A stretch of 64,000 nt of DNA, from NCBI GenBank assembly GCA_021802555.1, contig JAJZRU010000007.1:43697-107696 (forward strand). The letters are read 5' to 3'. Below the pieces are notes generated by a model. That model saw nothing but the letters and a program-made list of their open reading frames with translations, made no database searches and had not been told where the DNA came from. Source of the DNA: Pseudomonadota bacterium (GTDB lineage: Bacteria > Pseudomonadota > Gammaproteobacteria > Burkholderiales > Thiobacillaceae). Shown here piece after piece: positions 1-64,000 of this stretch (positions within the stretch are counted from its first letter, which is position 1; every line of letters starts with the position of its first letter). A program made the position numbers and the translations under genes.

Positions 1-2
1 CG

Positions 3-284
3 CCTGAGGCCTCTGCCGAGCCGGTCGTGCCGCCGCAGGCGCACACCTGTCCGGCCGCCGGCTGGTACGTCCAATTGGGCGCACTGCGCGGCACGGCGCA
101 TGTCCGCGATCTCGTGGCACAGGGGCGGGAGCATAGCTTCCCGACCTGCACCGTCGATGCGCACGGGCTCACGCTGGTGCTGGCGGGGCCTTACCGCGAT
201 GGGCACGAAGCGGCGCGCGCGCGCGATCGGATCGAGCAGGCGCTGGGTGTCCGGGGGTTTCTGCGCAGGAATGGAGGCCGTTGA
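3..284 (+). CDS. SPOR-domain protein, C-terminal part (5' end outside window)
   Basis: The frame is open from the first bases of the window with no stop upstream, so the gene begins before position 1 and only about 93 residues are visible. The visible part reads as a SPOR domain: an opening WYVQLGA strand, then LAGPYRDGHEAARARDRIE near the end. This is the usual pattern of a roughly 70-residue peptidoglycan-binding fold that recognises denuded glycan strands at septa. SPOR proteins act in the periplasm, usually anchored by an N-terminal membrane helix or lipid, which cannot be seen here. The stop lies about 80 bp before the flagellar regulator, whose promoter overlaps the gap, so the two are probably separate transcription units. 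The domain call is fairly secure; the overall protein identity is unknown. Confidence 0.6.
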   Translation, partial: PEASAEPVVPPQAHTCPAAGWYVQLGALRGTAHVRDLVAQGREHSFPTCTVDAHGLTLVLAGPYRDGHEAARARDRIEQALGVRGFLRRNGGR

Positions 285-331
285 CATGCCCCGGGCAGCC
301 GCAGCTCTGGATCCCGCGCCGGCCGGCGCGA

Positions 332-366
332 TGGACAGCCTCGGCGGGCAAAAATACAATCGTTCC
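332..366 (+). promoter_or_regulatory. sigma70-type promoter placing the start site at the ATG (leaderless)
   Basis: TGGACA (332-337), a 17-bp spacer and TACAAT (355-360) match the sigma70 consensus well. The -10 box is followed by only six bases before ATG at 367, so transcription would begin at or next to the start codon. No Shine-Dalgarno sequence precedes that ATG, which fits leaderless translation. The upstream in-frame ATG at 286 does have GGAGG (273-277), so a longer protein from an upstream transcript cannot be excluded. Confidence 0.6.
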
Positions 367-1414
<1,048 letters not shown>

Positions 1415-1425
<11 letters not shown>

Positions 1426-2659
1426 AGCCGATGGCGCCGAGGCCGCGCGCCTGGCGCAGGCCTTCGCCGTCTTCAACGAAACTTCCCGCACGCTCTCCGA
1501 GGCTTACGCCACCCTGCAGGTGGAGGTCGCATGCCTCAACGACGAACTGGCCCGCGCCAACGCCAAGCTGCGCGACGAACTGCTGGAAAAGGAGCGCCTG
1601 CACCGGCGCCTGGCCCTGCTGTTGCAGGCCCTGCCCGGCGCAGTGGTGAGCCTGGATCCGCAGGGGGTGATCCAGGACATGAACCCGGAAGCCGCGCGTC
1701 TGTTCGGATCCGAGGCTGTAGGCAGATCCTGGGCCGCGGTGGCGGAGGAATCGCTCTCCGGCGCCGGCAGCGACTGGCGCCTGCGGCGCGGCGCGGGCGC
1801 CGAGCTGCGCCTCACGCTGTCGGTCAACCCGCTGCCAGACGGGCAGGGGCGGTTGCTGCTGATGCAGGACGTCACCGAGGCGCGCCAGCGCGAGGAGGCC
1901 TTCCAGCGCCGCGAGCGCCTGGCGGCCCTGGGCGAGACCATGGCCGGGCTGGCCCATCAGTTGCGCACTCCGCTGGCCACGGCGCTTTTGTCCATCTCCC
2001 AGCTCACGCCCCAGACGGAACCCGCGCGCTTCGGCCGCCTGCGCGATCGTGGCATCGAACGGCTGCGCAGCCTGGAGCGCTCCATCAATGAAATGCTGCG
2101 CTTTCTGCGTGGCGAGGGCGGCGCGGGCACGGTGCCGCTGGACAAAGTATTATGGGATTTGCGTCAGGAATTTGATGATTTGCTGCGTCAAAAAAACGTC
2201 GCCCTGCGCATAGAAGAGCTCCCGCCCGGAGTCATCCTGCCCGGCGGCGGTCCTGCCTGGATCAGCGTGATCGGCAACATTTTGCACAACGCGCTGCACT
2301 ACAGCCCGGCCGGGAGCGCCATCGGCGTGTCGGCGCACGGCGACGGCCAGATGGTGCTCCTGCGCATAAGCGATGCTGGCCCCGGAATTGCTCTCCAGGA
2401 TTGCGAGCGGGTGTTCACGCCGTTTTACAGCACGCGCAGCGGGGGCACGGGCCTGGGCCTGGCCATCGTGCGTGATTTCGTGAACAGCATGGGCGGGCGC
2501 TGCTGGGCCGAGCCCGCGCAGGGTTCCGGCGCCTGCATTGCCCTGAGCGTGCCCCTGTGGCAGGGCGCCCAGGCGCTGGATAGCGGGCCTTTGAGGAGCC
2601 CGGACGGACGGGAAAAAGGAGAAGATCGTGACGGATGCCGCGCGAATACTGCTGGTTGA
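1415..2659 (+). CDS. flrB: PAS-domain sensor histidine kinase (FlrB/FleS-like)
   Basis: A 414-residue soluble kinase without membrane segments. In order: an N-terminal coiled coil (about residues 20-65), a PAS domain (about 70-165, beginning LPGAVVSLDPQGVIQDMN), a HisKA dimerisation helix with phosphoacceptor His181 in LAHQLRTPL, then an HATPase_c domain with N box (NILHNALHY), G1 (DAGPGI), F box (FTPFYS) and G2 (GTGLGLAI). Its ATG overlaps the previous gene by 11 bp, and its end overlaps the next by 32 bp. Kinases in this position phosphorylate the adjacent NtrC-type regulator to switch on class III flagellar genes. The role is inferred from domains and order. Confidence 0.85.
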
Positions 2660-3974
2660 GGATGACGAGGCGCTGGCCGAGGCGCTCCAGGACGCGCTGG
2701 ATCTGGCCGATTACGTGACCGTGCGCGCGCGCGACGGCGCAGAGGCGCTGCAGCTGCTGGCGGGGGAAGCTTTCCACCTCATGGTGAGCGATGTGAAGAT
2801 GGCGCCCATGGACGGCTACACGCTGCTGCGCCGGGCGCGCCAGGGATATCCCGAGTTGCCCATCCTGCTGATGACGGCCTGGGGCACCATCCAGGACGCC
2901 GTGGCCGCGCTGCAGCTGGGCGCGGTGGATTATCTGGTCAAGCCTTTCGACGCCGCCCTGCTGCTGGACAAGGTCAAACGCCATTTGCGCGTCCCGCGGC
3001 GCCAGGGCGAAGAGGGCCTGGTGGCGCGCGCCCCGGCCATGGCGGCGGCGCTGCAAGTGGCGCGGCGCGCGGCGCAGACCGATGTGGGCATCATGCTGCT
3101 GGGGGAAAGCGGCGTGGGCAAGGAGGTCATGGCGCGCTACATCCATTCCAAATCGCCGCGCGCCCAGGGGCCCTTCGTGGCGGTGAATTGCGCGGCCATC
3201 CCCGAGACGCTCCTGGAAACGACCCTGTTCGGCCACGAGAAGGGCGCGTTTACCGGGGCGAGCCAAGCCAGTCCGGGAAAATTCGAGCAGGCGCAGGGCG
3301 GCACCCTGCTGCTGGACGAGGTCACGGAAATGGCGCCCGGCTTGCAGGCCAAGCTCCTGCGCGTGCTGCAGGAGCGCGAAGTCGAGCGCGTGGGCGGCCG
3401 GCGCCGCGTGGCGTTGGATTTGCGCGTGATCGCCACCAGCAACCGCGACCTGCGCCAGGCGGTGGCGCAAGGCGTGCTGCGCGAGGATTTGTACTATCGC
3501 CTGAACGTCTTTCCCATCCGCATCCCCGCCCTGCGCGAGCGCAAGGAAGACATCCTGCCGCTGACCGAACTGTTCCTCGAACGCTATGCCGCCGCTCACG
3601 GGTCGCGGCGCGTGCCGCAACTGGACGCGCGCGCGCGCCGCGCCATGCTGGAGTGGCGCTGGCCGGGCAACGTCCGGGAACTGGAGAACGTCGTGCAGCG
3701 CATGGTGATCCTGTGCGACGGCCGGGACATAGGTATCGATGACCTGATGCTGGAAGACGGCGCCCGGCTGGAGTTGCCGCCCGGCGAGCCCGAAGGCGAC
3801 AGCGGCCTGGAGGGCGCCCAGGCGGAAAACGAGCGGCGCCTGATCGCCGATGCCCTCAAGGACAGCCAGGGTTCCAAGAAACAGGCTGCCGAACGCCTGG
3901 GCATCAGCCCGCGCACGCTGCGTCACAAGTTGCAGCGCCTGCGCGAGGCCGGGCTGGAAATCCAGTGGGCATGA
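2628..3974 (+). CDS. flrC: NtrC-family flagellar response regulator (FlrC/FleR-like)
   Basis: A 448-residue three-domain regulator. The receiver domain has the acidic pair at 12-13, phosphoacceptor Asp55 (VSDVKM) and the conserved Lys in YLVKPF. The AAA+ domain has Walker A GESGVGKE, GAFTGA and Walker B GTLLLDE. A Fis-type helix-turn-helix closes it (KQAAERLGISPRTLRHKL). The start is GTG at 2628, supported by AAGGAG at 2616-2621; it overlaps the kinase gene. It probably activates the sigma54 promoter located immediately downstream at 3977-3992. Confidence 0.88.
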   Translation: MTDAARILLVEDDEALAEALQDALDLADYVTVRARDGAEALQLLAGEAFHLMVSDVKMAPMDGYTLLRRARQGYPELPILLMTAWGTIQDAVAALQLGAVDYLVKPFDAALLLDKVKRHLRVPRRQGEEGLVARAPAMAAALQVARRAAQTDVGIMLLGESGVGKEVMARYIHSKSPRAQGPFVAVNCAAIPETLLETTLFGHEKGAFTGASQASPGKFEQAQGGTLLLDEVTEMAPGLQAKLLRVLQEREVERVGGRRRVALDLRVIATSNRDLRQAVAQGVLREDLYYRLNVFPIRIPALRERKEDILPLTELFLERYAAAHGSRRVPQLDARARRAMLEWRWPGNVRELENVVQRMVILCDGRDIGIDDLMLEDGARLELPPGEPEGDSGLEGAQAENERRLIADALKDSQGSKKQAAERLGISPRTLRHKLQRLREAGLEIQWA

Positions 3975-3976
3975 AT

Positions 3977-3992
3977 TGGCATGGCTATTGCT
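3977..3992 (+). promoter_or_regulatory. Sigma54 (RpoN) promoter of the fliE operon
   Basis: TTGGCATGGCTATTGCT matches the -24/-12 consensus TGGCACG-N4-TTGCW, with the invariant GG (3978-3979) and GC (3990-3991) separated by exactly 10 bp. The expected start site is near 4002, about 30 bp before fliE. It lies directly after the NtrC-type regulator, its likely activator. Confidence 0.85.
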
Positions 3993-4030
3993 CTGGCTAG
4001 TCCGAGCGCACAGCAAGGAGTGGATAGGTG

Positions 4031-4351
4031 ATGAAAGTCGACGCAATGGAAGCCCTCATCGGGCAGATGCGCGCCCTGGCCGCGGAGGCCGGCAGCAAGC
4101 CCCCGGCGCCGGGGGGCGGCGGGCCGGCGCCGGATTTCGCCAGCGCGCTCAAGGCTGCCATCGACGGCGTGAACCAGAGCCAGCACCAGGCCTCGGCCAT
4201 GGAGCAGCAATTCGCCGCCGGCACCGGCAACATGAGCCTGAGTGACGTCATGCTGGCGGCGCAAAAAGCCAACTTGTCCTTTCAAACCATGCTGCAGGTG
4301 CGCAACAAGCTGGTCAGCGCCTACCAGGACATCATGAACCTGCAGGTCTGA
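4031..4351 (+). CDS. fliE: Flagellar hook-basal body protein FliE
   Basis: A 106-residue FliE, which links the MS ring to the proximal rod and is exported early by the flagellar type III system. The C-terminal half carries the family pattern: NMSLSDVMLAAQKANLSFQT followed by VRNKLVSAYQDIMNLQV, the amphipathic helices that polymerise with the rod. The N-terminus is glycine/proline-rich and divergent. AAGGAG (4015-4020) precedes both a GTG at 4028 and the ATG at 4031; the ATG is preferred. First gene after the sigma54 promoter; fliF follows after 104 bp with no clear signal in the gap. Confidence 0.93.
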   Translation: MKVDAMEALIGQMRALAAEAGSKPPAPGGGGPAPDFASALKAAIDGVNQSQHQASAMEQQFAAGTGNMSLSDVMLAAQKANLSFQTMLQVRNKLVSAYQDIMNLQV

Positions 4352-4455
4352 GATGGCGGGGGCGAGGGGGCATGATGTTGCCGCAGGCAGGATGCTCTTG
4401 CCGCTGCGCCCGTTCGTCCGCTTCCGCCTGACGCCCGCCCGCAGCAGATAAAGCC

Positions 4456-6114
4456 ATGGCCGCCAATCCCGCAGCGATGTTGTCCGACCCCGTGGGCGCG
4501 TTCCGCAGCCTCGGCCCCAACCAGCGCTTGGGACTGGTGCTGGGCGTGGCGGGGCTCATCACCCTGGCCCTCGTCACGCTCATGTGGCTGCGTCAGCCCA
4601 ACTACCAGGTGCTCTACACCAATCTGTCCGAGCGTGACGGTGGCCTGGTCATCGCGCAACTGCAAAAACTCAACGTGCCTTATCGCATCACCGACGGCGG
4701 CGCGGTGATCCAGGTGCCCGGCAACCAGGTCTACGACACGCGCATGAAGCTCGCCGCCAACGGCTTGCCCAAGGGCGCCGGGGTGGGTTTCGAATTGCTG
4801 GACCACGAACCCTTGGGCACCAGCCAGTTCGTCGAGCGCGTGAATTACCAGCGCGCGCTGGAAGGATCGCTGGCGCACACGGTGGAATCGCTCTCGGCGG
4901 TGGAATCGGCCACCGTTCACTTGGCCATCCCCAAGCCGTCGGTGTTCGTGAGCGAGGCGGAAAAACCCTCGGCGTCGGTGCTGCTCAAGCTCTATCCGGG
5001 GCGCGTGCTGAGCGCGGCGCAGGTGGCGGGCATCGTCCATCTGGTGGCTTCTAGCATTCCGGGCTTGAATGAAAAAGACGTGACCATCGTCGATCAGGAT
5101 GGCAACCTGCTGACCGGGGCGCAATCCCAGCCGTCCAACAGCGAGCCCTCCCAGCTCGCTTACCGCAACGCGGTGGAGCAGCAATACCGGCACCAGATCG
5201 AAACCATCCTGGCGCCGCTGGTCGGCGCCGAAGGCGTGCGCGTGGCCGTCTCGGCCGACATCGATTTCGCCAAGACCGAGTCCAGCTCGGTGCAGTACGG
5301 CAACAACCATATGTTGAGCCAGCAGTCCAACAGCAGCACCAGCCAAGGCAACGCCGGCGCCGCAGCGGGCGTGCCGGGGGCGCTCAGCAACCAGCCGCCG
5401 GGTGGCGTGTCCGCCCCCTACAACGTCTCTTCCGGCGCGGTGCCGCTGTCGGCGCCGCTCACGCCTGCACAGTTGACCAAGCTCGCGCCCACGCTCAAAT
5501 CCCTGGCGCCGGCCAGCAGCAGCACGCAGCAGACCACCAATTACGATCTGGACAAGACGGTCAGCCACACCGTGCAGCCGGTCGGGGTGGTCAAGCGCCT
5601 GTCCGTCGCGGTGCTGGTGAACAACCAGGCGATTCCAGGCAAGAACGGCGCCGTGAAGATGCAGGCCCTCAATGCCCAGCAGCTCGCCCAGCTCACCCAG
5701 CTGACCAAGGACGCCATCGGCTTCAACGCCCAGCGCGGCGACACCGTCACGGTGGTCAACATGCCGTTCACGGCTGCGGCGCAGAAGGCGGCTGCCGAAG
5801 CCACGCCATGGTGGCGCGCCGAGTGGTTCTTCGACCTGCTGAGAAATACCGTGCCCTATGTCGTGGTGCTGATCCTCGGCTTCATGATCTACCGTGCGGT
5901 CAAGCGCAGCGGCGCCAAGCGCCCCGCCGCCGGCGTGCGCCAGGCGCCCGCTGCGGCAGCCGGTGCGCCGCGCGCGCCCCAGGCCGAGGCCGCGGCGCCC
6001 GCCGCCGGGGCGCGCACCTTGGACGAGGATGCCGCCGCCTCGCGCGAGCTGGTCAAGCAGGACCCGCGCCGCGCCGCCCAAGTGGTCAAGGAATGGTTGA
6101 CCGATGGCCAATGA
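4456..6114 (+). CDS. fliF: Flagellar MS-ring protein FliF
   Basis: A 552-residue inner-membrane ring protein, the usual FliF length. An N-terminal membrane segment (about residues 25-45, VLGVAGLITLALVTLMWL) is followed by the YscJ/FliF ring-building domains in the periplasm, a long Ser/Gln/Gly-rich loop (about 280-350), a second membrane segment (PYVVVLILGFMIYRAV, about 460-480) and a cytoplasmic tail ending in PRRAAQVVKEWL, the FliG-binding motif. The gene overlaps fliG by 11 bp, which suggests coupled translation of these interacting rings. Confidence 0.95.
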   Translation: MAANPAAMLSDPVGAFRSLGPNQRLGLVLGVAGLITLALVTLMWLRQPNYQVLYTNLSERDGGLVIAQLQKLNVPYRITDGGAVIQVPGNQVYDTRMKLAANGLPKGAGVGFELLDHEPLGTSQFVERVNYQRALEGSLAHTVESLSAVESATVHLAIPKPSVFVSEAEKPSASVLLKLYPGRVLSAAQVAGIVHLVASSIPGLNEKDVTIVDQDGNLLTGAQSQPSNSEPSQLAYRNAVEQQYRHQIETILAPLVGAEGVRVAVSADIDFAKTESSSVQYGNNHMLSQQSNSSTSQGNAGAAAGVPGALSNQPPGGVSAPYNVSSGAVPLSAPLTPAQLTKLAPTLKSLAPASSSTQQTTNYDLDKTVSHTVQPVGVVKRLSVAVLVNNQAIPGKNGAVKMQALNAQQLAQLTQLTKDAIGFNAQRGDTVTVVNMPFTAAAQKAAAEATPWWRAEWFFDLLRNTVPYVVVLILGFMIYRAVKRSGAKRPAAGVRQAPAAAAGAPRAPQAEAAAPAAGARTLDEDAAASRELVKQDPRRAAQVVKEWLTDGQ

Positions 6115-7120
6115 AGACGACCTCGGCGGCCTGGAGCGCGGCGCCATCCTGCTCCTGAGCTTGGGGGAGGATCAGGCCGCTGCGGTGATGCAGCACCTTT
6201 CTCCCCGCGAAGTGCAGAAGCTGGGCGCCACCATGGCGCGCATGAGCCGGGTGAGCGCCGATCAGGCCCATACCGTGCTGAAGGATTTTCGCCAGCGCTT
6301 GGAACACCAGACCGTGCTGGGATTGGGCGCGGATCAGTTCGTGCGCACTGCGCTGACCAAGGCGCTGGGCCAGGAGCGCGCCAACTCCCTCATCGAGCGC
6401 ATCCTGCACGGGGGCGAGTCGAGCGGCCTGGAGAACCTGAAATGGATGGAACCGCGCGCCGTCGCGGACCTCATCAAGCTGGAGCATCCGCAGGTCATCG
6501 CCCTCATCCTGGCCTATATCGACGCCGAGCAGGCCAGCGAAGTGCTGCAATTCCTGCCCCAGCGCACGGCTTCGGAGGCGGTGCTGCGCCTGGCCAACCT
6601 GGACAGCCTGCAGCCCTCCGCGCTCAAGGAACTCAACGAGATGCTGGAAGAGCAGCTGGCCGGCGATTCGCATAGCATCCAGGTATCCTCGGTGGGGGGG
6701 CCCAAGACGGCGGCCAACATCCTCAACCGCATGGAAACCGGCCAGGCCAATACCATCCTGGAGGATCTGCGCGGCCAGGACGAGGAAATCGCCGCCAAGA
6801 TCCAGGATCAGATGTTCGTCTTCGAAGACCTCATCAACGTCGACGACCGCAGCATCCAGACGCTGCTGCGGGAGGTGTCCTCGGAGACCCTGCTGCTGGC
6901 TCTCAAAGGGGTCAATCCCAGCCTCAAGGAGAAATTCTTCAACAACATGTCCAAGCGCGCCGCCGAAATGCTGCGCGACGACCTGGAGGCCAAAGGCCCG
7001 GTCAAGCTCAGCGACGTCGAGGCGGCGCACAAGGAGATCCTGCAGATCGCCACCCGCCTGGAGGCGGCCGGGCAGATCCAGCTCGGCGGCGGCGGGGGTG
7101 CGGAGGCCCTGGTTGAATGA
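6104..7120 (+). CDS. fliG: Flagellar motor switch protein FliG
   Basis: A 338-residue rotor protein that couples stator torque to switching. The middle domain has the EHPQ motif (KLEHPQVIALIL), and the C-terminal domain has the charged torque helix near VFEDLINVDDRSIQTLLREV, with the Arg/Asp/Glu residues expected to meet MotA/PomA charges. The N-terminal domain binds the FliF tail. The start overlaps fliF and the end overlaps fliH by 4 bp (ATGA). Confidence 0.96.
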   Translation: MANEDDLGGLERGAILLLSLGEDQAAAVMQHLSPREVQKLGATMARMSRVSADQAHTVLKDFRQRLEHQTVLGLGADQFVRTALTKALGQERANSLIERILHGGESSGLENLKWMEPRAVADLIKLEHPQVIALILAYIDAEQASEVLQFLPQRTASEAVLRLANLDSLQPSALKELNEMLEEQLAGDSHSIQVSSVGGPKTAANILNRMETGQANTILEDLRGQDEEIAAKIQDQMFVFEDLINVDDRSIQTLLREVSSETLLLALKGVNPSLKEKFFNNMSKRAAEMLRDDLEAKGPVKLSDVEAAHKEILQIATRLEAAGQIQLGGGGGAEALVE

Positions 7121-7791
7121 CCGTCATCCTGCGGCGTGAAGAGCTTTCCGAAGTAGCGCCCTGGCCCGCGCCCGCCGTGCAGGGCACGCCGGCGCGGGGG
7201 GCCGCACCGGCGCCGGAAGATGCCGGCCAGGCGCGTGTGCGCGCCGAGGCCGAAGGCCGGGCTCAGGGTTATCAGCAGGGCCATGCCGACGGTCTCGCGG
7301 CCGGGCGTGCGCAGGGCATGCGCGAGGCCGACGAGCTGCGCGCCCTGCTGGCGCCGCTGAGGGCCAGCCTGCACCGTCTGGAGCAGGCTACGGAAGAATC
7401 GCTCACGGCGCTCGCGCTGGAAATCGCGCGCCAAGTGCTGCGCCACGAGGTCAGAACCCATCCCGAGCAGATTCTGGCGGCGCTGCGCCAGGCGCTGAGC
7501 GCCTTCCCGCTGCGCGGCGGCACGCCCTGGGTGCGCCTGCACGCCGAAGACGTCGCGCTGGTGCGGGCACTGGCGCCGGAGATCGAGGCGGCGGGCGTGA
7601 CGCTGCTGGCCGACGACAGCCTGGAGCGGGGCGATCTGATCCTGGCCGCCGACAGCGAGGAAAAATGGGCCAAGCCGGACCGCCGCTGGCGCGGCCGCGG
7701 CCAGCCCGAGGGCGAGACGCGGCTGGATTTGCGCCTGGAGGAACGCTGGCGCCAGGTCATCGCCCAGCTGTTCGAGGCCTCGGACGCATGA
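7117..7791 (+). CDS. fliH: Flagellar export regulator FliH
   Basis: A 224-residue peripheral stalk-like partner of the FliI ATPase. Residues about 45-72 show the glycine-every-fourth-residue pattern typical of FliH ([21 protein letters not shown] region), forming a GxxxG helix. The C-terminal globular part has an [10 protein letters not shown] strand and a closing [15 protein letters not shown] helix. A basic insertion ([16 protein letters not shown]) sits between these two elements. The gene overlaps fliG and fliI by 4 bp each. Confidence 0.9.
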
Positions 7792-9152
7792 GCGCAGCCG
7801 CACCGGACTGGGCGCGCCGCCTGGATGCGCTGAGACAGCGCCTGGACGGCGATGCCGTAAGCATGGCGCCCAGCGGCAGCCTGGTGCGCATGCGCGGCCT
7901 GATCCTGGAGGCGCGCGGCCTGGATGCCAGCATAGGTGCGCGCTGCCGCGTCAACATGCCGAACCAGAGGGGCATCGAAGCGGAGGTGGTGGGGTTTCAC
8001 GGCGATCTGCTGCAGCTCATGGCGGCAGGCGACATCCAGGGCCTGGCGCCGGGCGCGCGCGTTACGCCGCTGCCGGCGGACATACGGGTGCCGGCCGGCG
8101 ACAACCTGCTGGGGCGCGTGTTGGGCGGCAGCGGCAAGCCGCTGGACGGCCTGGGGCCCCTCATGCCCAGCAGCTATGTGTCGCTCGCCACCCATCCCAT
8201 CAACCCGCTGCAGCGGGCCCTCATACGCCAGCCGCTCGACGTCGGCGTGCGCACCATCAACGCCTTGTTCACCGTGGGGCGCGGCGCGCGCATGGGCCTG
8301 TTCGCCGGCAGCGGCGTGGGCAAGAGCGTGCTGCTGGGCATGATGGCGCGTAACACTGAAGCGGACGTGATCGTGGTCGGGCTGATCGGCGAGCGCGGCC
8401 GCGAAGTGCGCGAATTCATCGAAGACATCCTGGGCGCGGAAGGGCTGCGCCGCGCCGTGGTGGTGGCGGCGCCGGCCGATGCCTCGGCGCTGACGCGCAT
8501 CCGCGGCGCCCAGACGGCGACTGCGATCGCCGAGCATTTCCGCGATCAGGGGCGGCATGTCCTGCTGCTCATGGACTCGCTCACGCGCTACGCCCTGGCC
8601 CTGCGTGAAGTGGCGCTGGCGGTGGGCGAGCCGCCGGCGGCGCGCGGCTTTCCGCCCTCGGTGTTCGCCAAGCTGCCCGCGCTGGTGGAGCGCGCCGGCA
8701 ACGGCCGCGACGGTGCCGGCAGCATTACGGCTTTCTACACCATCCTCATGGAAGGCGACGACCAGCAGGACCCCATCGCCGACAACACGCGCGCCATACT
8801 CGACGGCCACATCGTGTTGAGCCGCCGCCTCGCCGAGCAAGGACACTATCCGGCCATCGATCTGGAAGCCTCGGTGAGCCGCGTCATGCAGAACCTGGTG
8901 ACCCCGGCGCATCTGCGATGCATGCATAAACTCAAGGAGCTGGAAGGCCGTTACAGCAGCCATCAGGATTTGATCGCGGTGGGGGCATACAACCCCGGCG
9001 CCGACCCCAATCTGGATCTGGCCGTGCAGGCCCATCCCGCCATTCGCGTCTTCCTGCGCCAGGACATGCGCGAAATCGTGAATCTGGCCGACAGCGAAAG
9101 GCTGCTGGCCGAGCTGATCGACCCTTATATCGCGGAGGGCAAGTCGGGCTGA
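7788..9152 (+). CDS. fliI: Flagellum-specific export ATPase FliI
   Basis: A 454-residue hexameric ATPase of the flagellar type III export gate, homologous to F1-beta. Walker A is GSGVGKS (about residue 174-180), the catalytic Glu is in [10 protein letters not shown], and Walker B is [11 protein letters not shown]. The C-terminal helical domain carries [21 protein letters not shown], characteristic of the FliI/YscN family. The start ATG overlaps fliH; an upstream in-frame extension lies entirely inside fliH and was discarded. Confidence 0.96.
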
Positions 9153-9209
9153 GCCGGCAAGGGCGCGTGCGCACATGCGCAAAGTGGAGACTGATAAGGA
9201 CTTGAAAAC

Positions 9210-9662
9210 ATGAAGAATCGCTTGACGGTCATCAAGGAACTGCAACGCCGGGCCGGCGAGGAGGGCCAGGTGCTGGCGCAGGCGCTGGCGCGCCTCAAGT
9301 GCCAGCTGGCCGAGGCGGAAGGCAAGCTGGGCATGCTGCGCGATTATGCCGCCCAGTACCGCGCGCAATTGCAGCGCGCCGAAAGCGGCGGCGCGGAATG
9401 GAGCCGGGTGCTCGCCTTGCGCGCCTTCATTGCGCGCATCGACGAAACCGTTGCGGTGCAGGAAAACCAGCTCAACAACCTGCAATGCAGCGGCAACGGC
9501 CTGATGGCGCAATGGCAGCACGCCCACCGGCGGGAAAAAGCGCTCGGCCTGCTCGCCGGCCGGCACGAAATGGAAGCGCGCCTGCGGGCGGCGCACCGCC
9601 TGCAGAAGGAAATCGAGGATTGGACGCTGCGTGCGCAAGCGGCGGCATCGAGCCTGGCTTGA
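9210..9662 (+). CDS. fliJ: Flagellar export chaperone FliJ
   Basis: A 150-residue protein predicted to be almost entirely alpha-helical and coiled-coil, as expected for FliJ, the gamma-subunit-like stalk that inserts into the FliI hexamer and cycles chaperones. The N-terminal LTVIKELQRRAGEEGQVLAQ and the C-terminal RLQKEIEDW stretch fit the family. Sequence conservation in FliJ is weak, so the assignment rests on size, helical character and position between fliI and fliK. Confidence 0.85.
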   Translation: MKNRLTVIKELQRRAGEEGQVLAQALARLKCQLAEAEGKLGMLRDYAAQYRAQLQRAESGGAEWSRVLALRAFIARIDETVAVQENQLNNLQCSGNGLMAQWQHAHRREKALGLLAGRHEMEARLRAAHRLQKEIEDWTLRAQAAASSLA

Positions 9663-9697
9663 GTCTTGCTTGAAGAGAGGCCGTGACCTTTACCGCG

Positions 9698-10900
9698 ATG
9701 AGATCTGCCATGTCTGTCATCTCTGTGCCATCCGCTGCAAGCGAGGCCTTGCCGGGGGCCTCTTCCGGCGCGCCGCCGGAAGAGGCCGGCGCTGCGCCGT
9801 TCGCCCAAGTGCTCGCCAAGGCCGCTGCCGCAGGGCCGGGCGATCGCGCCGCCAACGCCAAGCCACAAGCAGCCGCCGCGGCCAAGCCGGCAGCCGGCCA
9901 GGGGCAGGACGCTGCGCCGCTGGCGGCGGTGCTGGCCGCCATGCTGCCCGAGCCCGCAGGCGCGCCGCCAGGCCAGGCCGAGGCGCCGCGCCGCGAATCC
10001 GCGCCCGAGAAAGACAGGGCGCCGCCGATGGGGCAGGGCGGCAATGGTTTGCCGCCCCTTGCCGTTCCTCTGATGCTTGCGTCTCCGCTGCAAAAACCGG
10101 CCGCGCCCGGGGCAGGCGGGGCGCAGGCGACCTCCGCTCCCGTCGGCGATGGGCTGCCGCGCGCGCAGTCGCGGATCCCGGGGGAAGCGCTGTTGCCGGG
10201 GGCGGTGCATGTCGACGCCAAAACGGGCTACCCGGCGGTCGCGGCCGGCGTGCAGCAGCTGCCGGCCGCGCACGGCGCGGAGGCCGGGGCGCCCGCCCCC
10301 GTCGTTTCGACGTTGCGCCAGGCGCCGGAAGCCGGCGCGCCGGCACCGCTTGATGCGGCCCAGGCCGGGTATGCGGCCGCGGCGCCGTCGCGTGCGGAAG
10401 CCGCGCCCGGTGCGCTGCCGGCCGCGGGCGCGGCCCAGCTTCCCTGGATGCCGCCGACGGCCAATGCCCAGCCGGCGGCTCCGCAGGCGACGGTCGCGGC
10501 GCCACTGGCTTCGCCGCACTGGGCCCAGGATCTCGGCGCGCAATTGCTCATCGGCATCCAGGGCAACGCCCAGACGCTCACGCTGCACGTCAACCCCCCA
10601 CAGCTCGGGCCGCTGCAAGTCCACCTGCAAGTGAGCGACGGCCAGGCCAGCGCGCTGTTCGTCTCGCCGCATCTGGCGGTGCGCCAGGCGCTGGAAGGCG
10701 CCATGCCGCAATTGAGGGACATTTTCGCCGGCGCCGGCATGGGGCTCCTGCAAGCCCAGGTGAGCGCCGACGGCGGCGGCGCGCGCCGCGACCCGCCCCG
10801 GCAGGGCGGCCGCGCACACGGGGCATTGCCGGTCGGGGAAGAGGAAAGCGCGTCCGGCTACGCCTACTGGCGGGCGGGATTCGTCAACACCTACGTTTGA
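9698..10900 (+). CDS. fliK: Flagellar hook-length control protein FliK
   Basis: About 400 residues. The first 260 are Ala/Pro/Gly-rich and low in complexity, as in FliK rulers; the last ~100 form the Flg_hook domain (LTLHVNPPQLGPLQVHLQV, then VRQALEGAMPQLRDIF), which flips FlhB from rod/hook to filament export. The start is uncertain: a GTG at 9683 sits too close to the purine-rich AGAGAGG, while ATG 9698 is reasonable but distant from it. A second FliK-like gene lies at 22423. Confidence 0.88.
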   Translation: MRSAMSVISVPSAASEALPGASSGAPPEEAGAAPFAQVLAKAAAAGPGDRAANAKPQAAAAAKPAAGQGQDAAPLAAVLAAMLPEPAGAPPGQAEAPRRESAPEKDRAPPMGQGGNGLPPLAVPLMLASPLQKPAAPGAGGAQATSAPVGDGLPRAQSRIPGEALLPGAVHVDAKTGYPAVAAGVQQLPAAHGAEAGAPAPVVSTLRQAPEAGAPAPLDAAQAGYAAAAPSRAEAAPGALPAAGAAQLPWMPPTANAQPAAPQATVAAPLASPHWAQDLGAQLLIGIQGNAQTLTLHVNPPQLGPLQVHLQVSDGQASALFVSPHLAVRQALEGAMPQLRDIFAGAGMGLLQAQVSADGGGARRDPPRQGGRAHGALPVGEEESASGYAYWRAGFVNTYV

Positions 10901-10932
10901 GCGGGGCCTGAGCGGCACCTGCGGAGAGGCGC

Positions 10933-11463
10933 ATGGAAGAAGAAGTTCCGGTTGAGATCGAAGAAGAGGCCGCCGAGAGAAAAAAAGGCGGCGGCAAGAA
11001 AAAATTCATCTTGCTGCTCGTTCTGTTTATGCTTGCCGGCGGCGGGGCTGCATGGTGGTTCCTGCTGCGCCCGCAGACGGCGCCCAGCCCGGAGGCCCTG
11101 GCGGCAGAGAAGGAAAAGCACATGCATTTCATCTCGCTGGAGCCGTTCGTCACGAATCTGGCGAGTCAGGACGGGAGCATGCATTATCTGCAGGTGAAGA
11201 TCGATCTGAAGACCTATGATTCCAAGGCCGACGAGCAGGTGACGACGATGATGCCCGAGATACGCAACGTCATCCTCAAGATACTGGCCGGCCAAGCGGC
11301 CAATCAGGTGGGCACGGTGGCGGGCCGCGAGGCGCTGCGCGGACAGATCCTGGCCGCGGTGAACGAATTGCTGGCGACGCGCGGCGGCATCCTGCCCGCC
11401 CCCAAAGCTGCCAAGTCAGCGCCCATCGCGGGCGTTTATTTCACGGCGTTCGTGGTGCAGTAA
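10933..11463 (+). CDS. fliL: Flagellar basal-body protein FliL
   Basis: A 176-residue inner-membrane protein: a charged cytoplasmic N-terminus with a Lys-rich patch (KKGGGKKK), one membrane segment (FILLLVLFMLAGGGAAWWFLL, about residues 31-51) and a periplasmic SPFH-like domain including LEPFVTNL and YLQVKIDLKTYD. FliL rings surround the stator units and support torque under load. The stop codon overlaps the fliM start by one base (TAATG). Confidence 0.93.
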   Translation: MEEEVPVEIEEEAAERKKGGGKKKFILLLVLFMLAGGGAAWWFLLRPQTAPSPEALAAEKEKHMHFISLEPFVTNLASQDGSMHYLQVKIDLKTYDSKADEQVTTMMPEIRNVILKILAGQAANQVGTVAGREALRGQILAAVNELLATRGGILPAPKAAKSAPIAGVYFTAFVVQ

Positions 11464-12470
11464 TGGTCAAGGAAGTTTTATCCCAGGAAGAGGTCGATGC
11501 CCTGTTCCAGGGAATGCAGGGCGAGGACGAGCAGGCCGAGCGGGAGCCGCCGCAGGAAGGCGGGGTGCGCCCCTATGACCTGGCCAACCAGGACCGCATC
11601 GTGCGCGGGCGCATGCCGACCCTGGAGGTCATCAACGAGCGCTTCGCGCGGCTGTGGCGGGTGAGCCTGTTCAACTTCCTGCGCCGCGCCGCGGAGATTT
11701 CCGTGGCCGGCGTGCGTGTCATGAAATATGGCGAGTTCACGCGCAACCTGGTGGTGCCCAGCAACCTCAATCTGGTGCAGATCAAGCCGCTGCGCGGAAC
11801 GTCGCTGTTCATCATCGACCCCCGCCTGGTGTTTACGGTCGTGGACAATTTCTTCGGCGGCGACGGGCGCTTCCACGCGCGCATCGAGGGGCGCGATTTC
11901 ACGGCCCTGGAACAGCGCATCATCCGCCGCATGCTCGACATGGTGTTCCGCGACTACCGCACCGCGTGGAAGCCGGTGCTGGCGCTGGAGCCCGAATTGA
12001 CCCGCTCGGAGGTCAATCCGCAGTTCGTCAACGTGGCCACGCCCACCGAAGTGGTGATCGTCTCGACCTTCAACGTCGAGATCGAGGGCGGCGGCGGCAG
12101 CTTCCATGTCTGCATCCCGTACAGCATGGTGGAGCCGATACGCGACCAGCTCACCACCGGCATGACCGCCGACCGCACCGAAGTCGATCAGCGCTGGATG
12201 CGCGCCTTGCAGGGCGAAATGCGGGAAGCCGAAATAGAGATCGAAGTCGAATTGCTGCAGTGCGAGGTCCTGGTCAAGGATCTGCTCGCCCTGCGCGTAG
12301 GGGATGTCATACCCGTGGAGATGCCCGAGAACGTGGTGGCCCGGGTCGACCATATCCCCATCTTGGAGGCCGCCTATGGGGTGCGCGACGGACGCTATGC
12401 CCTGAAGGTCAAACAGCACCTCATGCTGGAGGGCGACGCGGCGCAATTGCAAAGGAAATTCTATGGCTGA
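11463..12470 (+). CDS. fliM: Flagellar motor switch protein FliM
   Basis: A 335-residue C-ring protein. The N-terminal LSQEEVDALFQG is the CheY-P binding peptide; the middle CheC-like domain carries NFLRRAAEISVAGVRVMKYGEF; the C-terminal SPOA domain (about 255-330) interlocks with FliN. The CheY-binding motif is intact although no cheY is in this window, so chemotaxis genes must be elsewhere. It overlaps fliN by 8 bp. Confidence 0.96.
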   Translation: MVKEVLSQEEVDALFQGMQGEDEQAEREPPQEGGVRPYDLANQDRIVRGRMPTLEVINERFARLWRVSLFNFLRRAAEISVAGVRVMKYGEFTRNLVVPSNLNLVQIKPLRGTSLFIIDPRLVFTVVDNFFGGDGRFHARIEGRDFTALEQRIIRRMLDMVFRDYRTAWKPVLALEPELTRSEVNPQFVNVATPTEVVIVSTFNVEIEGGGGSFHVCIPYSMVEPIRDQLTTGMTADRTEVDQRWMRALQGEMREAEIEIEVELLQCEVLVKDLLALRVGDVIPVEMPENVVARVDHIPILEAAYGVRDGRYALKVKQHLMLEGDAAQLQRKFYG

Positions 12471-12894
12471 GACAGAACAATCCGGCGCGCCGGCCGACGC
12501 CGGCTCCCCGGACCCGGCGGATGACTGGGCCGCCGCCCTGGCGGAGCAGGGGGCTCCGGCCACCGCCCCCGCCGAGGCGGCGCGCCCGGCTTCCTTCCAG
12601 GAACTGAAAGCCGAAACACCGCTGGGGCCGGTGGAGGAGAAGCTGGAACTGGTGATGGACATCCCGGTGACCCTGTCGGTCGAACTGGGGCGCACCAAGA
12701 TCCAGATACGCGAGCTGCTCCAGCTGGCCCAGGGGTCGGTGGTCGATCTCGACCGTTTGGCCGGCGAGCCCATGGACGTGCTGGTCAACGGTTTTCTCAT
12801 CGCGCGCGGCGAAGTGGTATTGGTGAACGACAAGTTCGGCATACGCCTGACCGACATCATCAGCCCCACGGAGCGCGCCAAGCGCCTCGCCTGA
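12463..12894 (+). CDS. fliN: Flagellar motor switch protein FliN
   Basis: A 143-residue protein with a variable acidic, Ala/Pro-rich first half and a C-terminal SPOA domain (about 62-138: LVMDIPVTLSVELGRTKI, then VVDLDRLAGEPMDVLVNG). It builds the bottom of the C ring with FliM and docks FliH-FliI. A 102-bp gap follows before fliO, the largest inside this part of the operon. Confidence 0.95.
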   Translation: MAETEQSGAPADAGSPDPADDWAAALAEQGAPATAPAEAARPASFQELKAETPLGPVEEKLELVMDIPVTLSVELGRTKIQIRELLQLAQGSVVDLDRLAGEPMDVLVNGFLIARGEVVLVNDKFGIRLTDIISPTERAKRLA

Positions 12895-12945
12895 GGCGCG
12901 GCACCCGCGGCGGCGCCTGCGCGGCGCCGTCCGCCGGCGCGGCGT

Positions 12946-12992
12946 AAAAAAACCGTCGCCGCTTTTTTTCCCCTCGTCAAAAAAACGTCGCC
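12946..12992 (+). repeat. A-tract direct repeat in the fliN-fliO gap
   Basis: AAAAAAACCGTCGCC (12946-12960) and AAAAAAACGTCGCC (12979-12992) flank a T7 run (12963-12969). The first A7 can pair with the T7. The composition stands out against the surrounding GC-rich DNA. It could be a weak processing or attenuation site; no classical terminator stem is visible. Confidence 0.4.
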
Positions 12993-12996
12993 TGCC

Positions 12997-13353
12997 ATGG
13001 TTGCCTCCTCCGCTGCTGATCCTTTTTCCTGGCTCGAACTGCTCAAAGTATTGGCAGGGCTGCTCCTGGTCATCGTCCTCATGGTTGCAGCGCTTTGGCT
13101 GCTGCGCCGCGCCCAGCCTGGCACGGCGGCCGGCACGCAGCATCTGCGCGTGCTCGCCGTGCTGCCTCTGGGGCCGCGGGAACGCCTCTTGCTTATCCAG
13201 GTGGGCGGGCAGCAATTGTTGCTGGGCGCAGGCCCCCAGGGGCTGCGCACCCTGCACGTGCTGCCGGAGCCCCTGGCGTTTTCCGCGCCCGAGGCGGCCG
13301 GCTTCCCGGAATGGCTGCGCAAAGTGATGGAAAGGAGAGGTTCGAGTCCATGA
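12997..13353 (+). CDS. fliO: Flagellar biosynthetic protein FliO
   Basis: A 118-residue protein with one N-terminal membrane segment ([22 protein letters not shown], about residues 14-35) and a short cytoplasmic domain with the FliO pattern [23 protein letters not shown]. FliO is an assembly factor for the FliP ring of the export gate. The end overlaps the fliP start by 4 bp. Confidence 0.9.
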
Positions 13354-14102
13354 GCAGAACGACGACGGCCGGCTGCATCGCCGGCCTGATACTGATGGCT
13401 CTGCCGGTGCTGGCCCCGGCGGCCGGCCTGCCGGCCTTCACCGCCACGCCCGCAGCGGGCGGCGGCACGCAATACAGCCTCAGTATCCAGACGCTGCTGT
13501 TCATGACGGCCCTGGTGTTCCTGCCCGCCATGCTGCTCATGATGACGGCCTTCACGCGCATCGTCATCGTCCTTTCCCTGCTGCGCCAGGCGCTCGGAAC
13601 ATCGCAGATGCCGCCCAACCAGATACTCGTGGGCCTCTCGCTGTTCCTCACCTTCTTCGTCATGGCGCCGGTGTTCCAGAAAATCAACGACACCGCGCTG
13701 ACGCCCCTGCTGGACAACCGGATGCCCCTCGTGCAGGCCGTGGAAACCGGCTCGGCGCCGCTCAAGCAGTTCATGCTGAGCCAGACGCGCAGCGACGACA
13801 TCGCCCTGTTCGTCAAGCTTTCGGGGCGCAAGACCCTGGCGTCGCCGCAAGCCACGCCCATGACCCTGCTCATTCCGGCCTTCGTCACCTCCGAGCTGAA
13901 GACGGCGTTCCAGATCGGCTTCATCATTTTCATTCCCTTTCTCATCATCGACATGGTGGTGGCCGCCGTGCTCATGTCCATGGGCATGATGATGCTGTCG
14001 CCGGTGACGGTGTCCTTTCCCTTCAAGCTGATGCTCTTCGTCCTGGTCAATGGCTGGGATCTGGTCATCGGCTCCCTCGTGCAGAGCTTCGCCCACCCAT
14101 GA
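13350..14102 (+). CDS. fliP: Flagellar export gate protein FliP
   Basis: A 250-residue polytopic protein with a cleavable signal-like N-terminus ([16 protein letters not shown]), then the conserved FliP core: [38 protein letters not shown] and the C-terminal [19 protein letters not shown]. Five FliP subunits form the channel core with FliQ and FliR. The start at 13350 overlaps fliO; an upstream in-frame extension lies inside fliO and is not real. It overlaps fliQ by 4 bp. Confidence 0.95.
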
Positions 14103-14371
14103 GCCCCGAACTCGTCACCTCCCTGGGACAGCAGGCCCTGTGGGTCATGCTGCTGGTTTCCCTGCCCCTGCTGGGCGTCGCCCTGGTGGTCGGCCTCATC
14201 ATCAGCCTGCTGCAGGCTGCCACCCAGTTGAACGAAATGACCCTGAGCTTCGTGCCCAAGATGATCGCCATCGGCGTGGCGGCGGTGCTGGCCGGCCCCT
14301 GGATGCTGCACCTGATGATGGATTTCACCATCCGCCTGTTCCAGGAAATCCCGGGGATGCTGAACGGATGA
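14099..14371 (+). CDS. fliQ: Flagellar export gate protein FliQ
   Basis: A 90-residue protein with two hydrophobic helices (about 15-38 and 55-75) and the family motif [22 protein letters not shown]. Four copies wrap the FliP/FliR core. It overlaps both neighbours by 4 bp. Confidence 0.96.
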
Positions 14372-15153
14372 TCACGTTCACCAGCCAGCAGCTGGCGGCC
14401 TGGATGGGGGCCTTTTTCTGGCCCTTCGTGCGCATCCTGGCGCTGTTGAGCACCGCTCCGGTGTTCGGTGCGCCCCAGGTGCCCATGCGCGTGCGCGCCG
14501 GCCTGGCGCTGGCCATCGCCGTGGCGCTCGCGCCCGCGCTGCCGGCCATGCCGACGCTGGATTTTCTCTCCGGCGCCGGGGTGGTACTGCTGCTGCAGCA
14601 AATCCTCATCGGCGCGGCCCTGGGCATGACCGTGCTGCTGGTGTTCACCACCGTGCAGTTCGCCGGCACGATCATGGGGCTGCAGATGGGCCTGGGGTTT
14701 TCCTCCCTCTTCGATCCGGTGCAGGGCGTACAGATCACTACGCTGGCGAGTTTCCTGAACCTCCTGGCCATCCTGCTTTTTTTGGGCTTCGACGGCCACA
14801 TCCTGCTGCTGGGCGTGCTGGCGCGCAGTTTCGCACTGCTGCCGGTGAGCCCGGGCATGGGCTTGGCCAGCAGCGCTTGGCACACGCTGGTGCTGGAGGG
14901 CGGCGTGATTTTCAGCCTCGGCCTGGCGCTGGCGGCGCCGGTGGTGGGCGTCCTGCTGATCGCCAACATCGGCATGGGTGTGCTGAGCAAAATGGCACCC
15001 CAGCTCAACATCTTCGCCGTGGGTTTCCCTTTGTTCTTCCTGCTCGGCTTTGCCGCGCTCTACTTCCTCATGCCCTACCTGGCGCAGGTGGTGAGGCATC
15101 TGGTGGAAATGAGCGTGGAACTGGGCGGGGCCCTCCTGCGGCAACGGGCCTGA
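14368..15153 (+). CDS. fliR: Flagellar export gate protein FliR
   Basis: A 261-residue integral membrane protein with about six hydrophobic segments, including PFVRILALLSTAPVFGAPQV and GLQMGLGFSSLFDP. A single FliR completes the FliP5-FliQ4-FliR1 gate. The start ATG overlaps fliQ; the reading frame open further upstream was rejected because it runs through fliQ. Confidence 0.95.
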   Translation: MITFTSQQLAAWMGAFFWPFVRILALLSTAPVFGAPQVPMRVRAGLALAIAVALAPALPAMPTLDFLSGAGVVLLLQQILIGAALGMTVLLVFTTVQFAGTIMGLQMGLGFSSLFDPVQGVQITTLASFLNLLAILLFLGFDGHILLLGVLARSFALLPVSPGMGLASSAWHTLVLEGGVIFSLGLALAAPVVGVLLIANIGMGVLSKMAPQLNIFAVGFPLFFLLGFAALYFLMPYLAQVVRHLVEMSVELGGALLRQRA

Positions 15154-15162
15154 GGCGGCGCC

Positions 15163-16281
15163 ATGGCGGAAGAAACGGGCCAGGAAAGATCCTTACCGGC
15201 GACGCTCAAGCGCCGCGAGGAGGCACGCAAGAAAGGCCAGGTGGCGCGCTCGCGCGAGCTCATCACCAGCCTGCTGCTGCTGGGGGTGGCGGGGCTGCTC
15301 TACCTGGGCGGCGGCGCCATATACGACGCGGCGCAGCGGCTGCTGACCGGCGGCCTGGCGATCGACCGCAGCGCCGCCATGGATCCCCAGCACGCCCTCG
15401 CGCTGGCGGGCGGCCTCTTGGGCGAGGGCGCCATGCTGCTTGCGCCCGTGCTGCTGGTGGCCATGCTGGCGAGCGTCGCGGGCGGGCTGGCCCTGGGTGG
15501 CTGGCTGTTCAGCACCGAGGCGCTGATGCCGGATTTCGGCCGCGTCAATCCGCTCACGGGCCTGCAGCGCATGTTTTCCCTGACGGGGGCGCTGGAGCTC
15601 GTCAAGGCCCTGCTCAAGGCCCTGGTGGTGGGCGTCGCGGCCATGCTCATTTTATGGGCGCTGCGCGGCCATCTGCTGGGCCTGATCCAGACCGATCCGC
15701 GCACCGCCCCGGTGGCGCTGGCCGAGCTGAGCGCGCGCACCTTTCTGTGGCTGGCGGCCGCCTCGCTGCTGGTGGCGGCCTTCGACGTGCCCTATCAAAT
15801 CTTCTCGCTCAACCGCAAGCTCAAGATGTCGCGCCAGGAAGTCCAGGACGAGGCGCGGGAAACCGAAGGCAACCCGCAGCTCAAGGCGCGCATCCGCAGC
15901 CTGCAGAAGGAGCGCGCGCGCCAGCGCATGATGGCGGCGGTGCCCAAGGCCGACGTGGTGATCACCAACCCGACCCACTACGCCGTCGCCATCGCCTACC
16001 GGGAAGGCAGGCACGGCGCCCCGGTGGTGCTCGCAAAGGGCATGGACCTGATCGCGCAGAAAATCCGCGACACCGCGCGCGAGCACGGCGTGCCGGTGGT
16101 CGAAGCGCCGCCCCTGGCGCGCGCCCTGTACCGCCACGGCGAACTGGAGCGGGAGATTCCCGTGGCCCTGTATCGCGCGGTGGCCGAACTGCTCGCCTAC
16201 GTCTACCAGCTGCGTGTCGCGCCGGAGGCGCTGCCTCCCGAGGCGTGGCAGGTTCCTGAGGACATGGACATCAAGCAATGA
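15163..16281 (+). CDS. flhB: Flagellar export switch protein FlhB
   Basis: A 372-residue protein with four membrane segments and a cytoplasmic C-terminal domain. The autocleavage motif NPTH is intact in DVVITNPTHYAVAIAY (about residue 266), so the normal substrate-specificity switch should work. The N-terminus has the basic start (TLKRREEARKKGQVARSREL). A 97-residue paralogue of the C-terminal domain is encoded at 23466. It overlaps flhA by 4 bp. Confidence 0.96.
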   Translation: MAEETGQERSLPATLKRREEARKKGQVARSRELITSLLLLGVAGLLYLGGGAIYDAAQRLLTGGLAIDRSAAMDPQHALALAGGLLGEGAMLLAPVLLVAMLASVAGGLALGGWLFSTEALMPDFGRVNPLTGLQRMFSLTGALELVKALLKALVVGVAAMLILWALRGHLLGLIQTDPRTAPVALAELSARTFLWLAAASLLVAAFDVPYQIFSLNRKLKMSRQEVQDEARETEGNPQLKARIRSLQKERARQRMMAAVPKADVVITNPTHYAVAIAYREGRHGAPVVLAKGMDLIAQKIRDTAREHGVPVVEAPPLARALYRHGELEREIPVALYRAVAELLAYVYQLRVAPEALPPEAWQVPEDMDIKQ

Positions 16282-18371
16282 ACGGCACGACTTCCGCTCC
16301 CGCCCAGGCCACGGCGCCCGTGCGCATGTGGCAGCGCCTGGACTGGCGCAACCTAGCCACGCCGCTGCTGGTCATCATGATCCTCATGATGCTGGTGGTG
16401 CCGCTGCCCACCTTCGTGCTGGACATCCTGTTCACGTTCAACATCACCCTGGCGCTGGTCATCCTGCTGGTCACGCTGTATCTGGCCAAGCCGCTGGATT
16501 TCGCCGCCTTTCCGACCGCGCTCTTGCTCACCACGCTGCTGCGCCTGTCGCTCAACGTCGCCGCGGCGCGCATCATCCTCATGTACGGCCAGAACGGCCA
16601 CGGCGCGGCGGGGGAGGTGATCGAATCCTTCGGGCAATTCGTGGTGGGCGGCAATTACGCGGTCGGCATCATCATCTTCGCCATCCTGGTCATCATCAAC
16701 TTCGTCGTCATCACCAAGGGCGCGGGGCGCATCGCCGAAGTCAGCGCCCGGTTCACCCTGGACGCCATGCCGGGCAAGCAGATGGCCATCGACGCCGACC
16801 TCAACGCCGGCCTCATCGACCAGGAGGAGGCGCGCCGCCGGCGTGCGGAAATCGGCCAGGAGGCGGACTTCTTCGGCGCCATGGACGGCGCCAGCAAGTT
16901 CGTGCGCGGCGATGCCGTGGCGGCCATCCTCATCCTGCTCATCGACCTCATCGGCGGCCTCATCATCGGCGTCTGGCAGCATGGCCTGAGCGTGGGCGAG
17001 GCGGCGCAAAACTATACTCTGCTGAGCATCGGCGACGCTCTGGTGGCGCAGATCCCGGCCCTGGTGATCTCCATCGCCGCCGGCATCGTCATCAGCAATG
17101 TCACCAGCGACCAGAACCTGGAAAGCCAGCTCAAGGGCCAGATTCTCTCCAATCCGCGCGCCCTGGGCCTGGCGGCGGCCATCCTGGGCGTCCTGGGGCT
17201 GGTGCCCGGCATGCCGCATCTGCCGTTCCTGGGCGCGGCCCTGCTGCTGGCGGGGCTGGTGCGCTACCGTGCCAAGCACGCCGCCGAGCAGGTGCCTGCG
17301 CCCGAGGCGGCCGCCGCGCCCGCGCCGGAAACGGAAGAGGTGAGCTGGGCCAGCGTCGAGCCCATCGACCCCCTGGCGCTGGAGGTGGGCTACCGGCTCA
17401 TCCCCCTCGTCGATGCCGGGCAGCAGGGCGAGCTGCTGGCGCGCATCCGCGGCGTGCGACGGAAATTCGCCCAGGAGATGGGCTTCCTCGTGCCGGCCGT
17501 GCACATACGCGACAATCTGGAGCTGCGCCCCGGCGGCTACCGCATCACGGTCAAGGGTGTGGAAGTCGGCAGCGGCGAAATCTTCCCCGACCTCCTGATG
17601 GCCATCAATCCCGGCCAGGTGCTGGGCGACCTCGCCGGCACGCCGACCACCGACCCCGCCTTCGGCCTGCCCGCGGTGTGGATCAACCGAGACAGCCGCG
17701 ATCGCGCGCAAACCCTGGGCTACACGGTGGTGGATGCGGTGACGGTGGTCGCCACCCATTTGCACCAGATCCTGCAAAGCCGCGCCGCCGAGCTGCTCGG
17801 GCGCGAGGAGGCGGAGGGGTTGCTGGCGCATCTGGCCAGCCGTTCGCCCAAGCTGGTGGAAGACCTGGTGCCCAAGCTCATCACCGTGGACCGGCTGCGC
17901 AAGGTGCTGCAAAACCTTCTGGCCGAGGGCGTGCCCATCCGCGACATGCGCAGCATTGCCGAAGTGCTGGCGGAACATGCCGGCCAGGTGAGCGACAGCG
18001 ACGAACTCACCGCCCTGGTGCGCGCCGCCCTGGGCCCCTACATCGTGCAGGCCATTTCGCCCGGCAGCCAGGAGCTGTCGGTCGCGGTGCTGGACGGTCA
18101 GTTGGAAAACCTGCTGCAGAACAACCTGCGCGCGGGGGGCGACAAGGTTCCGCTCGAACCGGGGCTGGCCCAGCACCTCATGGAAAAAGCCACCGCCGTG
18201 ATGCAGTCCATGGAATCAGGCGGGATGCAGCCCGTGCTGCTGACCGCGGCGCCGCTGCGCCAGTTCCTCGCCAAGCTGCTGGCGCGCCCCGCGCCGCGCC
18301 TGCGCGTGCTGTCCTATGCGGAAATTCCCGATCAAAAGCAAGTCCGAGTCATCGCCAGCCTGGGAGCGTAA
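16278..18371 (+). CDS. flhA: Flagellar export gate protein FlhA
   Basis: A 697-residue export-gate protein. The N-terminal half has about eight membrane helices with the FHIPEP-type signature in the first cytoplasmic loop (FTLDAMPGKQMAIDADL) and the charged LNVAAARIILM region; the C-terminal half (from about residue 355) is the nonameric ring domain that docks export chaperones. A low-complexity Ala/Pro/Glu linker joins the two (about 335-355). Confidence 0.97.
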   Translation: MNGTTSAPAQATAPVRMWQRLDWRNLATPLLVIMILMMLVVPLPTFVLDILFTFNITLALVILLVTLYLAKPLDFAAFPTALLLTTLLRLSLNVAAARIILMYGQNGHGAAGEVIESFGQFVVGGNYAVGIIIFAILVIINFVVITKGAGRIAEVSARFTLDAMPGKQMAIDADLNAGLIDQEEARRRRAEIGQEADFFGAMDGASKFVRGDAVAAILILLIDLIGGLIIGVWQHGLSVGEAAQNYTLLSIGDALVAQIPALVISIAAGIVISNVTSDQNLESQLKGQILSNPRALGLAAAILGVLGLVPGMPHLPFLGAALLLAGLVRYRAKHAAEQVPAPEAAAAPAPETEEVSWASVEPIDPLALEVGYRLIPLVDAGQQGELLARIRGVRRKFAQEMGFLVPAVHIRDNLELRPGGYRITVKGVEVGSGEIFPDLLMAINPGQVLGDLAGTPTTDPAFGLPAVWINRDSRDRAQTLGYTVVDAVTVVATHLHQILQSRAAELLGREEAEGLLAHLASRSPKLVEDLVPKLITVDRLRKVLQNLLAEGVPIRDMRSIAEVLAEHAGQVSDSDELTALVRAALGPYIVQAISPGSQELSVAVLDGQLENLLQNNLRAGGDKVPLEPGLAQHLMEKATAVMQSMESGGMQPVLLTAAPLRQFLAKLLARPAPRLRVLSYAEIPDQKQVRVIASLGA

Positions 18372-18374
18372 AGC

Positions 18375-19535
18375 GTGAAGATCAAGCGTTATACCGGCAC
18401 CTCCAGCCGTGAAATCCTGCAGCGCATGCGGCGCGAACTGGGCGCCGACGCGGTCATCCTGTCCAACCGCGAAATCGTCGGCGGGGTGGAAATCGTCGCC
18501 GCCATCGATTTCGAAGAAGTGAAAAGCGCGCTCGGGCGCACCCCGGCGGGGCCGCGTGCGGCGGCAGCTGCGGCACCCCGCGCGGCCGCCGCCCCCGCGC
18601 GGCCGGCCGCTTCGGCGCCCGCCCTGCCGCCCGCCGGCGGGGCTCCCTCGGTGCCGGCGGAAATGGCGCGCCTGTTCGCCGAAATGGCCGATCTGCGCCG
18701 GCTGCTGCAAAGCGGCGGGCCGGCGCCGGCGCTGCCGCCGCAACAGGCCAGCCTGATCGAGAGCGGATTCTCCCCCGCCTTCGTTCAGGCCTGCGCGCGC
18801 GAGTTTCCGGGGCCGGACGCGCTCAAGGCCTATCTGCGCGCGCATCTGCCGCTTGCGGCCGACCCCCTGGCCGGCGGCGGCGCGCACGCTTTCATCGGTC
18901 CGACGGGGGTGGGCAAGACCACGACCATCGCCAAGCTCGCGGCGCGCCAAGTGCTGCGCCACGGCGCCGACGCCGTTGCCCTGATTACCCTGGATACCTA
19001 CCGCATCGGCGGTGTCGAACAACTGAAAATTTATGGGCGTATCCTGGGCGTGCCCGTGGCCGTGGCGCGCGGGGCGGATGAACTGGCCCGCCATCTGGCG
19101 GCATTTTCCGGACGGCGCCACGTTTTCATCGACAGCATAGGCTTGAGCCCGCGCGATGAGCGCCTCAAGGAGCAATTGTCCTGGTTGCACGGTCTGGATG
19201 CGCAGGTCGGTAATGTGCTTGTCATGACCGGCGGCATGACCAAACCGTTTTATCAGGCGCTTAGTAAATCATATGAAGATCTGGACATGGCCGGTTGCGT
19301 CATCACCAAGCTGGACGAGAGCGGCGCGCCGGGCGCGGCGCTGGAATGGCTCATGGAGCGTGCCCTGCCGCTGTGGTTCTGCACCGATGGCCAAGGCGTG
19401 CCGGAGGATATCCGCGCCGCCGACGCAGGCTATCTGGCGCGGCTGTTCCCCGCCGCTGGTGCGGAGGGCGCGGCAGCGCCTGTTTACCCCTTCAGTTCGC
19501 CCCGCGGAATGCCGTTGGCAATGCAGGGAACGTGA
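18375..19535 (+). CDS. flhF: Flagellar SRP-type GTPase FlhF
   Basis: A 386-residue GTPase that sets the cell pole for flagellar assembly. The order is an N-terminal B domain, an Ala/Pro-rich linker (about 55-100), the helical N domain and the NG GTPase domain: G1 GPTGVGKTTT, DTYRIGGVEQL, G3 region reading DSIG where Ffh/FtsY have DTAG, and G4 TKLDE. The start is GTG (18375) with GGGAG eight bases upstream. Together with FlhG it implies polar flagella. Confidence 0.94.
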   Translation: MKIKRYTGTSSREILQRMRRELGADAVILSNREIVGGVEIVAAIDFEEVKSALGRTPAGPRAAAAAAPRAAAAPARPAASAPALPPAGGAPSVPAEMARLFAEMADLRRLLQSGGPAPALPPQQASLIESGFSPAFVQACAREFPGPDALKAYLRAHLPLAADPLAGGGAHAFIGPTGVGKTTTIAKLAARQVLRHGADAVALITLDTYRIGGVEQLKIYGRILGVPVAVARGADELARHLAAFSGRRHVFIDSIGLSPRDERLKEQLSWLHGLDAQVGNVLVMTGGMTKPFYQALSKSYEDLDMAGCVITKLDESGAPGAALEWLMERALPLWFCTDGQGVPEDIRAADAGYLARLFPAAGAEGAAAPVYPFSSPRGMPLAMQGT

Positions 19536-19664
19536 GAAAACGCGCAGGAGCGAAACACAGGGCAAATGAGCTACGAGATCCATCACCAAGACCAGTACTG
19601 CGCGGCCGCCGTGCCGCGATGCGCCTGCGCAGCGGTTGATTCAGTGTTTTCTTAAGGAATGAGC

Positions 19665-20522
19665 ATGGACCAAGCCGAGGGCTTGCGCCGTATGCAGCGC
19701 CGCCCCGTCAAAGTGATCACGGTGGCCAGCGGCAAGGGCGGCGTGGGGAAAACCAACGTCGTGGGCAATCTCGCGGTGACGCTGGCCAAGGCGGGGCGTC
19801 AGGTGCTGGTCTTCGATGCCGACCTGGGGCTGGGCAATATCGATATCCTGTTCGGCCTGGCGCCCAAGCACAACATCTCCCATGTGCTGCAAGGGGAGAA
19901 AAGCATGGACGAGATCCTCGTCCAGGGGCCGCATGGCATATGGATACTACCGGCCGCGAGCGGCGTCGCCGGGCTGGCGCAACTGGATGCCCATGCCCAG
20001 GCACGGCTCATCGACGCCGTCAGCGCGCTGGACATGCCGCTGGATTACCTCCTGGTCGATTGCGCCGCCGGCATTTCCGGGGACGTGCTGACCTTCAGCC
20101 GCGCGGCCCAGGAACTCATCGTCGTGCTGGCCAACGAGCCGGCATCGGTGGCAGACGCCTACGCGCTCATCAAGGTCTTGAGCCGGCACTATGGCCAGCG
20201 GCGCTTTCATCTGCTGCCCAACATGGTGCGCGATGCGCGCGACGGCCAGGCGCTGTTCGCCAAGATTTCCGAGGTCGCCGACCGCTATCTCGACGTGGCG
20301 CTCGACTGGGTGGGCAGCATTCCGCTGGACCCGGCGGTGCGCGCCGCCGTGCGCATCCAGCGGCCGGTCGGCGACGCTTATCCCAACAGTCCGGCCGCCC
20401 TGGCCTTCGACGCCCTGGCCGCGCGGGTGCAGTCCTGGCCGCTGCCCAAGGGTCCGGGAGGACAGGTGGAATTCTTCATGAGCCAGGTGCTGAACGCCGG
20501 CGCGCATGAGGAAAGCGCATGA
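19665..20522 (+). CDS. flhG: MinD-like ATPase FlhG (FleN), flagellar number regulator
   Basis: A 285-residue ParA/MinD-family ATPase with deviant Walker A GKGGVGKTN, Walker B-type DADLGLGNID, and LLVDCAAGISGDVL. FlhG limits flagellar number by acting on FlhF and on the FlrA/FleQ class activator. The second ATG (19665) was chosen because AAGGA (19654-19658) is six bases upstream; the first ATG at 19659 directly abuts the ribosome site. A 129-bp gap after flhF holds no clear promoter. It overlaps fliA by 4 bp. Confidence 0.93.
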   Translation: MDQAEGLRRMQRRPVKVITVASGKGGVGKTNVVGNLAVTLAKAGRQVLVFDADLGLGNIDILFGLAPKHNISHVLQGEKSMDEILVQGPHGIWILPAASGVAGLAQLDAHAQARLIDAVSALDMPLDYLLVDCAAGISGDVLTFSRAAQELIVVLANEPASVADAYALIKVLSRHYGQRRFHLLPNMVRDARDGQALFAKISEVADRYLDVALDWVGSIPLDPAVRAAVRIQRPVGDAYPNSPAALAFDALAARVQSWPLPKGPGGQVEFFMSQVLNAGAHEESA

Positions 20523-21244
20523 CGGGGGCCTGCGGATACGGCCGCGAGGAGACGCGCGAAGCGCGCCTGCTGCAGCATGTGTCCCTGGTGCGGCGCATCG
20601 CGCGCCAGACCGCGGCCTTGCTGCCGCCTTCGGTGGAGCTGGCGGATCTGGAGCAGGCCGGCATCATCGGCCTGTGGGACGCGCTGGAGCGCGACCGCGG
20701 CGAAAGCGAGGAGCGTTTTGCCGCCTATGCCGCCATCCGCATCCGCGGCGCCATTTTCGACGAACTGCGCAGGCAGGACTGGATGCCGAGGCGCGGCCGC
20801 GCCAAGGAGCGCCGCATCGAAAAGGCCGAGCGCAGCCTGAGCCAGCAGTTGGGCCGCGCGCCCGACGACATCGAAATGGCGGCCTATCTGGGCATGGCGC
20901 TGGGGGACTACCAGGCCGAGCTGGCCGGCAGCAGCGTGCAGCTGCTCTATCTCGAAGACCTCGCCCCGGACGGCGCGGCGGACTATATCGACCGGCACGT
21001 CGAGGGCGAGGGGCGCGGCCCCGAGGCCTTGCTGCAGGCGGGAGAAATGGAGCGCGAGCTGCAACGGGCCATCCAGGCGCTGCCGGAACGCGAGCGGCTG
21101 GTGCTGGCGCTGTATTACCAGGAAGATCTGCAGCTCAAGGAAATCGGCGCCATCCTGGAGGTGAGCGAGTCGCGCGTCAGCCAACTGCTGCGCCAAGCGG
21201 TCATGCGCCTGCGGGCGCATCTGCACGAGCACATTTTGTCTTAG
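20519..21244 (+). CDS. fliA: Flagellar sigma factor FliA (sigma28)
   Basis: A 241-residue sigma factor with region 2 (LADLEQAGIIGLWDAL and FAAYAAIRIRGAIFDELRRQDW), region 3 and region 4 (LQLKEIGAILEVSESRVSQL helix-turn-helix). It directs late flagellar genes; a matching promoter lies ahead of cheV at 23757-23783. No flgM is present in the window. It is translationally coupled to flhG. Confidence 0.95.
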   Translation: MTGACGYGREETREARLLQHVSLVRRIARQTAALLPPSVELADLEQAGIIGLWDALERDRGESEERFAAYAAIRIRGAIFDELRRQDWMPRRGRAKERRIEKAERSLSQQLGRAPDDIEMAAYLGMALGDYQAELAGSSVQLLYLEDLAPDGAADYIDRHVEGEGRGPEALLQAGEMERELQRAIQALPERERLVLALYYQEDLQLKEIGAILEVSESRVSQLLRQAVMRLRAHLHEHILS

Positions 21245-21311
21245 CCGTACGCGGGAAAATCATGGCAACCACGAGCGGCCGGACGGCTGACAGCAGCAGG
21301 CGAGGAGCGGC

Positions 21312-22094
21312 ATGGACATCCTGAGCATCCTCGGCCTCACCCTGGCGCTGGGCGGCATATTGCTGGGGCAGTTCCTGGAAGGCGGCAAGATCAGCTCCAT
21401 CATGCAGCTCACCGCCTTCATCATCGTCATCGGCGGCACCACCGGAGCGGCCATGCTGCAATTCACCCTGCCGGTGTTCCTGAAGTCGCTCAAAATGGTG
21501 CCGTGGATCTTTCTGCCGCCCAAGCTCTCGCCCAGGGACTCCATCGCCATGATCCTGGAATGGAGCAACACCGCACGCCGCAACGGCCTGCTGGCCCTGG
21601 AGCCCATCGTCGAATCGGTGGCCGACCCTTTCGTCAAAAAAGGCCTGCAAATGCTGGTGGACGGCACCGAGCCGGAAAAAATGCGGGCCACCCTGGAAAT
21701 GGAACTGGCCAGCCGCGAGCACGTCGATCGCCAGGCCGCCAGGGTGTTCGAGGCGGCCGGCGGCTACGCCCCCACCATAGGCATCTTGGGCGCGGTGCTT
21801 GGGCTCATTCACGTCATGGAAAACCTGGCCGATCCGGCCAAGCTGGGGGAGGGCATCGCCGTCGCCTTCGTCGCCACCATTTATGGCGTCGGCTCGGCCA
21901 ACCTGTTCTTTCTGCCGGTGGCGAACAAGACCAAGAACATCATCCACGAGCAGATCAAACTGGCGGAGATGACCATCGAGGGCCTGGTGGCCATCGCCGA
22001 AGGCGAAAATCCGCGCATCATCGAGGGGCGGCTGCAGAGCTTTTTTGCCCACGAGCGCTGGGATGACAAAAAAGAGGGGCACCCTGCGCCGTGA
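21312..22094 (+). CDS. motC: MotA/MotC/PomA-type flagellar stator protein
   Basis: A 260-residue stator ion-channel subunit with membrane segments near residues 5-25, 35-55, 155-180 and 190-210, and a cytoplasmic loop carrying the charged region that meets FliG. TIGILGAVLGLIHVMENL and VAFVATIYGVGSANLFFLPVANK are diagnostic. It resembles the MotC/PomA branch more than E. coli MotA by its length and its site after fliA. The required partner MotB/MotD is not encoded next to it; the following gene starts within its stop codon and is unrelated. Confidence 0.9.
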   Translation: MDILSILGLTLALGGILLGQFLEGGKISSIMQLTAFIIVIGGTTGAAMLQFTLPVFLKSLKMVPWIFLPPKLSPRDSIAMILEWSNTARRNGLLALEPIVESVADPFVKKGLQMLVDGTEPEKMRATLEMELASREHVDRQAARVFEAAGGYAPTIGILGAVLGLIHVMENLADPAKLGEGIAVAFVATIYGVGSANLFFLPVANKTKNIIHEQIKLAEMTIEGLVAIAEGENPRIIEGRLQSFFAHERWDDKKEGHPAP

Positions 22095-22422
22095 GCCTGA
22101 CCTACGCCATCCTGATGCTGCTGGGCTTGGCCATCGTGCTGCAAGCCCTGCTATGGAACGCGCAGCGCAAGGCCTTGCGTCTGGTGCGTGAGCAGGGCGA
22201 GCGCCTGGCGCTGCTGGAGCGGCGTCTCGCCGCGCCCGCCGCGGTCGTGTCGCTTCCCGCGGCCCGGCAAGCCGCGCCGGCGGATGCGGGTGAGGCGCCG
22301 GATCCCCTGCAGCAGGCCATCGTTCTGGCGCGCGCCGGCCGTACGGCCGCGGAAATCGCCGCCTCCTGCAGTATCAGCGAGGCCGAGGCGGAGCTGCTCG
22401 TGCGCATGCGCGGGGCGCCGAT

Positions 22423-22426
<4 letters not shown>
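22091..22426 (+). CDS. DUF2802-type membrane-anchored small protein
   Basis: A 111-residue protein starting at GTG with an N-terminal membrane helix (YAILMLLGLAIVLQALLW), a short coiled coil (about 25-45), a Pro/Ala linker and a C-terminal helix-turn-helix-like segment (AAEIAASCSISEAEAELLVRM). This architecture matches DUF2802 proteins found in polar flagellar/chemotaxis operons, for instance in pseudomonads. The function is unknown. It overlaps the stator gene and the next gene by 4 bp each. Confidence 0.75.
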
Positions 22427-23465
<1,039 letters not shown>

Positions 23466-23469
<4 letters not shown>

Positions 23470-23759
23470 GCGCGGAAGACGCCGACCAGACGCGGCGCCA
23501 GGCGGTGGCGCTGCGCTACGCGGCCGGGCAGGGCGCTCCCCAAGTGGTCGCCAAGGGGCGCGGCCTGCTGGCCGAGACCATCATCGCGCGCGCGCGCGAT
23601 GCCGGGGTCTACGTGCACGAATCGCCCGAACTGGTGCAGCTGCTGATGGCGGTGGACCTGGAGCGCGAAATCCCGCCGGCGCTCTATCAGGCCGTGGCCG
23701 AATTGCTCGCCTGGCTTTACCGCCTGGAGCAAGAGGCTCAGGAACCCGCCGGCGGGTAA
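23466..23759 (+). CDS. FlhB C-terminal-domain paralogue (FlhX/FhlB)
   Basis: A 97-residue soluble protein equivalent to the part of FlhB downstream of the NPTH cleavage point: AVALRYAAGQGAPQVVAKG, then ESPELVQLLMAVDLEREIPPALYQAVAELLAWLYRL. It has no membrane region and no NPTH motif, so it cannot autocleave. In enteric bacteria such FlhB-C homologues can partly replace the FlhB C-terminal fragment. Its TAA stop forms the first bases of the cheV promoter. Confidence 0.85.
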
Positions 23760-23783
23760 AGAAATGGGGCCCGGTGACGATAT
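23757..23783 (+). promoter_or_regulatory. Sigma28 (FliA) promoter for cheV
   Basis: TAAAGAAA (23757-23764), an 11-bp spacer and GACGATAT (23776-23783) match the sigma28 consensus TAAAGTTT-N11-GCCGATAA at the most conserved positions (TAAAG and CGAT). It overlaps the flhX stop codon and lies 91 bp before cheV. Confidence 0.7.
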
Positions 23784-23873
23784 ACCAGTGTGGACATCGC
23801 GGGGCGCGGCCGGCGGCAGGCTGCCAGCCGCGCAGTAAGCGGATTTGATGAAGAAAATGCAAGGATCAGTGCA

Positions 23874-24821
23874 ATGAGCGCCTGGATGCAGGATGTGGAC
23901 GAGCGGGCCCGGCTGGCGGGCACCAACAAATTCGAGCTGCTGCTGTTTCGTCTCGGTACGGACAGTCTGAGCGGCAGCCGCGAGGTCTTCGGCATCAACG
24001 TGTTCAAGGTGCGCGAGGCCCTGGTCATGCCGCCGGTGACGTCCATGCCGGGTGCGCCGGCCCATGTGCTGGGCGTCGCCAACATCCGCGGCCAGATTAT
24101 TCCGGTCATCGACCTGCCCGCCGTGCTCGGGTGCAAAAGCGAGAAAAAGGGTTTCATCATCGTCACCGAATACGAGCGCTCGGTGCAGGGCTTCGCGGTG
24201 GAAGAGGTGGAGGAAATCGTGCGCCTGGACTGGAGCAAGGTGATGAGTGCCGAGGCCAATGCGGTCGGCGGCCTGGTGACCAGCCTTGCCAGCATGGGGG
24301 AGGACGAGGACACACGCCTTGCCCTGGTGCTGGACGTGGAGCGCATCCTGCGCGACGTCCTGCCGTCGCGCGTGCTCGATGCGGAAAAGATGGCCATCGA
24401 CGTGCGCCTGAACCTGCCCGAGAGCAGCCTCATCCTGTATGCCGACGATTCTTCCGTGGCGCGCAGCCAGATCGAAAAGACGCTGGAAAAAATGGGCGCC
24501 CGCTACGTCGCCGCGAAAACCGGGCTGGAGGCCTGGGAGCGCCTGCAGGTGCTGGCGCAGGAGGCCAAGGCGGCCGGCCATGCGGTGCGCGACAAAGTGG
24601 CGCTGATCCTCACCGACCTGGAGATGCCGCAGATGGACGGCTTTACCCTGACGCGGCGCATCAAGGAAGACGAGCGCTTCAAGGAAATTCCCGTCATCAT
24701 CCACTCCTCCCTGTCCGGCAGCGCCAACGAATCGCACGCCCAGAGCGTGGGCGCCGAAGGCTATGTCGCCAAGTTCATTCCCGAGGAATTGGCGCGCGCC
24801 ATCCGGCACGCGCTGGCCTGA
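23874..24821 (+). CDS. cheV: Chemotaxis coupling protein CheV
   Basis: A 315-residue protein with an N-terminal CheW domain (about 15-165: FGINVFKVREAL, then ANIRGQIIPVIDL) and a C-terminal receiver domain (about 183-310: ADDSSVARS, phosphoacceptor Asp in LILTDLEMPQMDGF, and Lys in GYVAKF). CheV couples receptors to CheA and adapts through phosphorylation. AAGGA (23861-23865) eight bases upstream supports ATG 23874. No other chemotaxis gene is in the window. Confidence 0.93.
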   Translation: MSAWMQDVDERARLAGTNKFELLLFRLGTDSLSGSREVFGINVFKVREALVMPPVTSMPGAPAHVLGVANIRGQIIPVIDLPAVLGCKSEKKGFIIVTEYERSVQGFAVEEVEEIVRLDWSKVMSAEANAVGGLVTSLASMGEDEDTRLALVLDVERILRDVLPSRVLDAEKMAIDVRLNLPESSLILYADDSSVARSQIEKTLEKMGARYVAAKTGLEAWERLQVLAQEAKAAGHAVRDKVALILTDLEMPQMDGFTLTRRIKEDERFKEIPVIIHSSLSGSANESHAQSVGAEGYVAKFIPEELARAIRHALA

Positions 24822-24850
24822 CGGCCGGGGCCCGTAGCGCCGCCGAATGG

Positions 24851-24911
24851 GGAAGCGCGCTTGCGCTTTCCGGCCCGTGCTTCCGGCAAACCTTCTCCCT
24901 CCGGGAGAAGG
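24851..24911. terminator. Hairpins between convergent cheV and the GGDEF gene
   Basis: Two stems lie in the convergent gap: GGAAGCGC...GCGCTTTCC (24851-24871) and a perfect 9-bp CCTTCTCCC/GGGAGAAGG stem with loop TCC (24891-24911). The second has no clear T-run but is well placed to stop transcription from both sides. Confidence 0.5.
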
Positions 24912-24927
24912 CGGCGCGCCGCGCGGC

Positions 24928-26451
24928 TCACTCTGACGCCAGGTAGATGCGGTTCTTGCCGTCCGATTTGGCGCGGTACAGCGCCAAGTCGGCGCGTTTG
25001 ACGAGCGCTTCCAGAGCTTCTCCCGGACGGCGCTCGGCGACGCCGGCGCTGAAGGTGATGAATATCTTCTTGTTGTCGTGCAGGAAGAGCTTCTTGGTGA
25101 GTGCGCGGCGCACCCGGTTGGCGACTTGCATGGCGTCCTGCGGCGCGGTGTTGGGCATGAGGATGACGAATTCCTCGCCGCCGTAGCGGGCCAGCATGTC
25201 CGAGCTGCGCAGGGCCTCGCGCGTGCTGTTGGCGAGATGCACGAGGGCGTCGTCGCCGGCGTCGTGGCCGTAGGTGTCGTTGAGCTTCTTGAAATCGTCG
25301 ATGTCCAGCATGGCCAGGCACAGCGGCGTCTGCTCCCGGTCAGCGCGCCCCGCCTCCTGGGCGAAGTGGTTTTCCAGCCCGCGGCGGTTGAGGCCTCCGG
25401 TGAGGTCGTCCTCGTACACCAGCGTGCTCATGTGCGCCAACTCCATCTCCAGTTGCAGGATGCGCCCCTCGGCTTGCTCGGCGGCTTCGCGTTCGCGCAG
25501 CAGCAGTTCGCGCGAGCGGGTGGTATCCATCTGCATCGTGCGCGTGTCCAGCAGGATGTCGGCGAGGATGCCGCCGAGCTCCTGGACGCTCTCGGTGGCG
25601 CCGATTTTTTCCTCATAGACCTGCATTTTCTTTTCGTAGCCGCCGGTGATTTCCAGGATGTCTCCCAGGCGGCTGACGAAATTCTTCATGGTCTGCTTGA
25701 GCGTCTCGGTCGCTTCGTGCAGGCCGTGCTTGGCCATGCTCTGCTTGTAGATGATGTCGCGCAGGCGCTTCTCCACCTCGACCAGGCGTTGCGGATCGGC
25801 GGGGGTGCTGATCACCTCGCGCACCAGCCGCAGCTGGCCGGACAGCCAGCTGCCGTCGGGAACCAGCTCGCCGATGTTCTCCAGCAGCATGGCCAGCAGG
25901 CGGCGCAGGTGCTCCTCGCCGTGTTCGGCCTGGTGGGCGTTGAACTCTATGGCCAGCCAGAGTTTCTTGAGGCCTGCTGCGGCCTCGTCCAGAGCTGTGC
26001 CGTCGCCGGCCGCACGGAAGCTCTCGGCCAGCTGGCGCGCTTGTTCGACCAGCTTGGCGGGGTGGCCCAGGCCTTCGCCGACGGAAAATTCCAAAGTCTT
26101 GGCCAGCAGCTCGCGCAATTGAATATCGGCGGGCGGCGGGGCGGCCGGGGGCGCCTCCGCCTGTGCAAATTTGCGCTCCAGCTCCGGCGGGATCTGGCGC
26201 AGCAGCTCGGCGCACTTTTTCCAGTCTTCGCGGCCGATGGCCTGTTCCAGGGCGGCAAGGGGAAATTGGTTTTGCGGCAGCGCCTTGGTCAGCCGGGCGG
26301 CGAAATCCCGCAGCAGGTCGAGCGGCGTCAACTCCGCGGGGATGCCCGCCACCTCGTAATAGCAGCGGCGGAAATTCTCGGGGGTCGGGGCGATGCGGCG
26401 CACGGCGAGCTGGCGCAAGGCTTCACGGGCGAGCTCGGTGGGACTGATCAT
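24928..26451 (-). CDS. Diguanylate cyclase (GGDEF domain)
   Basis: A 507-residue soluble enzyme that should make c-di-GMP from two GTP. The first ~335 residues are helical and partly coiled-coil, of unknown sensing function (starting SPTELAREALRQLAVRRIAPTPENF). The C-terminal GGDEF domain has the active-site motif GGEEF (RYGGEEFVILMP). RSSD lies five residues before it, which is the inhibitory I-site RxxD, so product feedback is expected. The catalytic residues look intact. It may supply ligand to the riboswitch at 40236. Confidence 0.9.
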   Translation of the reverse strand: MISPTELAREALRQLAVRRIAPTPENFRRCYYEVAGIPAELTPLDLLRDFAARLTKALPQNQFPLAALEQAIGREDWKKCAELLRQIPPELERKFAQAEAPPAAPPPADIQLRELLAKTLEFSVGEGLGHPAKLVEQARQLAESFRAAGDGTALDEAAAGLKKLWLAIEFNAHQAEHGEEHLRRLLAMLLENIGELVPDGSWLSGQLRLVREVISTPADPQRLVEVEKRLRDIIYKQSMAKHGLHEATETLKQTMKNFVSRLGDILEITGGYEKKMQVYEEKIGATESVQELGGILADILLDTRTMQMDTTRSRELLLREREAAEQAEGRILQLEMELAHMSTLVYEDDLTGGLNRRGLENHFAQEAGRADREQTPLCLAMLDIDDFKKLNDTYGHDAGDDALVHLANSTREALRSSDMLARYGGEEFVILMPNTAPQDAMQVANRVRRALTKKLFLHDNKKIFITFSAGVAERRPGEALEALVKRADLALYRAKSDGKNRIYLASE

Positions 26452-26642
26452 GGCGGGAATCCTCGCAATAGGGGGGCCGCAGCGCCTGCGCCGCGCGGCG
26501 CGATTTTACCCGGCGGACGGAGTCTCGTGCTTAAGTGCGGCTGAGGCGCGGAACTCGCAGCCGCAATGCGCTCTCGAAACGGCACAGGACGCGCGCGCTG
26601 GGCGCGCGCCCGCAGCCACAAACCTACTCGAAGAGGCGCGTT
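26452..26642. promoter_or_regulatory. Divergent promoter region
   Basis: On the minus strand TAAAAT (26503-26508) is a plausible -10 for the GGDEF gene; no convincing -35 is seen. A perfect 8-bp GC hairpin (26591-26609) lies in the leader of the rightward gene. No sigma28 or sigma54 site was recognised. Confidence 0.35.
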
Positions 26643-27056
26643 ATGGACTTGATGACCATCGATCAGAACTACCAGCAGCTGCAATCCCAATCGCAATCCC
26701 TCGCGCAGGCCTTCCAGGCCTTGGCTGCCAAGCTCGGCCAGGCGGCCGACGGCGGCAACCAGCAGGCGCGCGAATGGATGCTGGATCTGCGCGAGATCGC
26801 CGTGAACCTGCGCGACCACGAGGCGCAGATGACTGGCCTGCTGCAAAATTTGCATGGCTATTTCAGCAGCGCCCAGAGCGCCCCGACGCAAGCGCCGGGC
26901 GCGTATCCGGCGCAGGCGGGCGGCTATGCGCCGGCGCCCGCCCAAGGCGGATTGGGGGGCATGCTGGGCGGGTTCCTCAACAGCGGTTTCGGACGCGCCA
27001 TGGAGATGGGCGCGGGCTTCGCCATCGGCGACGATCTCATCAACAGCATATTCTGA
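26643..27056 (+). CDS. Hypothetical protein with helical N-terminus and Gly-rich C-terminus
   Basis: A 137-residue protein not recognised as any family. Residues 5-70 are predicted helical with repeated Gln (QLQSQSQSLAQAFQALAAKLG); a Pro/Ala/Gly/Tyr linker (about 80-105) leads to a glycine-rich, hydrophobic tail (GGMLGGFLNSGFGRAMEMGAG). No signal peptide is seen. GAAGAGG precedes the ATG. It has its own leader, diverging from the diguanylate cyclase. Codon use resembles the neighbours, so it is probably a real gene, but no function can be given. Confidence 0.6.
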   Translation: MDLMTIDQNYQQLQSQSQSLAQAFQALAAKLGQAADGGNQQAREWMLDLREIAVNLRDHEAQMTGLLQNLHGYFSSAQSAPTQAPGAYPAQAGGYAPAPAQGGLGGMLGGFLNSGFGRAMEMGAGFAIGDDLINSIF

Positions 27057-27094
27057 GGCCGCCGCAGCGCTCCGCATCGTGCAGCGACGCGGCG

Positions 27095-27976
27095 TCAGTG
27101 CACCCGGCCGGAGGGGGCGTCGCCCACGGCCAGGGGCGAAAACAGCAGCGCCGCGTCCACCGCATCGTAGACATAGCGGGCCTTGCAGAACTCGCAGACG
27201 ACTTCGACTTGGCCCTGCTGCGCCAGCGTCTCCTCCACTTCGTCGCGGCCGAGGGCGCGCAGCATGGCATCGGTGCGCGCGCGAGAGCAGCCGCAATGGA
27301 AGGCCAGCGGCTGTTGCTGGAAGCGGCGCAGCGTCTCCTCGTGGAACAGGCGCAGGAGCAGATCGCGCGCGGGCAGCTTGAGCAGCTCGCCGGGCGTCAG
27401 GGTGGCGGCGAGACACTGGGTGCGCTGCCAGGCGTCGGCGTCCCGGCCCGCGCTCTCGGGGAGCTTTTGCAGCAGCATGCCGGCCGCCGTGCCGGCGTCC
27501 ACCGCCAGCATGAGGCGCGTATCCAGTTGCTCGGACTGCGCGAGATATTGCTCCAGCACGCGCGCGACGCTCTCGCCTTCGAGCGGAACCACGCCCTGAT
27601 AATTCTGCCGCCCGGCGCCGCTTTGTTCCAGCGTCATGACGAAGCGCCCCGCGCCCAGCAGGGCGGGCAGCGCGCCGTGCGGCAAGTCGCCTTCCCAGCG
27701 CGCGGTGGCGCGCAGGGTATGGCGCGAGGTGACTTCGACGACGACCAACTTGAGCGGCCCGCTGCCGTGCATCTGCAGGATGAGCTTGCCGTCGAATTTG
27801 ATGCCCGAGGCGAGCAGCGCGCCGGCCGCCATGAGTTCGCCCAGGATGCGCTGCAGCGGCGCAGGGTAGTCGTGGCGCGCGAGCACCTCGTGCCAGACCT
27901 GCCGCAAGTGCACGATGGCGCCGCGCACCGGCGCATGCTCGAAGACGAAGCGGGTGACGCTGTCCTGTTCAGCCAT
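27095..27976 (-). CDS. hslO: Hsp33 redox-regulated chaperone HslO
   Basis: A 293-residue Hsp33. The C-terminal zinc-binding redox switch is present: CGC (FHCGCSR) and CEFC (VVCEFCKARY), the four cysteines that release zinc and form disulfides under oxidative stress to activate holdase function. The N-terminal domain has the expected RFVFEHAPVRGAIVHL. The start overlaps the end of glnS by 8 bp, so the two are co-transcribed leftward. Confidence 0.95.
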   Translation of the reverse strand: MAEQDSVTRFVFEHAPVRGAIVHLRQVWHEVLARHDYPAPLQRILGELMAAGALLASGIKFDGKLILQMHGSGPLKLVVVEVTSRHTLRATARWEGDLPHGALPALLGAGRFVMTLEQSGAGRQNYQGVVPLEGESVARVLEQYLAQSEQLDTRLMLAVDAGTAAGMLLQKLPESAGRDADAWQRTQCLAATLTPGELLKLPARDLLLRLFHEETLRRFQQQPLAFHCGCSRARTDAMLRALGRDEVEETLAQQGQVEVVCEFCKARYVYDAVDAALLFSPLAVGDAPSGRVH

Positions 27977-29687
27977 GCTCGCGGCCCCAGGTGTCCTTGA
28001 GCGTCACCGTACGGTTGAACACCGGCGCTCCGGGCCTGGAGTCGCCGAGGTCGGCGACGAAATAGCCGTGGCGCTCGAACTGAAATGACGCCTCGGGCGC
28101 GGCGGCCCCGAGCGCGGGTTCGAGCTGCGCCGATATCACCGTCTTCGAATGCGGGTTGAGGTCGGCCAGGTAGTCGCGTTCGCGCCCCGGGTAGGGGACG
28201 GCGAACAGACGGTCGTACAGGCGCACCTCGCCGCTGCAAGCGTGCGCTGCCGACAGCCAGTGGATGTTGCCCTTCACTTTGTAGGCGTCGGCGCCCGCGG
28301 TGCCTGATTTGGAATCGGGGAAATAGCGGCAATGGACGGCGACGACCTTCCCATCCGCGTCTTTGTCGCAGCCCGTGCATTCGACCACATAGCCGTAGCG
28401 CAGGCGCACGCGGCTGCCGGGCTGCACAATGCCCGCCGCGTCTAGACGCGGCGGGAACAGGCGGAAATAGCCCTTGGGGGGCGTCTCGCTGAAATCCTCG
28501 CGCTCTATCCACAGTTCCCGCGAGAAGGGCAGCGCGCGCCTGCCCAGTTCGGGTTTTTGCGGATGGTTGGGCGCCCAGCATTCTTCATTCTGCCCCTCGG
28601 GGTAATTGTCGACGACCAGCTTGACGGGATCGAGCACCGCGATGCGGCGCGGCGCGCGCTCGTTCAGATCTTCGCGCATGCATTCCTCCAGGACGCTCAG
28701 GTCTATCCAGGCGTCGGCCTTGGATACACCGATGCGGTCAGTGAACAGGCGGAATCCCTGCGGGCTGAAGCCGCGCCGCCGCGCGCCCGCCAGCGTGGGC
28801 ATGCGCGGGTCGTCCCAGCCGTCCACGCGCTTTTGCTCCACGAGGTCGATGAGCTTGCGCTTGGAGAGCACGACGTAGGTGAGATTGAGGCGCGCGAACT
28901 CGATCTGCTGCGGCAGCGGGCGCTGGAAGAAACCGCCCTCCGCCAGGCGCTCCAGCAGCCAGTCGTAGAAGGGGCGCTGATCCTCGAACTCCAGCGTGCA
29001 GATGGAGTGGGTGATGTTTTCGATGGCGTCCTCGATCGGATGCGCATAGGTGTACATCGGGTAGATGCACCAGCGGTCCCCGGTGTTGTGATGGGTCGCG
29101 TGCTTGATGCGGTAGATGGCCGGGTCGCGCAGATTGATGTTGGGCGACGCCATGTCTATCTTGGCCCGCAGCACGAGCGCGCCGTCGGCGAATTCGCCCG
29201 CGCGCATTCTGCGGAACAGGTCGAGGTTTTCCGCGGCGCTGCGCGTGCGGTAGGGGCTGTCTTTGCCCGGCTCGGTGAGCGTGCCGCGGAATTCGCGCAT
29301 CTCCTCAGCGGAGAGCGAATCCACGTAGGCGTGGCCGGCGCCGATCAGATATTCGGCGCAGGCGTACATCGTGTCGAAGTAGTCGGAGGCGTAATACAGG
29401 TGCGTGCCCCAGTCGAAGCCCAGCCATTTGACCGCACTGACAATGGAGTCCACATACTCCTGCTCTTCCTTCTCCGGATTGGTGTCGTCGAAGCGCAGGT
29501 GGCAGGCGCCGCCGTAATCGCGCGCCAAGCCGAAATTGAGGAAGATCGATTTGGCGTGGCCGTAATGGAGATAACCGTTGGGTTCCGGCGGGAAACGGGT
29601 CTCCACGCGCCCGCCCCATTTGCCGGCAGCGATGTCGGCATCGATGAGATTGCGGATGAAATTGGACGGGCTTGCGGGAGCGGGCAT
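27969..29687 (-). CDS. glnS: Glutaminyl-tRNA synthetase
   Basis: A class I aminoacyl-tRNA synthetase of about 572 residues that charges tRNA-Gln. The HIGH-like motif is in GYLHYGHAKS, the KMSKS-like motif in VLSKRKL, and PPEPNGYL and RFDDTNP are GlnRS hallmarks. The C-terminal beta-barrel anticodon-binding domains follow. The second in-frame ATG (29687) is preferred because AGGA lies eight bases upstream; the first (29696) would add three residues and leaves no room for a ribosome site. Confidence 0.97.
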   Translation of the reverse strand: MPAPASPSNFIRNLIDADIAAGKWGGRVETRFPPEPNGYLHYGHAKSIFLNFGLARDYGGACHLRFDDTNPEKEEQEYVDSIVSAVKWLGFDWGTHLYYASDYFDTMYACAEYLIGAGHAYVDSLSAEEMREFRGTLTEPGKDSPYRTRSAAENLDLFRRMRAGEFADGALVLRAKIDMASPNINLRDPAIYRIKHATHHNTGDRWCIYPMYTYAHPIEDAIENITHSICTLEFEDQRPFYDWLLERLAEGGFFQRPLPQQIEFARLNLTYVVLSKRKLIDLVEQKRVDGWDDPRMPTLAGARRRGFSPQGFRLFTDRIGVSKADAWIDLSVLEECMREDLNERAPRRIAVLDPVKLVVDNYPEGQNEECWAPNHPQKPELGRRALPFSRELWIEREDFSETPPKGYFRLFPPRLDAAGIVQPGSRVRLRYGYVVECTGCDKDADGKVVAVHCRYFPDSKSGTAGADAYKVKGNIHWLSAAHACSGEVRLYDRLFAVPYPGRERDYLADLNPHSKTVISAQLEPALGAAAPEASFQFERHGYFVADLGDSRPGAPVFNRTVTLKDTWGREHG

Positions 29688-29801
29688 GGGGGGCATCCTG
29701 GATGGCGGCCTTCATTTTACTTGAGCGGGGCAGCGCTGCGGGAATGCGGCGCCCGGCGTCCTTCTACAACGCTGCGAAAGCCTGTATCATGGCGCCTTCG
29801 C

Positions 29802-29878
29802 AGGCGCGTAGCTCAGCTGGTTAGAGCACCACCTTGACATGGTGGGGGTCGTTGGTTCGAGTCCAATCGCGCCTACCA
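29802..29878 (+). tRNA. tRNA-Val (anticodon GAC)
   Basis: A full cloverleaf is readable: acceptor AGGCGCG (29802-29808) with CGCGCCT (29868-29874), a D arm with GCTC/GAGC, anticodon stem CCACC/GGTGG around loop TTGACAT (anticodon GAC), a T arm with TTCGAGT, discriminator A and encoded CCA (29876-29878). TATCAT (29785-29790) is a plausible -10. Confidence 0.97.
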
Positions 29879-30433
29879 ATTCCAGGATTCCAGGCAGAAA
29901 ATCTTCCTGCCCCAGTTGCCGGAACAGGCGTCCGGATTCGTTTTCCAGAAACGCGGCGCGGAAAAAAAGCGAACCGCCCTTGCGCATGTCTGCGTGGCGG
30001 TGTTTGCCTGCCCAGTCGGGCGGACTGGGCCAAGTGCGCGGATGCATGGATTTGAAATGGGTTTCGTCGAAGCGGGTGGCGGGACGCAACTCGGCGCAAG
30101 AACCCGATAGGCCGGTCGCAGCAGGTCGGCTTCGGTTATTCCCAGGCGGTTTTTGGAGATGGCCGAGCCGGGGGAGTGGAGGTCGCTTTCCCGGACCGAA
30201 TACTTGGCACGCCGCTGCTCCAGCAGCGCCTTTGCCTGCGCCACGGCACAACATGCCGACGCCCTTGAGAAAAACGGCACGAATCGCCCCCCGAAAATAG
30301 CGCAGGGGATTCGCCAAGGCGAGCCACTGCAGCGGCTTGGGCATTGCCGCAATCGGGAAGGAAAAACCCAAAAGGATGAGTTGCCGAATCGATGGACCGG
30401 CGACACGGCAGTTGGCGCTCGCATCCCGGCATC
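29879..30433. other. Gene-poor stretch after tRNA-Val
   Basis: These 555 bp hold no intact gene. Apart from the ABC-2 permease fragment on the minus strand, the open frames here are short, mutually overlapping and without a ribosome site. The segment directly after the tRNA 3' end is AT-richer than its surroundings. It looks like eroded DNA beside a tRNA, but no integrase or attachment-site repeat was found. Confidence 0.5.
30252..30386 (-). pseudogene. Fragment of an ABC-2 transporter permease C-terminus
   Basis: About 45 codons read GFSFPIAAMPKPLQWLALAN then PLRYFRGAIRAVFLKGVG. This closely matches the conserved end of ABC-2 type permeases (the FPI-MP-LQW-NPLRYF-FLKG pattern of YhhJ/YbhR-like proteins). 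Both ends degrade: upstream there is no further permease sequence and downstream the frame loses similarity. No ATP-binding subunit is nearby. It is a remnant rather than a gene. Confidence 0.6.
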
Positions 30434-30467
30434 CTGTCACGGGATTGTCAGACCCGCCCGCTAGCAT
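30434..30467 (+). promoter_or_regulatory. Pho box and -10 of the type II secretion operon
   Basis: CTGTCAC (30434-30440), a 4-bp spacer and TTGTCAG (30445-30451) form two 7-bp direct half-sites with 11-bp period, as in PhoB boxes (consensus CTGTCAT-N4-CTGTCAT). TAGCAT (30462-30467) starts 17 bp after the start of the second half-site, the spacing known from E. coli phoA. Six bases follow before the gspG ATG, so the transcript is probably leaderless. Confidence 0.7.
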
Positions 30468-30473
30468 GGCGCG

Positions 30474-30911
30474 ATGTTTAAAATCCGGTTAACCCCCCGC
30501 GCCCGCCTCTCACGCGGCTTCACGCTTTTGGAGCTCTTGGTGGTGCTGGTGATCATTGGGCTGTTGGTGGGCTATGTGGGGCCCAAGTATTTCGCCCAGG
30601 TGGACAAATCCAAGGTCAAGACGGCCCAGGCGCAGATGAAGGGGTTTGAGGAAGCGCTGGACCAGTATCGTCTGGACGTGGGGCGCTATCCCGGCACCGA
30701 GGACGGGCTCAAGGCCTTAATGCAGGCGCCGCCCAATGCGGTGCACTGGCAGGGGCCCTACCTCAAGAAAACACCGCCTGCCGATCCCTGGGGCAACGCT
30801 TACGTCTACCGCAGCCCAGGCACCAACGGCGCCGATTACGACCTGCTGTCCTATGGCCAGGACGGCAAGCCCGGCGGCGAAGGGCTTGCCGCCGACATCC
30901 CCGCCCCGTAA
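30474..30911 (+). CDS. gspG: Type II secretion major pseudopilin GspG
   Basis: A 145-residue pseudopilin. Prepilin cleavage is expected in SRG|FTLLE after a 15-residue basic leader; Glu5 is present and the hydrophobic helix runs to about residue 38. The C-terminal globular domain has the GspG pattern GRYPGTEDGLKAL, YLKKTPPADPWGNAYVY and YDLLSYGQDGKPGGEG (calcium-binding loop). It is the first gene of an eleven-gene operon under a Pho box. No Shine-Dalgarno sequence precedes the ATG. No prepilin peptidase gene is in the window. Confidence 0.95.
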   Translation: MFKIRLTPRARLSRGFTLLELLVVLVIIGLLVGYVGPKYFAQVDKSKVKTAQAQMKGFEEALDQYRLDVGRYPGTEDGLKALMQAPPNAVHWQGPYLKKTPPADPWGNAYVYRSPGTNGADYDLLSYGQDGKPGGEGLAADIPAP

Positions 30912-30920
30912 GGGCTGGCA

Positions 30921-32102
30921 ATGGAATTCCGCCTGCGTTGTCTTGATGCCCAGGGCACCGTGGTGCAAGTGCCCGTGCAGGCCGCAAGCCTCGAAGGCGC
31001 AAGCCTCGAAGCGCGCCGGCGCGGTCTCACCGTGCTCTCGGCTGCGCGCCTGGGCGCACGCAGCTTAAGCCGCCCGCGCAGTTTCGATCTCGCGCTTTTC
31101 ACCCAGGAACTGCTGGCTCTGCTCAAGGCCGGCCTCAATCTGCTGGAAGCCCTGGAGGCCCTGACGCAAGGCAGCACCCGCCCCGAGGCGCGCAGCCTGC
31201 TGGAGGAAATACTGAATCAACTCCGACAGGGCGAGCGCTTTTCCGTTGCCCTCACGCGGCTGTCCACGCCCCTGCCGGAACTGTTCGTGGCCACCATCCG
31301 CTCGGCCGAGCGCACCGGCGATTTGATCCCCGCCCTGGAGCGCTACCTGGGCTATGCGCGCCAGGCGGACGTGCTGCGCAAGAAGATCGTGTCGGCTTCG
31401 ATTTATCCGCTGCTGCTGGTGGGGGCGGGCAGCCTCGTCACTTTGTTTTTGCTGGGCTATGTCGTGCCGCGCTTCGCCGCCGTCTACCAGGACCGCCAGG
31501 ACAGCATTCCCTTTCTTTCCGGACTCTTGATCCAGTGGGGAACGTTTCTCGATGCCCACGGCGCGGCCTTCGGTCTTGCGGCCCTGGGCGTGGCTGCGGT
31601 GCTGGCCGTGCTCCTGTCGCGTCCTGCCGTGCGCGCGCAGCTGAGCCTGCTCGTGCAACGCCTGCCGGCCTTGGGCGAGAGCCTGCGCAAATTCCAGCTC
31701 ACGCGCTTCTACCGCACCGTCGGCATGCTGCTGGACGGCGGCATCCCCGCGCTGGCCGCCCTGAACCTTGCGCGCGGCCTGCTGCCGCCCGGCCTGCGCA
31801 CCGCGCTGGATGCCGCCGCCAAGGAAATCGAAGCCGGCCAGCCGCTCGCCGGCGCCTTCGCCCGCCACGGCCTCACCACCCCGGTGGCCCTGCGCCTCTT
31901 GCAGGTGGGCGAACAGAGCGGGCGGCTGGCCGACATGCTGGAAGCCGCCGCCGCCTTTCATGAAGAGGAAACCGCGCGCCGCATCGACACCGTAACCCGG
32001 CTTTTGGAGCCGCTGCTCATGGCCGGCATCGGCCTGGGCATCGGCGGCATCGTCGTGCTCCTTTACATGCCCATCTTCGATCTGGCGGGGAGCTTGCAAT
32101 GA
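30921..32102 (+). CDS. gspF: Type II secretion inner-membrane platform protein GspF
   Basis: A 393-residue polytopic protein with two T2SSF repeat domains, each followed by a membrane helix, and a final C-terminal helix (GIGLGIGGIVVLLYMPIFDL). LFTQELLALLKAGLNLLEAL and FYRTVGMLLDGGIPALAAL are the repeated platform motifs. It anchors the GspE ATPase. It starts nine bases after gspG. Confidence 0.94.
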   Translation: MEFRLRCLDAQGTVVQVPVQAASLEGASLEARRRGLTVLSAARLGARSLSRPRSFDLALFTQELLALLKAGLNLLEALEALTQGSTRPEARSLLEEILNQLRQGERFSVALTRLSTPLPELFVATIRSAERTGDLIPALERYLGYARQADVLRKKIVSASIYPLLLVGAGSLVTLFLLGYVVPRFAAVYQDRQDSIPFLSGLLIQWGTFLDAHGAAFGLAALGVAAVLAVLLSRPAVRAQLSLLVQRLPALGESLRKFQLTRFYRTVGMLLDGGIPALAALNLARGLLPPGLRTALDAAAKEIEAGQPLAGAFARHGLTTPVALRLLQVGEQSGRLADMLEAAAAFHEEETARRIDTVTRLLEPLLMAGIGLGIGGIVVLLYMPIFDLAGSLQ

Positions 32103-32118
32103 TCCTGAGAAACCTGGG

Positions 32119-33651
32119 ATGAACGCCCCCCTGCCGCGCTTTGCCATGGAAGCGCTGCATGGGCTGGTGCCCGATTTCGCCGTGCTCGCCTTCCCGCGCG
32201 CCCAGGCCAAGGACTGCCTGGCCGGGCGTGACGAGGACGACTGTTTGTGGCTGGTGGCGCCCGATCCGCCGCCGCGTGCGCTCCTGGAATGGGCCGAGCA
32301 GCACATGGCCGAACCCTACCGATTGGCCCTGGCCGAACTCGCCGACATCCGCGCCTGGCTGGCGCGCCAGGAAGGGGAATTGAAAGCCCTGGACGCCTTC
32401 GGCACCCTGGCCGGCGCTGGCGCGGCGGACAGCGGCGGCGCGCAGGAGCTGAGCCTGGCGGCCATCGGCGAGGACGACAGCCCGGTCATCCGCCTGGTGC
32501 ATTCCACGCTGTACGACGCGCTGCAGGCGGGCGTGTCGGACATCCACCTGGAGAACGACCCCCAGGGCCTGGTCATCAAATACCGCTTGGACGGCGTGCT
32601 CGCCGTGGTGAGCCGAGTGGCCGGCGCCGACATGGCCGAGCAGGCCATTTCCCGCATCAAAGTGATGGCCGAACTGGACATCGCCGAGCGGCGCATTCCC
32701 CAGGACGGGCGCTTCAAGGTGCGGCTGCAGGGGCGCGAGGTGGACTTGCGCGTGTCCATCATGCCCGGCGTGCACGGCGAAGACGCCGTGCTGCGCATCC
32801 TCGATCGCCGCCAACTGGCCGACGAAATCCAGGGCCTGCGCCTGGAGCATCTGGGTTTCGATGCCGGCATCCTCGCCAGCCTCCGCAAGCTTACCCACGA
32901 GCCCTACGGCATGGTGCTGGTGACCGGCCCCACGGGTTCGGGCAAGACCACCACGCTCTATGCGGCGATTTCCGAGATCAACCACGGGCGCGACAAGATC
33001 ATCACCATCGAGGATCCGGTGGAATATCAGTTGCCCGGCGTGCTGCAAATCCCGGTGAACGAGAAGAAGGGCCTGACCTTCGCGCGGGGGCTCAGATCCA
33101 TCCTGCGCCACGACCCCGACAAGATCATGGTGGGCGAGATCCGCGACACCGAGACTGCGCAGATCGCCGTGCAGTCCGCCCTCACCGGGCATCTCGTGCT
33201 CACCACCGTGCATGCCAACAACGTCTTCGACGTGCTCGGGCGCTTCCTGCAGCTGGGCGTGGACCCCTACAACCTGGTGTACGCGCTCAACGGCATCCTG
33301 GCCCAGCGCCTGGTGCGCATGAACTGCGGCCATTGCAGCGTCGACGAAGTTCCCGCGCCCGAGCTCATGGCCGCCTCGGGCATTACGGATGAGGCTGGCT
33401 TTCGCTTCCGCGCCGGGCGCGGCTGCGCCCACTGCCGCGGCACCGGCTACAAGGGGCGCCAGGCGGTGGCGGAGATGCTGGTGATGAACGACGGGCTGCG
33501 CGAAATGATCGTCGCGCGCGAGCCCATGAGCCGCATCAAGGAAGAGGCCCGGCGCGGGGGTACGCACAGCCTGCGCGCGGCCGCGGTCGAGTTCGTCCGG
33601 GCCGGACGCACCACCCTGGAGGAGATCAACCGTGTCACGTTTGTGGCCTGA
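32119..33651 (+). CDS. gspE: Type II secretion ATPase GspE
   Basis: A 510-residue hexameric secretion ATPase. Walker A GPTGSGKT is near residue 270, the Asp box is in ITIEDPVEYQL, Walker B is in IMVGEIRDTETA, and the His box is in LTTVHAN. A tetracysteine zinc module (CGHC near 403 and CAHC near 436) is intact, as in GspE/PilB. The N-terminal N1E domain is divergent. It overlaps the next gene by 20 bp. Confidence 0.95.
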   Translation: MNAPLPRFAMEALHGLVPDFAVLAFPRAQAKDCLAGRDEDDCLWLVAPDPPPRALLEWAEQHMAEPYRLALAELADIRAWLARQEGELKALDAFGTLAGAGAADSGGAQELSLAAIGEDDSPVIRLVHSTLYDALQAGVSDIHLENDPQGLVIKYRLDGVLAVVSRVAGADMAEQAISRIKVMAELDIAERRIPQDGRFKVRLQGREVDLRVSIMPGVHGEDAVLRILDRRQLADEIQGLRLEHLGFDAGILASLRKLTHEPYGMVLVTGPTGSGKTTTLYAAISEINHGRDKIITIEDPVEYQLPGVLQIPVNEKKGLTFARGLRSILRHDPDKIMVGEIRDTETAQIAVQSALTGHLVLTTVHANNVFDVLGRFLQLGVDPYNLVYALNGILAQRLVRMNCGHCSVDEVPAPELMAASGITDEAGFRFRAGRGCAHCRGTGYKGRQAVAEMLVMNDGLREMIVAREPMSRIKEEARRGGTHSLRAAAVEFVRAGRTTLEEINRVTFVA

Positions 33652-34315
33652 AGCCCTGGCCGTGACGCTCGCCCCCGGCACGGCCCGCTTGGGCCGCGCC
33701 GAGTCCAAGCGCAGCGCGCACGAAGGCTGGGAGGGCGCCCTGGAAGCGCTGGAAGCAGCCCTCCAAGGCAAGCGCGGGCGGGTCGCGCTGACGCTCTCCA
33801 ACCGCTTTTTCCGCCTGCACCTCACTGCGCCGCAGCCCGGCGGGCTGCGCGCGCGCGAGACCGAAAGCTTCTTGCGCCACAGCCTGGAGGCTACCTTCGA
33901 AGAAGACTTCGGCGCCTGGCAGTTGCGCTGGCAACCGCGCCCGCCGGGCGAGCCGCTCGCGGTGTGCGCCTTTCCGACCGCGCGGCTCACCGAGCTCAGG
34001 CAACGCTTGGGCCCGCGCCTGCGCCTGGCAAGGCTCCTACCCTGGTTTGCCGCCGTACCTCTGGCACCTTCCGCTTGCGTGGTGCAGGCCGAAGGCGAGC
34101 ATCTCACCGTGCTGGCCCAGTGCAAGGGCCGCTGGCGTCTGTTCACCCAGCTGCGGGCCGCCGGCGACGCCTTGGCCACCTTGCGCCAGCGCATGGAGCT
34201 CCTGGACGCCTGTCCCGGTGCGCCCTGGGGGCCGGTGCGCGTGCAGGGGCTGACCCCCGGTCTTGCTTTGCCGCAAGGTTGGAGCCACAGCCCGGCCATG
34301 GCCATGCCGGCATGA
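33632..34315 (+). CDS. PilM/GspL-cytoplasmic-domain-like protein of the T2SS
   Basis: A 227-residue protein without signal or membrane segment, starting at GTG with GGAGGAG seven bases upstream. Sequence similarity to known GspL is weak. The order (ATPase, this gene, then two single-helix proteins and a Pro-rich protein, then the secretin) matches pilM-N-O-P-Q of type IV pili, and GspL consists of a PilM-like and a PilN-like part. It is therefore read as the actin-fold half of a split GspL that links GspE to the membrane. No intact ATP-binding motif is visible. Confidence 0.6.
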   Translation: MSRLWPEALAVTLAPGTARLGRAESKRSAHEGWEGALEALEAALQGKRGRVALTLSNRFFRLHLTAPQPGGLRARETESFLRHSLEATFEEDFGAWQLRWQPRPPGEPLAVCAFPTARLTELRQRLGPRLRLARLLPWFAAVPLAPSACVVQAEGEHLTVLAQCKGRWRLFTQLRAAGDALATLRQRMELLDACPGAPWGPVRVQGLTPGLALPQGWSHSPAMAMPA

Positions 34316-34316
34316 C

Positions 34317-34823
34317 ATGGCCACGCTCGCTCGCTATTACGACTTCGCCCACCGCCTGCGCCCGCCGCCGGCGGCTTGGCTGCTGCTGGCCGGCGGCAGT
34401 CTGGCGCTCGCTGCCGGGCTGTGGCAATACCGCGAGCTGCGCGCCGCCGTCGCCCAGCGTCAGGCGCAGGTGAGTGCCGCCCTTCCGGCCTCGCGCCCCA
34501 AGCCTGCCGCCGCGCTGGATGCCGAAGACAGCCAGGAACTGGCACGCGCCCAGGCCTTGCTGGGACGCGACTGGCCGGGCCTGTTTCGTGCCCTGGAATC
34601 GGTGCCCCACAAAGACATCGCCTTGCTCTCCGTGGCTGCCTATCCCGCCCGCAGCCGCGTGGTGCTGGAGGCCGAGGCGCGCACGCCCCAGGCCATGCTC
34701 GCTTACCTGCAGGCCCTGCAGAACGCCGGGCCGTTGCGGCCGCTGCGCCTGGTGCGCCACGAAGTGCGCCAGGACGTGGCCGAGCATCCGGTGAAATTTC
34801 AGCTCGAGGGCGGCTGGCCATGA
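34317..34823 (+). CDS. PilN/GspL-periplasmic-like T2SS protein
   Basis: A 168-residue bitopic protein: a short cytoplasmic N-terminus (MATLARYYDFAHRL), one membrane helix (AWLLLAGGSLALAAGLWQY, about 20-40), a coiled-coil stretch and a ferredoxin-like periplasmic domain (IALLSVAAYPARSRVVLEAEA). This is the layout of PilN and of the GspL periplasmic half. The start is one base after the previous stop; the end overlaps the next gene by 4 bp. The role in the assembly platform is inferred from layout and position. Confidence 0.6.
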   Translation: MATLARYYDFAHRLRPPPAAWLLLAGGSLALAAGLWQYRELRAAVAQRQAQVSAALPASRPKPAAALDAEDSQELARAQALLGRDWPGLFRALESVPHKDIALLSVAAYPARSRVVLEAEARTPQAMLAYLQALQNAGPLRPLRLVRHEVRQDVAEHPVKFQLEGGWP

Positions 34824-35326
34824 CGTCCTGGCATCGGTACGCATTTTGGCTCTCACGCCCAGGATGGCCGGGACTGTTGGGCTTGGCCTTGCTGGCGGCG
34901 GCACTGGCCTTGCTGGCCTTCGTGTTGCCCCGGGAAGAGGGGCGGTTCGCCAAGTTGCGAGCCGCCCCTGCCCTCACGGTCCTGCGACTGACAGCGCCGC
35001 CGCCCTCGCCCTTGGCCGGCTTCCTGGCCGAGCGGGACGAGGTGCGGGTGCTGGGCGCGCTCTTCCGCGCCGCTCACGCCGCCGGTTTGCAACTCGATCA
35101 AGGCGCCTATCGCGTCACGCGCGAGCGCCACGGCCGCATCGCCGTGCTCACCATCACATTGCCGCTGACGGGGAGCGACACGGCGGTACGCGCGTTTCTC
35201 GCCGCCATCGTGGCCGCCACCCCGGGCCTGGCGATCGAATCCCTGGTGTTGCGCCGGCCCGACATCGCCACGACCGACATTACGGCAGACGTGCGCCTGG
35301 CCTTGTTTCTCAGGGTGGCCTCGTGA
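34820..35326 (+). CDS. PilO/GspM-like T2SS protein
   Basis: A 168-residue bitopic protein with membrane helix LLGLALLAAALALLAFVLP (about 19-37) and a periplasmic alpha/beta domain containing ERHGRIAVLTITLPLTGSDTAVRAFLAAI, the pattern of PilO/GspM ferredoxin-like folds. The next gene begins inside its stop codon (GTGA). It presumably dimerises with the preceding protein. Confidence 0.6.
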   Translation: MTSWHRYAFWLSRPGWPGLLGLALLAAALALLAFVLPREEGRFAKLRAAPALTVLRLTAPPPSPLAGFLAERDEVRVLGALFRAAHAAGLQLDQGAYRVTRERHGRIAVLTITLPLTGSDTAVRAFLAAIVAATPGLAIESLVLRRPDIATTDITADVRLALFLRVAS

Positions 35327-35808
35327 AGCCCGCCCTGCGCCGCCTGCTGCTCTTCGGCGCGCTGGCCGCCACCCTGGCTGCTGTGTATGAGATGAATCAG
35401 AGCGGTGAAGACGACAGCGTGCAAGTCGTCGCCCGCCCGCGCCCGCCCAAAATGGTTCTCGGCAGCGAGGCCGCGCCGCCGCCTGCAGCGCCCCGCGCAC
35501 TGCAGGCGCGCTTCGCTGCAGCGGCGCGCGATCTCTTCCCCAGCCAAACCTGGTACATCCCGCCGCCGCCGCCCAAACCCGTGCCGCCCCCGCCCCCGCA
35601 GGCGCCGCCCTTGCCGTTCCGCTTTCTGGGCCTGTGGGAGGAGGGGGGGCAGACCGCCGTGTTCGTGAGCGACGGGCCGCGCAATCTCATCATCCAGGCC
35701 GGCGACACCGTGGACGGCCGCTACAAGGTGGAAGCCATCGGCCCGGGTGCGGTGCGCCTGGTCTATCTGCCGCTTAATCAAACCCAAACCCTGAGTTTCG
35801 GCGAATGA
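35323..35808 (+). CDS. PilP/GspC-like T2SS protein
   Basis: A 161-residue protein starting at GTG: an N-terminal membrane segment (LRRLLLFGALAATLAAVYEM), a proline-rich periplasmic spacer (PPPPPKPVPPPPPQAPPLP, about 85-105) and a C-terminal beta domain (FRFLGLWEEGGQTAVFVSDG, then YKVEAIGPGAVRLVYLPLNQ) resembling the HR domain of GspC/PilP that contacts the secretin. It lacks a PDZ or coiled-coil C-terminus. It overlaps gspD by 4 bp. Confidence 0.65.
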   Translation: MKPALRRLLLFGALAATLAAVYEMNQSGEDDSVQVVARPRPPKMVLGSEAAPPPAAPRALQARFAAAARDLFPSQTWYIPPPPPKPVPPPPPQAPPLPFRFLGLWEEGGQTAVFVSDGPRNLIIQAGDTVDGRYKVEAIGPGAVRLVYLPLNQTQTLSFGE

Positions 35809-37742
35809 AACCCCGCATCCTGCTCCCTTCTTTGCTGATCGCCATCGTGCTGTCCGGCTGCGCCGCCCAGAAAAACTTCCGCCAGGGCAACGAGCTGCTG
35901 CGCCAAGGCAAGGTGGAAGAAGGACTTGACAAGCTCAAAAGCGCCGAGCAGAAGGCCCCGGATAACGTCGAATACAAGACCACGCTGTACCGCGAACGGG
36001 AGCGCCAGATCCAGCGCCTGCTGGCGGAGGCCGAAACCTTGCGCACGCAAGGCGAACTGGACAAGGCAGAGGAGCTTTATCGCCGCGTGCTCAAGCTCGA
36101 CCCGGACAATCCGCGCGCGCCGCAGGGGCTCGCCGCCATCGCCAACCAGCAGCGGGCGCAGACCTTGGTGAAGGCGGCTCAGGAAGAGGAAAAGCGCGGG
36201 GGCGGCGAGGCGGCGCGCAAGAAGCTGCGCCAGGCCCTGGCGCTGGACGCCGGCAATGGCGCGGCACGTCGCGCGCTGCGGACGCTGGAGGAGAAACAGG
36301 GCAGCCTGGGGATTAGCGAGCCCCGCTTGTCGCCCGCTTTCGACCGCCCCGTCACCCTGGAATTCCGCGATGCGCCGCTCAAATCCGCGCTCGATGTGCT
36401 GGCCCGTTACGGACAGTTGAATTTCGTGCTGGACAAGGACGTGCGGCCGGACACCAAGGTCACGGTGTTCGCGCGCAACCTGCCCATCCGCGAAGCGCTG
36501 GACATGATCCTGGTGACCGGCGGCCTGGCCAAGAAGGTGCTGACGCCAACCACCTTGCTGCTCTATCCCAACATCATTTCCAAACAGCGCGAATACCAGG
36601 ATCAGGTGGTGAAGGCCTTCTATCTGGGCGATGCCGACGGCAAGGCCACGTTGAATCTGCTGAGGTCGCTGCTCAAGATCAACGACATCTATCTCGACGA
36701 GCGCCTCAACATGATCTATCTGCGCGGCACCCCGGAGCAGGCCAGCCTGGCGGAGAAAGTCTTGGCGCTGCAAGATCAGCCGGCGCCCGAAGTGGTGCTG
36801 GACGTGGAGGTGCTGGAAGTCAACCGTTCGCGCCTGACCGATCTGGGCCTGCAACCGCCCACCCAGTTCACCGTGCTGACGCCGGTGCCCACCACCACCA
36901 GCAGCACCACGGGCGGGGTCATCGTCACCACCACCTCGGGCGCCGCCCAGCTCACCCTGGACAATCTGCGCCGTCTCACCGGGGCGCAGATCGGCATCAA
37001 CAACCCGGTGCTGAATTTGCTCAAGCAGGACGGCGACGTGAATCTTCTGGCCAACCCGCGCATCCGCGTGGTGAACAAGGAGAAGGCCAAGATCCTCATC
37101 GGCGACAAGGTGCCGGTCATCACCACCACCGCCACCGCCAACGTGGGGGTGTCGGAGTCGGTGAACTACCTGGACGTGGGCCTCAAGCTGGAAGTGCAGC
37201 CCGAGGTCTATCCCGACAACGACGTGGGCATGCACGTCAACCTGGAGGTGAGCAACATCACCCAGCAGATCAAGGGCAGCAACGGCAGCCTGGTGTACCA
37301 GATCAGCACGCGCAGCGCCTCGACCACCCTGCGCCTGAAGGACGGCGAGACCCAGGCCCTGGCCGGCCTCATCCAGGACAGCGAAAACGACAGCGCCACC
37401 GGCCTGCCTTTCCTGAGCGACATTCCGCTGGTGGGGCGTTTGTTCGCCGACAAGAGCCGCAAGCGCGTGAAGGACGAGATCGTGCTGCTCATCACCCCGC
37501 ACATCGTGCGCAACCTGGAGCCCGCGCCCCTGGCCGCGACCGAGTTCCCGGCCGGCACGGAGGGCGGCGTCGGCGCCGCCTTCCAGCGTCCCGGCCCGCC
37601 GGAAAACCCGGTGCGTCGTCTGCCCATCGCGCCGCTCCCGGCCGCCGCGAACGAAGGCTCGCCGAGCCCCGCATCCGAAGTGCCGCGGCCCGTGCTGCCG
37701 GGGCGCATCCAGCCGCCGCCCGCGCTCTCGCCCGCCCCGTGA
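35805..37742 (+). CDS. gspD: Secretin GspD with lipobox and TPR N-terminus
   Basis: A 645-residue outer-membrane secretin. The signal peptide ends in a lipobox (VLSGC), so it is probably a lipoprotein that may not need a separate pilotin. Residues about 25-165 form TPR-like repeats (YRRVLKLDPDNPRAPQGLAAI), unusual for GspD. N0/N1-type domains follow (LEFRDAPLKSALDVLARYG), then the secretin core (VPVITTTATANVGVSESVNY through LPFLSDIPLVGRLFADKS). The tail is proline-rich. TPR-secretin fusions occur in some T2SS-like and pilus loci. Confidence 0.9.
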   Translation: MKPRILLPSLLIAIVLSGCAAQKNFRQGNELLRQGKVEEGLDKLKSAEQKAPDNVEYKTTLYRERERQIQRLLAEAETLRTQGELDKAEELYRRVLKLDPDNPRAPQGLAAIANQQRAQTLVKAAQEEEKRGGGEAARKKLRQALALDAGNGAARRALRTLEEKQGSLGISEPRLSPAFDRPVTLEFRDAPLKSALDVLARYGQLNFVLDKDVRPDTKVTVFARNLPIREALDMILVTGGLAKKVLTPTTLLLYPNIISKQREYQDQVVKAFYLGDADGKATLNLLRSLLKINDIYLDERLNMIYLRGTPEQASLAEKVLALQDQPAPEVVLDVEVLEVNRSRLTDLGLQPPTQFTVLTPVPTTTSSTTGGVIVTTTSGAAQLTLDNLRRLTGAQIGINNPVLNLLKQDGDVNLLANPRIRVVNKEKAKILIGDKVPVITTTATANVGVSESVNYLDVGLKLEVQPEVYPDNDVGMHVNLEVSNITQQIKGSNGSLVYQISTRSASTTLRLKDGETQALAGLIQDSENDSATGLPFLSDIPLVGRLFADKSRKRVKDEIVLLITPHIVRNLEPAPLAATEFPAGTEGGVGAAFQRPGPPENPVRRLPIAPLPAAANEGSPSPASEVPRPVLPGRIQPPPALSPAP

Positions 37743-38206
37743 AGACGCGCGGCTTCACCCTCATCGAGCTGGTGGTCACCCTGGCCATCATCGCCCTGCT
37801 CGCCACCCTGGCCGTGCCCATGGCGCAGCTGGCGGTCGAGCGCCACAAGGAGAGCGAACTGCGCGAGGGGCTGCGCCAGATCCGCGGCGCCATCGATGCC
37901 TACCACCAGGCCTGGCTGGACGGGCGCATCGAGAAGAAGGTGGACGAGGCGGGCTATCCGCCCAATCTCGATGTGCTGGTGAACGGGGTGAAGGATGCCA
38001 GCTCGCCCAAGGGCGCGAAGATCTATTTCCTGCGCCGCCTGCCGCGCGATCCCTTCGCGTCCGCCGACCTGTCGGCCGACGAGACCTGGGGGCTGCGCAG
38101 CTACGAGAGCCCGCCCGATGCACCCGCGCCCGGCAAGGATGTCTTCGACGTCTACGCGCCCGAGGATGCCAAGGGCTTGAACGGCGTGCCTTATCGGGAA
38201 TGGTAG
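37739..38206 (+). CDS. T2SS pseudopilin (GspG-like), second
   Basis: A 155-residue pseudopilin with a very short leader: KTRG|FTLIELVVTLAIIALLATLAVP, Glu5 present. The body keeps a GspG-like scaffold (LREGLRQIRGAIDAYHQAW, then RRLPRDPFA and YAPEDAKGLNGVPYREW) but lacks the calcium-loop sequence of the first GspG. The start is GTG inside the gspD stop. It is probably a minor pseudopilin of the tip or shaft. Confidence 0.85.
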   Translation: MKTRGFTLIELVVTLAIIALLATLAVPMAQLAVERHKESELREGLRQIRGAIDAYHQAWLDGRIEKKVDEAGYPPNLDVLVNGVKDASSPKGAKIYFLRRLPRDPFASADLSADETWGLRSYESPPDAPAPGKDVFDVYAPEDAKGLNGVPYREW

Positions 38207-38209
38207 ACG

Positions 38210-38677
38210 ATGAGTCGGCAGTCATCAGTTTGCAGTTGGCAGCGGGGCGTTTTGAGGTATGCCGTGCAGAACCCTGCCGGCTGCCAACTGCAAACTGCCA
38301 ACTCCGGCCGGCCGGCCGGCTTCACCCTCATCGAACTCCTGGTGGTGCTGTCCATCATCGCGCTGTTGCTCACCATCGCGGTGCCGCGCTATTTCGGCAG
38401 CGTGGAGCGCGCCAAGGAAGCGACCCTGCGCCAGGACTTGAGCGTGATGCGGGATGCCATCGACAAATATTACGGCGACCATGGCAAGTATCCGGACAGC
38501 CTGGAGGCGCTGGCGCAGCGGCATTATTTGCGCGCCGTGCCGGCGGACCCCATCACCCAGTCGAGCCAGACCTGGCAGACCCAGCCGCCGCCCGAGGGCC
38601 TGTCCGGCGCCGTGTACGACGTGCACAGCGGGGCGCCGGGCAAGGGCGAGGACGGTACGCCGTATGCGGACTGGTGA
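38210..38677 (+). CDS. T2SS pseudopilin (GspG-like), third, with an overlong leader
   Basis: A 155-residue protein with cleavage expected at PAG|FTLIELLVVLSIIALLLTI, Glu5 present. The leader from ATG 38210 is 37 residues, against 5-15 in its neighbours, and its DNA is mostly a palindromic insertion (38226-38297). GTG 38264 would give a 19-residue leader. The body (DAIDKYYGDHGKYPDSLEAL, then VPADPITQSSQTWQT) is GspG-like. Spacing to the previous gene is 3 bp. Confidence 0.85.
   Translation: MSRQSSVCSWQRGVLRYAVQNPAGCQLQTANSGRPAGFTLIELLVVLSIIALLLTIAVPRYFGSVERAKEATLRQDLSVMRDAIDKYYGDHGKYPDSLEALAQRHYLRAVPADPITQSSQTWQTQPPPEGLSGAVYDVHSGAPGKGEDGTPYADW
38226..38297. repeat. 18-bp perfect inverted repeat inside a pseudopilin leader
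   Basis: CAGTTTGCAGTTGGCAGC (38226-38243) recurs in exact inverse complement at 38280-38297, with a 36-bp spacer. The arms are AT-richer than the region and code for the anomalous leader of the third pseudopilin. The form is that of a REP- or MITE-like palindromic element. Confidence 0.7.
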
Positions 38678-39173
38678 CAAGCGCCAGGGCGGCTTCACCT
38701 ATCTGGGCCTGCTCATCCTGCTGGTGCTGATGGGGGTGGTGCTGGCCCAGGCCGGCACGCTGTGGTCGCAGACCCGCCAGCGCGAGCGCGAGGCCGACCT
38801 GCTTTTCTACGGCGACCAGTTCCGCCGGGCCATCGCCGCCTACTACCAGGCGCAAAGCCCCAATGCCTATCCCAAGACGCTGAACGATCTGCTGGAGGAT
38901 CCGCGCGTGCCTTTCACCCGCCGCTTCCTGCGCCAGATTTACCCCGACCCCATGACCGGCAAGCGCGACTGGGTGCTCATCCGGGCGCCCGACCGGAGCA
39001 TCATGGGCGTCTACAGCCCCGCTCCGGGCGTCCCGATCAAGCGGGGCGGTTTTCTTCCCGCCGACGCCGCTTTCGCCGACGCCAAGAGCTATGCCGCCTG
39101 GCGCTTCGAATTCGCCGGCGGCGCGCCGGCGACGCCCGTGCCGGCCGGGGCCGTCGGCGGGAGACGTTCATGA
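38664..39173 (+). CDS. T2SS minor pseudopilin lacking Glu5 (GspK-like by this trait)
   Basis: A 169-residue pseudopilin: RQGG|FTYLGLLILLVLMGVVLAQAG. Position 5 is Gly instead of Glu. Loss of Glu5 is typical of tip pseudopilins such as GspK, but this protein is about half the length of GspK. The body (YGDQFRRAIAAYYQ, then LLEDPRVPFTRRFLRQIYPDPMTG) suits a GspG/H-like fold. It overlaps the previous gene by 14 bp and is the last gene of the T2SS operon. Confidence 0.8.
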   Translation: MRTGDKRQGGFTYLGLLILLVLMGVVLAQAGTLWSQTRQREREADLLFYGDQFRRAIAAYYQAQSPNAYPKTLNDLLEDPRVPFTRRFLRQIYPDPMTGKRDWVLIRAPDRSIMGVYSPAPGVPIKRGGFLPADAAFADAKSYAAWRFEFAGGAPATPVPAGAVGGRRS

Positions 39174-39186
39174 TTCCTTAATTATC

Positions 39187-39209
39187 TCGTCACGACAGCG
39201 GATTAGATT
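39187..39209 (+). promoter_or_regulatory. Possible promoter of the LuxR-type gene
   Basis: TCGTCAC (39187-39193), one mismatch from a Pho half-site, is followed by TAGATT at 39204-39209, again 17 bp from half-site start to -10. An upstream half-site is poor (CCTTAAT). A CCGAGG/CCTCGG stem (39276-39299) lies in the leader. This is weaker than the gspG site. Confidence 0.3.
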
Positions 39210-39360
39210 CCCGAGAACGATAAGTGTCCCCGTATCCGGCGCCGAGCAGGCGGCAGCATCAGGCTGGCCTGCAAGCCGAGGGGCGACGATAATCCTCGGG
39301 GAGTTTCCATGGGTGTTTACGCTGCCGCTTCGGGGCCATGGTGCGCCGGAGAGGTGCAAC

Positions 39361-40137
39361 ATGCCGCTTTCTAGCGTCGCCGAAGAACGCGACGCCCTGG
39401 TGCACACGCTTGAGAGCGGCGCGCGCGTGGCCAATCGCGCCCAGTTCTTCACCTGGACCCAGGGCTTGTACCAGCAGCTCGTGCCCCACGAGATACTCAT
39501 CTGCAGCCTGACGCATCCGCACACCCGCGCATTCGAGCACTACCTCTTCTCTTCCACGCGCTACTTCAAGGCCAATCACCTGGCAGCCGCCTGGGACAAG
39601 GGCGGCATCCTGCGCGCCGCCCTGGAAATCTGGCATCGCCATGAGCGCCCCGTGCTGGCCGCCCCCGATCTCGCCGCCGCACCGCACGGCGAAGTGCTGC
39701 CCGAGCGCTGGCAGGCCGCGCTCATGGAATGCGAGCTGAAAAACCTGCTGGCCCATGGTCTGCGCAGCATGGATGGCGGCGCGCGCGGCTTCGTCGCCTA
39801 TGCCCGCCTGCCCGGTGGGCCGCAAGCCTCGCACGCGGGCGCCGCCCAGATCCTCGCGCCTTTCCTGGTCGACGCCCTCATCCGCGTGCTGGCGCGGGAG
39901 AACCGCGGCAAGGGGCTGGAGAAACCCCTGTCCGAACGCGAGCGCGAAATCCTCCTGTGGGTGCAGGAAGGCAAGACCAACGAAGAGATTGCCCTCCTGC
40001 TCAGCGTCTCGCCCTATACGGTGAAAAACCACCTGCAGAAAATCTACAACAAGCTGGAGGTGACCACCCGCGGCCAGGCCGTGGCCAAGGCCATGGGCCT
40101 GGGGCAGTTGCACCCTCTGGGCGCGCCCCGGCCATGA
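39361..40137 (+). CDS. epsA: LuxR-family regulator, EpsA-like (PEP-CTERM/exosortase associated)
   Basis: A 258-residue regulator. The N-terminal ~170 residues form a conserved sensory domain of the EpsA type (VANRAQFFTWTQGLYQQLVPHEILICSL), and the C-terminal LuxR/NarL helix-turn-helix is complete (LSEREREILLWVQEGKTNEE, SVSPYTVKNHLQKIYNKLEV). EpsA-type regulators accompany exosortase/PEP-CTERM exopolysaccharide loci in betaproteobacteria. No exosortase lies in the window, but two PEP-CTERM-type genes do. GGAGAGG (39348-39354) six bases upstream fixes ATG 39361. It is a good candidate to bind the CCGAACGG motif that begins two bases after its stop codon. Confidence 0.8.
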   Translation: MPLSSVAEERDALVHTLESGARVANRAQFFTWTQGLYQQLVPHEILICSLTHPHTRAFEHYLFSSTRYFKANHLAAAWDKGGILRAALEIWHRHERPVLAAPDLAAAPHGEVLPERWQAALMECELKNLLAHGLRSMDGGARGFVAYARLPGGPQASHAGAAQILAPFLVDALIRVLARENRGKGLEKPLSEREREILLWVQEGKTNEEIALLLSVSPYTVKNHLQKIYNKLEVTTRGQAVAKAMGLGQLHPLGAPRP

Positions 40138-40138
40138 G

Positions 40139-40200
40139 CCGAACGGGCTAGGTTAAGCCCGCCTCAAGCCCCAACGGCTGTCACACTTCTTCCCTAATCT
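40139..40200 (+). promoter_or_regulatory. Shared promoter module, copy 1 (PEP-CTERM gene)
   Basis: CCGAACGG (40139-40146) sits in an imperfect palindrome AGCCGAACGGGCT. CTGTCAC (40178-40184) and TAATCT (40195-40200, -10) follow. A second, one-mismatch copy, AGCCCCAACGGCT, lies at 40167-40179. Distances are 56 bp from CCGAACGG to the -10 and 17 bp from the half-site to the -10. No -35 is seen, so activation is likely. Transcription should start near 40207. Confidence 0.6.
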
Positions 40201-40235
40201 CTGTACCCAACCGCAGCGCGTTTTGGCTGCGGACG

Positions 40236-40345
40236 CCGGACCAGGCCACACCCGTCGCGAGGCGGGGCCGGAAAGCCGCGGGTCTTTCAGCGTGATGCAA
40301 GCGGAAGACAGCCGGGCTGCCCGCGAAGAGCGGGGGAGCACCCCC
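40236..40345 (+). promoter_or_regulatory. c-di-GMP-I (GEMM-type) riboswitch
   Basis: The aptamer shows P2 CCCGTC-GCGA-GGCGGG (40251-40266, GNRA loop), then the conserved GGAAAGCC (40270-40277), P3 GTCTTTC/GGAAGAC (40282-40288 with 40303-40309) and the signature AGCCGGGCTGCC (40310-40321). A CCGCAGC/GCTGCGG hairpin precedes it (40211-40232). Downstream, GGGGG-AGCA-CCCCC (40332-40345) may act as expression platform: ACCCC (40340-40344) can otherwise pair with GGGGT (40365-40369), the ribosome site of the PEP-CTERM gene. Identification is by eye from conserved GEMM motifs; the P1 closing stem was not assigned. Confidence 0.75.
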
Positions 40346-40374
40346 ATTCATCGTCTTGAGTAAAGGGGTAACAC

Positions 40375-41205
40375 ATGAAATTGAAACTCATCGCCTTGGC
40401 CCTGGCGGCTGCGGCCGCCGGCCAGGCCCATGCCGCCGGCACGGTCGACTTCGCCAGCGGCGACGGCAACCTGTTCCTGTCCGTCTGGGATCCGGTTGCG
40501 CAGACCTCCTACAGCCGCGATTTGGGCGTCGATCTGAATAGCTTCGCGCCCAATGCCACGGTTAATACTGCACCTACCTTCAATTCACAGTACGAAACCG
40601 CCGGCTACACCCAGAGCTTCAGCGCGGACGCTATGCTGCAGCAGTACCTGTCCACTGCCAACACGGCCAATCTGGTGTGGAACATCGGTTCAGGGGACAT
40701 TACCAGCACCGGCTTGAATGGCTACCGCTTCCTCTCCACCAGCTCCATGGGTGCCAGCACCGTTGCGGGCGAGACAAATACCCAGGTGAAGTCTTTTGGG
40801 GCATCCAATAGCGTCGCGAACGCAATCGCCACCAATCTGGCGAATGCGGGCACAAGCTCCCTCACGGCAACCGCTGCAGATAGTTTTCTGTACGCCGGTG
40901 ACTATTCTTATAGCAATAACTGGAACAGCCAAGCCAAAGGCTGGGTCAGCACCGCCCCCTTGGGTGGCAGCAGCAACTTTGTCTTCCTGACTCCCAGCAG
41001 CATCTCCGGCCTGTCCAAGGCTGTTGTCCACCAGTTCGGCTACACCAATGCCCAAGGTCAGTTCGAGGCGGCCACTTGGACTTTGGCCAGCAACGGCACG
41101 CTTACCTACGGTGTGCCCGCTGCACCCGTACCCGAGCCAGAAACCTGGGCCATGCTGGGTGTTGGTCTGGGTCTGTTGACCCTGCGCCTGCGCCGCCGCG
41201 CCTGA
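40375..41205 (+). CDS. PEP-CTERM sorted surface protein
   Basis: A 276-residue exported protein with a signal peptide (LIALALAAAAAGQAHA, about 22 residues) and a C-terminal sorting signal: VPEPETWAML, a hydrophobic helix and LRLRRRA. The middle is Ser/Thr/Asn/Gly-rich and without recognised domain. Exosortase-type enzymes process such tails, and the proteins are linked to exopolysaccharide and biofilm matrix. Controlled by promoter module 1 and the riboswitch; GGGG six bases upstream of ATG is the ribosome site. Probably co-transcribed with the PstS-like gene 51 bp downstream. Confidence 0.9.
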   Translation: MKLKLIALALAAAAAGQAHAAGTVDFASGDGNLFLSVWDPVAQTSYSRDLGVDLNSFAPNATVNTAPTFNSQYETAGYTQSFSADAMLQQYLSTANTANLVWNIGSGDITSTGLNGYRFLSTSSMGASTVAGETNTQVKSFGASNSVANAIATNLANAGTSSLTATAADSFLYAGDYSYSNNWNSQAKGWVSTAPLGGSSNFVFLTPSSISGLSKAVVHQFGYTNAQGQFEAATWTLASNGTLTYGVPAAPVPEPETWAMLGVGLGLLTLRLRRRA

Positions 41206-41256
41206 GCGCACGACATCCTCTTTAGGCACCCGCTTTTTTACCCATAAGGAAACCTC

Positions 41257-42663
41257 ATGAAAAAGCTTCAAACCCTCACGGCCGCCTGCGCGCTGGCCTT
41301 CGCCGGCCAGGCCTTTGCCCTGTCCCCCTCCACCACGCCCGACGTGACCCTGTTCATCTCCGGCTCCTCCGCCCTGCAACTGGTCATCGGCCAACTGGCC
41401 AACGGCATGATGCAGTCCGGCACGCTGGATGTGTATTACGACGCCGGCTCCAACGGCAGCAACTCGCGCGCCTACTTCGGCACCATGAAGACCGACTCCA
41501 GCATTCCTACCGCCCTGCAGGGCAAGAAAGTGCTGCTCATCAACCGCGCCCAGGGCGGTTCCATCTATGGCGTGAACCCCGTGGCCCAGGCCACGGTGCT
41601 TTCCCGCCTGGATGTGACCACGGCCAGCTGCGGCACCGCGGCGACCGGCACGGATGCCACCACCAACGCCCCGCTGTGGAAATGCAGCGGCACCGTGAGC
41701 ACCGTGCCTGACGGCGGCGTGTCCGACGTCGAGCCGGCCATGTTCCAGGGTATCAACCTGCCCAGCGGCTGGTCCGCGGCGGGCGCCTCTCTGTCCAACC
41801 TCACGGTGGGCAGCACCCTGGCGGCGCCCTTCGCCATCATTCTCACCAATAACCTGAAGTCCTATCTGCCCAACATCACCAAGCTGCAGGCCGCCAGCCT
41901 TTTGGGCGCGCAACTAAATGGCACTTACCAGGACTGGGGCGCCGTCAGCGCCTCCCTGGCGGGCCAGCCTGTGATGATCTGCCGCCGTTCCCCCGGCTCC
42001 GGCACCCAGGCCAGCACCAACAACTTCCTGTTCGGCTTCCCCTGCTCCAAGACCCAGCTTAACCCCGCTACGCCTGCCGATAGCGTGCCGGGCGGCTTCA
42101 CCGTCATCGAAAGCGATTCCTCCGGCAAGCTAGGCAAGTGCATGGACTACGTGCAAAATGGCACGCCTGCCGGCCAAGCGATCGACCTGAACAACGGCAG
42201 CCTGGTGCCCATCGGTTCGCCCAACAGCATCACCTTGCCCGGCGGTCAGTACGGCATCGGCATCATGGGTCTGGATTACCCGCCCACCAAGGCCGGCGAC
42301 CTGTATTTCTATCCGACCTTCGACGGCACTTCCATTACCAAAAACAACGACGGCGTGACGCCTGACCTGACCAACCCGGCCAGCGGCGTGTATGGCTGGG
42401 TGTCGGAGAACGGCTACCAGTACCGCAACACCACAGTGAACGGCATCCCCGCTCCTGCCGGTGCTCAGCTGGCCCTGCTTCAGCTGATCCAGGTGCGCGC
42501 CGGCGACCCCGCCGTGTTCGGCAGCACCACTCTGCCGGTGCCGGGCGTCATGGGCCTGATCGAAAACGGCTACACCCCCACGGGCACCAACGCCAACGCC
42601 TACCCGGTGTGGAAAGGCGCCAACTTCAGCAACTCCTGCCAGTCGCCCCAGTTGTACTTCTAA
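41257..42663 (+). CDS. PstS-like periplasmic/secreted phosphate-binding protein
   Basis: A 468-residue exported protein; the signal peptide ends at GQAFA. It follows the PstS/DING fold landmarks: LFISGSSALQLVIGQL (first ligand loop), LNGTYQDWGAVS (like the ITNWN segment), ICRRSPGSGTQASTNNFLFG (equivalent to RSDGSGT), and YGIGIMGLD. Family membership implies binding of phosphate or a phosphate ester, but no ABC permease genes are near, so it may be secreted or surface-bound. In Pseudomonas aeruginosa a DING-type PstS-like protein is encoded beside the Hxc T2SS. AGGAAA precedes the ATG. A strong terminator follows. Confidence 0.7.
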   Translation: MKKLQTLTAACALAFAGQAFALSPSTTPDVTLFISGSSALQLVIGQLANGMMQSGTLDVYYDAGSNGSNSRAYFGTMKTDSSIPTALQGKKVLLINRAQGGSIYGVNPVAQATVLSRLDVTTASCGTAATGTDATTNAPLWKCSGTVSTVPDGGVSDVEPAMFQGINLPSGWSAAGASLSNLTVGSTLAAPFAIILTNNLKSYLPNITKLQAASLLGAQLNGTYQDWGAVSASLAGQPVMICRRSPGSGTQASTNNFLFGFPCSKTQLNPATPADSVPGGFTVIESDSSGKLGKCMDYVQNGTPAGQAIDLNNGSLVPIGSPNSITLPGGQYGIGIMGLDYPPTKAGDLYFYPTFDGTSITKNNDGVTPDLTNPASGVYGWVSENGYQYRNTTVNGIPAPAGAQLALLQLIQVRAGDPAVFGSTTLPVPGVMGLIENGYTPTGTNANAYPVWKGANFSNSCQSPQLYF

Positions 42664-42679
42664 GCCTGAACGGCGCAAC

Positions 42680-42757
42680 GCCCGCTTCAAAGCGGGCGCG
42701 GCCGGGGCAATCCCGGCCACTCTGCACCCCCCGCTGCGGCGGGGGTTTTTGTTTTTT
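42680..42757 (+). terminator. Hairpin cluster with rho-independent terminator
   Basis: Three consecutive perfect 7-bp stems follow the PstS-like gene: 42680-42697, 42700-42718 and 42728-42745. The last (CCCCCGC-TGCG-GCGGGGG) is followed by T5-G-T6, a textbook intrinsic terminator. Confidence 0.85.
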
Positions 42758-42880
42758 CGGCGGTGCGCAATGCGTAGATACTCCCTTTCGTCGGGCCGAG
42801 GGGTCTTATCAGCCCGCCGCTATACAGGGCTCCCTGCATTTCGCGGTGGGCACGTTGTGCTTTGCCTACCAGCTCCCGGC

Positions 42881-42942
42881 CCGAACGGCTCATGCAAACG
42901 CCGTGGACAACGTGTTTGTTTGTAACCGGCCTTCCCTAATAT
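42881..42942 (+). promoter_or_regulatory. Shared promoter module, copy 2
   Basis: GGCCCGAACGGCT (core CCGAACGG 42881-42888), TTGTAAC (42920-42926) and TAATAT (42937-42942). The spacings (56 bp and 17 bp to the -10) are identical to copies 1 and 3. CTTCCC directly before the -10 is identical to copy 1. Transcription would start near 42949, 23 bp before the gene. Confidence 0.6.
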
Positions 42943-42971
42943 TTCTTCACACTGATTTTTGGGGGATAGCC

Positions 42972-43388
42972 ATGTTTGCCTGCCGACCTCTCGCCCTGAC
43001 GCTCGCTTTGGCCGCTTGCCTGGGGGCGGGCCGGGCCCAAGCCGATCCCGCCGACGGGAGTTTCTCTGCCGGGCTGGTGGTTGAATGGCCGTGGTCGGGC
43101 TTCGCCATAGCCTCGGTACCCCCGCCGGTGCCGCCCCCTTACGTTTATGCCCAGGAGCCGATCAACGCGGCCTGGATCGGTTTGCCGGGAGGCGTTGCGC
43201 CCGTCGGTTCCGCCAGCCCGGTACCGGAGCCCCGTCGCTGGGCCACGCTGCTGACCGGATTGGGGCTGGTGATCCTGGCCCTGCGCCGGCGCATCAATCA
43301 CCAAGTGCGCGTCAGGGATGGAGTCACTCGCCCAGCAGCGCGGCTTTCAGGCTTTGCTGCACCGGATGATCGCCCAGCCAGATCTTGA
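42972..43388 (+). CDS. Small PEP-CTERM-like exported protein with extended tail
   Basis: A 138-residue protein: signal peptide (LALTLALAACLGAGRAQA), a Pro-rich middle (VPPPVPPPYVYAQEP) and a PEP-CTERM pattern VPEPRRWATLLTGLGLVILALRRR ending near residue 109. Normal PEP-CTERM proteins stop right there; this one reads on for about 29 residues across the 3' end of the convergent gene. Either the stop was lost or a frameshift occurred. GGGGGAT upstream serves as ribosome site. Confidence 0.65.
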   Translation: MFACRPLALTLALAACLGAGRAQADPADGSFSAGLVVEWPWSGFAIASVPPPVPPPYVYAQEPINAAWIGLPGGVAPVGSASPVPEPRRWATLLTGLGLVILALRRRINHQVRVRDGVTRPAARLSGFAAPDDRPARS

Positions 43389-43899
43389 GCAGGGCGCGAT
43401 TGAATTCCTCCCCGGCAAAACTGCCGGCCAGGTGATGGTTCAGCCAGACCTGCGTGCCGGTTCCCGGCAGGTAATCCAGTTGGATGACGCTGCCCTTGGG
43501 GAAGGTGCCCCTGCGTCGGATCAAGTCGAGAAACTGCTCCACCTGTCCCTGGATGGCTGTCAGGGTTCGCGGACTGTTGTTGGCATCCAGCCCGCGTCTG
43601 AGGAGTTCCACATTGCGGTCGGCCGATACGTCATGCAGCAGGATGATGCGCACTTGCCGCGGCGCGTCGCCATCCAGCACGGAATGCGCGTCATGCGCAG
43701 GCTCGGGCAGATAAAGCGCCAGCACATAGAGGTCGAACAGCAGGAAGCGGCGCAGCCCGGCGCCGTTCAGCACGAGATGGGCATCACCCTGGCGCGCCCG
43801 CTCGGCCACCGTCACGCCCGCCAGATCGAAGGCGGGCGCCGGCCCGCTCAATGCCAGCAAAAAGAGGGCGCCCACGCAGGCAAATGTAGAGAGGCGCAT
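43324..43899 (-). CDS. Chalcone-isomerase-like exported protein
   Basis: About 191 residues with a signal peptide (LSTFACVGALFLLALSGPAPA). FDLAGVTVAERARQGDAHLVLNGAG, FDLYVLALYLPE and the C-terminal EEFNRALLKIWLGDHPVQQSLKAALLG match the bacterial chalcone-isomerase-like (CHI-like) periplasmic family. Bacterial members are not known to isomerise flavonoids; their role is unclear. An alternative start at 43938 adds 13 residues. CTGTCAT on this strand (43966-43972) lies upstream. It converges on and overlaps the PEP-CTERM-like gene by 65 bp. Confidence 0.8.
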   Translation of the reverse strand: MRLSTFACVGALFLLALSGPAPAFDLAGVTVAERARQGDAHLVLNGAGLRRFLLFDLYVLALYLPEPAHDAHSVLDGDAPRQVRIILLHDVSADRNVELLRRGLDANNSPRTLTAIQGQVEQFLDLIRRRGTFPKGSVIQLDYLPGTGTQVWLNHHLAGSFAGEEFNRALLKIWLGDHPVQQSLKAALLGE

Positions 43900-44019
43900 A
43901 GGCTGAAGCAAGGCCGGATATCGCGAGGGTGAATGCATTGTCTCTGCTGTCGGCGCAAGTTTGATGACAGGGGAGCCCATCCAGGGTTTTTAACGGCGCT
44001 TTTTTCCCACCGCTGTAGC

Positions 44020-44081
44020 CCGAACGGACTATACCGCCGGGGGATGCGCTGCGCATGGCTGTCATAAACCTTCTTTAAGCT
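44020..44081 (+). promoter_or_regulatory. Shared promoter module, copy 3 (two-partner secretion genes)
   Basis: AGCCCGAACGGAC (core CCGAACGG 44020-44027), CTGTCAT (44059-44065) followed by AAAC, CTTCTT and TAAGCT (-10, 44076-44081). The same 56- and 17-bp spacings are found as in copies 1 and 2. The predicted leader is about 110 nt to the tpsB start. Confidence 0.6.
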
Positions 44082-44198
44082 TATACCCCAGGAAGAGAGC
44101 CCGAGCCCGCTAAGAGGCATGGGTAAGCAATGCCCGCATGCGCGGCCTTTTGTCTTTGGGCGGTGTCCGCCCCTGCGAGCCCAAGAGAGAACCGTTCC

Positions 44199-45815
44199 AT
44201 GAAGCGCCTGCTGGCCCTGCTTCTGTGCCTGCTGCACCCGCCCTGCTGGGCGGAGGGCGCACCCGCCGGGTCGAACCCGGCGCAGCAGGGCAAGGGGCGG
44301 CAGGCCGCGGTGTTCGACGTGATGGAGTACGACGTCGCCGGCAACACCGTATTGACCCAGTTGGCCATCGAGCAGGCGGTCTATCCCTACCTGGGGCCGG
44401 GCAAGACCATTGCCGATGTGGATCAGGCGCGCGCCGCGCTGGAGAAGGCTTACCACAAGGCCGGCTACAACACGGTGTACGTGGACATTCCCGAGCAGAG
44501 CGTGAGCGACGGCGTGGTGGTGCTGAAGGTCACCGAGGGCCGCGTGGAGAAAGTCCGCGTCAACGGTTCGCGCTATTACTCCCAGGGCCGCATCCTTGCC
44601 CAGATTCCGGAATTCGCACCGGGCAGGGTGCCGTATTTTCCGGCGGTTCAACAGGAGCTGGCGGCGGTGAACCGGGCACCGGGGCGCCAGGTGCTGCCGG
44701 TGCTCAAGCCCGGTGCGACGCCCGGCACGCTGGATGTCAACCTGGACGTCAACGATCAATCGCCTTTGCATGGCAGCCTGGAACTCAACAATTACTACAG
44801 CCCCAATACCCGGCCGCTGCGCCTGTCCGGCTCGCTCGAATACGACAACCTGTGGCAGCGCGAGCACCATCTCGGCCTCCAGTTCCAGACCAGCCCGCAG
44901 GACACCAGCCAGGTGCGCACCTACTCGCTGTCCTATGTGATCCCCTTCGCTCAGGGCCGCGACAACCTGGCCTTGTACTACCTGCGCTCGAACAGCAACG
45001 TGGGTGCCCTGGGCGGCATCACCGTGCTGGGGCGCGGCGATATTTTCGGTGCGCGCTACCTCATGCCGCTGCCGCCCAAAGGGAGCTACACCCACATGCT
45101 CTCGCTGGGCGCGGACTACAAGCGCTTCACCCAGAACATCGTGCTGCCGGGCGCCCCGGCAGTGGACACGCCCATCACCTATTTGCCGCTGTCGCTGCAA
45201 TATTCCGGCGCCTACCAGGACGGCGGCGGCAGCACCCAGTTCGGCCTGGGCCTGGGCTTCGCCATCCGCGGCGGCGTGGACAAGAACGTCGATTGCTACG
45301 GCCAGACCGTCAACCAGTTCGAGTGCAACCGCTACGGCGCCAAGTCCAACTACATGGTGCTGAAGCCCAGCCTGACGCGCATGCAGAAGCTGCCGGACGG
45401 GTTTACGCTCAAGGCCGGCATCGACGGCCAGATCGCCAGCGGGCCGCTGGTGAGCAACGAGCAGTTCTCTGCCGGCGGTGCCGGCAGTGTGCGCGGCTAT
45501 CTCGTATCGGAAGCGCTGGGCGACGACGGCGTGCATGGCGTGCTGGAATTCTCCAGCCCCAGTTTGGCGGGCAAGGCAACGCGCCTCGACAGCCTCATCC
45601 TGCTCGCCTTCCTGGAAGGGGCGCACGTGCGGCTGCGCCAGCCGCTGGCCTCGCAGCAACCCGACACCAGCCTGGCCAGCACCGGCCTGGGCCTGCGCCT
45701 GGCGGCCCTGAAGGGCATGGACCTCGGGGCGGACGTGGCCTGGCCGCTGATTTCCACCGCCTACACCCGGGCCGGTCGGCCGCGGGTGGATTTCCGCTGG
45801 GCTTACCAGTTCTAG
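44199..45815 (+). CDS. Two-partner secretion outer-membrane transporter (TpsB, ShlB/FhaC family)
   Basis: A 538-residue transporter: signal peptide (RLLALLLCLLHPPCWA), POTRA1 (about 35-115: FDVMEYDVAGNTVLTQLAIE), POTRA2 (LKVTEGRVEKVRVNGSRYYS) and a 16-strand barrel beginning SLELNNYYSPNTRPLRLSGS. The conserved VRGY motif of loop L6 is in GGAGSVRGYLVSE, and the barrel ends with aromatic FRWAYQF. Start 44199 is chosen for the signal peptide. tpsA begins 6 bp after the stop, so this is its dedicated exporter. PdtB of P. aeruginosa occupies the same neighbourhood type. Confidence 0.93.
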   Translation: MKRLLALLLCLLHPPCWAEGAPAGSNPAQQGKGRQAAVFDVMEYDVAGNTVLTQLAIEQAVYPYLGPGKTIADVDQARAALEKAYHKAGYNTVYVDIPEQSVSDGVVVLKVTEGRVEKVRVNGSRYYSQGRILAQIPEFAPGRVPYFPAVQQELAAVNRAPGRQVLPVLKPGATPGTLDVNLDVNDQSPLHGSLELNNYYSPNTRPLRLSGSLEYDNLWQREHHLGLQFQTSPQDTSQVRTYSLSYVIPFAQGRDNLALYYLRSNSNVGALGGITVLGRGDIFGARYLMPLPPKGSYTHMLSLGADYKRFTQNIVLPGAPAVDTPITYLPLSLQYSGAYQDGGGSTQFGLGLGFAIRGGVDKNVDCYGQTVNQFECNRYGAKSNYMVLKPSLTRMQKLPDGFTLKAGIDGQIASGPLVSNEQFSAGGAGSVRGYLVSEALGDDGVHGVLEFSSPSLAGKATRLDSLILLAFLEGAHVRLRQPLASQQPDTSLASTGLGLRLAALKGMDLGADVAWPLISTAYTRAGRPRVDFRWAYQF

Positions 45816-45821
45816 CGTGCC

Positions 45822-48800
45822 ATGGTCAGATCGCCCTCCCACCGACCGAAGACACTGCGCCGCACGCGCTTCCAGCCTCGTTTCCTGAGTCTGGGCGGCG
45901 GCCCGGGCCGCGCTCTTGCGAGCACCGCGGTATTGGCCTTGTCCGGCGTCTTGGTGTGCTCGCTGCCGCGCAGCGTCCAGGCCGCGCCGCCCATGCCGCT
46001 GCCGAACGCCTTGCCGCAACCCTGCGCCGCGGGAGGCTGCGGAGGGAACGCCTTCGTGCAAAGCGGCGCGGCCTCCGCGGTCACGACGCCCAACAACCTC
46101 ACCATCAATCAGGCGAGCCAGGCGGCCATCCTCAACTGGCAGAGCTTCGACATTGGCAAGAACGCCACGGTGCAGTTCAACCAGCCGGCCAACGGCGCGG
46201 CGCTCAACCGCATCTGGGACGCCAATCCGAGCCAGATCTACGGCGCGCTCAAGGCCACGGGACAGGTCTATCTCATCAACCAGAACGGCATCCTCTTCGG
46301 CCAGGGTGCGCAGGTGGACGTGGGGGGGCTGGTGGCATCCAGCCTGGACATCAAGAACAGCCGTTTTCTCCAGGGCCTGCTCACCGACACTCAGGGCAAT
46401 CCCGCCTTCTGCAACGACGCGCGGTGCAGCGACGGGGGGTTCGGAGCGAGCGGCAACGTCAACGGCTTCGTGGTGGTGGCGCAGAAGACCCGCATCACCA
46501 CGGCGGACGGCGGCAGTGTGCTGCTGCTGGCACCGGTGGTGGAGAACTCCGGTAGCATCCAAACGCCTGGCGGCCAGGCCATCCTCGCCGCCGGCAACCG
46601 CGTTTATTTGCAGGCGAGTCAGGACCCCAATCTGCGCGGCATCCTGGTGGAAGTGGACAACGATGCCCTCGCCAGCCAGGCGCGCGACGCGCTGCTCTAC
46701 GATCCCGGCAATCCCAATGCCGCGGGCAGCAAGGCCGTGCAGCATGATGTCAACGGCACAGCCAGCAATTTGGCGGGCGGCGATATCGAGGCCGCGCGCG
46801 GCAACGTCACCATGATGGGGTACGCCGTCAACCAGGCCGGCCGCGTTTCGGCGACCACCACGGTAGACCAGAATGGTTCCATCAAGCTGGAGGCGCGCTA
46901 CAACGTCGCGGCAGTGTCCAATAACCTGGTGAGCGGCACGTCGGACATACGCGCGACGTCCACCGGCACGGTGACGCTCGCTTCCGGCAGCGTCACCGAA
47001 GTGCTGCCGGAAACCTCGGACCCCGCGACCTCGACGGACGACCAGACGTTCAATCCCTCCCGCGTCGAAGTGATGGGGCAGACCGTCATCCTGCAAGGCG
47101 GCAGCCGCATCACCGCGCCGGGCGGCGTAGTGACGCTGGCCGCGCTGTCCTCCATCAATACCGATGCGCCTTTGGCCAACAACGTCAACCCCTACCAGAA
47201 CATCTACAAGGGCAACACGCTCAGCGCCTTCCTCAATCCCGGCTATCTGCCCAACCAGGGTTCCAGCGCCCATCCCACGCAGGCGCGCGTCTACGTGGAC
47301 AGCGGCGCGACGGTGGATGTCTCGGGCACGCCGTTGGTCTACGTGCCGGTGGCCCGCAACGTCATTCCGGTGACCCTGCGCGGCACCCAATTGGCCGCGT
47401 CGCCCATGCAATCGAGCGGGCCGCTCTATGGCCAGACCGTCTACGTCGATATCCGCCAGGGCACGCCGCTGGCCAATTACGCCGCCGAGGAAGCCGGCAT
47501 CGCGCGCACCGTGGCTGAGCGTACCGGCGCCGGCGGCACGGTGAATCTGTTCTCCAGCGGCGACGCCGTGGTCAAGGCAGGCGCCACGGTCGATGTCTCC
47601 GGCGGCCAACTGGTGTACACCCCCGGCCTGGTGCACGACCCCAGTGTGCTGCTGGCGCAGAATGGACAAAAGTACAACATCGCCCAGGCGCCGGCCTCGA
47701 TCGCCTACCGCAGCGTGGGCGACCGCTACAGCGTGACCAGCAACAAATGGGGCGTCACGCAAAGCTGGTATCTGCTGACCTCCGACGCCCGGGGACACTG
47801 GGAGTATGGCTATACGGAAGGCCGCCCGGCCGGCAGCTTCAACGTCGAAGCGCCCGCGGCCAGCGTCGACACCGGCGCGCTGATTGCGCGCACCACGCCC
47901 GGCATCTATCAGCGCCTGCCCTATGCCGGCCCCCCCGCGGCCGTGGGCACCGGGCTGCCGCAGTACAAGGACATCTGGACCCATCTGCCAGAAGGCGGCA
48001 CGGCCAGCTTCGGCAATGGCCAGGCCTTGGCCAGCAACGGCCTCACCGATTACCTGCTCGACCAGCCCGTCGCGCTGCAAGGGAACACGCCTCCCGCACC
48101 GGCTGCGGATGCGCCCGTGCTGACTTCCGCGACGCCGCTGACGCTGGATCCCAAGGCCCTGGGTGCGAACGGCTTCGCCAACCTCAATATCTACGCCAAC
48201 CAGGCGCTTTCCATGCCTGCCGGCGAGACGCTGGATCTGGGCCCCGGCGGGGTGGCGAATTTCACCGCGGGCAGGATGGATATCGCCGGCCGGTTCGTGC
48301 TGCCGGGCGGCAGCCTCCGTCTGGCGACGGCCGTGACCGCGGCCTACCCCGGCGGCGGGGCCTTGAATTTCTCCGGGGATGTCGCCGCCCAGGGCCTGTG
48401 GGTAAACGATTTGCTGAGCCTGCAGGCGGGCGTTGTGCCTATCGGCCCGGTGGTCCTCGACGGCGGGCAGGTCAGCCTCGCGTCCTCCGGCGCGCTGACC
48501 GTGAGCGACCAGGCCCGCATCGACGTGTCCGGCGGCGCCTGGCTGACGGGAACCAACCAACTGATGGGCGGCAAGGGCGGCAGCATCAAGCTCGCCACCG
48601 CGGACAATCTGGACTACCCCAGCCTCACGCTGGGTGCCGAGGCGACTCTCCTGGGTTATGGCGTGATGGTCGGCAACGCGCCGGGCGCGGGCGGCAGCCT
48701 GAACCTGACCTCGGACGACCTGCGGCTGGGCAGCGGCGCGGGCCCCTTCGGCACATCGCCGGATTTTTTCACCCGCGGCGGCTTTACCAACTATGTGCTT

Positions 48801-51800
48801 ACCGACACCTCGCCCGGCGGAACGTCGCTGATGCTGAACCAGGATCTGGCGCCGCGTGCGGATGTTCTCCAGGTGGACCCGAGCCTCGCGCGCGCCGCGC
48901 CGGGGGGTGATCTCGCCGCCCTGGCACAGCCATACGCTCCGCCCGATTATCTGCGCGCGCCGGCCAATCTGGGCATCGCGTCCAAGAACGGCAGCATCGA
49001 AGTGGCGCCAGGCACGACCTTGAGCGTCGATGTCGGCGGAACCCTCAGCCTGAGCGCCAAAAACCAGTTGCGCATCTTCGGCACGCTGGATGCGCCGGCA
49101 GGCCATATCAATCTCACGCTGCTGACCAATGCCAACGATTCCTACAATCCCGCCGCCTACCTCTGGCTGGGAAGCCAGTCGAAGCTGCTGAGCCGCGGCG
49201 CGCTGGTGAGCCGGCCCAATGACGCCGGCCTGGCCCTGGGACAGGTGAAAGCGGGCGGCAGCGTTCGGCTCGACGGCGGCTTCGGCGCGATCGTGGGCCA
49301 GGCCGGCTCGCTCATCGATGTCAGCGGCATCTCTGCTGCCCTCGATGTGCCCGCGCCCAGCGGCCTGGGCCTGCAACGCACCGGGGTGGCAAGCAACGCC
49401 GGCAGCATCAGCGCGAGCGCGACCGAAGGCGTGTTTCTCGACAGCACCCTGGCCGGCCGGCCGGGCGGCGAGGGCGCGGCGGGGGGCAGCTTCAGCCTGA
49501 ACATGAATCGGGGGGTGGGATTCAGCTATTCGGACAGCCCCAGCTTCCCCACCGGCGCGCGCGTCGTCAATGTCCAGGACGGCAACGGTTTCGTGCCCTT
49601 GGGCCTCACGCCCGGCCAGCCGCTGCCCGCTGCCACTAACGGGCAGGGCTATGTCTCCGCGGCGATGCTCAGGGCGGGCGGCTTCGACCAAGTGGCCCTC
49701 TCCAGCCAGGATCGCATCGACCTGGCCAACGCCGCCTCCCTGCAAGCCCGGCACAGCGTGACCTTGTCCGCCCCCGAAATCAAGGTGGCCGGCAACGCGG
49801 CGATCGAATCCGCCTACGTGAGCCTGGGCAACGACGATGCGCAAAATCAGCCGGCCACGGCGCCGCAGCCGGGCAGCGGCCAGCTCGACGTCCTTGCCGG
49901 GCTCATCGATTTATGGGGCACGTTCAGCCTGTCGGGGGTCGCGCAAACGAATCTGTACGCCGACGGGGACATCCGCCTGAACGGCGTGCTCGATCAGAAC
50001 GCCGGCCCCAATGCACTGCCCACCGCCAGCCCAGGCATTTATGTGAGCTATGTCGGCGCGTTGACGACGACCGGCAACGTCGACTTGAGCGCTGCCCAGG
50101 TCTATCCGACCACGCTCAGCCAATACCGCCTCGCCGTGCAGGACGGCAGCGGCCAGCCGGCCGGCCACATCGGCTTCCACGCCGTGGGAACCGCCGCCCC
50201 GGTCCTGTCTGCGGGCGGCCGATTGCAGGTGTCGGCCGCGCAGATCGAGCAGGCGGGCGTGGTGAAGGCGCCGCTGGGCAGCGTGGAACTGGATGCCGCA
50301 CAGAGCCTCGATCTTGCGCCGGGCAGCCTCACTTCCGTTGCCGGCGAGAACCAGACCGTCCCCTTCGGCAGCTTCACTTCCAACACCTGGACCTACAACG
50401 GCGGCATCGTCAGCACCGACACCCTGCCGCAAAAATCCCTGGTGCTGCGCGGCAACCGGCTGAACCTGCAAAGCGGCGCCACGGCGGACATTTCCGGCGG
50501 CGGCGAACTCTATGCCTACGAGTACGTGGCCGGCCCGCCCGGATCGCAGGATGTGCTGGCAGGCGGCAGCTACGCCGTGCTGCCCGGCCTCAATCCCCGC
50601 TATGCGCCGAACGACCCGCAATATTCCGCCGCTCAGCCGGTAGCGCCGGGCATCAGCGTCTATCTGGCCGGCGGTGCCGGGCTGGCCGCGGGTTATTACA
50701 CGCTGCTGCCGGCCCGCTATGCGCTTCTGCCGGGCGCTTATCTGGTGACGCCCGCGGCCGGCTACGCCAACCTGCAGCCGGGCATCAGCGTGGCGCAGCC
50801 CGACGGCACCACAATCGTTGCGGGCAAGAACGCGAGCGTTATCGCGACACCGGGAGGCACGGGCACCCAGATGAATTTCGGCTACACGGCCGACGCCCTC
50901 TGGTCTGGCTTTGCCGTGACCCCCGGCAGTTGGGCGCGCGGCCAGTCCAGCTATGTCGACCATTACGCCAGTGCCACCTTTGCCGCAGCGGCCCAGGCGG
51001 CCGGGACGGCCACGCCGCGCCTGCCCGTGGATGCCGGCCAGCTCGTTTTCGCGGCGACGGGAAGCGGCGCGAACCTGGGCCTCAAGGGCGATGTGCTGGC
51101 TGCCAGCCCTCAAGGCAGCGGCGGCGCCATCGATATCGACAGCGCGGGGCAGAACATACGCATCGTCGCCGCGCCGGACGCTGCCGATACCACTTCCCTG
51201 CAGCTGAGCGCCGGCGACCTCAACCGCTGGGGCGCGGAAAGCCTGCTCATCGGCGGGCAGCGCAGTTTCTCTTCGACAGGCGTGACGCTGAGCGTGAATA
51301 CCGCAAACGTCACGGTGGACAACGCCGGCACGCCCCTGGTGGCTCCCGAGATACTGCTCGCCGCGCTCCAGGACGTGACCATCGATGGCGGTGCCACCGT
51401 GCAGGGCAAAGGCACGCCCCATGCCAACCCCGCGGCCATCAACGTGAGCGGAGACGGCGCCTTGCTGCGCGTTTCGGGCGGCGGGTTGGCGCCGGTGCTG
51501 CGCAGCGGCGTCGCCGGCAACAGCGGCCGCGTCGTTCTGGCGCCGGGCGCCGGCGTGCTGGCCGACAACGCCATCACCCTCGATTCCAGCCTCGACCCGG
51601 TGATTGATGATAGCGCCGTGCTGCAAGGGCAGGCCTTGAGCCTGGGCGCCAGCCGCATCAGCCTGGGCGATGCGGGCGGCGCGGCGGTGTCCGGGCTGTT
51701 GCTGGGCGACACTCTGCTCGGCCGCTTGCAGCAGTTCAGCCAGCTGGATCTGACCAGCTACAGCACGCTGGACTTCTATGGGGCTTCGGGCCTCGGGCTC

Positions 51801-54800
51801 GCGGCGCCCATCGCTACTCTGAACCTGCGCGCCCAGGCCATCCGTGGCTTCAATGATGCGCAAGTGACGATCAATGCGCAAAACTTCGCCTTCTCCAACC
51901 CCGGTGCGGCCAGCACCGAGGCCTATCAGGGCAGCGGGGGCGGCACGCTTGCCGTCAACAGCCAGACCATTGATCTGGGTGCCGGCGACAAGGCCATCCA
52001 GGGGTTCGCCCATACCACTCTCAAGGCCGCCCAAGAAATCACGGGGCAGGGCAGGGGCAGCCTGGCGATCGATGGCGACATCGAGCTGAAAAGCGCGCGC
52101 GTGACCTTGAGCGCGAAAGCGGCGCAGACGATTTCCGCCACCGGCAACATGACCCTCACGTCTTCGCCCGGGCAATTCGCGGCCGCCGACAGTCTGGCGG
52201 CCAGCCTGACCCTGCAAGGCAAGACCATTGCGCAGAATGGCCTGATCGATCTGCCCACCGGCAGCGTCACTCTTAGGGCAACGGGCGCAGACGCGAACGG
52301 TATGGGCATCGTGCTGGGCACAGGCTCCGCGATACGCGCCGGCGCACTCGCGCAAACTTTAGGCAGCACCACATCGTATGCGCCTGCCGGGCAGGTGACA
52401 CTGCAGGCCGACAGCGGCAACATCGTCGCGCAGGCCGGCGCGGTGGTTGATGTCGCTGCGCCGGATGGGGGCGATGCCGGCAGCTTTACGGTGACCGCGA
52501 TGCAAGGCAACGTGAGCCTGGCCCAAGCGGATTTGCGCGGCAACGCGGCCTCGGGCCGGCAGGGCAGTTTCACTTTGGATGCGGGCACGGTGGAAGCCAG
52601 TGCGGGCCTGGCCGACAATAATTTTTCGGCGCTCAACAGTGCCCTGGAGCATGGCGGCTTCGGCCAGAGCCGCAGCATCGAAGTACGGCGCGGCGATCTC
52701 ACGGTGGCCGCCGGCGACACCGTGACGGCACACAACATAAGCATTGTTGCGGACGGCCAGGATGGTGCCGGCAATCTGCACGTGTCCGGCACTCTGGATG
52801 CCTCGGGGCGCACTGGCGGGAAAGCTGGCGGCCGGATTCGCCTCTATGCGGCGAAGAATGTCGATCTCGTTCAGGCCAGCGTGAAGGCCAGAGGCAACGG
52901 CGCCCAGGGCGGGCGGGTGGAAATCGGCACCACGACGGGTGCGATCGATTTCGACAGCGCCAGTCGCATCGATGTCACCGGGCAGACCCAGGGCGGCACG
53001 GTGCTGCTGCGCGTTCCCCGCGCCGGTTATCCAAACAATCTCGCCGTTGCGCCGCAGAACATCGTCGGCGCCCGCGACGCCGCGGTGGAAGCCTTCAAGA
53101 CCTACGACGCCAGTGCGACCGGCACCGTGGACAGCGTCATCGGCCAAGCCGAAACGGATGCCGCCCAGTTCATGCAAACCGCCGCGTCTTTGCCCACCGG
53201 ATTGCAACTACGGCCCGGCGTGGAAATCGACAGCAGCGGCAATCTGGCGCTCAACAACAGCCTCAATCTCCACGACTGGAGTTCCGGCGCGAGCACCGCG
53301 CCGCTCATGCTGACCCTGCGCGCGCATGGCAACTTAAATATTTTCACCCAGGCCCAGGCAACGACTGCGCAAAGCCTGAGCGACGGCTTCGATAGCGCCG
53401 GGAAACTCATCGCGGGGCCCTCGTCCTCCTACCGGCTGGTGGCAGGTGCGGATACGGCCAGCGCCGATCCTCTTGCTGTCGTCAACGGCAATGGCAATTT
53501 CACGCTCGGTGCCGGCAGTGCCAAAGCGACCGGTTTTGGCGGCGCCTCCAGCGTCAGCTACACCTTCAAACAGATACGCACGGGCACCGGCAATATCGAC
53601 ATCGCCGCGGGCGGCAATGTGGTGTTCGGCAACCAGCAGTCCGTGGTCTACACCGCCGGCGTACCCGATCCCGCCAGCCCGGCAGCCGCGCCGCAGAATA
53701 CCGGGCTTGCGCCGGGCTATTTCCCCAGCGGCGGCGGTGATGTCAGCGTCACAGCGGGCGGCAACGTGAACAGTACCGCGGCGTCTAATGCCACCAATCA
53801 GTTCGTTACGGAGTGGCTGCAGCGTGGCCAACTGCAGAGCGCCGATGGCAGTGCATATGCGCCTGCGGCTTGGTGGGTGAACTATGGCGCTTTCAGCCAG
53901 AACCTGGGCGCCTTGGGCGGCGGCGCCGTCGAGGTGGCCGCGGGCGGCGATGTCAGCAATCTCAGTGCCTCCGTTGCCTCCGCCGGCTACTTCAATCCTG
54001 TTGCCGGGAACAATGTGAATTTTGGCGGCGGTGATCTGACTGTCGCTGCCGGGGGCAACATCAACAGCGGGCAGTTTTATGTGGGCCTGGGGCAAGGCCG
54101 CCTGCAGGCCGGCGGCAGCCTGGGGGCATCGCTTACCAGCGCCGGAAGCGGTGCCCCGATCTACACCCTGCTGGGCCTGGGGGAGGGCGGCTGGGATGTC
54201 GTCACGCGCGGCGATCTGGGTCTCCTTGCCGTGGTGAACCCCACCGTCTTGGGCCAGGGTGCTTCGCAGAAACTCGGCTTCACCAAACCCAAGACCTATT
54301 TCTTCACTTACGGCGATCAGGGCCAAGTCAGCCTGGCCAGCGTGGCGGGAAGCATCACGCTCGACAGCGATGTCAACAAGTTGGTCGCCCGGCTGCCGCT
54401 CATCACCAACTCCCTCACCGCGCATCCTGAACTCGCCGCTTGGCCCGCCGGCTTGAACGCCACGGCCTACGCCGGCGATGTCCAGATCGACAATCCCATC
54501 ACCCTGTATCCCTCGGCAACGGGCAACCTCGCCTTGCAGGCGGGAGGCGATATCGTCATGAACGGCACGATCACGATGTCGGATGCCAGTCCGGGCCTCT
54601 TAAACAGTGCTGCACCGCAAAACGGCAGCAGTCAGGTAGCATCGGGAAACCTGACGGCCCAGTTGTATGCTACCGACCTCCTGCATCTGGGGGACGCGAC
54701 GCCGGTCACGGTCGCGGCCAACGGCAGCATCCTGGGGCCGACCACCTCGCAAGACTCCTTCATCCTGCCCAAGGCCGCCCAGTTCGACGCCGGGCGGGAC

Positions 54801-56165
54801 ATTCTCTATCTCTCCTTCGTGGCGCAGAATCTCGCGCCCGGCGACGTCACCCGCCTGACGGCCGGCCGCGACATCGTCATGACGCCGGCGGGCAGCGCCA
54901 ACGACAGCACCAACCGCATCCTGCTGCACGGGCCGGGGCAACTGGTGTTGCAGGCGGGACGCAACGTGGACCTGGGCACCGCCCAGGGCGTGGTGACCGA
55001 CGGCAATGTCAGCAACCCGCTCTTGCCATCGCCGCAGGGCGCGGCGGTCACGGTGCTGGCGGGCCTGGGCGGGAACGCGCCGGATTACCAGGATTTCGCT
55101 ACGCAATATGTGGCGTGGTACCTGGGCTATTACCAGCAGCAGGCCGAGCAACACCCCGATGACGCGGGCGCGCAAAGCGCTTATGCAGCGGCTCAGCAGG
55201 CGGCGAATTCGTTCGACGCCGGCTACCAGTCCTATGAAGCGGGCTATGCCGCACAGCCGGGTGCCACGGCAGCAGAGGCGAAGGCCGCCTTCAACCACGG
55301 CCTGCCCTACGACCTGCGCAGCTTCCTCGACAAAGTGTTCTATTTCAGGCTGACCACGGCGGCCGGCGAAGGCACCGCGGGCAAGGGCTATGGCAACGGC
55401 TACGATGCCATCGCCACGCTGTTTCCGGACCCGGGCTATCAGGGCGATCTCACCATGTACTACAGCCAGATCAAGACCCTGCGCGGCGGCGGCATCGATC
55501 TGCTGGTGCCGGGCGGCATGATCAATGCCGGCCTGTCCAATCCGGCGGTGTCCAAGGACAAGCTCGCCAACCTGGGCATCGTCACGGCGGGCGGGGGGGA
55601 CATCAACGCCTTCCTCAAGGGCGATTTCCTCGTCAACCAGTCGCGCGTCTTCACGCTGCTGGGCGGCAACATCCTCATCTGGTCGTCCGATGGCAGCATC
55701 GACGCCGGGCGCGGCGCCAAGTCCGCCAGCGTCACGCCGCCGCCCGTGCTGACCTTCGACCCCAAGACCGGCCGCTTCACGCTGGACACCACGGCCTCGG
55801 TGACCGGCAGCGGCATACGCACCCTGCAGGCGGCAAAAGACGTAGCGGCCGGCACCGTGACCCTGGCGGCACCGCACGGCGTGGTGAATGCCGCCGACGC
55901 CGGCATCGGCGCGGCAGGCAACGTGCTCATCGCCGCCGCCGTGGTCAAAGGCGGCGACAACATCTCCTCCGGCGGCACCACCACCGGCGTGCAGATGAGC
56001 ACGGCCGGCGCCAATGCAGGTGCCATCACCGCGGCCGGCAGCACCGGATCGGATGTCGCCAAGGCCACGCAGGATTTGGTCAGCAGCCTGACTCAGGCAC
56101 CGACCAGCGCCTCCTTCATGCCCACCCTGCTCGACGTCGAAGTGCTGGGCTTCGGTGGGCAATGA
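45822..56165 (+). CDS. Giant two-partner secreted exoprotein (TpsA, filamentous haemagglutinin family)
   Basis: 3447 residues. An extended signal peptide (about 54 residues, Arg-rich n-region, ending RSVQA) precedes the TPS domain (about 70-330), whose hallmarks are all present: NNLTINQASQAAILNWQSFD, NRIWD, and INQNGILFGQGAQVDVGGLV. The remainder is Gly/Ala/Ser/Asp-rich repeats predicted to form a beta-helix. A helical insert (YYQQQAEQHPDDAGAQSAYA, about 3105) and QIKTLRGGGIDLLVPGG follow near the C-terminus. No toxin domain or cell-wall anchor was recognised, so an adhesin or matrix role is more likely than contact-dependent inhibition. The next gene overlaps its stop. Confidence 0.93.
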   Translation: MVRSPSHRPKTLRRTRFQPRFLSLGGGPGRALASTAVLALSGVLVCSLPRSVQAAPPMPLPNALPQPCAAGGCGGNAFVQSGAASAVTTPNNLTINQASQAAILNWQSFDIGKNATVQFNQPANGAALNRIWDANPSQIYGALKATGQVYLINQNGILFGQGAQVDVGGLVASSLDIKNSRFLQGLLTDTQGNPAFCNDARCSDGGFGASGNVNGFVVVAQKTRITTADGGSVLLLAPVVENSGSIQTPGGQAILAAGNRVYLQASQDPNLRGILVEVDNDALASQARDALLYDPGNPNAAGSKAVQHDVNGTASNLAGGDIEAARGNVTMMGYAVNQAGRVSATTTVDQNGSIKLEARYNVAAVSNNLVSGTSDIRATSTGTVTLASGSVTEVLPETSDPATSTDDQTFNPSRVEVMGQTVILQGGSRITAPGGVVTLAALSSINTDAPLANNVNPYQNIYKGNTLSAFLNPGYLPNQGSSAHPTQARVYVDSGATVDVSGTPLVYVPVARNVIPVTLRGTQLAASPMQSSGPLYGQTVYVDIRQGTPLANYAAEEAGIARTVAERTGAGGTVNLFSSGDAVVKAGATVDVSGGQLVYTPGLVHDPSVLLAQNGQKYNIAQAPASIAYRSVGDRYSVTSNKWGVTQSWYLLTSDARGHWEYGYTEGRPAGSFNVEAPAASVDTGALIARTTPGIYQRLPYAGPPAAVGTGLPQYKDIWTHLPEGGTASFGNGQALASNGLTDYLLDQPVALQGNTPPAPAADAPVLTSATPLTLDPKALGANGFANLNIYANQALSMPAGETLDLGPGGVANFTAGRMDIAGRFVLPGGSLRLATAVTAAYPGGGALNFSGDVAAQGLWVNDLLSLQAGVVPIGPVVLDGGQVSLASSGALTVSDQARIDVSGGAWLTGTNQLMGGKGGSIKLATADNLDYPSLTLGAEATLLGYGVMVGNAPGAGGSLNLTSDDLRLGSGAGPFGTSPDFFTRGGFTNYVLTDTSPGGTSLMLNQDLAPRADVLQVDPSLARAAPGGDLAALAQPYAPPDYLRAPANLGIASKNGSIEVAPGTTLSVDVGGTLSLSAKNQLRIFGTLDAPAGHINLTLLTNANDSYNPAAYLWLGSQSKLLSRGALVSRPNDAGLALGQVKAGGSVRLDGGFGAIVGQAGSLIDVSGISAALDVPAPSGLGLQRTGVASNAGSISASATEGVFLDSTLAGRPGGEGAAGGSFSLNMNRGVGFSYSDSPSFPTGARVVNVQDGNGFVPLGLTPGQPLPAATNGQGYVSAAMLRAGGFDQVALSSQDRIDLANAASLQARHSVTLSAPEIKVAGNAAIESAYVSLGNDDAQNQPATAPQPGSGQLDVLAGLIDLWGTFSLSGVAQTNLYADGDIRLNGVLDQNAGPNALPTASPGIYVSYVGALTTTGNVDLSAAQVYPTTLSQYRLAVQDGSGQPAGHIGFHAVGTAAPVLSAGGRLQVSAAQIEQAGVVKAPLGSVELDAAQSLDLAPGSLTSVAGENQTVPFGSFTSNTWTYNGGIVSTDTLPQKSLVLRGNRLNLQSGATADISGGGELYAYEYVAGPPGSQDVLAGGSYAVLPGLNPRYAPNDPQYSAAQPVAPGISVYLAGGAGLAAGYYTLLPARYALLPGAYLVTPAAGYANLQPGISVAQPDGTTIVAGKNASVIATPGGTGTQMNFGYTADALWSGFAVTPGSWARGQSSYVDHYASATFAAAAQAAGTATPRLPVDAGQLVFAATGSGANLGLKGDVLAASPQGSGGAIDIDSAGQNIRIVAAPDAADTTSLQLSAGDLNRWGAESLLIGGQRSFSSTGVTLSVNTANVTVDNAGTPLVAPEILLAALQDVTIDGGATVQGKGTPHANPAAINVSGDGALLRVSGGGLAPVLRSGVAGNSGRVVLAPGAGVLADNAITLDSSLDPVIDDSAVLQGQALSLGASRISLGDAGGAAVSGLLLGDTLLGRLQQFSQLDLTSYSTLDFYGASGLGLAAPIATLNLRAQAIRGFNDAQVTINAQNFAFSNPGAASTEAYQGSGGGTLAVNSQTIDLGAGDKAIQGFAHTTLKAAQEITGQGRGSLAIDGDIELKSARVTLSAKAAQTISATGNMTLTSSPGQFAAADSLAASLTLQGKTIAQNGLIDLPTGSVTLRATGADANGMGIVLGTGSAIRAGALAQTLGSTTSYAPAGQVTLQADSGNIVAQAGAVVDVAAPDGGDAGSFTVTAMQGNVSLAQADLRGNAASGRQGSFTLDAGTVEASAGLADNNFSALNSALEHGGFGQSRSIEVRRGDLTVAAGDTVTAHNISIVADGQDGAGNLHVSGTLDASGRTGGKAGGRIRLYAAKNVDLVQASVKARGNGAQGGRVEIGTTTGAIDFDSASRIDVTGQTQGGTVLLRVPRAGYPNNLAVAPQNIVGARDAAVEAFKTYDASATGTVDSVIGQAETDAAQFMQTAASLPTGLQLRPGVEIDSSGNLALNNSLNLHDWSSGASTAPLMLTLRAHGNLNIFTQAQATTAQSLSDGFDSAGKLIAGPSSSYRLVAGADTASADPLAVVNGNGNFTLGAGSAKATGFGGASSVSYTFKQIRTGTGNIDIAAGGNVVFGNQQSVVYTAGVPDPASPAAAPQNTGLAPGYFPSGGGDVSVTAGGNVNSTAASNATNQFVTEWLQRGQLQSADGSAYAPAAWWVNYGAFSQNLGALGGGAVEVAAGGDVSNLSASVASAGYFNPVAGNNVNFGGGDLTVAAGGNINSGQFYVGLGQGRLQAGGSLGASLTSAGSGAPIYTLLGLGEGGWDVVTRGDLGLLAVVNPTVLGQGASQKLGFTKPKTYFFTYGDQGQVSLASVAGSITLDSDVNKLVARLPLITNSLTAHPELAAWPAGLNATAYAGDVQIDNPITLYPSATGNLALQAGGDIVMNGTITMSDASPGLLNSAAPQNGSSQVASGNLTAQLYATDLLHLGDATPVTVAANGSILGPTTSQDSFILPKAAQFDAGRDILYLSFVAQNLAPGDVTRLTAGRDIVMTPAGSANDSTNRILLHGPGQLVLQAGRNVDLGTAQGVVTDGNVSNPLLPSPQGAAVTVLAGLGGNAPDYQDFATQYVAWYLGYYQQQAEQHPDDAGAQSAYAAAQQAANSFDAGYQSYEAGYAAQPGATAAEAKAAFNHGLPYDLRSFLDKVFYFRLTTAAGEGTAGKGYGNGYDAIATLFPDPGYQGDLTMYYSQIKTLRGGGIDLLVPGGMINAGLSNPAVSKDKLANLGIVTAGGGDINAFLKGDFLVNQSRVFTLLGGNILIWSSDGSIDAGRGAKSASVTPPPVLTFDPKTGRFTLDTTASVTGSGIRTLQAAKDVAAGTVTLAAPHGVVNAADAGIGAAGNVLIAAAVVKGGDNISSGGTTTGVQMSTAGANAGAITAAGSTGSDVAKATQDLVSSLTQAPTSASFMPTLLDVEVLGFGGQ

Positions 56166-56203
56166 GTCAAGGCAACCCCTATAGAGATTCCTACCAAAGC
56201 CGA

Positions 56204-58039
56204 ATGAACATGAACCCCATCCGAATTTCCGCCGCCGCTCTTGCTCTTGCGGCGTTGCTGGCGGCCAGCCCGGCCTTGGCCTGGTGGAACGGCGACTGGT
56301 CGAGCCGCCAGTCTGTCACCCTAGATGCCGGTGCCAAGGGCGCCAACCTCAAGGCCGACCTGGAGAACGTGCCGGTGCTGATCCGTTTGCACTCAGGCAA
56401 TTTCGATTTTCTCTCCGCCAACCCCGACGGCTCCGATCTGCGCTTCGTGGCGGGCGACGACAAGACGCCGCTCAAGTTCTACATCGAGAAATTCGATCCC
56501 GTGAACCAATTGGCGGTGATCTGGGTGCAGGTGCCCAAGCTCGCCGCCGGCAAGGCGAACACGATCTGGCTCTATTCGGGCAACGACAAGGCGGCCGCCG
56601 CCGGCGACGCCAAGGCGGTGTTCGATGCGCATCAGATTGCGGTCTACGACTTCGCCCAGGCGGGCCTGCCCAAGGACGTCACCGCCAACGCCAACAACGC
56701 CTCGGCGTCCAGCGCAAGCCAGGATGCCAACGCCATCATCGGCGCCGGGGCCCGTTTCAACGGCAGCCAGGATATCCAGGTTCCCGCCTCGGCCTCGCTG
56801 GGCATTCCCTCCGGCGGGCAGTTCACCTGGTCGGCCTGGATCAAGCCCGCGGCGGCCGGGCAAAACGCCGTGCTGTTGAGCCGGGGCGACTTGAGCGTGG
56901 GGCTGGATGCCGCGGGCGTCTATGCAAAACAAGGCGCCGTCACGCTGCAAGCGCCGCTGGGCAGCGGGGGTTGGCACCAGGTCGCGCTGACCGCCGGCCC
57001 GGCGGGATACACGCTTTATGTCGACGGCACTGCCGCCGCGACTGCGCCCGGCAGCGTCGCCGCGCTCAGCGTGCCGTTGACCTTGGGAGCGAATGCGCAG
57101 GGCAGCGAGGGCTACCAGGGCGACATGGATGAAGTGGAGCTGTCGAATGTCGCGCGCCCGGCAGACTGGATCGCGCTGGCGGCGAAAGGCCAGGGGCCGG
57201 AGTCCGCGTTCATCCAGGTGGGGCAGGCGCAGTCGTCCGACAGCGGCGGCGAAGCTTCCTACTTCGGCACCATCCTGCGTTCCGTGACCCTGGACGGCTG
57301 GGTGGTGATCGGCCTGCTCGCCGTCATGTCGGCCATCAGCTGGGTGGTGATGGTGAGCAAGGGCCTGGTCATCGGCCGCATGCAGAAGGACAACGAGCGC
57401 TTCATGGCCTCGTTCCGCCAGCTTGCCGCCAATCCGGGCGCGCTCGACCGGGACGAGGCGGGCGACGAAGGCGATGCGCAGGTCTCCGAGTTTTCCAAAG
57501 CTCTTTTCGGCCAGCACGACCATTACCAAAGCTCGCCCATCTACCGCATCTATCATGTCGGCGTGCAGGAGCTGAAGCATCGCTTCGGCACCGCCGACCC
57601 GCGCCAGCTCGCCAACAAGACGCTCACGCCCCAGGCCATCGACGCCATTCGCGCCGCGCTGGACGGCAGCCTGGTGCGCGAGAACCAGAAGATCAACAGC
57701 CTCATGGTGCTGCTCACCATCGCCATATCCGGCGGGCCGTTCCTGGGGCTGCTGGGCACGGTGGTGGGGGTGATGATCACTTTCGCCGCCATTGCCGCCA
57801 CGGGCGACGTGAACGTCAACGCCATCGCCCCCGGCATCGCCGCCGCCCTGGTGGCCACCGTCGCCGGCCTGGCCGTCGCCATCCCCGCGCTGTTCGGCTA
57901 CAACTACCTGGTCAGCCGGGCCAAGGACATCAGCGCGGACATGCACGTGTTCGTGGACGAGTTCATCGGCCGCATCGCCGAGACCTATGCCGCCACCGTG
58001 CAGGCCGCGCCCCAGCTCGCCGCCGTGCGCAACCACTGA
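56204..58039 (+). CDS. exbB: ExbB/TolQ proton channel fused to periplasmic DUF2341-LamG domains
   Basis: 611 residues in one frame. A signal peptide (ISAAALALAALLAASPALA) leads into a DUF2341 domain (about 27-140: WWNGDWSSRQSVTL, NTIWLYSGN) and a LamG/concanavalin-like domain (about 180-340: FTWSAWIKPAAAGQ, GWHQVALTAGPAGYTLYVDG). A first membrane helix (WVVIGLLAVMSAISWVVMV) follows near residue 365, then a cytoplasmic loop and the MotA/TolQ/ExbB core with two helices (LLTIAISGGPFLGLLGTVVG; AAALVATVAGLAVAIPALFG). ATG 56162 is an alternative start overlapping tpsA. Confidence 0.9.
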   Translation: MNMNPIRISAAALALAALLAASPALAWWNGDWSSRQSVTLDAGAKGANLKADLENVPVLIRLHSGNFDFLSANPDGSDLRFVAGDDKTPLKFYIEKFDPVNQLAVIWVQVPKLAAGKANTIWLYSGNDKAAAAGDAKAVFDAHQIAVYDFAQAGLPKDVTANANNASASSASQDANAIIGAGARFNGSQDIQVPASASLGIPSGGQFTWSAWIKPAAAGQNAVLLSRGDLSVGLDAAGVYAKQGAVTLQAPLGSGGWHQVALTAGPAGYTLYVDGTAAATAPGSVAALSVPLTLGANAQGSEGYQGDMDEVELSNVARPADWIALAAKGQGPESAFIQVGQAQSSDSGGEASYFGTILRSVTLDGWVVIGLLAVMSAISWVVMVSKGLVIGRMQKDNERFMASFRQLAANPGALDRDEAGDEGDAQVSEFSKALFGQHDHYQSSPIYRIYHVGVQELKHRFGTADPRQLANKTLTPQAIDAIRAALDGSLVRENQKINSLMVLLTIAISGGPFLGLLGTVVGVMITFAAIAATGDVNVNAIAPGIAAALVATVAGLAVAIPALFGYNYLVSRAKDISADMHVFVDEFIGRIAETYAATVQAAPQLAAVRNH

Positions 58040-58051
58040 ACGGAGCGTGCC

Positions 58052-58456
58052 ATGAAGGCCCAGGACGATCAGAAGCCCTACGACGACATCAACATCACGC
58101 CCATGCTGGACCTGGCCTATGTGCTGCTGGTGATTTTCATCATCATGACCACGGCCTCGGTGCAGGGCATCAAGGTGAACTTGCCCAAGGCCAGCTCGGC
58201 GCCCAGCCTGGCCAAGCCCAGCACCAAGGCCATCACCATCGCCGCCGACGGGCAGATCTACCTCGACGCCTATCCCGTGAGCATGACCGAGCTGGAGGAC
58301 CGCCTGCGCCAGGCCCAGGCGGCCAATCCGGATCTTCCCGTGGTGATCAAGGGCGATGCCGACGTGCAGTACAAGAAGGTCATCGAGGTGATGGATCTCC
58401 TGGGCCGCCTGGGCATCACCCAACTGGGCCTGGTGACCCAGAAGATCGTCAAATGA
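58052..58456 (+). CDS. exbD: ExbD/TolR-type proton channel subunit
   Basis: A 134-residue protein: a short cytoplasmic start (DDINITPMLDLAYVLLVIFI) with the essential membrane Asp in MLDLAYV, one helix, and a periplasmic domain (KAITIAADGQIYLDAYPVSM). It forms the energising complex with the preceding ExbB and the following TonB. The gene starts 12 bp after exbB. Confidence 0.93.
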   Translation: MKAQDDQKPYDDINITPMLDLAYVLLVIFIIMTTASVQGIKVNLPKASSAPSLAKPSTKAITIAADGQIYLDAYPVSMTELEDRLRQAQAANPDLPVVIKGDADVQYKKVIEVMDLLGRLGITQLGLVTQKIVK

Positions 58457-58466
58457 CGGCCAGCGC

Positions 58467-59123
58467 ATGAGCGAGGCCCTCAAGCCCTGGCAGCGACAGG
58501 CGCCCAAGCTGGCCGCCGGAGCCTTCATCCTGCTGGTGATGACGGGCATGGCGCTGTTCGTGCATCACATGCTCAACAGCAGCGGCGAGGGAAGGAAACC
58601 GCTGATCCAGCAGATCACCCTGGTCAGGCCGCCGCCGCCCCCGCCGCCCAAGGTCGAAGAAAAGCCGCCGCCCAAGGAGGAAGTCAAGATACCCGAGCCC
58701 AAGCCCCTGGAGTCCCCCAAGCCCGACAATGCGCCGCCCGCCAAGAACCTGGGGGTGGATGCCCAGGGCGGTCCCGGCTCCGACAACTTCGGTCTGGTCG
58801 GCAACAAGGGCGGCCAGGACATCATCGGCGGCCAAGGCGGCGGCAGCCGCTTCGGCTGGTACTCGACCGTGGTGCAGCAGGGCATTTATGCCGCGCTGCA
58901 GAAGGAAAAGGCCCTGCGCGAAAGCAGCTACCGCGTGGTCGTCAAGCTCTGGCTGGACAAGACCGGCCATGTCGAGCGCGTGGAACTGGGCGGCAGCACC
59001 GGCAGCACCCAAATTGACGAAGCGCTGAAAGCTGCCTTGCAGCGCATGAAACCCATGAGCGAGGCGCCGCCCGACGACTTGCCCCAGCCGGTGCAGATCC
59101 GCGTCACCTCGCGTCGGGACTGA
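58467..59123 (+). CDS. TonB-like energy-transducing protein
   Basis: A 218-residue protein with an N-terminal membrane helix (AAGAFILLVMTGMALFVHHM), a Pro/Lys/Glu spacer (PPPPPPKVEEKPPPKEEVKI) and a C-terminal TonB-fold domain (SSYRVVVKLWLDKTGHVERVE, then IDEALKAALQRMKPM). A Gly-rich stretch lies between (GNKGGQDIIGGQGGGSRFG). No TonB-dependent receptor is encoded in the window, so its outer-membrane partner is unknown. Confidence 0.85.
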   Translation: MSEALKPWQRQAPKLAAGAFILLVMTGMALFVHHMLNSSGEGRKPLIQQITLVRPPPPPPPKVEEKPPPKEEVKIPEPKPLESPKPDNAPPAKNLGVDAQGGPGSDNFGLVGNKGGQDIIGGQGGGSRFGWYSTVVQQGIYAALQKEKALRESSYRVVVKLWLDKTGHVERVELGGSTGSTQIDEALKAALQRMKPMSEAPPDDLPQPVQIRVTSRRD

Positions 59124-59164
59124 TGCCAACCGAACCAACAAACTCCCTAAATCCGCTACCCGCC

Positions 59165-60703
59165 ATGAAACGCAAAACCGCTCTCACCACCGCTTTGCTC
59201 GTCGCCCTGGGATTGGCCGGCCCGGCCCAGGCCGACGAGCGCGAGCAGCTCGAACTGGTGCGCCAGACTACCCTCAACCTCATCAAGCTGCTGGTGCAGC
59301 AGAAGGTGCTCACCCAGGAGGCGGCCGATCAGTTGATCCGCCAGGCCGAGGCCACGGCCAAGGCCGAAGTCGCCAAGAAAGAGCAGCTCGCCGGCGGCGC
59401 CAACGTCGTGCGCGTGCCCTACATCCCCGAAACGGTGAAGAACGAAATCCAGGACAACATCAGGCAGGAGGTTCTCGCCCAGGCCAAGACCGAGCGCTGG
59501 GGCGAGCCGGATGCCTATCCCTCCTGGCTGCACCGCTTCACCTGGTATGGCGACATCCGCCTGCGCTACCAGCGCAACATCTTCCCGGCCGGCAACACGC
59601 CGCTGGCCACGCTGCAAGCCTATGGCCCGACTTCCCTGGTCACCGATTCCACCGTGGATCAGAACCTCACGCGCGTGCGCGCCCGCCTGGGCGCCAAAAT
59701 CCAGGTCAGCGACAACGTGGTCGCCAATGTGCGGCTCGCCACCGGCAACCTGGTCACGCCGGTTTCCACCAACCAGACCGAGGGCATGTACGGCAACTAC
59801 CAGACCGTGCTCGATCTGGCCTATCTGCAGGCCACGCCTTATCCCTGGCTGCGGCTCACGGGCGGCCGTTTCCAGAATCCTTTCTTCCACACCGATCTGG
59901 TGTGGGCGCCGGATCTGAATTTCGACGGCTTCGCCGGCAACGCGGAGTACTGGCCGACGCACCACCTCAAGGGCTTCCTGACCGCCGGCCTATTCCCCTT
60001 GCAATTCGTCTATCCCTCGGACCTGGTCCAGGCCAGGGACAAGTGGCTGTACGGCCTGCAGGGCGGGCTGGACTGGTATTTCGCGGATGAATCCAAGGCC
60101 ACGCTCGCTGCGGCGCTCTACGACTACCGGCACGTGGAGGGCGTACCGAACCCGTCGCTCGGTTCCCATGTATATGACGCGACCGCGCCGCAATTCCGCC
60201 AGAAAGGCAACTCGGTCATGTTCATCAACTACCCGGGCGACCCCACCCTCTATGGCCTGGCCTCCAAATTCCGCGAGTTCAATGTCACCGGCCGCGTCGA
60301 CATCGGCGCGTTCGATCCCGTCCATGTCGTGCTCACCGGCGACTATGTCCGTAACGTCGGCTTCAGCCGCAGCGACATCCTGGCCCGCACCGGCCAGGAC
60401 ATCGCGCCCCAGGTCAACGGCTACCTGGGCAGGATCGCGGTGGGCAAGCCCAAGATCCAGTACCCCGGCGATTGGCAGACCTATCTCGCGTACAAATATC
60501 TGGAGCGCGACGCCGTGCTGGACGCCTTCGCCGACCCGGATTTCCACCTCGGCGGCACCGATGCCAAGGGCTATATCCTGGGCGGCAGCTACGGCGTGGC
60601 CAGGAACACCTGGCTCAATCTCAAATGGCTCTCGGCCGACCAGATCAGCGGCCCGCCGCTGTCCATCGACGTCTTGCAACTGGATTTGAATTCCCGATTC
60701 TGA
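59165..60703 (+). CDS. Putative outer-membrane porin with coiled-coil N-terminus
   Basis: 512 residues. A signal peptide (ALTTALLVALGLAGPAQA) precedes a helical segment (about 25-75, LVRQTTLNLIKLLVQQKVLTQEAADQLIRQ) like an SLH/trimerisation stalk, then a beta-barrel (WYGDIRLRYQRNIF onward) with alternating aromatic strands. The last residue is Phe (DLNSRF), the BamA recognition signature. This matches the putative-porin family found with ExbBD-TonB genes. Start 59165 is chosen for the signal peptide; the upstream ATG 59123 overlaps tonB. Confidence 0.85.
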   Translation: MKRKTALTTALLVALGLAGPAQADEREQLELVRQTTLNLIKLLVQQKVLTQEAADQLIRQAEATAKAEVAKKEQLAGGANVVRVPYIPETVKNEIQDNIRQEVLAQAKTERWGEPDAYPSWLHRFTWYGDIRLRYQRNIFPAGNTPLATLQAYGPTSLVTDSTVDQNLTRVRARLGAKIQVSDNVVANVRLATGNLVTPVSTNQTEGMYGNYQTVLDLAYLQATPYPWLRLTGGRFQNPFFHTDLVWAPDLNFDGFAGNAEYWPTHHLKGFLTAGLFPLQFVYPSDLVQARDKWLYGLQGGLDWYFADESKATLAAALYDYRHVEGVPNPSLGSHVYDATAPQFRQKGNSVMFINYPGDPTLYGLASKFREFNVTGRVDIGAFDPVHVVLTGDYVRNVGFSRSDILARTGQDIAPQVNGYLGRIAVGKPKIQYPGDWQTYLAYKYLERDAVLDAFADPDFHLGGTDAKGYILGGSYGVARNTWLNLKWLSADQISGPPLSIDVLQLDLNSRF

Positions 60704-60710
60704 GGGCATC

Positions 60711-61364
60711 ATGTATACCCGTTTCGTGCTTTTGGCCTTACTGGCTTCAGGCCTCGCGGCCTCCGCGCAGGCCGACACGGCGAGCCGCGAGAAGCAGTTC
60801 CTGCGCCGCCTGCAGATCATGCAGCAGCAGATGAACGAGCAGAACGCCGCCCTGCGCAAGGAGCGTGACGAGCTTGCCGCCCAACTGGCGGCCGCCCAGG
60901 CCGGCGTGGCCAGCCTCAAGGAGAAAAACCAAAAAGAGCTCGGCAAGGCGCAAGGCCTGGAGAGAACCCTGCAAGTACAGCAGCGCGACAGCGCCGCCCT
61001 CACCCAGCAGTTGGCGCAAGCCCGGCAGGCGCTCGCCGCTCTGCGCCAGGAACACGAAAGCACGCTGGCAACGCTGAAAGCGAGCGAAGGCGACAACCGC
61101 CGGCTCAAGGCTACGGGCGCCGAACAGCGCGGGCAAATTACCGATTGCGAGCACAAGAACCTGCTGCTCTACCAAGCCAATACGCAGTTGCTGGAGAAAT
61201 ACAAAAATAAGACCGTGTGGGACGCGCTGGCGCAAAAAGAGCCCTTCACCGGCATCGAGAAAGTCCGCATAGACAACGTCTTGCAGGAATACCGGGACAA
61301 GCTGGATACCGACCGCGTCAAGCCGCAGGCCGCCGCGCCGGCGGGGGGCGCGGCGCAGAGATAA
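60711..61364 (+). CDS. Periplasmic coiled-coil protein of unknown function
   Basis: 217 residues: a signal peptide (VLLALLASGLAASAQA), then about 100 residues of heptad-patterned coiled coil (LQIMQQQMNEQNAALRKERD onward), a short CEHKNLLLYQANTQLLEKY segment and a Pro/Ala tail. No enzymatic domain is seen. It is the last gene of the run starting at tpsB and follows the porin after 7 bp. It may act as a periplasmic spacer or scaffold for the ExbBD-TonB-porin set; this is inference only. Confidence 0.75.
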   Translation: MYTRFVLLALLASGLAASAQADTASREKQFLRRLQIMQQQMNEQNAALRKERDELAAQLAAAQAGVASLKEKNQKELGKAQGLERTLQVQQRDSAALTQQLAQARQALAALRQEHESTLATLKASEGDNRRLKATGAEQRGQITDCEHKNLLLYQANTQLLEKYKNKTVWDALAQKEPFTGIEKVRIDNVLQEYRDKLDTDRVKPQAAAPAGGAAQR

Positions 61365-61381
61365 GCACGACGGCAGCCTAT

Positions 61382-61394
61382 AGCCCGAACGGCT
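61382..61394 (+). promoter_or_regulatory. Fourth CCCGAACGG motif, upstream of the phosphoesterase
   Basis: AGCCCGAACGGCT, the most complete copy, lies 122 bp before the phosphoesterase ATG. The TGTCA half-site and -10 found at the fixed distance in the other three copies are absent. Two other elements nearby are CGTTAAG-TGTT-TGCTAAG (61401-61418, 11-bp period) and TAGATT (61451-61456). Confidence 0.45.
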
Positions 61395-61515
61395 GGCGGT
61401 CGTTAAGTGTTTGCTAAGCAACGCGCCATGGGCGGGAAATCTCGGCCCCTTAGATTGCCCTTAGCGCTGTTCCGCAGCGCTGAACCGTCCATCCATAACC
61501 CGCTTAGGAGTCACC

Positions 61516-63054
61516 ATGCGACGCAACCTTCTTTCCGATTTCGCCCGCAAATTGCCGCTGGCCCTGGCCATGGGCGCGGCCCTGCAAGTTCCCATGTCCG
61601 CCGCGCAAGCCGACGACACCGCCACCCCCATCAAACACGTGGTGGTGATCTTCCAGGAGAACGTGTCCTTCGACCATTACTTCGCCACCTATCCGCTGGC
61701 CGCCAACCCGGCCGGGGAGCCGAAGTTCGTGGCCATGCACGGCACGCCCACGGTCAACGGCCTCACCCGATATCTGCGCGAGCACAACCCCAACGCCGCC
61801 CAGCCCTTCCGCCTGGGCCGCTCGCAGGCCATGACCTGCGACATGGACCATGAGTACACCGCCGAGCAGAAGGCCTTCAACGGCGGGCTGATGGACAAGT
61901 TCGTGGAGTACACCGGCGCGAACTACAACCACTGCGATCCCGCCCAGGTCATGGGCTATTACGACGGCAACACCGTCACCGCCATGTGGAACTATGCCCA
62001 GCATTTCGCCATGAGCGACAACTCCTACGGCACCACCTTCGGCCCGTCCTCGCCGGGCGCGATCAACCTGGTCTCCGGCCAGACCCATGGCGCCTCGCCC
62101 GAGATAAGTGACGTGGTGGTCAACGGCACCGACATCAGCGATGCCGATCCCGGCTACGACGACTGCTCCAGCGGCAAGACCTTCACCATGTCCGGCACCA
62201 ACGTGGGCGACATGCTCAACGCCCAGCACATCACCTGGGGCTGGTTCCAGGGTGGTTTCCGTCCCACGGGCATGAGCAACGGCAAGGCCGTATGCGGCGC
62301 CAGCAGCAAGAACATCGCCGGTGCCAGCGTAGGCGATTACAGCGCCCATCACGAGCCCTTCCAGTACTACGCCTCCACCGCCAACCCGCACCATCTGGCG
62401 CCCAGCTCCGTGGCCATGATCGGCCGCACCGACCAGGCCAACCACCAGTACGACCTGCAGGACTTCTGGGCCGCGGCCGACAGCGGCCATCTGCCCGCGG
62501 TGAGCTTCCTCAAGGCCAAGCGCTACCAGGACGGCCATGCCGGCTACTCCGATCCGCTGGACGAGCAGACCTTCCTGGTGCAGACCCTCAACCGCCTGCA
62601 GAAGCTGCCCGACTGGAAGAACACCGTCGTCGTCATCTCCTATGACGATTCCGACGGCTGGTACGACCACGTCATGAGCCCCATCGTCAACCAGTCCGGC
62701 GATCCCGCCTACGACGCCCTGCTCGGTTCCGGCCTGTGCGGCCAGACCGCCTCCGGCGCCGCGTCGGATCAGTGCGGCTACGGCCCGCGCCTGCCGCTCA
62801 TGGTCATCTCTCCCTGGGCCAAGAAGAACTTCGTCGATCACCACGTGACCGATCAGTCCTCCATCCTGCGCTTCATCGAGGACAACTGGCATCTGGGCCG
62901 CATAGGCGGCGGTTCCTTCGACGCCAAGGCCGGCTCCCTGGAAGGCATGTTCGACTTCCACCGCAGTCCGCGCATGACGCCCGTGATCCTCGACCCGGCC
63001 ACGGGCACCCGCGCCGTCGGCCTGCGCGACACGGACGGCGAAGACCATTCGTAG
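61516..63054 (+). CDS. Secreted phosphoesterase (AcpA / phospholipase C family)
   Basis: 512 residues. The N-terminus has Arg-Arg (MRRNLLSDF) and a hydrophobic stretch (LPLALAMGAALQVPMSAAQA), a possible Tat or Sec signal. The phosphoesterase motif is VVVIFQENVSFDHYFATYP, equivalent to ENRSFDHYFG; further landmarks are HDLDHE-like CDMDHEYT, SYDDSDGWYDHVMSPI and GPRLPLMVISPWAKKNFVDH. The family (PF04185) covers AcpA acid phosphatases and phospholipases C that release phosphate or phosphorylated headgroups. The substrate cannot be told. It could be exported by the T2SS at 30474-39173. Confidence 0.88.
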   Translation: MRRNLLSDFARKLPLALAMGAALQVPMSAAQADDTATPIKHVVVIFQENVSFDHYFATYPLAANPAGEPKFVAMHGTPTVNGLTRYLREHNPNAAQPFRLGRSQAMTCDMDHEYTAEQKAFNGGLMDKFVEYTGANYNHCDPAQVMGYYDGNTVTAMWNYAQHFAMSDNSYGTTFGPSSPGAINLVSGQTHGASPEISDVVVNGTDISDADPGYDDCSSGKTFTMSGTNVGDMLNAQHITWGWFQGGFRPTGMSNGKAVCGASSKNIAGASVGDYSAHHEPFQYYASTANPHHLAPSSVAMIGRTDQANHQYDLQDFWAAADSGHLPAVSFLKAKRYQDGHAGYSDPLDEQTFLVQTLNRLQKLPDWKNTVVVISYDDSDGWYDHVMSPIVNQSGDPAYDALLGSGLCGQTASGAASDQCGYGPRLPLMVISPWAKKNFVDHHVTDQSSILRFIEDNWHLGRIGGGSFDAKAGSLEGMFDFHRSPRMTPVILDPATGTRAVGLRDTDGEDHS

Positions 63055-63374
63055 CAGCCGGACTTGATCGATCGCAGCGAATCGAGCGGGAGAGCGGGGC
63101 AGTGGGCCTGTTTTTGAGGCGCATACGCGCCTAGCAGCAAAAATGGGCTGATATGAACCGCTCCTCCCGCCGGCGCAACGGCGCTCATCCGGCGCCAGGC
63201 GTAATCCCAAAATGAGCGCGCGCCGGGGAAGATGAGCCGGTTGCCAAAAGGCTTCAAAAGGCCATATTGGGTCGCATCTCGACGCCGATTACACAACCCT
63301 TTCTTGATTTCGCCGGGCGGCGTGTTTTCGCGTTCTTGGCGTATAGCGCCACCAGCAACACGATTTCTCGCTCG

Positions 63375-63500
63375 GTTAGCGTGAAACAACGCGCAGCGTT
63401 GCCGCATTCCCCTCGCCCTCTGGGAGAGGGCTGGGGTGAGGGAAACGGACAGGGCGATAAGAGCGTTTCATGATTTGGGGCGGTGATTCGCCATGTCCGT
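63375..63500. repeat. 126-bp direct repeat, copy 1
   Basis: This segment recurs at 63875-64000 with only three mismatches in 126 bp. It starts GTTAGCGTGAAAC and contains a CTCTGGGAGAGGGCTGGGG palindromic core of the REP-like kind common in beta- and gammaproteobacteria. A shorter variant of its opening (TTAGCGTGAACAGCGCCC) recurs at about 63499. Confidence 0.85.
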
Positions 63501-63874
63501 TAGCGTGAACAGCGCCCAGCGTACCTTGCACGCCCCATTCGCACTCGGAATTATCCGAGTACGACAGCCCATAAATTTCGCTATGTTCGACGCGCCCCGC
63601 ATCGCCGATTGCTTTGTCGCTCATCCTCGCCATAGCTGCGGCTATGGCTGCGGTTCGCTTCGCGCACTCGGCGCGCGGATGCGCGTCTCGGCATGTACGC
63701 AAACTTATGGGGTGGCGTACTAGAAACCGCAGTTGGATGCGCCCCCGAAGCGGGATGCAGGCGCGTCGCGTCCGTCGGCATCTCCTTCGCTGTCCCGAAC
63801 GGTGAACTTAGACGAAGGCAAAACAAGTCGTTGAGAGTGACAAAACTCCTCGGGACCCGATGCCGGCACGGATC

Positions 63875-64000
63875 GTTAGCGTGAAACAACGCGCAGCGTT
63901 GCCGCGTCCCCCTCGCCCTCTGGGAGAGGGCTGGGGTGAGGGAAACGGACAGGGCGATAAGAGCGTTTCATGATTTGGGGCGGCGATTCGCCATGTCCGT
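63875..64000. repeat. 126-bp direct repeat, copy 2 (reaches window edge)
   Basis: This copy starts exactly 500 bp after copy 1 and is cut by the end of the window, so the repeat unit may be longer and may continue as a tandem array. The three differences from copy 1 are all transitions. Confidence 0.85.

Follow-up and report, generated by a model that had tools for sequence, protein, structure and literature searches.

A predicted phosphate-starvation locus, probably of the Pseudomonas hxc-pdt kind, in a Thiobacillaceae genome, combining type II secretion, two-partner secretion and ExbB-ExbD-TonB

The PUMA3/hxc-pdt locus of Pseudomonas aeruginosa spans PA0674-PA0701, with the VreA/I/R layout within PA0674-PA0699 (PMC2729926, PMC7035377), and its exbB2-exbD2-tonB4 genes are regarded as a putative TonB system that awaits characterisation (PMC7035377). 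The corresponding Pseudomonas genes are reported to be under PhoB control (PMC4971064). In P. fluorescens SBW25, the Psp protein is described as Pi-induced and secreted mainly via Hxc, and the gene order hxc-psp-pflu2428 as a type II secretion system (T2SS), a PstS-like exoprotein and a giant haemagglutinin-domain protein (PMC2225411). In the HxuCBA haem-haemopexin system a two-partner secretion (TPS) pair is linked with a nutrient receptor (PMC4873976), and it may be compared with the TPS pair described below.

The window analysed here, by which the whole stretch of 64,000 nucleotides is meant, was examined at positions 30474-63054. Positions 30474-61364 encode on the + strand an 11-gene T2SS, EpsA, a c-di-GMP-I riboswitch, PEP-CTERM proteins, a PstS-like protein, TpsB and TpsA, ExbB-ExbD-TonB, a porin and a coiled-coil protein. 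A phosphoesterase gene, also on the + strand, comes last, 3′ of the coiled-coil gene, and the lone exception among the + strand locus genes is a chalcone-isomerase-like gene at 43324-43980 on the opposite strand. The single-strand run with one exception that the earlier note had claimed, holding the T2SS, PstS-like protein, TPS pair, ExbB-ExbD-TonB, porin and phosphoesterase, is thus present in all its parts, and it is more than chance, as the order from the PstS-like to the coiled-coil gene was kept in 21/21 relatives.

Set against the published layout, the window shares with PUMA3/hxc-pdt the T2SS, the TPS pair, ExbB-ExbD-TonB, the porin and an extra protein, the Pseudomonas locus being Pi-responsive (PMC2729926, PMC7035377, PMC4971064); the TPS pair and the ExbB-ExbD-TonB-porin-coiled-coil genes stand in order in the window. 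They differ in that TpsB precedes TpsA in the window, which also holds EpsA, the riboswitch and PEP-CTERM genes, whereas PUMA3/hxc-pdt has Vre sigma/anti-sigma genes and no FecR or ECF-sigma was found among the window's locus proteins scanned. The sequence bridge between the two is Burkholderia lata, in which ExbB(DUF2341)-ExbD-TonB-porin-coiled-coil genes and a PpiC gene lie beside VreA/I/R-like genes, i.e. a window-type cassette beside Vre-type regulators, as in the published P. aeruginosa arrangement. The likeness to Pseudomonas noted earlier accordingly rests on related genes, both through this set and through the SBW25 order, which is that of the window (PMC2225411). Among the titles and abstract beginnings listed from the open-licence literature, no description of the grouping outside the Pseudomonas-type locus was found.

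The T2SS genes (30474-39173, all on the + strand) are ordered gspG, gspF, gspE, four small genes, gspD and three pilin genes. The core proteins GspD, GspE, GspF and GspG were all present, and the NCBIfam equivalog cut-off was passed by GspG and missed by the other three. The major pseudopilin GspG (30474..30911) scored 164 bits with TIGR01710 (cut-off 88.85) and matched PF08334; the platform protein GspF (30921..32102) matched PF00482 at 2.7e-50, and TIGR02120 at 246.6 bits, below the cut-off of 424; the ATPase GspE (32119..33651) matched PF00437 at 6.8e-124, and the GspD-type secretin (35805..37742), with a TPR N-terminal part, matched PF00263 at 1.1e-45. Of pseudopilins 2 and 3 (GspG being the first), both with N_methyl matches and GspG-like, the former (37739..38206) reached 38.3 bits with TIGR01710, below the cut-off, and the latter (38210..38677) 21.2 bits with PF08334 (cut-off 21). 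The fourth pseudopilin-like protein (38664..39173) had weak pilin matches below cut-off and relatives in 9 loci, and its relatives also adjoin the cassette in G074, G053 and G076.

The inner-membrane genes of the T2SS are small. The first (33632..34315) and second (34317..34823) had no family match and are PilM/GspL-like and PilN-like by position only, with tblastn relatives in 2 and 5 loci, respectively. The third (34817..35326), PilO-like in place and with relatives in 5 loci, matched PF10741, the family of T2SS protein M subtype b, at 22.3 bits, just over the cut-off of 21.7. The fourth (35323..35808) is PilP/GspC-like below threshold, at 16.9 bits for TIGR03021 (cut-off 34.65) and 13.6 for GspC_delta (cut-off 150); apart from the third, these genes stayed below cut-off for the GspC/GspL models. 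The label of a PilMNOP-like T2SS therefore holds only loosely, a clean assignment being weakened by the PF10741 match and by the lack of matches in the neighbouring small genes; by its family matches, the T2SS is less pilus-like than previously held. It may be of another kind than Hxc.

The PstS-like secreted binding protein (41257..42663, + strand) was recognised by ligand residues, PDB matches, predicted fold and homologue annotation. Residues G101, S102, D157, R244, S248, G249 and T250, matched to what we take to be the ligand positions of Escherichia coli PstS, were invariant in 21 sequences (the window and 20/21 relatives), yet the relatives are only 23-45% identical to the window protein. 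PstS structures in the PDB matched part of its length (best 1.1e-5), and in a Foldseek search with the predicted fold all 17 chains at E ≤ 0.001 were labelled phosphate-binding, some putatively. The window protein had no Pfam match of its own; PF12849 was present in 36/120 of the homologues listed, and the names of three denote phosphate substrate-binding proteins, that of one a copper-binding protein. The protein likely has a periplasmic-binding fold with PstS-type phosphate ligand residues, and phosphate binding is predicted from the modelled fold. SBW25 Psp is a DING protein (PMC2225411), whereas DING identity was rejected for the window protein, which lacks a DINGGG N-terminus after the signal peptide. 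A PstCAB-type ABC transporter had no match among the proteins of 30474-63054, and the canonical pstS genes are on other contigs; in two relatives a canonical pstS lies nearby: in G010 it directly follows the coiled-coil gene, and in G207 it precedes gspG by about 1 kb.

A Pho-box-like site (a 7-4-7 direct repeat, 10 nt and the −10-like TAGCAT) with a score of 16 was found at 30434..30467 on the + strand, its first base 40 nt from the gspG start, and is the sole + strand match scoring at least 15 in the window; the consensus by which all sites were scored is what we take to be that of E. coli. Pho-type promoters with scores of at least 15 were present in 9/16 lead regions, six of the sixteen being from one genus, vs 5/475 control upstreams, which are starts of mechanical ORFs (Fisher 5e-12). 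Other spacings between box and −10 gave 0 to 5 of 16, in a test written after the sites had been noticed. Several results speak against a Pho link. In the same-genus genome G002 the stretch ahead of gspG lacks a site of this kind (score 11). Boxes of the lead regions are of the CTGTCAT type, those usual for pstS in the same genomes being CTGAAAT or CTGTAAT, and of the genome's own two pstS genes one has a site (L185 16, L192 12). Degenerate Pho boxes in the window were not above chance (8 observed vs 10.3 expected). No Pho box was found at the EpsA and PstS-like starts, and two candidates were rejected, one before the PEP-CTERM gene with a good local score (p 0.007) but a poor second half-site, the other before TpsB (p 0.037) but on the other strand. 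The window's genome has a phoB gene. The phosphate link proposed earlier gains new sequence support from ligand residues, fold and Pho-type promoter.

TpsB (44130..45815, + strand) has POTRA (POTRA_2, PF08479) and ShlB barrel (PF03865) matches, and TpsA (45822..56165, + strand; 3447 aa) a TPS domain, DUF3739 and a conserved C-terminal motif, as in two-partner (type Vb) secretion. DUF3739 occurred in exactly those 22/101 genomes that carry the locus-type ExbB. The class sample gave DUF3739 in 19/274 (one below cut-off) and ExbB in 13, all within the 19, so strict reciprocity between the two fails there; scoring for ExbB and GspD was limited to the top four candidates of each genome, and these counts may therefore be low. 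The tail pattern of TpsA, defined only after the tails had been read, was present in 58/61 loci; at least 7 genomes are counted twice, which leaves 51/54 distinct. We infer from its sequence that the motif resembles a TonB box. The tie of DUF3739 to this ExbB and the TonB-box-like TpsA tail are new points of this analysis.

The genes that follow on the + strand encode ExbB with DUF2341 and laminin-G-like domains (56162..58039; PF10102, PF13385, PF01618), ExbD (58052..58456; PF02472), TonB (58467..59123; PF13103, TIGR01352), a Porin_5 porin (59123..60703; PF16930, 2.1e-163) and the coiled-coil protein (60711..61364), which is conserved in 21/21 relatives and whose start we read as signal-peptide-like. 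HxuC is a TonB-dependent receptor. In this respect HxuCBA differs from the window, where no Pfam match to such a receptor was found among the locus proteins scanned. The model of the porin has about 16 strands and a helical N-terminal part. Among the best 50 of 957 structural matches OmpM1 came first, with chitoporins, DcaP, AlgE and general porins and no phosphate porin; a role as phosphate-selective porin is not supported, the PDB sequence-profile search giving no meaningful relative. The phosphoesterase, counted earlier as a member of the grouping, was absent from the fetched stretches of all 21 relatives and was dropped.

The 21 relatives with this ExbB had a single gene order from PstS-like to coiled-coil; the PEP-CTERM gene was found in 19/21 and EpsA in 16/21, the remainder being cut by contig or fetch ends, and G044, whose ExbB is just a fragment at the end of a contig, was left out of the carrier count. 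The TPS genes and ExbB-ExbD-TonB-Porin_5-coiled-coil were together in 59/61 named loci having at least 4.5 kb on each side. A scan by contigs covered the best 80 of 563 relatives, none of these 80 titled P. aeruginosa. Could the T2SS be a general-purpose system that adjoins a separate TPS-ExbBD-TonB cassette by chance? A related GspD secretin (E 1e-60) was found in 56/101 genomes, including 35/79 relatives without the cassette, and in 15/24 genomes with both ExbB and GspD the two are separated by more than 20 kb or sit on different contigs, as independent neighbours would. Against this, the two were at most 20 kb apart in 9/24 (binomial p about 5e-10 vs an assumed 2% chance), and GspD was in 21/22 cassette carriers vs those 35/79, kinship being ignored in this comparison. 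The T2SS is directly upstream in the same strand and order in G042 (visible from gspE on, at a contig end), G088, G065, G085, G089 and G207, of six families, and more than one layout occurs: it is downstream in G097, G121 and the named loci L093 and L097, and in G032 also downstream but encoded on the opposite strand. Hxc, moreover, holds the same place in Pseudomonas (PMC2225411). Chance adjacency is improbable, the least probable of the readings weighed here. As the T2SS and the TPS-ExbBD block adjoin in relatives, the lack of conserved co-occurrence that the earlier note had named as evidence against itself was not observed.

The other alternative turns on the genes between the T2SS and the PstS-like gene. 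EpsA (39361..40137, + strand), an XrtB/PEP-CTERM-associated LuxR-type regulator (TIGR03020, 202 bits, cut-off 170), has a helix-turn-helix with a weak sigma-region-4 match; its gene was overlooked in the earlier reading. It is followed on the + strand by a c-di-GMP-I-GGC riboswitch aptamer (40236..40325; RF03167, 62.9 bits, cut-off 59, 1.8e-12) and PEP-CTERM protein 1 (40375..41205; PF07589), while PEP-CTERM-like protein 2 (42972..43388, + strand) had weak PEP-CTERM model matches and no Pfam match. The riboswitch ligand, c-di-GMP or a related dinucleotide, is predicted from the Rfam match above the gathering threshold. With these genes the locus might serve PEP-CTERM-type biofilm-matrix or surface display, EpsA and c-di-GMP controlling a giant adhesin and its energiser; the PstS-fold protein would then bind another anion or be structural, and phosphate starvation would be at most one input. 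EpsA regulates PEP-CTERM systems, a PEP-CTERM gene lies 3′ of EpsA in all 16 relatives with EpsA (the fourth pilin between them in 3), the riboswitch precedes the PEP-CTERM gene in the window, G001, G088, G074 and G055, and exosortase genes were found in 23/23 other genomes tested, several on the same contig. The window locus thus has EpsA and PEP-CTERM proteins in common with exosortase/PEP-CTERM systems (NCBIfam TIGR03020), but these have an exosortase, to which the window's own genome gave 0 matches. The riboswitch, named earlier as an addition to the grouping, is present in the window, but of the 18 relatives scanned just 3 have it ahead of their PEP-CTERM gene. PstS ligand residues that stay invariant at such low identity, the Pho-type promoters of the lead regions and the PhoB control described for Pseudomonas (PMC4971064) also speak against the display function, which we consider unlikely, at roughly one chance in four.

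The preferred reading, to which a probability of about 0.55 is given, is that the locus is a counterpart of the Pseudomonas hxc-psp-pdt-exbB2D2-tonB4 genes and, by prediction, induced by phosphate starvation. PhoB would start transcription from gspG, while the surface part would be adjusted by EpsA and by c-di-GMP acting through the riboswitch. Export of the phosphate-binding protein would fall to the T2SS, by analogy with Hxc and Psp in P. fluorescens. TpsB would bring the giant TpsA out to the cell surface, and there TpsA would keep binding protein and matrix close to the cell. ExbB-ExbD-TonB would supply proton-motive force to the outer-membrane part, its likeliest partner being the short motif conserved at the C-terminus of TpsA and the other candidate Porin_5. 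A bolder and rather doubtful extension is a TonB-powered TPS, in which ExbB-ExbD-TonB would grip the TonB-box-like C-terminus of TpsA and drive export, tension or release, coupled to T2SS export of the phosphate-binding protein. TpsA is there taken as a protein of 3,300-3,700 residues with a periplasmic C-terminus, and the DUF2341/laminin-G domain on ExbB as lectin-like.

If that extension were true, a TonB client would be a secreted fibre and not a TonB-dependent receptor, in bacteria ranging from Burkholderiales to Bradyrhizobium and, judging by the layout published for it, in Pseudomonas. Gene sets with the exbB2-exbD2-tonB4 layout occur widely and go with a single type of TpsA, that with DUF3739, and the C-terminal motif of TpsA is a concrete candidate partner that makes the role of such sets testable. 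The gene neighbourhoods suggest that the same phosphate-linked grouping occurs under two regulatory schemes, a Vre sigma factor or EpsA with c-di-GMP, and perhaps with different kinds of T2SS. Two such schemes and differing T2SS kinds would, if true, suggest that the T2SS, the binding protein and the fibre act as one unit.

The genome that holds the window is 2.77 Mb in 48 contigs, and the window, part of one contig, has 67% GC. A run of plus-strand genes, from a T2SS through a coiled-coil gene, occupies 30474-61364; the observation in the earlier note is correct. The 11-gene T2SS begins at 30474 with gspG, gspF and gspE, followed by four small genes that occupy the PilM/N/O/P positions, a gspD-type secretin gene with TPRs and three pilin genes. 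The first two small genes gave no family match, the third matched T2SS protein M subtype b barely over the cut-off and the fourth had only sub-threshold matches to PilP and GspC. Thereafter come, also on the plus strand, an EpsA regulator, a c-di-GMP-I-GGC riboswitch, a PEP-CTERM protein, a PstS-like protein, a small PEP-CTERM-like protein, TpsB, TpsA (3447 residues, with DUF3739), an ExbB carrying fused DUF2341 and laminin-G-like domains, ExbD, TonB, a Porin_5 porin and the coiled-coil protein ending at 61364. The opposite-strand gene of the run is chalcone-isomerase-like (PF16036; 43324-43980, minus), and a phosphoesterase gene starts at 61516, 3′ of the coiled-coil gene. Flagellar genes (fliF, fliI, fliL, fliM, fliR, flhA and flhF; 4456-19535), a glutamyl/glutaminyl-tRNA synthetase gene and tRNA-Val lie to the left of the locus.

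At a cut-off of E <= 1e-100, the DUF2341-ExbB was present in 22 of 101 genomes, including the window's own. All 21 other carriers encoded PstS-like, TpsB, TpsA, ExbB, ExbD, TonB, Porin_5 and coiled-coil proteins in identical order, hereafter the cassette. A PEP-CTERM gene was found 5′ of the PstS-like gene in 19 of the 21 and EpsA ahead of it in 16; where these genes are missing, the contig ends in G031, G010 and G097 and the fetched stretch ends in G074 and G053. Pilin 4 sits between EpsA and the PEP-CTERM gene in G065, G076 and G089, and TpsA spans 3288-3731 residues across the relatives, by our own start calls. The phosphoesterase, previously counted as a member of the unit, was found in the fetched stretches of none of the 21 ExbB-carrying relatives and is therefore removed from it.

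The best 80 of 563 loci in a named collection were kept, and include Thiobacillaceae and Hydrogenophilales MAGs, Sulfuricella, Sulfuriferula, Methylococcales, Solimonas, Steroidobacter, Burkholderia, Trinickia, Bradyrhizobium, Afipia and others; at least eight named loci are contigs identical to those of the genomes compared. Among the 61 kept loci that extend at least 4.5 kb to both sides of ExbB, 59 encode ExbD, TonB, Porin_5 and the coiled-coil protein together with TPS genes; a TPS match is all that the remaining two lack. Fifteen of 22 loci, L044 and L066 among them, have a gap of approximately 0.8-1.1 kb between the Porin_5 and coiled-coil genes, absent from the window, which holds a reading frame that, as we read the sequence, resembles ankyrin repeats. 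Two tandem ExbD matches replace the single one in the G085 locus and in L156. In the genus-mates G001 and G002 (loci L087 and L088) the contig stops within the locus, in the first just past the PstS-like/PEP2 region and in the second past pilin 4; DUF2341-ExbB was not found elsewhere in these two genomes, where loss and assembly gap are indistinguishable.

A secretin related to the window GspD (E <= 1e-60) occurred in 56 of the 101 genomes and in 21 of the 22 with the cassette, G076 being the exception. Linkage was counted in the 101 genomes together with a class sample of 274 genomes, in which only four candidates were scored per genome; with the own genome excluded this gave 24 genomes with both ExbB and GspD. 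The two were at most 20 kb apart in nine of these, far above chance if a 2% chance of such closeness is assumed, and further apart or on separate contigs in 15 (34 kb in G055). The T2SS lies directly upstream, in the same strand and order, in G042 (where the contig stops short of gspF), G088, G065, G085, G089 and G207, representing six families. It lies downstream of the cassette in G097 and G121 (L089 is a duplicate of the latter), the G121 secretin being just 30% identical, and downstream on the opposite strand in G032. L093 and L097, of the named collection, also have T2SS genes immediately 3′ of the coiled-coil gene.

The PstS-like family is divergent, with 23-45% identity to the window protein. 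G101, S102, D157, R244, S248, G249 and T250 were nevertheless invariant across the window protein and those of 20 relatives, 21 sequences in all (G054, whose gene spans two fetched stretches, was excluded); the last six presumably correspond to the E. coli PstS ligands Ser38, Asp56, Arg135, Ser139, Gly140 and Thr141. The profile matches PstS chains across approximately 70 residues, and the predicted structure (pLDDT 83.8) had 17 matches at E <= 0.001, all labelled phosphate-binding, some putatively. Among 120 listed homologues, 36 carried PF12849, three had the name phosphate substrate-binding and one was called copper(I)-binding.

As published, P. aeruginosa PA0677-PA0699 encodes the Hxc T2SS, the alkaline phosphatase LapA, PdtA, PhdA, PdtB, ExbB2, ExbD2, TonB4, a putative porin (PA0696), PA0697, a YbjN-like protein and a PpiC protein, under the control of VreI and PhoB (PMC2729926, PMC7035377, PMC4971064). 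The likeness to the window locus is one of published gene layout. In B. lata (L160) the window's ExbB-ExbD-TonB-porin-coiled-coil set recurs, preceded by TpsB, followed by a PpiC protein and placed after VreA-like, ECF-sigma and FecR-like genes; B. lata VreI or VreR had matches in 25 of the best 80 named loci. The TPS-ExbBD-TonB-porin module adjoins Vre-type regulator genes, often with a PpiC protein next, in L160, L150, L157, L159, L162 and Bradyrhizobium loci. In P. fluorescens SBW25 the PstS-like Psp lies between Hxc on its upstream side and, on its downstream side, a haemagglutinin-domain protein of 4083 residues; Psp secretion is mainly HxcR-dependent (PMC2225411). Both lineages thus have the order T2SS, PstS-like, TPS. 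The claim of a combined phosphate-acquisition export locus is partly supported, as a phosphate-linked T2SS-TPS-TonB grouping related to the Pseudomonas one, with EpsA added and the phosphoesterase taken out.

In a first Pho-box scan, near-perfect direct repeats were detected 54-58 nt 5′ of EpsA in G049, G054 and G057, and reading of these upstreams revealed a TATGCT-like −10 at a distance of 10 nt. In E. coli the pho box usually takes the place of the −35 region (PMC4971064). In pho promoters the box and the −10 are separated by 10 nt. A spacing test, designed after the sites were seen, covered 16 lead regions, those before EpsA in ten genomes without an upstream T2SS and before gspG in six (one from the downstream T2SS of G097; G042, G052 and G207 left out). 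With six leads from one genus, nine of the 16 had a Pho-type score of at least 15 at spacing 10, against 0-5 at spacings 5-9 and 11-16 and 5 of 475 control upstreams (mechanical-ORF starts of the same loci); a positive control that allowed a looser half-site over a longer stretch gave a site in 18 of 25 pstS loci. The window site at 30434 scores 16, and of the own pstS genes L185 has a related site scoring 16 and L192 only 12; a phoB gene is present in the genome. Speaking against the phosphate link, degenerate Pho boxes showed no excess across the whole window, no Pho-type site was found 5′ of gspG in G002, and the lead-region half-sites were mostly unlike the pstS half-sites of the same genomes. 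A canonical pstS lies approximately 230 nt 3′ of the coiled-coil gene in one relative (G010:C95:49-978) and approximately 1 kb 5′ of gspG, on the other strand, in another (G207:C1:1589356-1590276).

EpsA is by family match a PEP-CTERM-system regulator. No exosortase match (PF09721) was obtained in the own genome, despite its PEP-CTERM genes and EpsA; exosortase was found in all 23 other genomes tested, with two matches in G001, one truncated by a contig end. The c-di-GMP-I riboswitch was located 5′ of the PEP-CTERM gene in the window, G001, G088, G074 and G055, thus at the gathering threshold in three of 18 cassette relatives scanned plus G001; G032 had a borderline match at another place.

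DUF3739 lies near the TpsA C-terminus. Among the 101 genomes its 22 carriers are precisely those with DUF2341-ExbB, and in the class sample it occurred in 19 of 274, covering all 13 ExbB carriers. It is followed by a low-complexity linker and a short conserved motif, approximately PSF(I/L)(T/S)VEV(L/I)GFG, which we take to resemble a TonB box. With a pattern fitted after inspection of the tails, the motif was present in 58 of 61 (51 of 54 once repeats are removed) and usually lay no more than 30 residues from the end; it was missing in G076, L093 and L143. By comparison, the pattern matched 189 of 12200 shuffled tails and 10 of 1583 stretches taken from elsewhere in these proteins. The locus proteins scanned gave no match to a TonB-dependent receptor. 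With its motif the TpsA tail is a candidate client of the linked TonB; the other possible client is Porin_5, whose model (pLDDT 76.9, pTM 0.66) shows a barrel of approximately 16 strands and a helical N-terminal part. A TonB-powered TPS is the boldest reading that the evidence allows.
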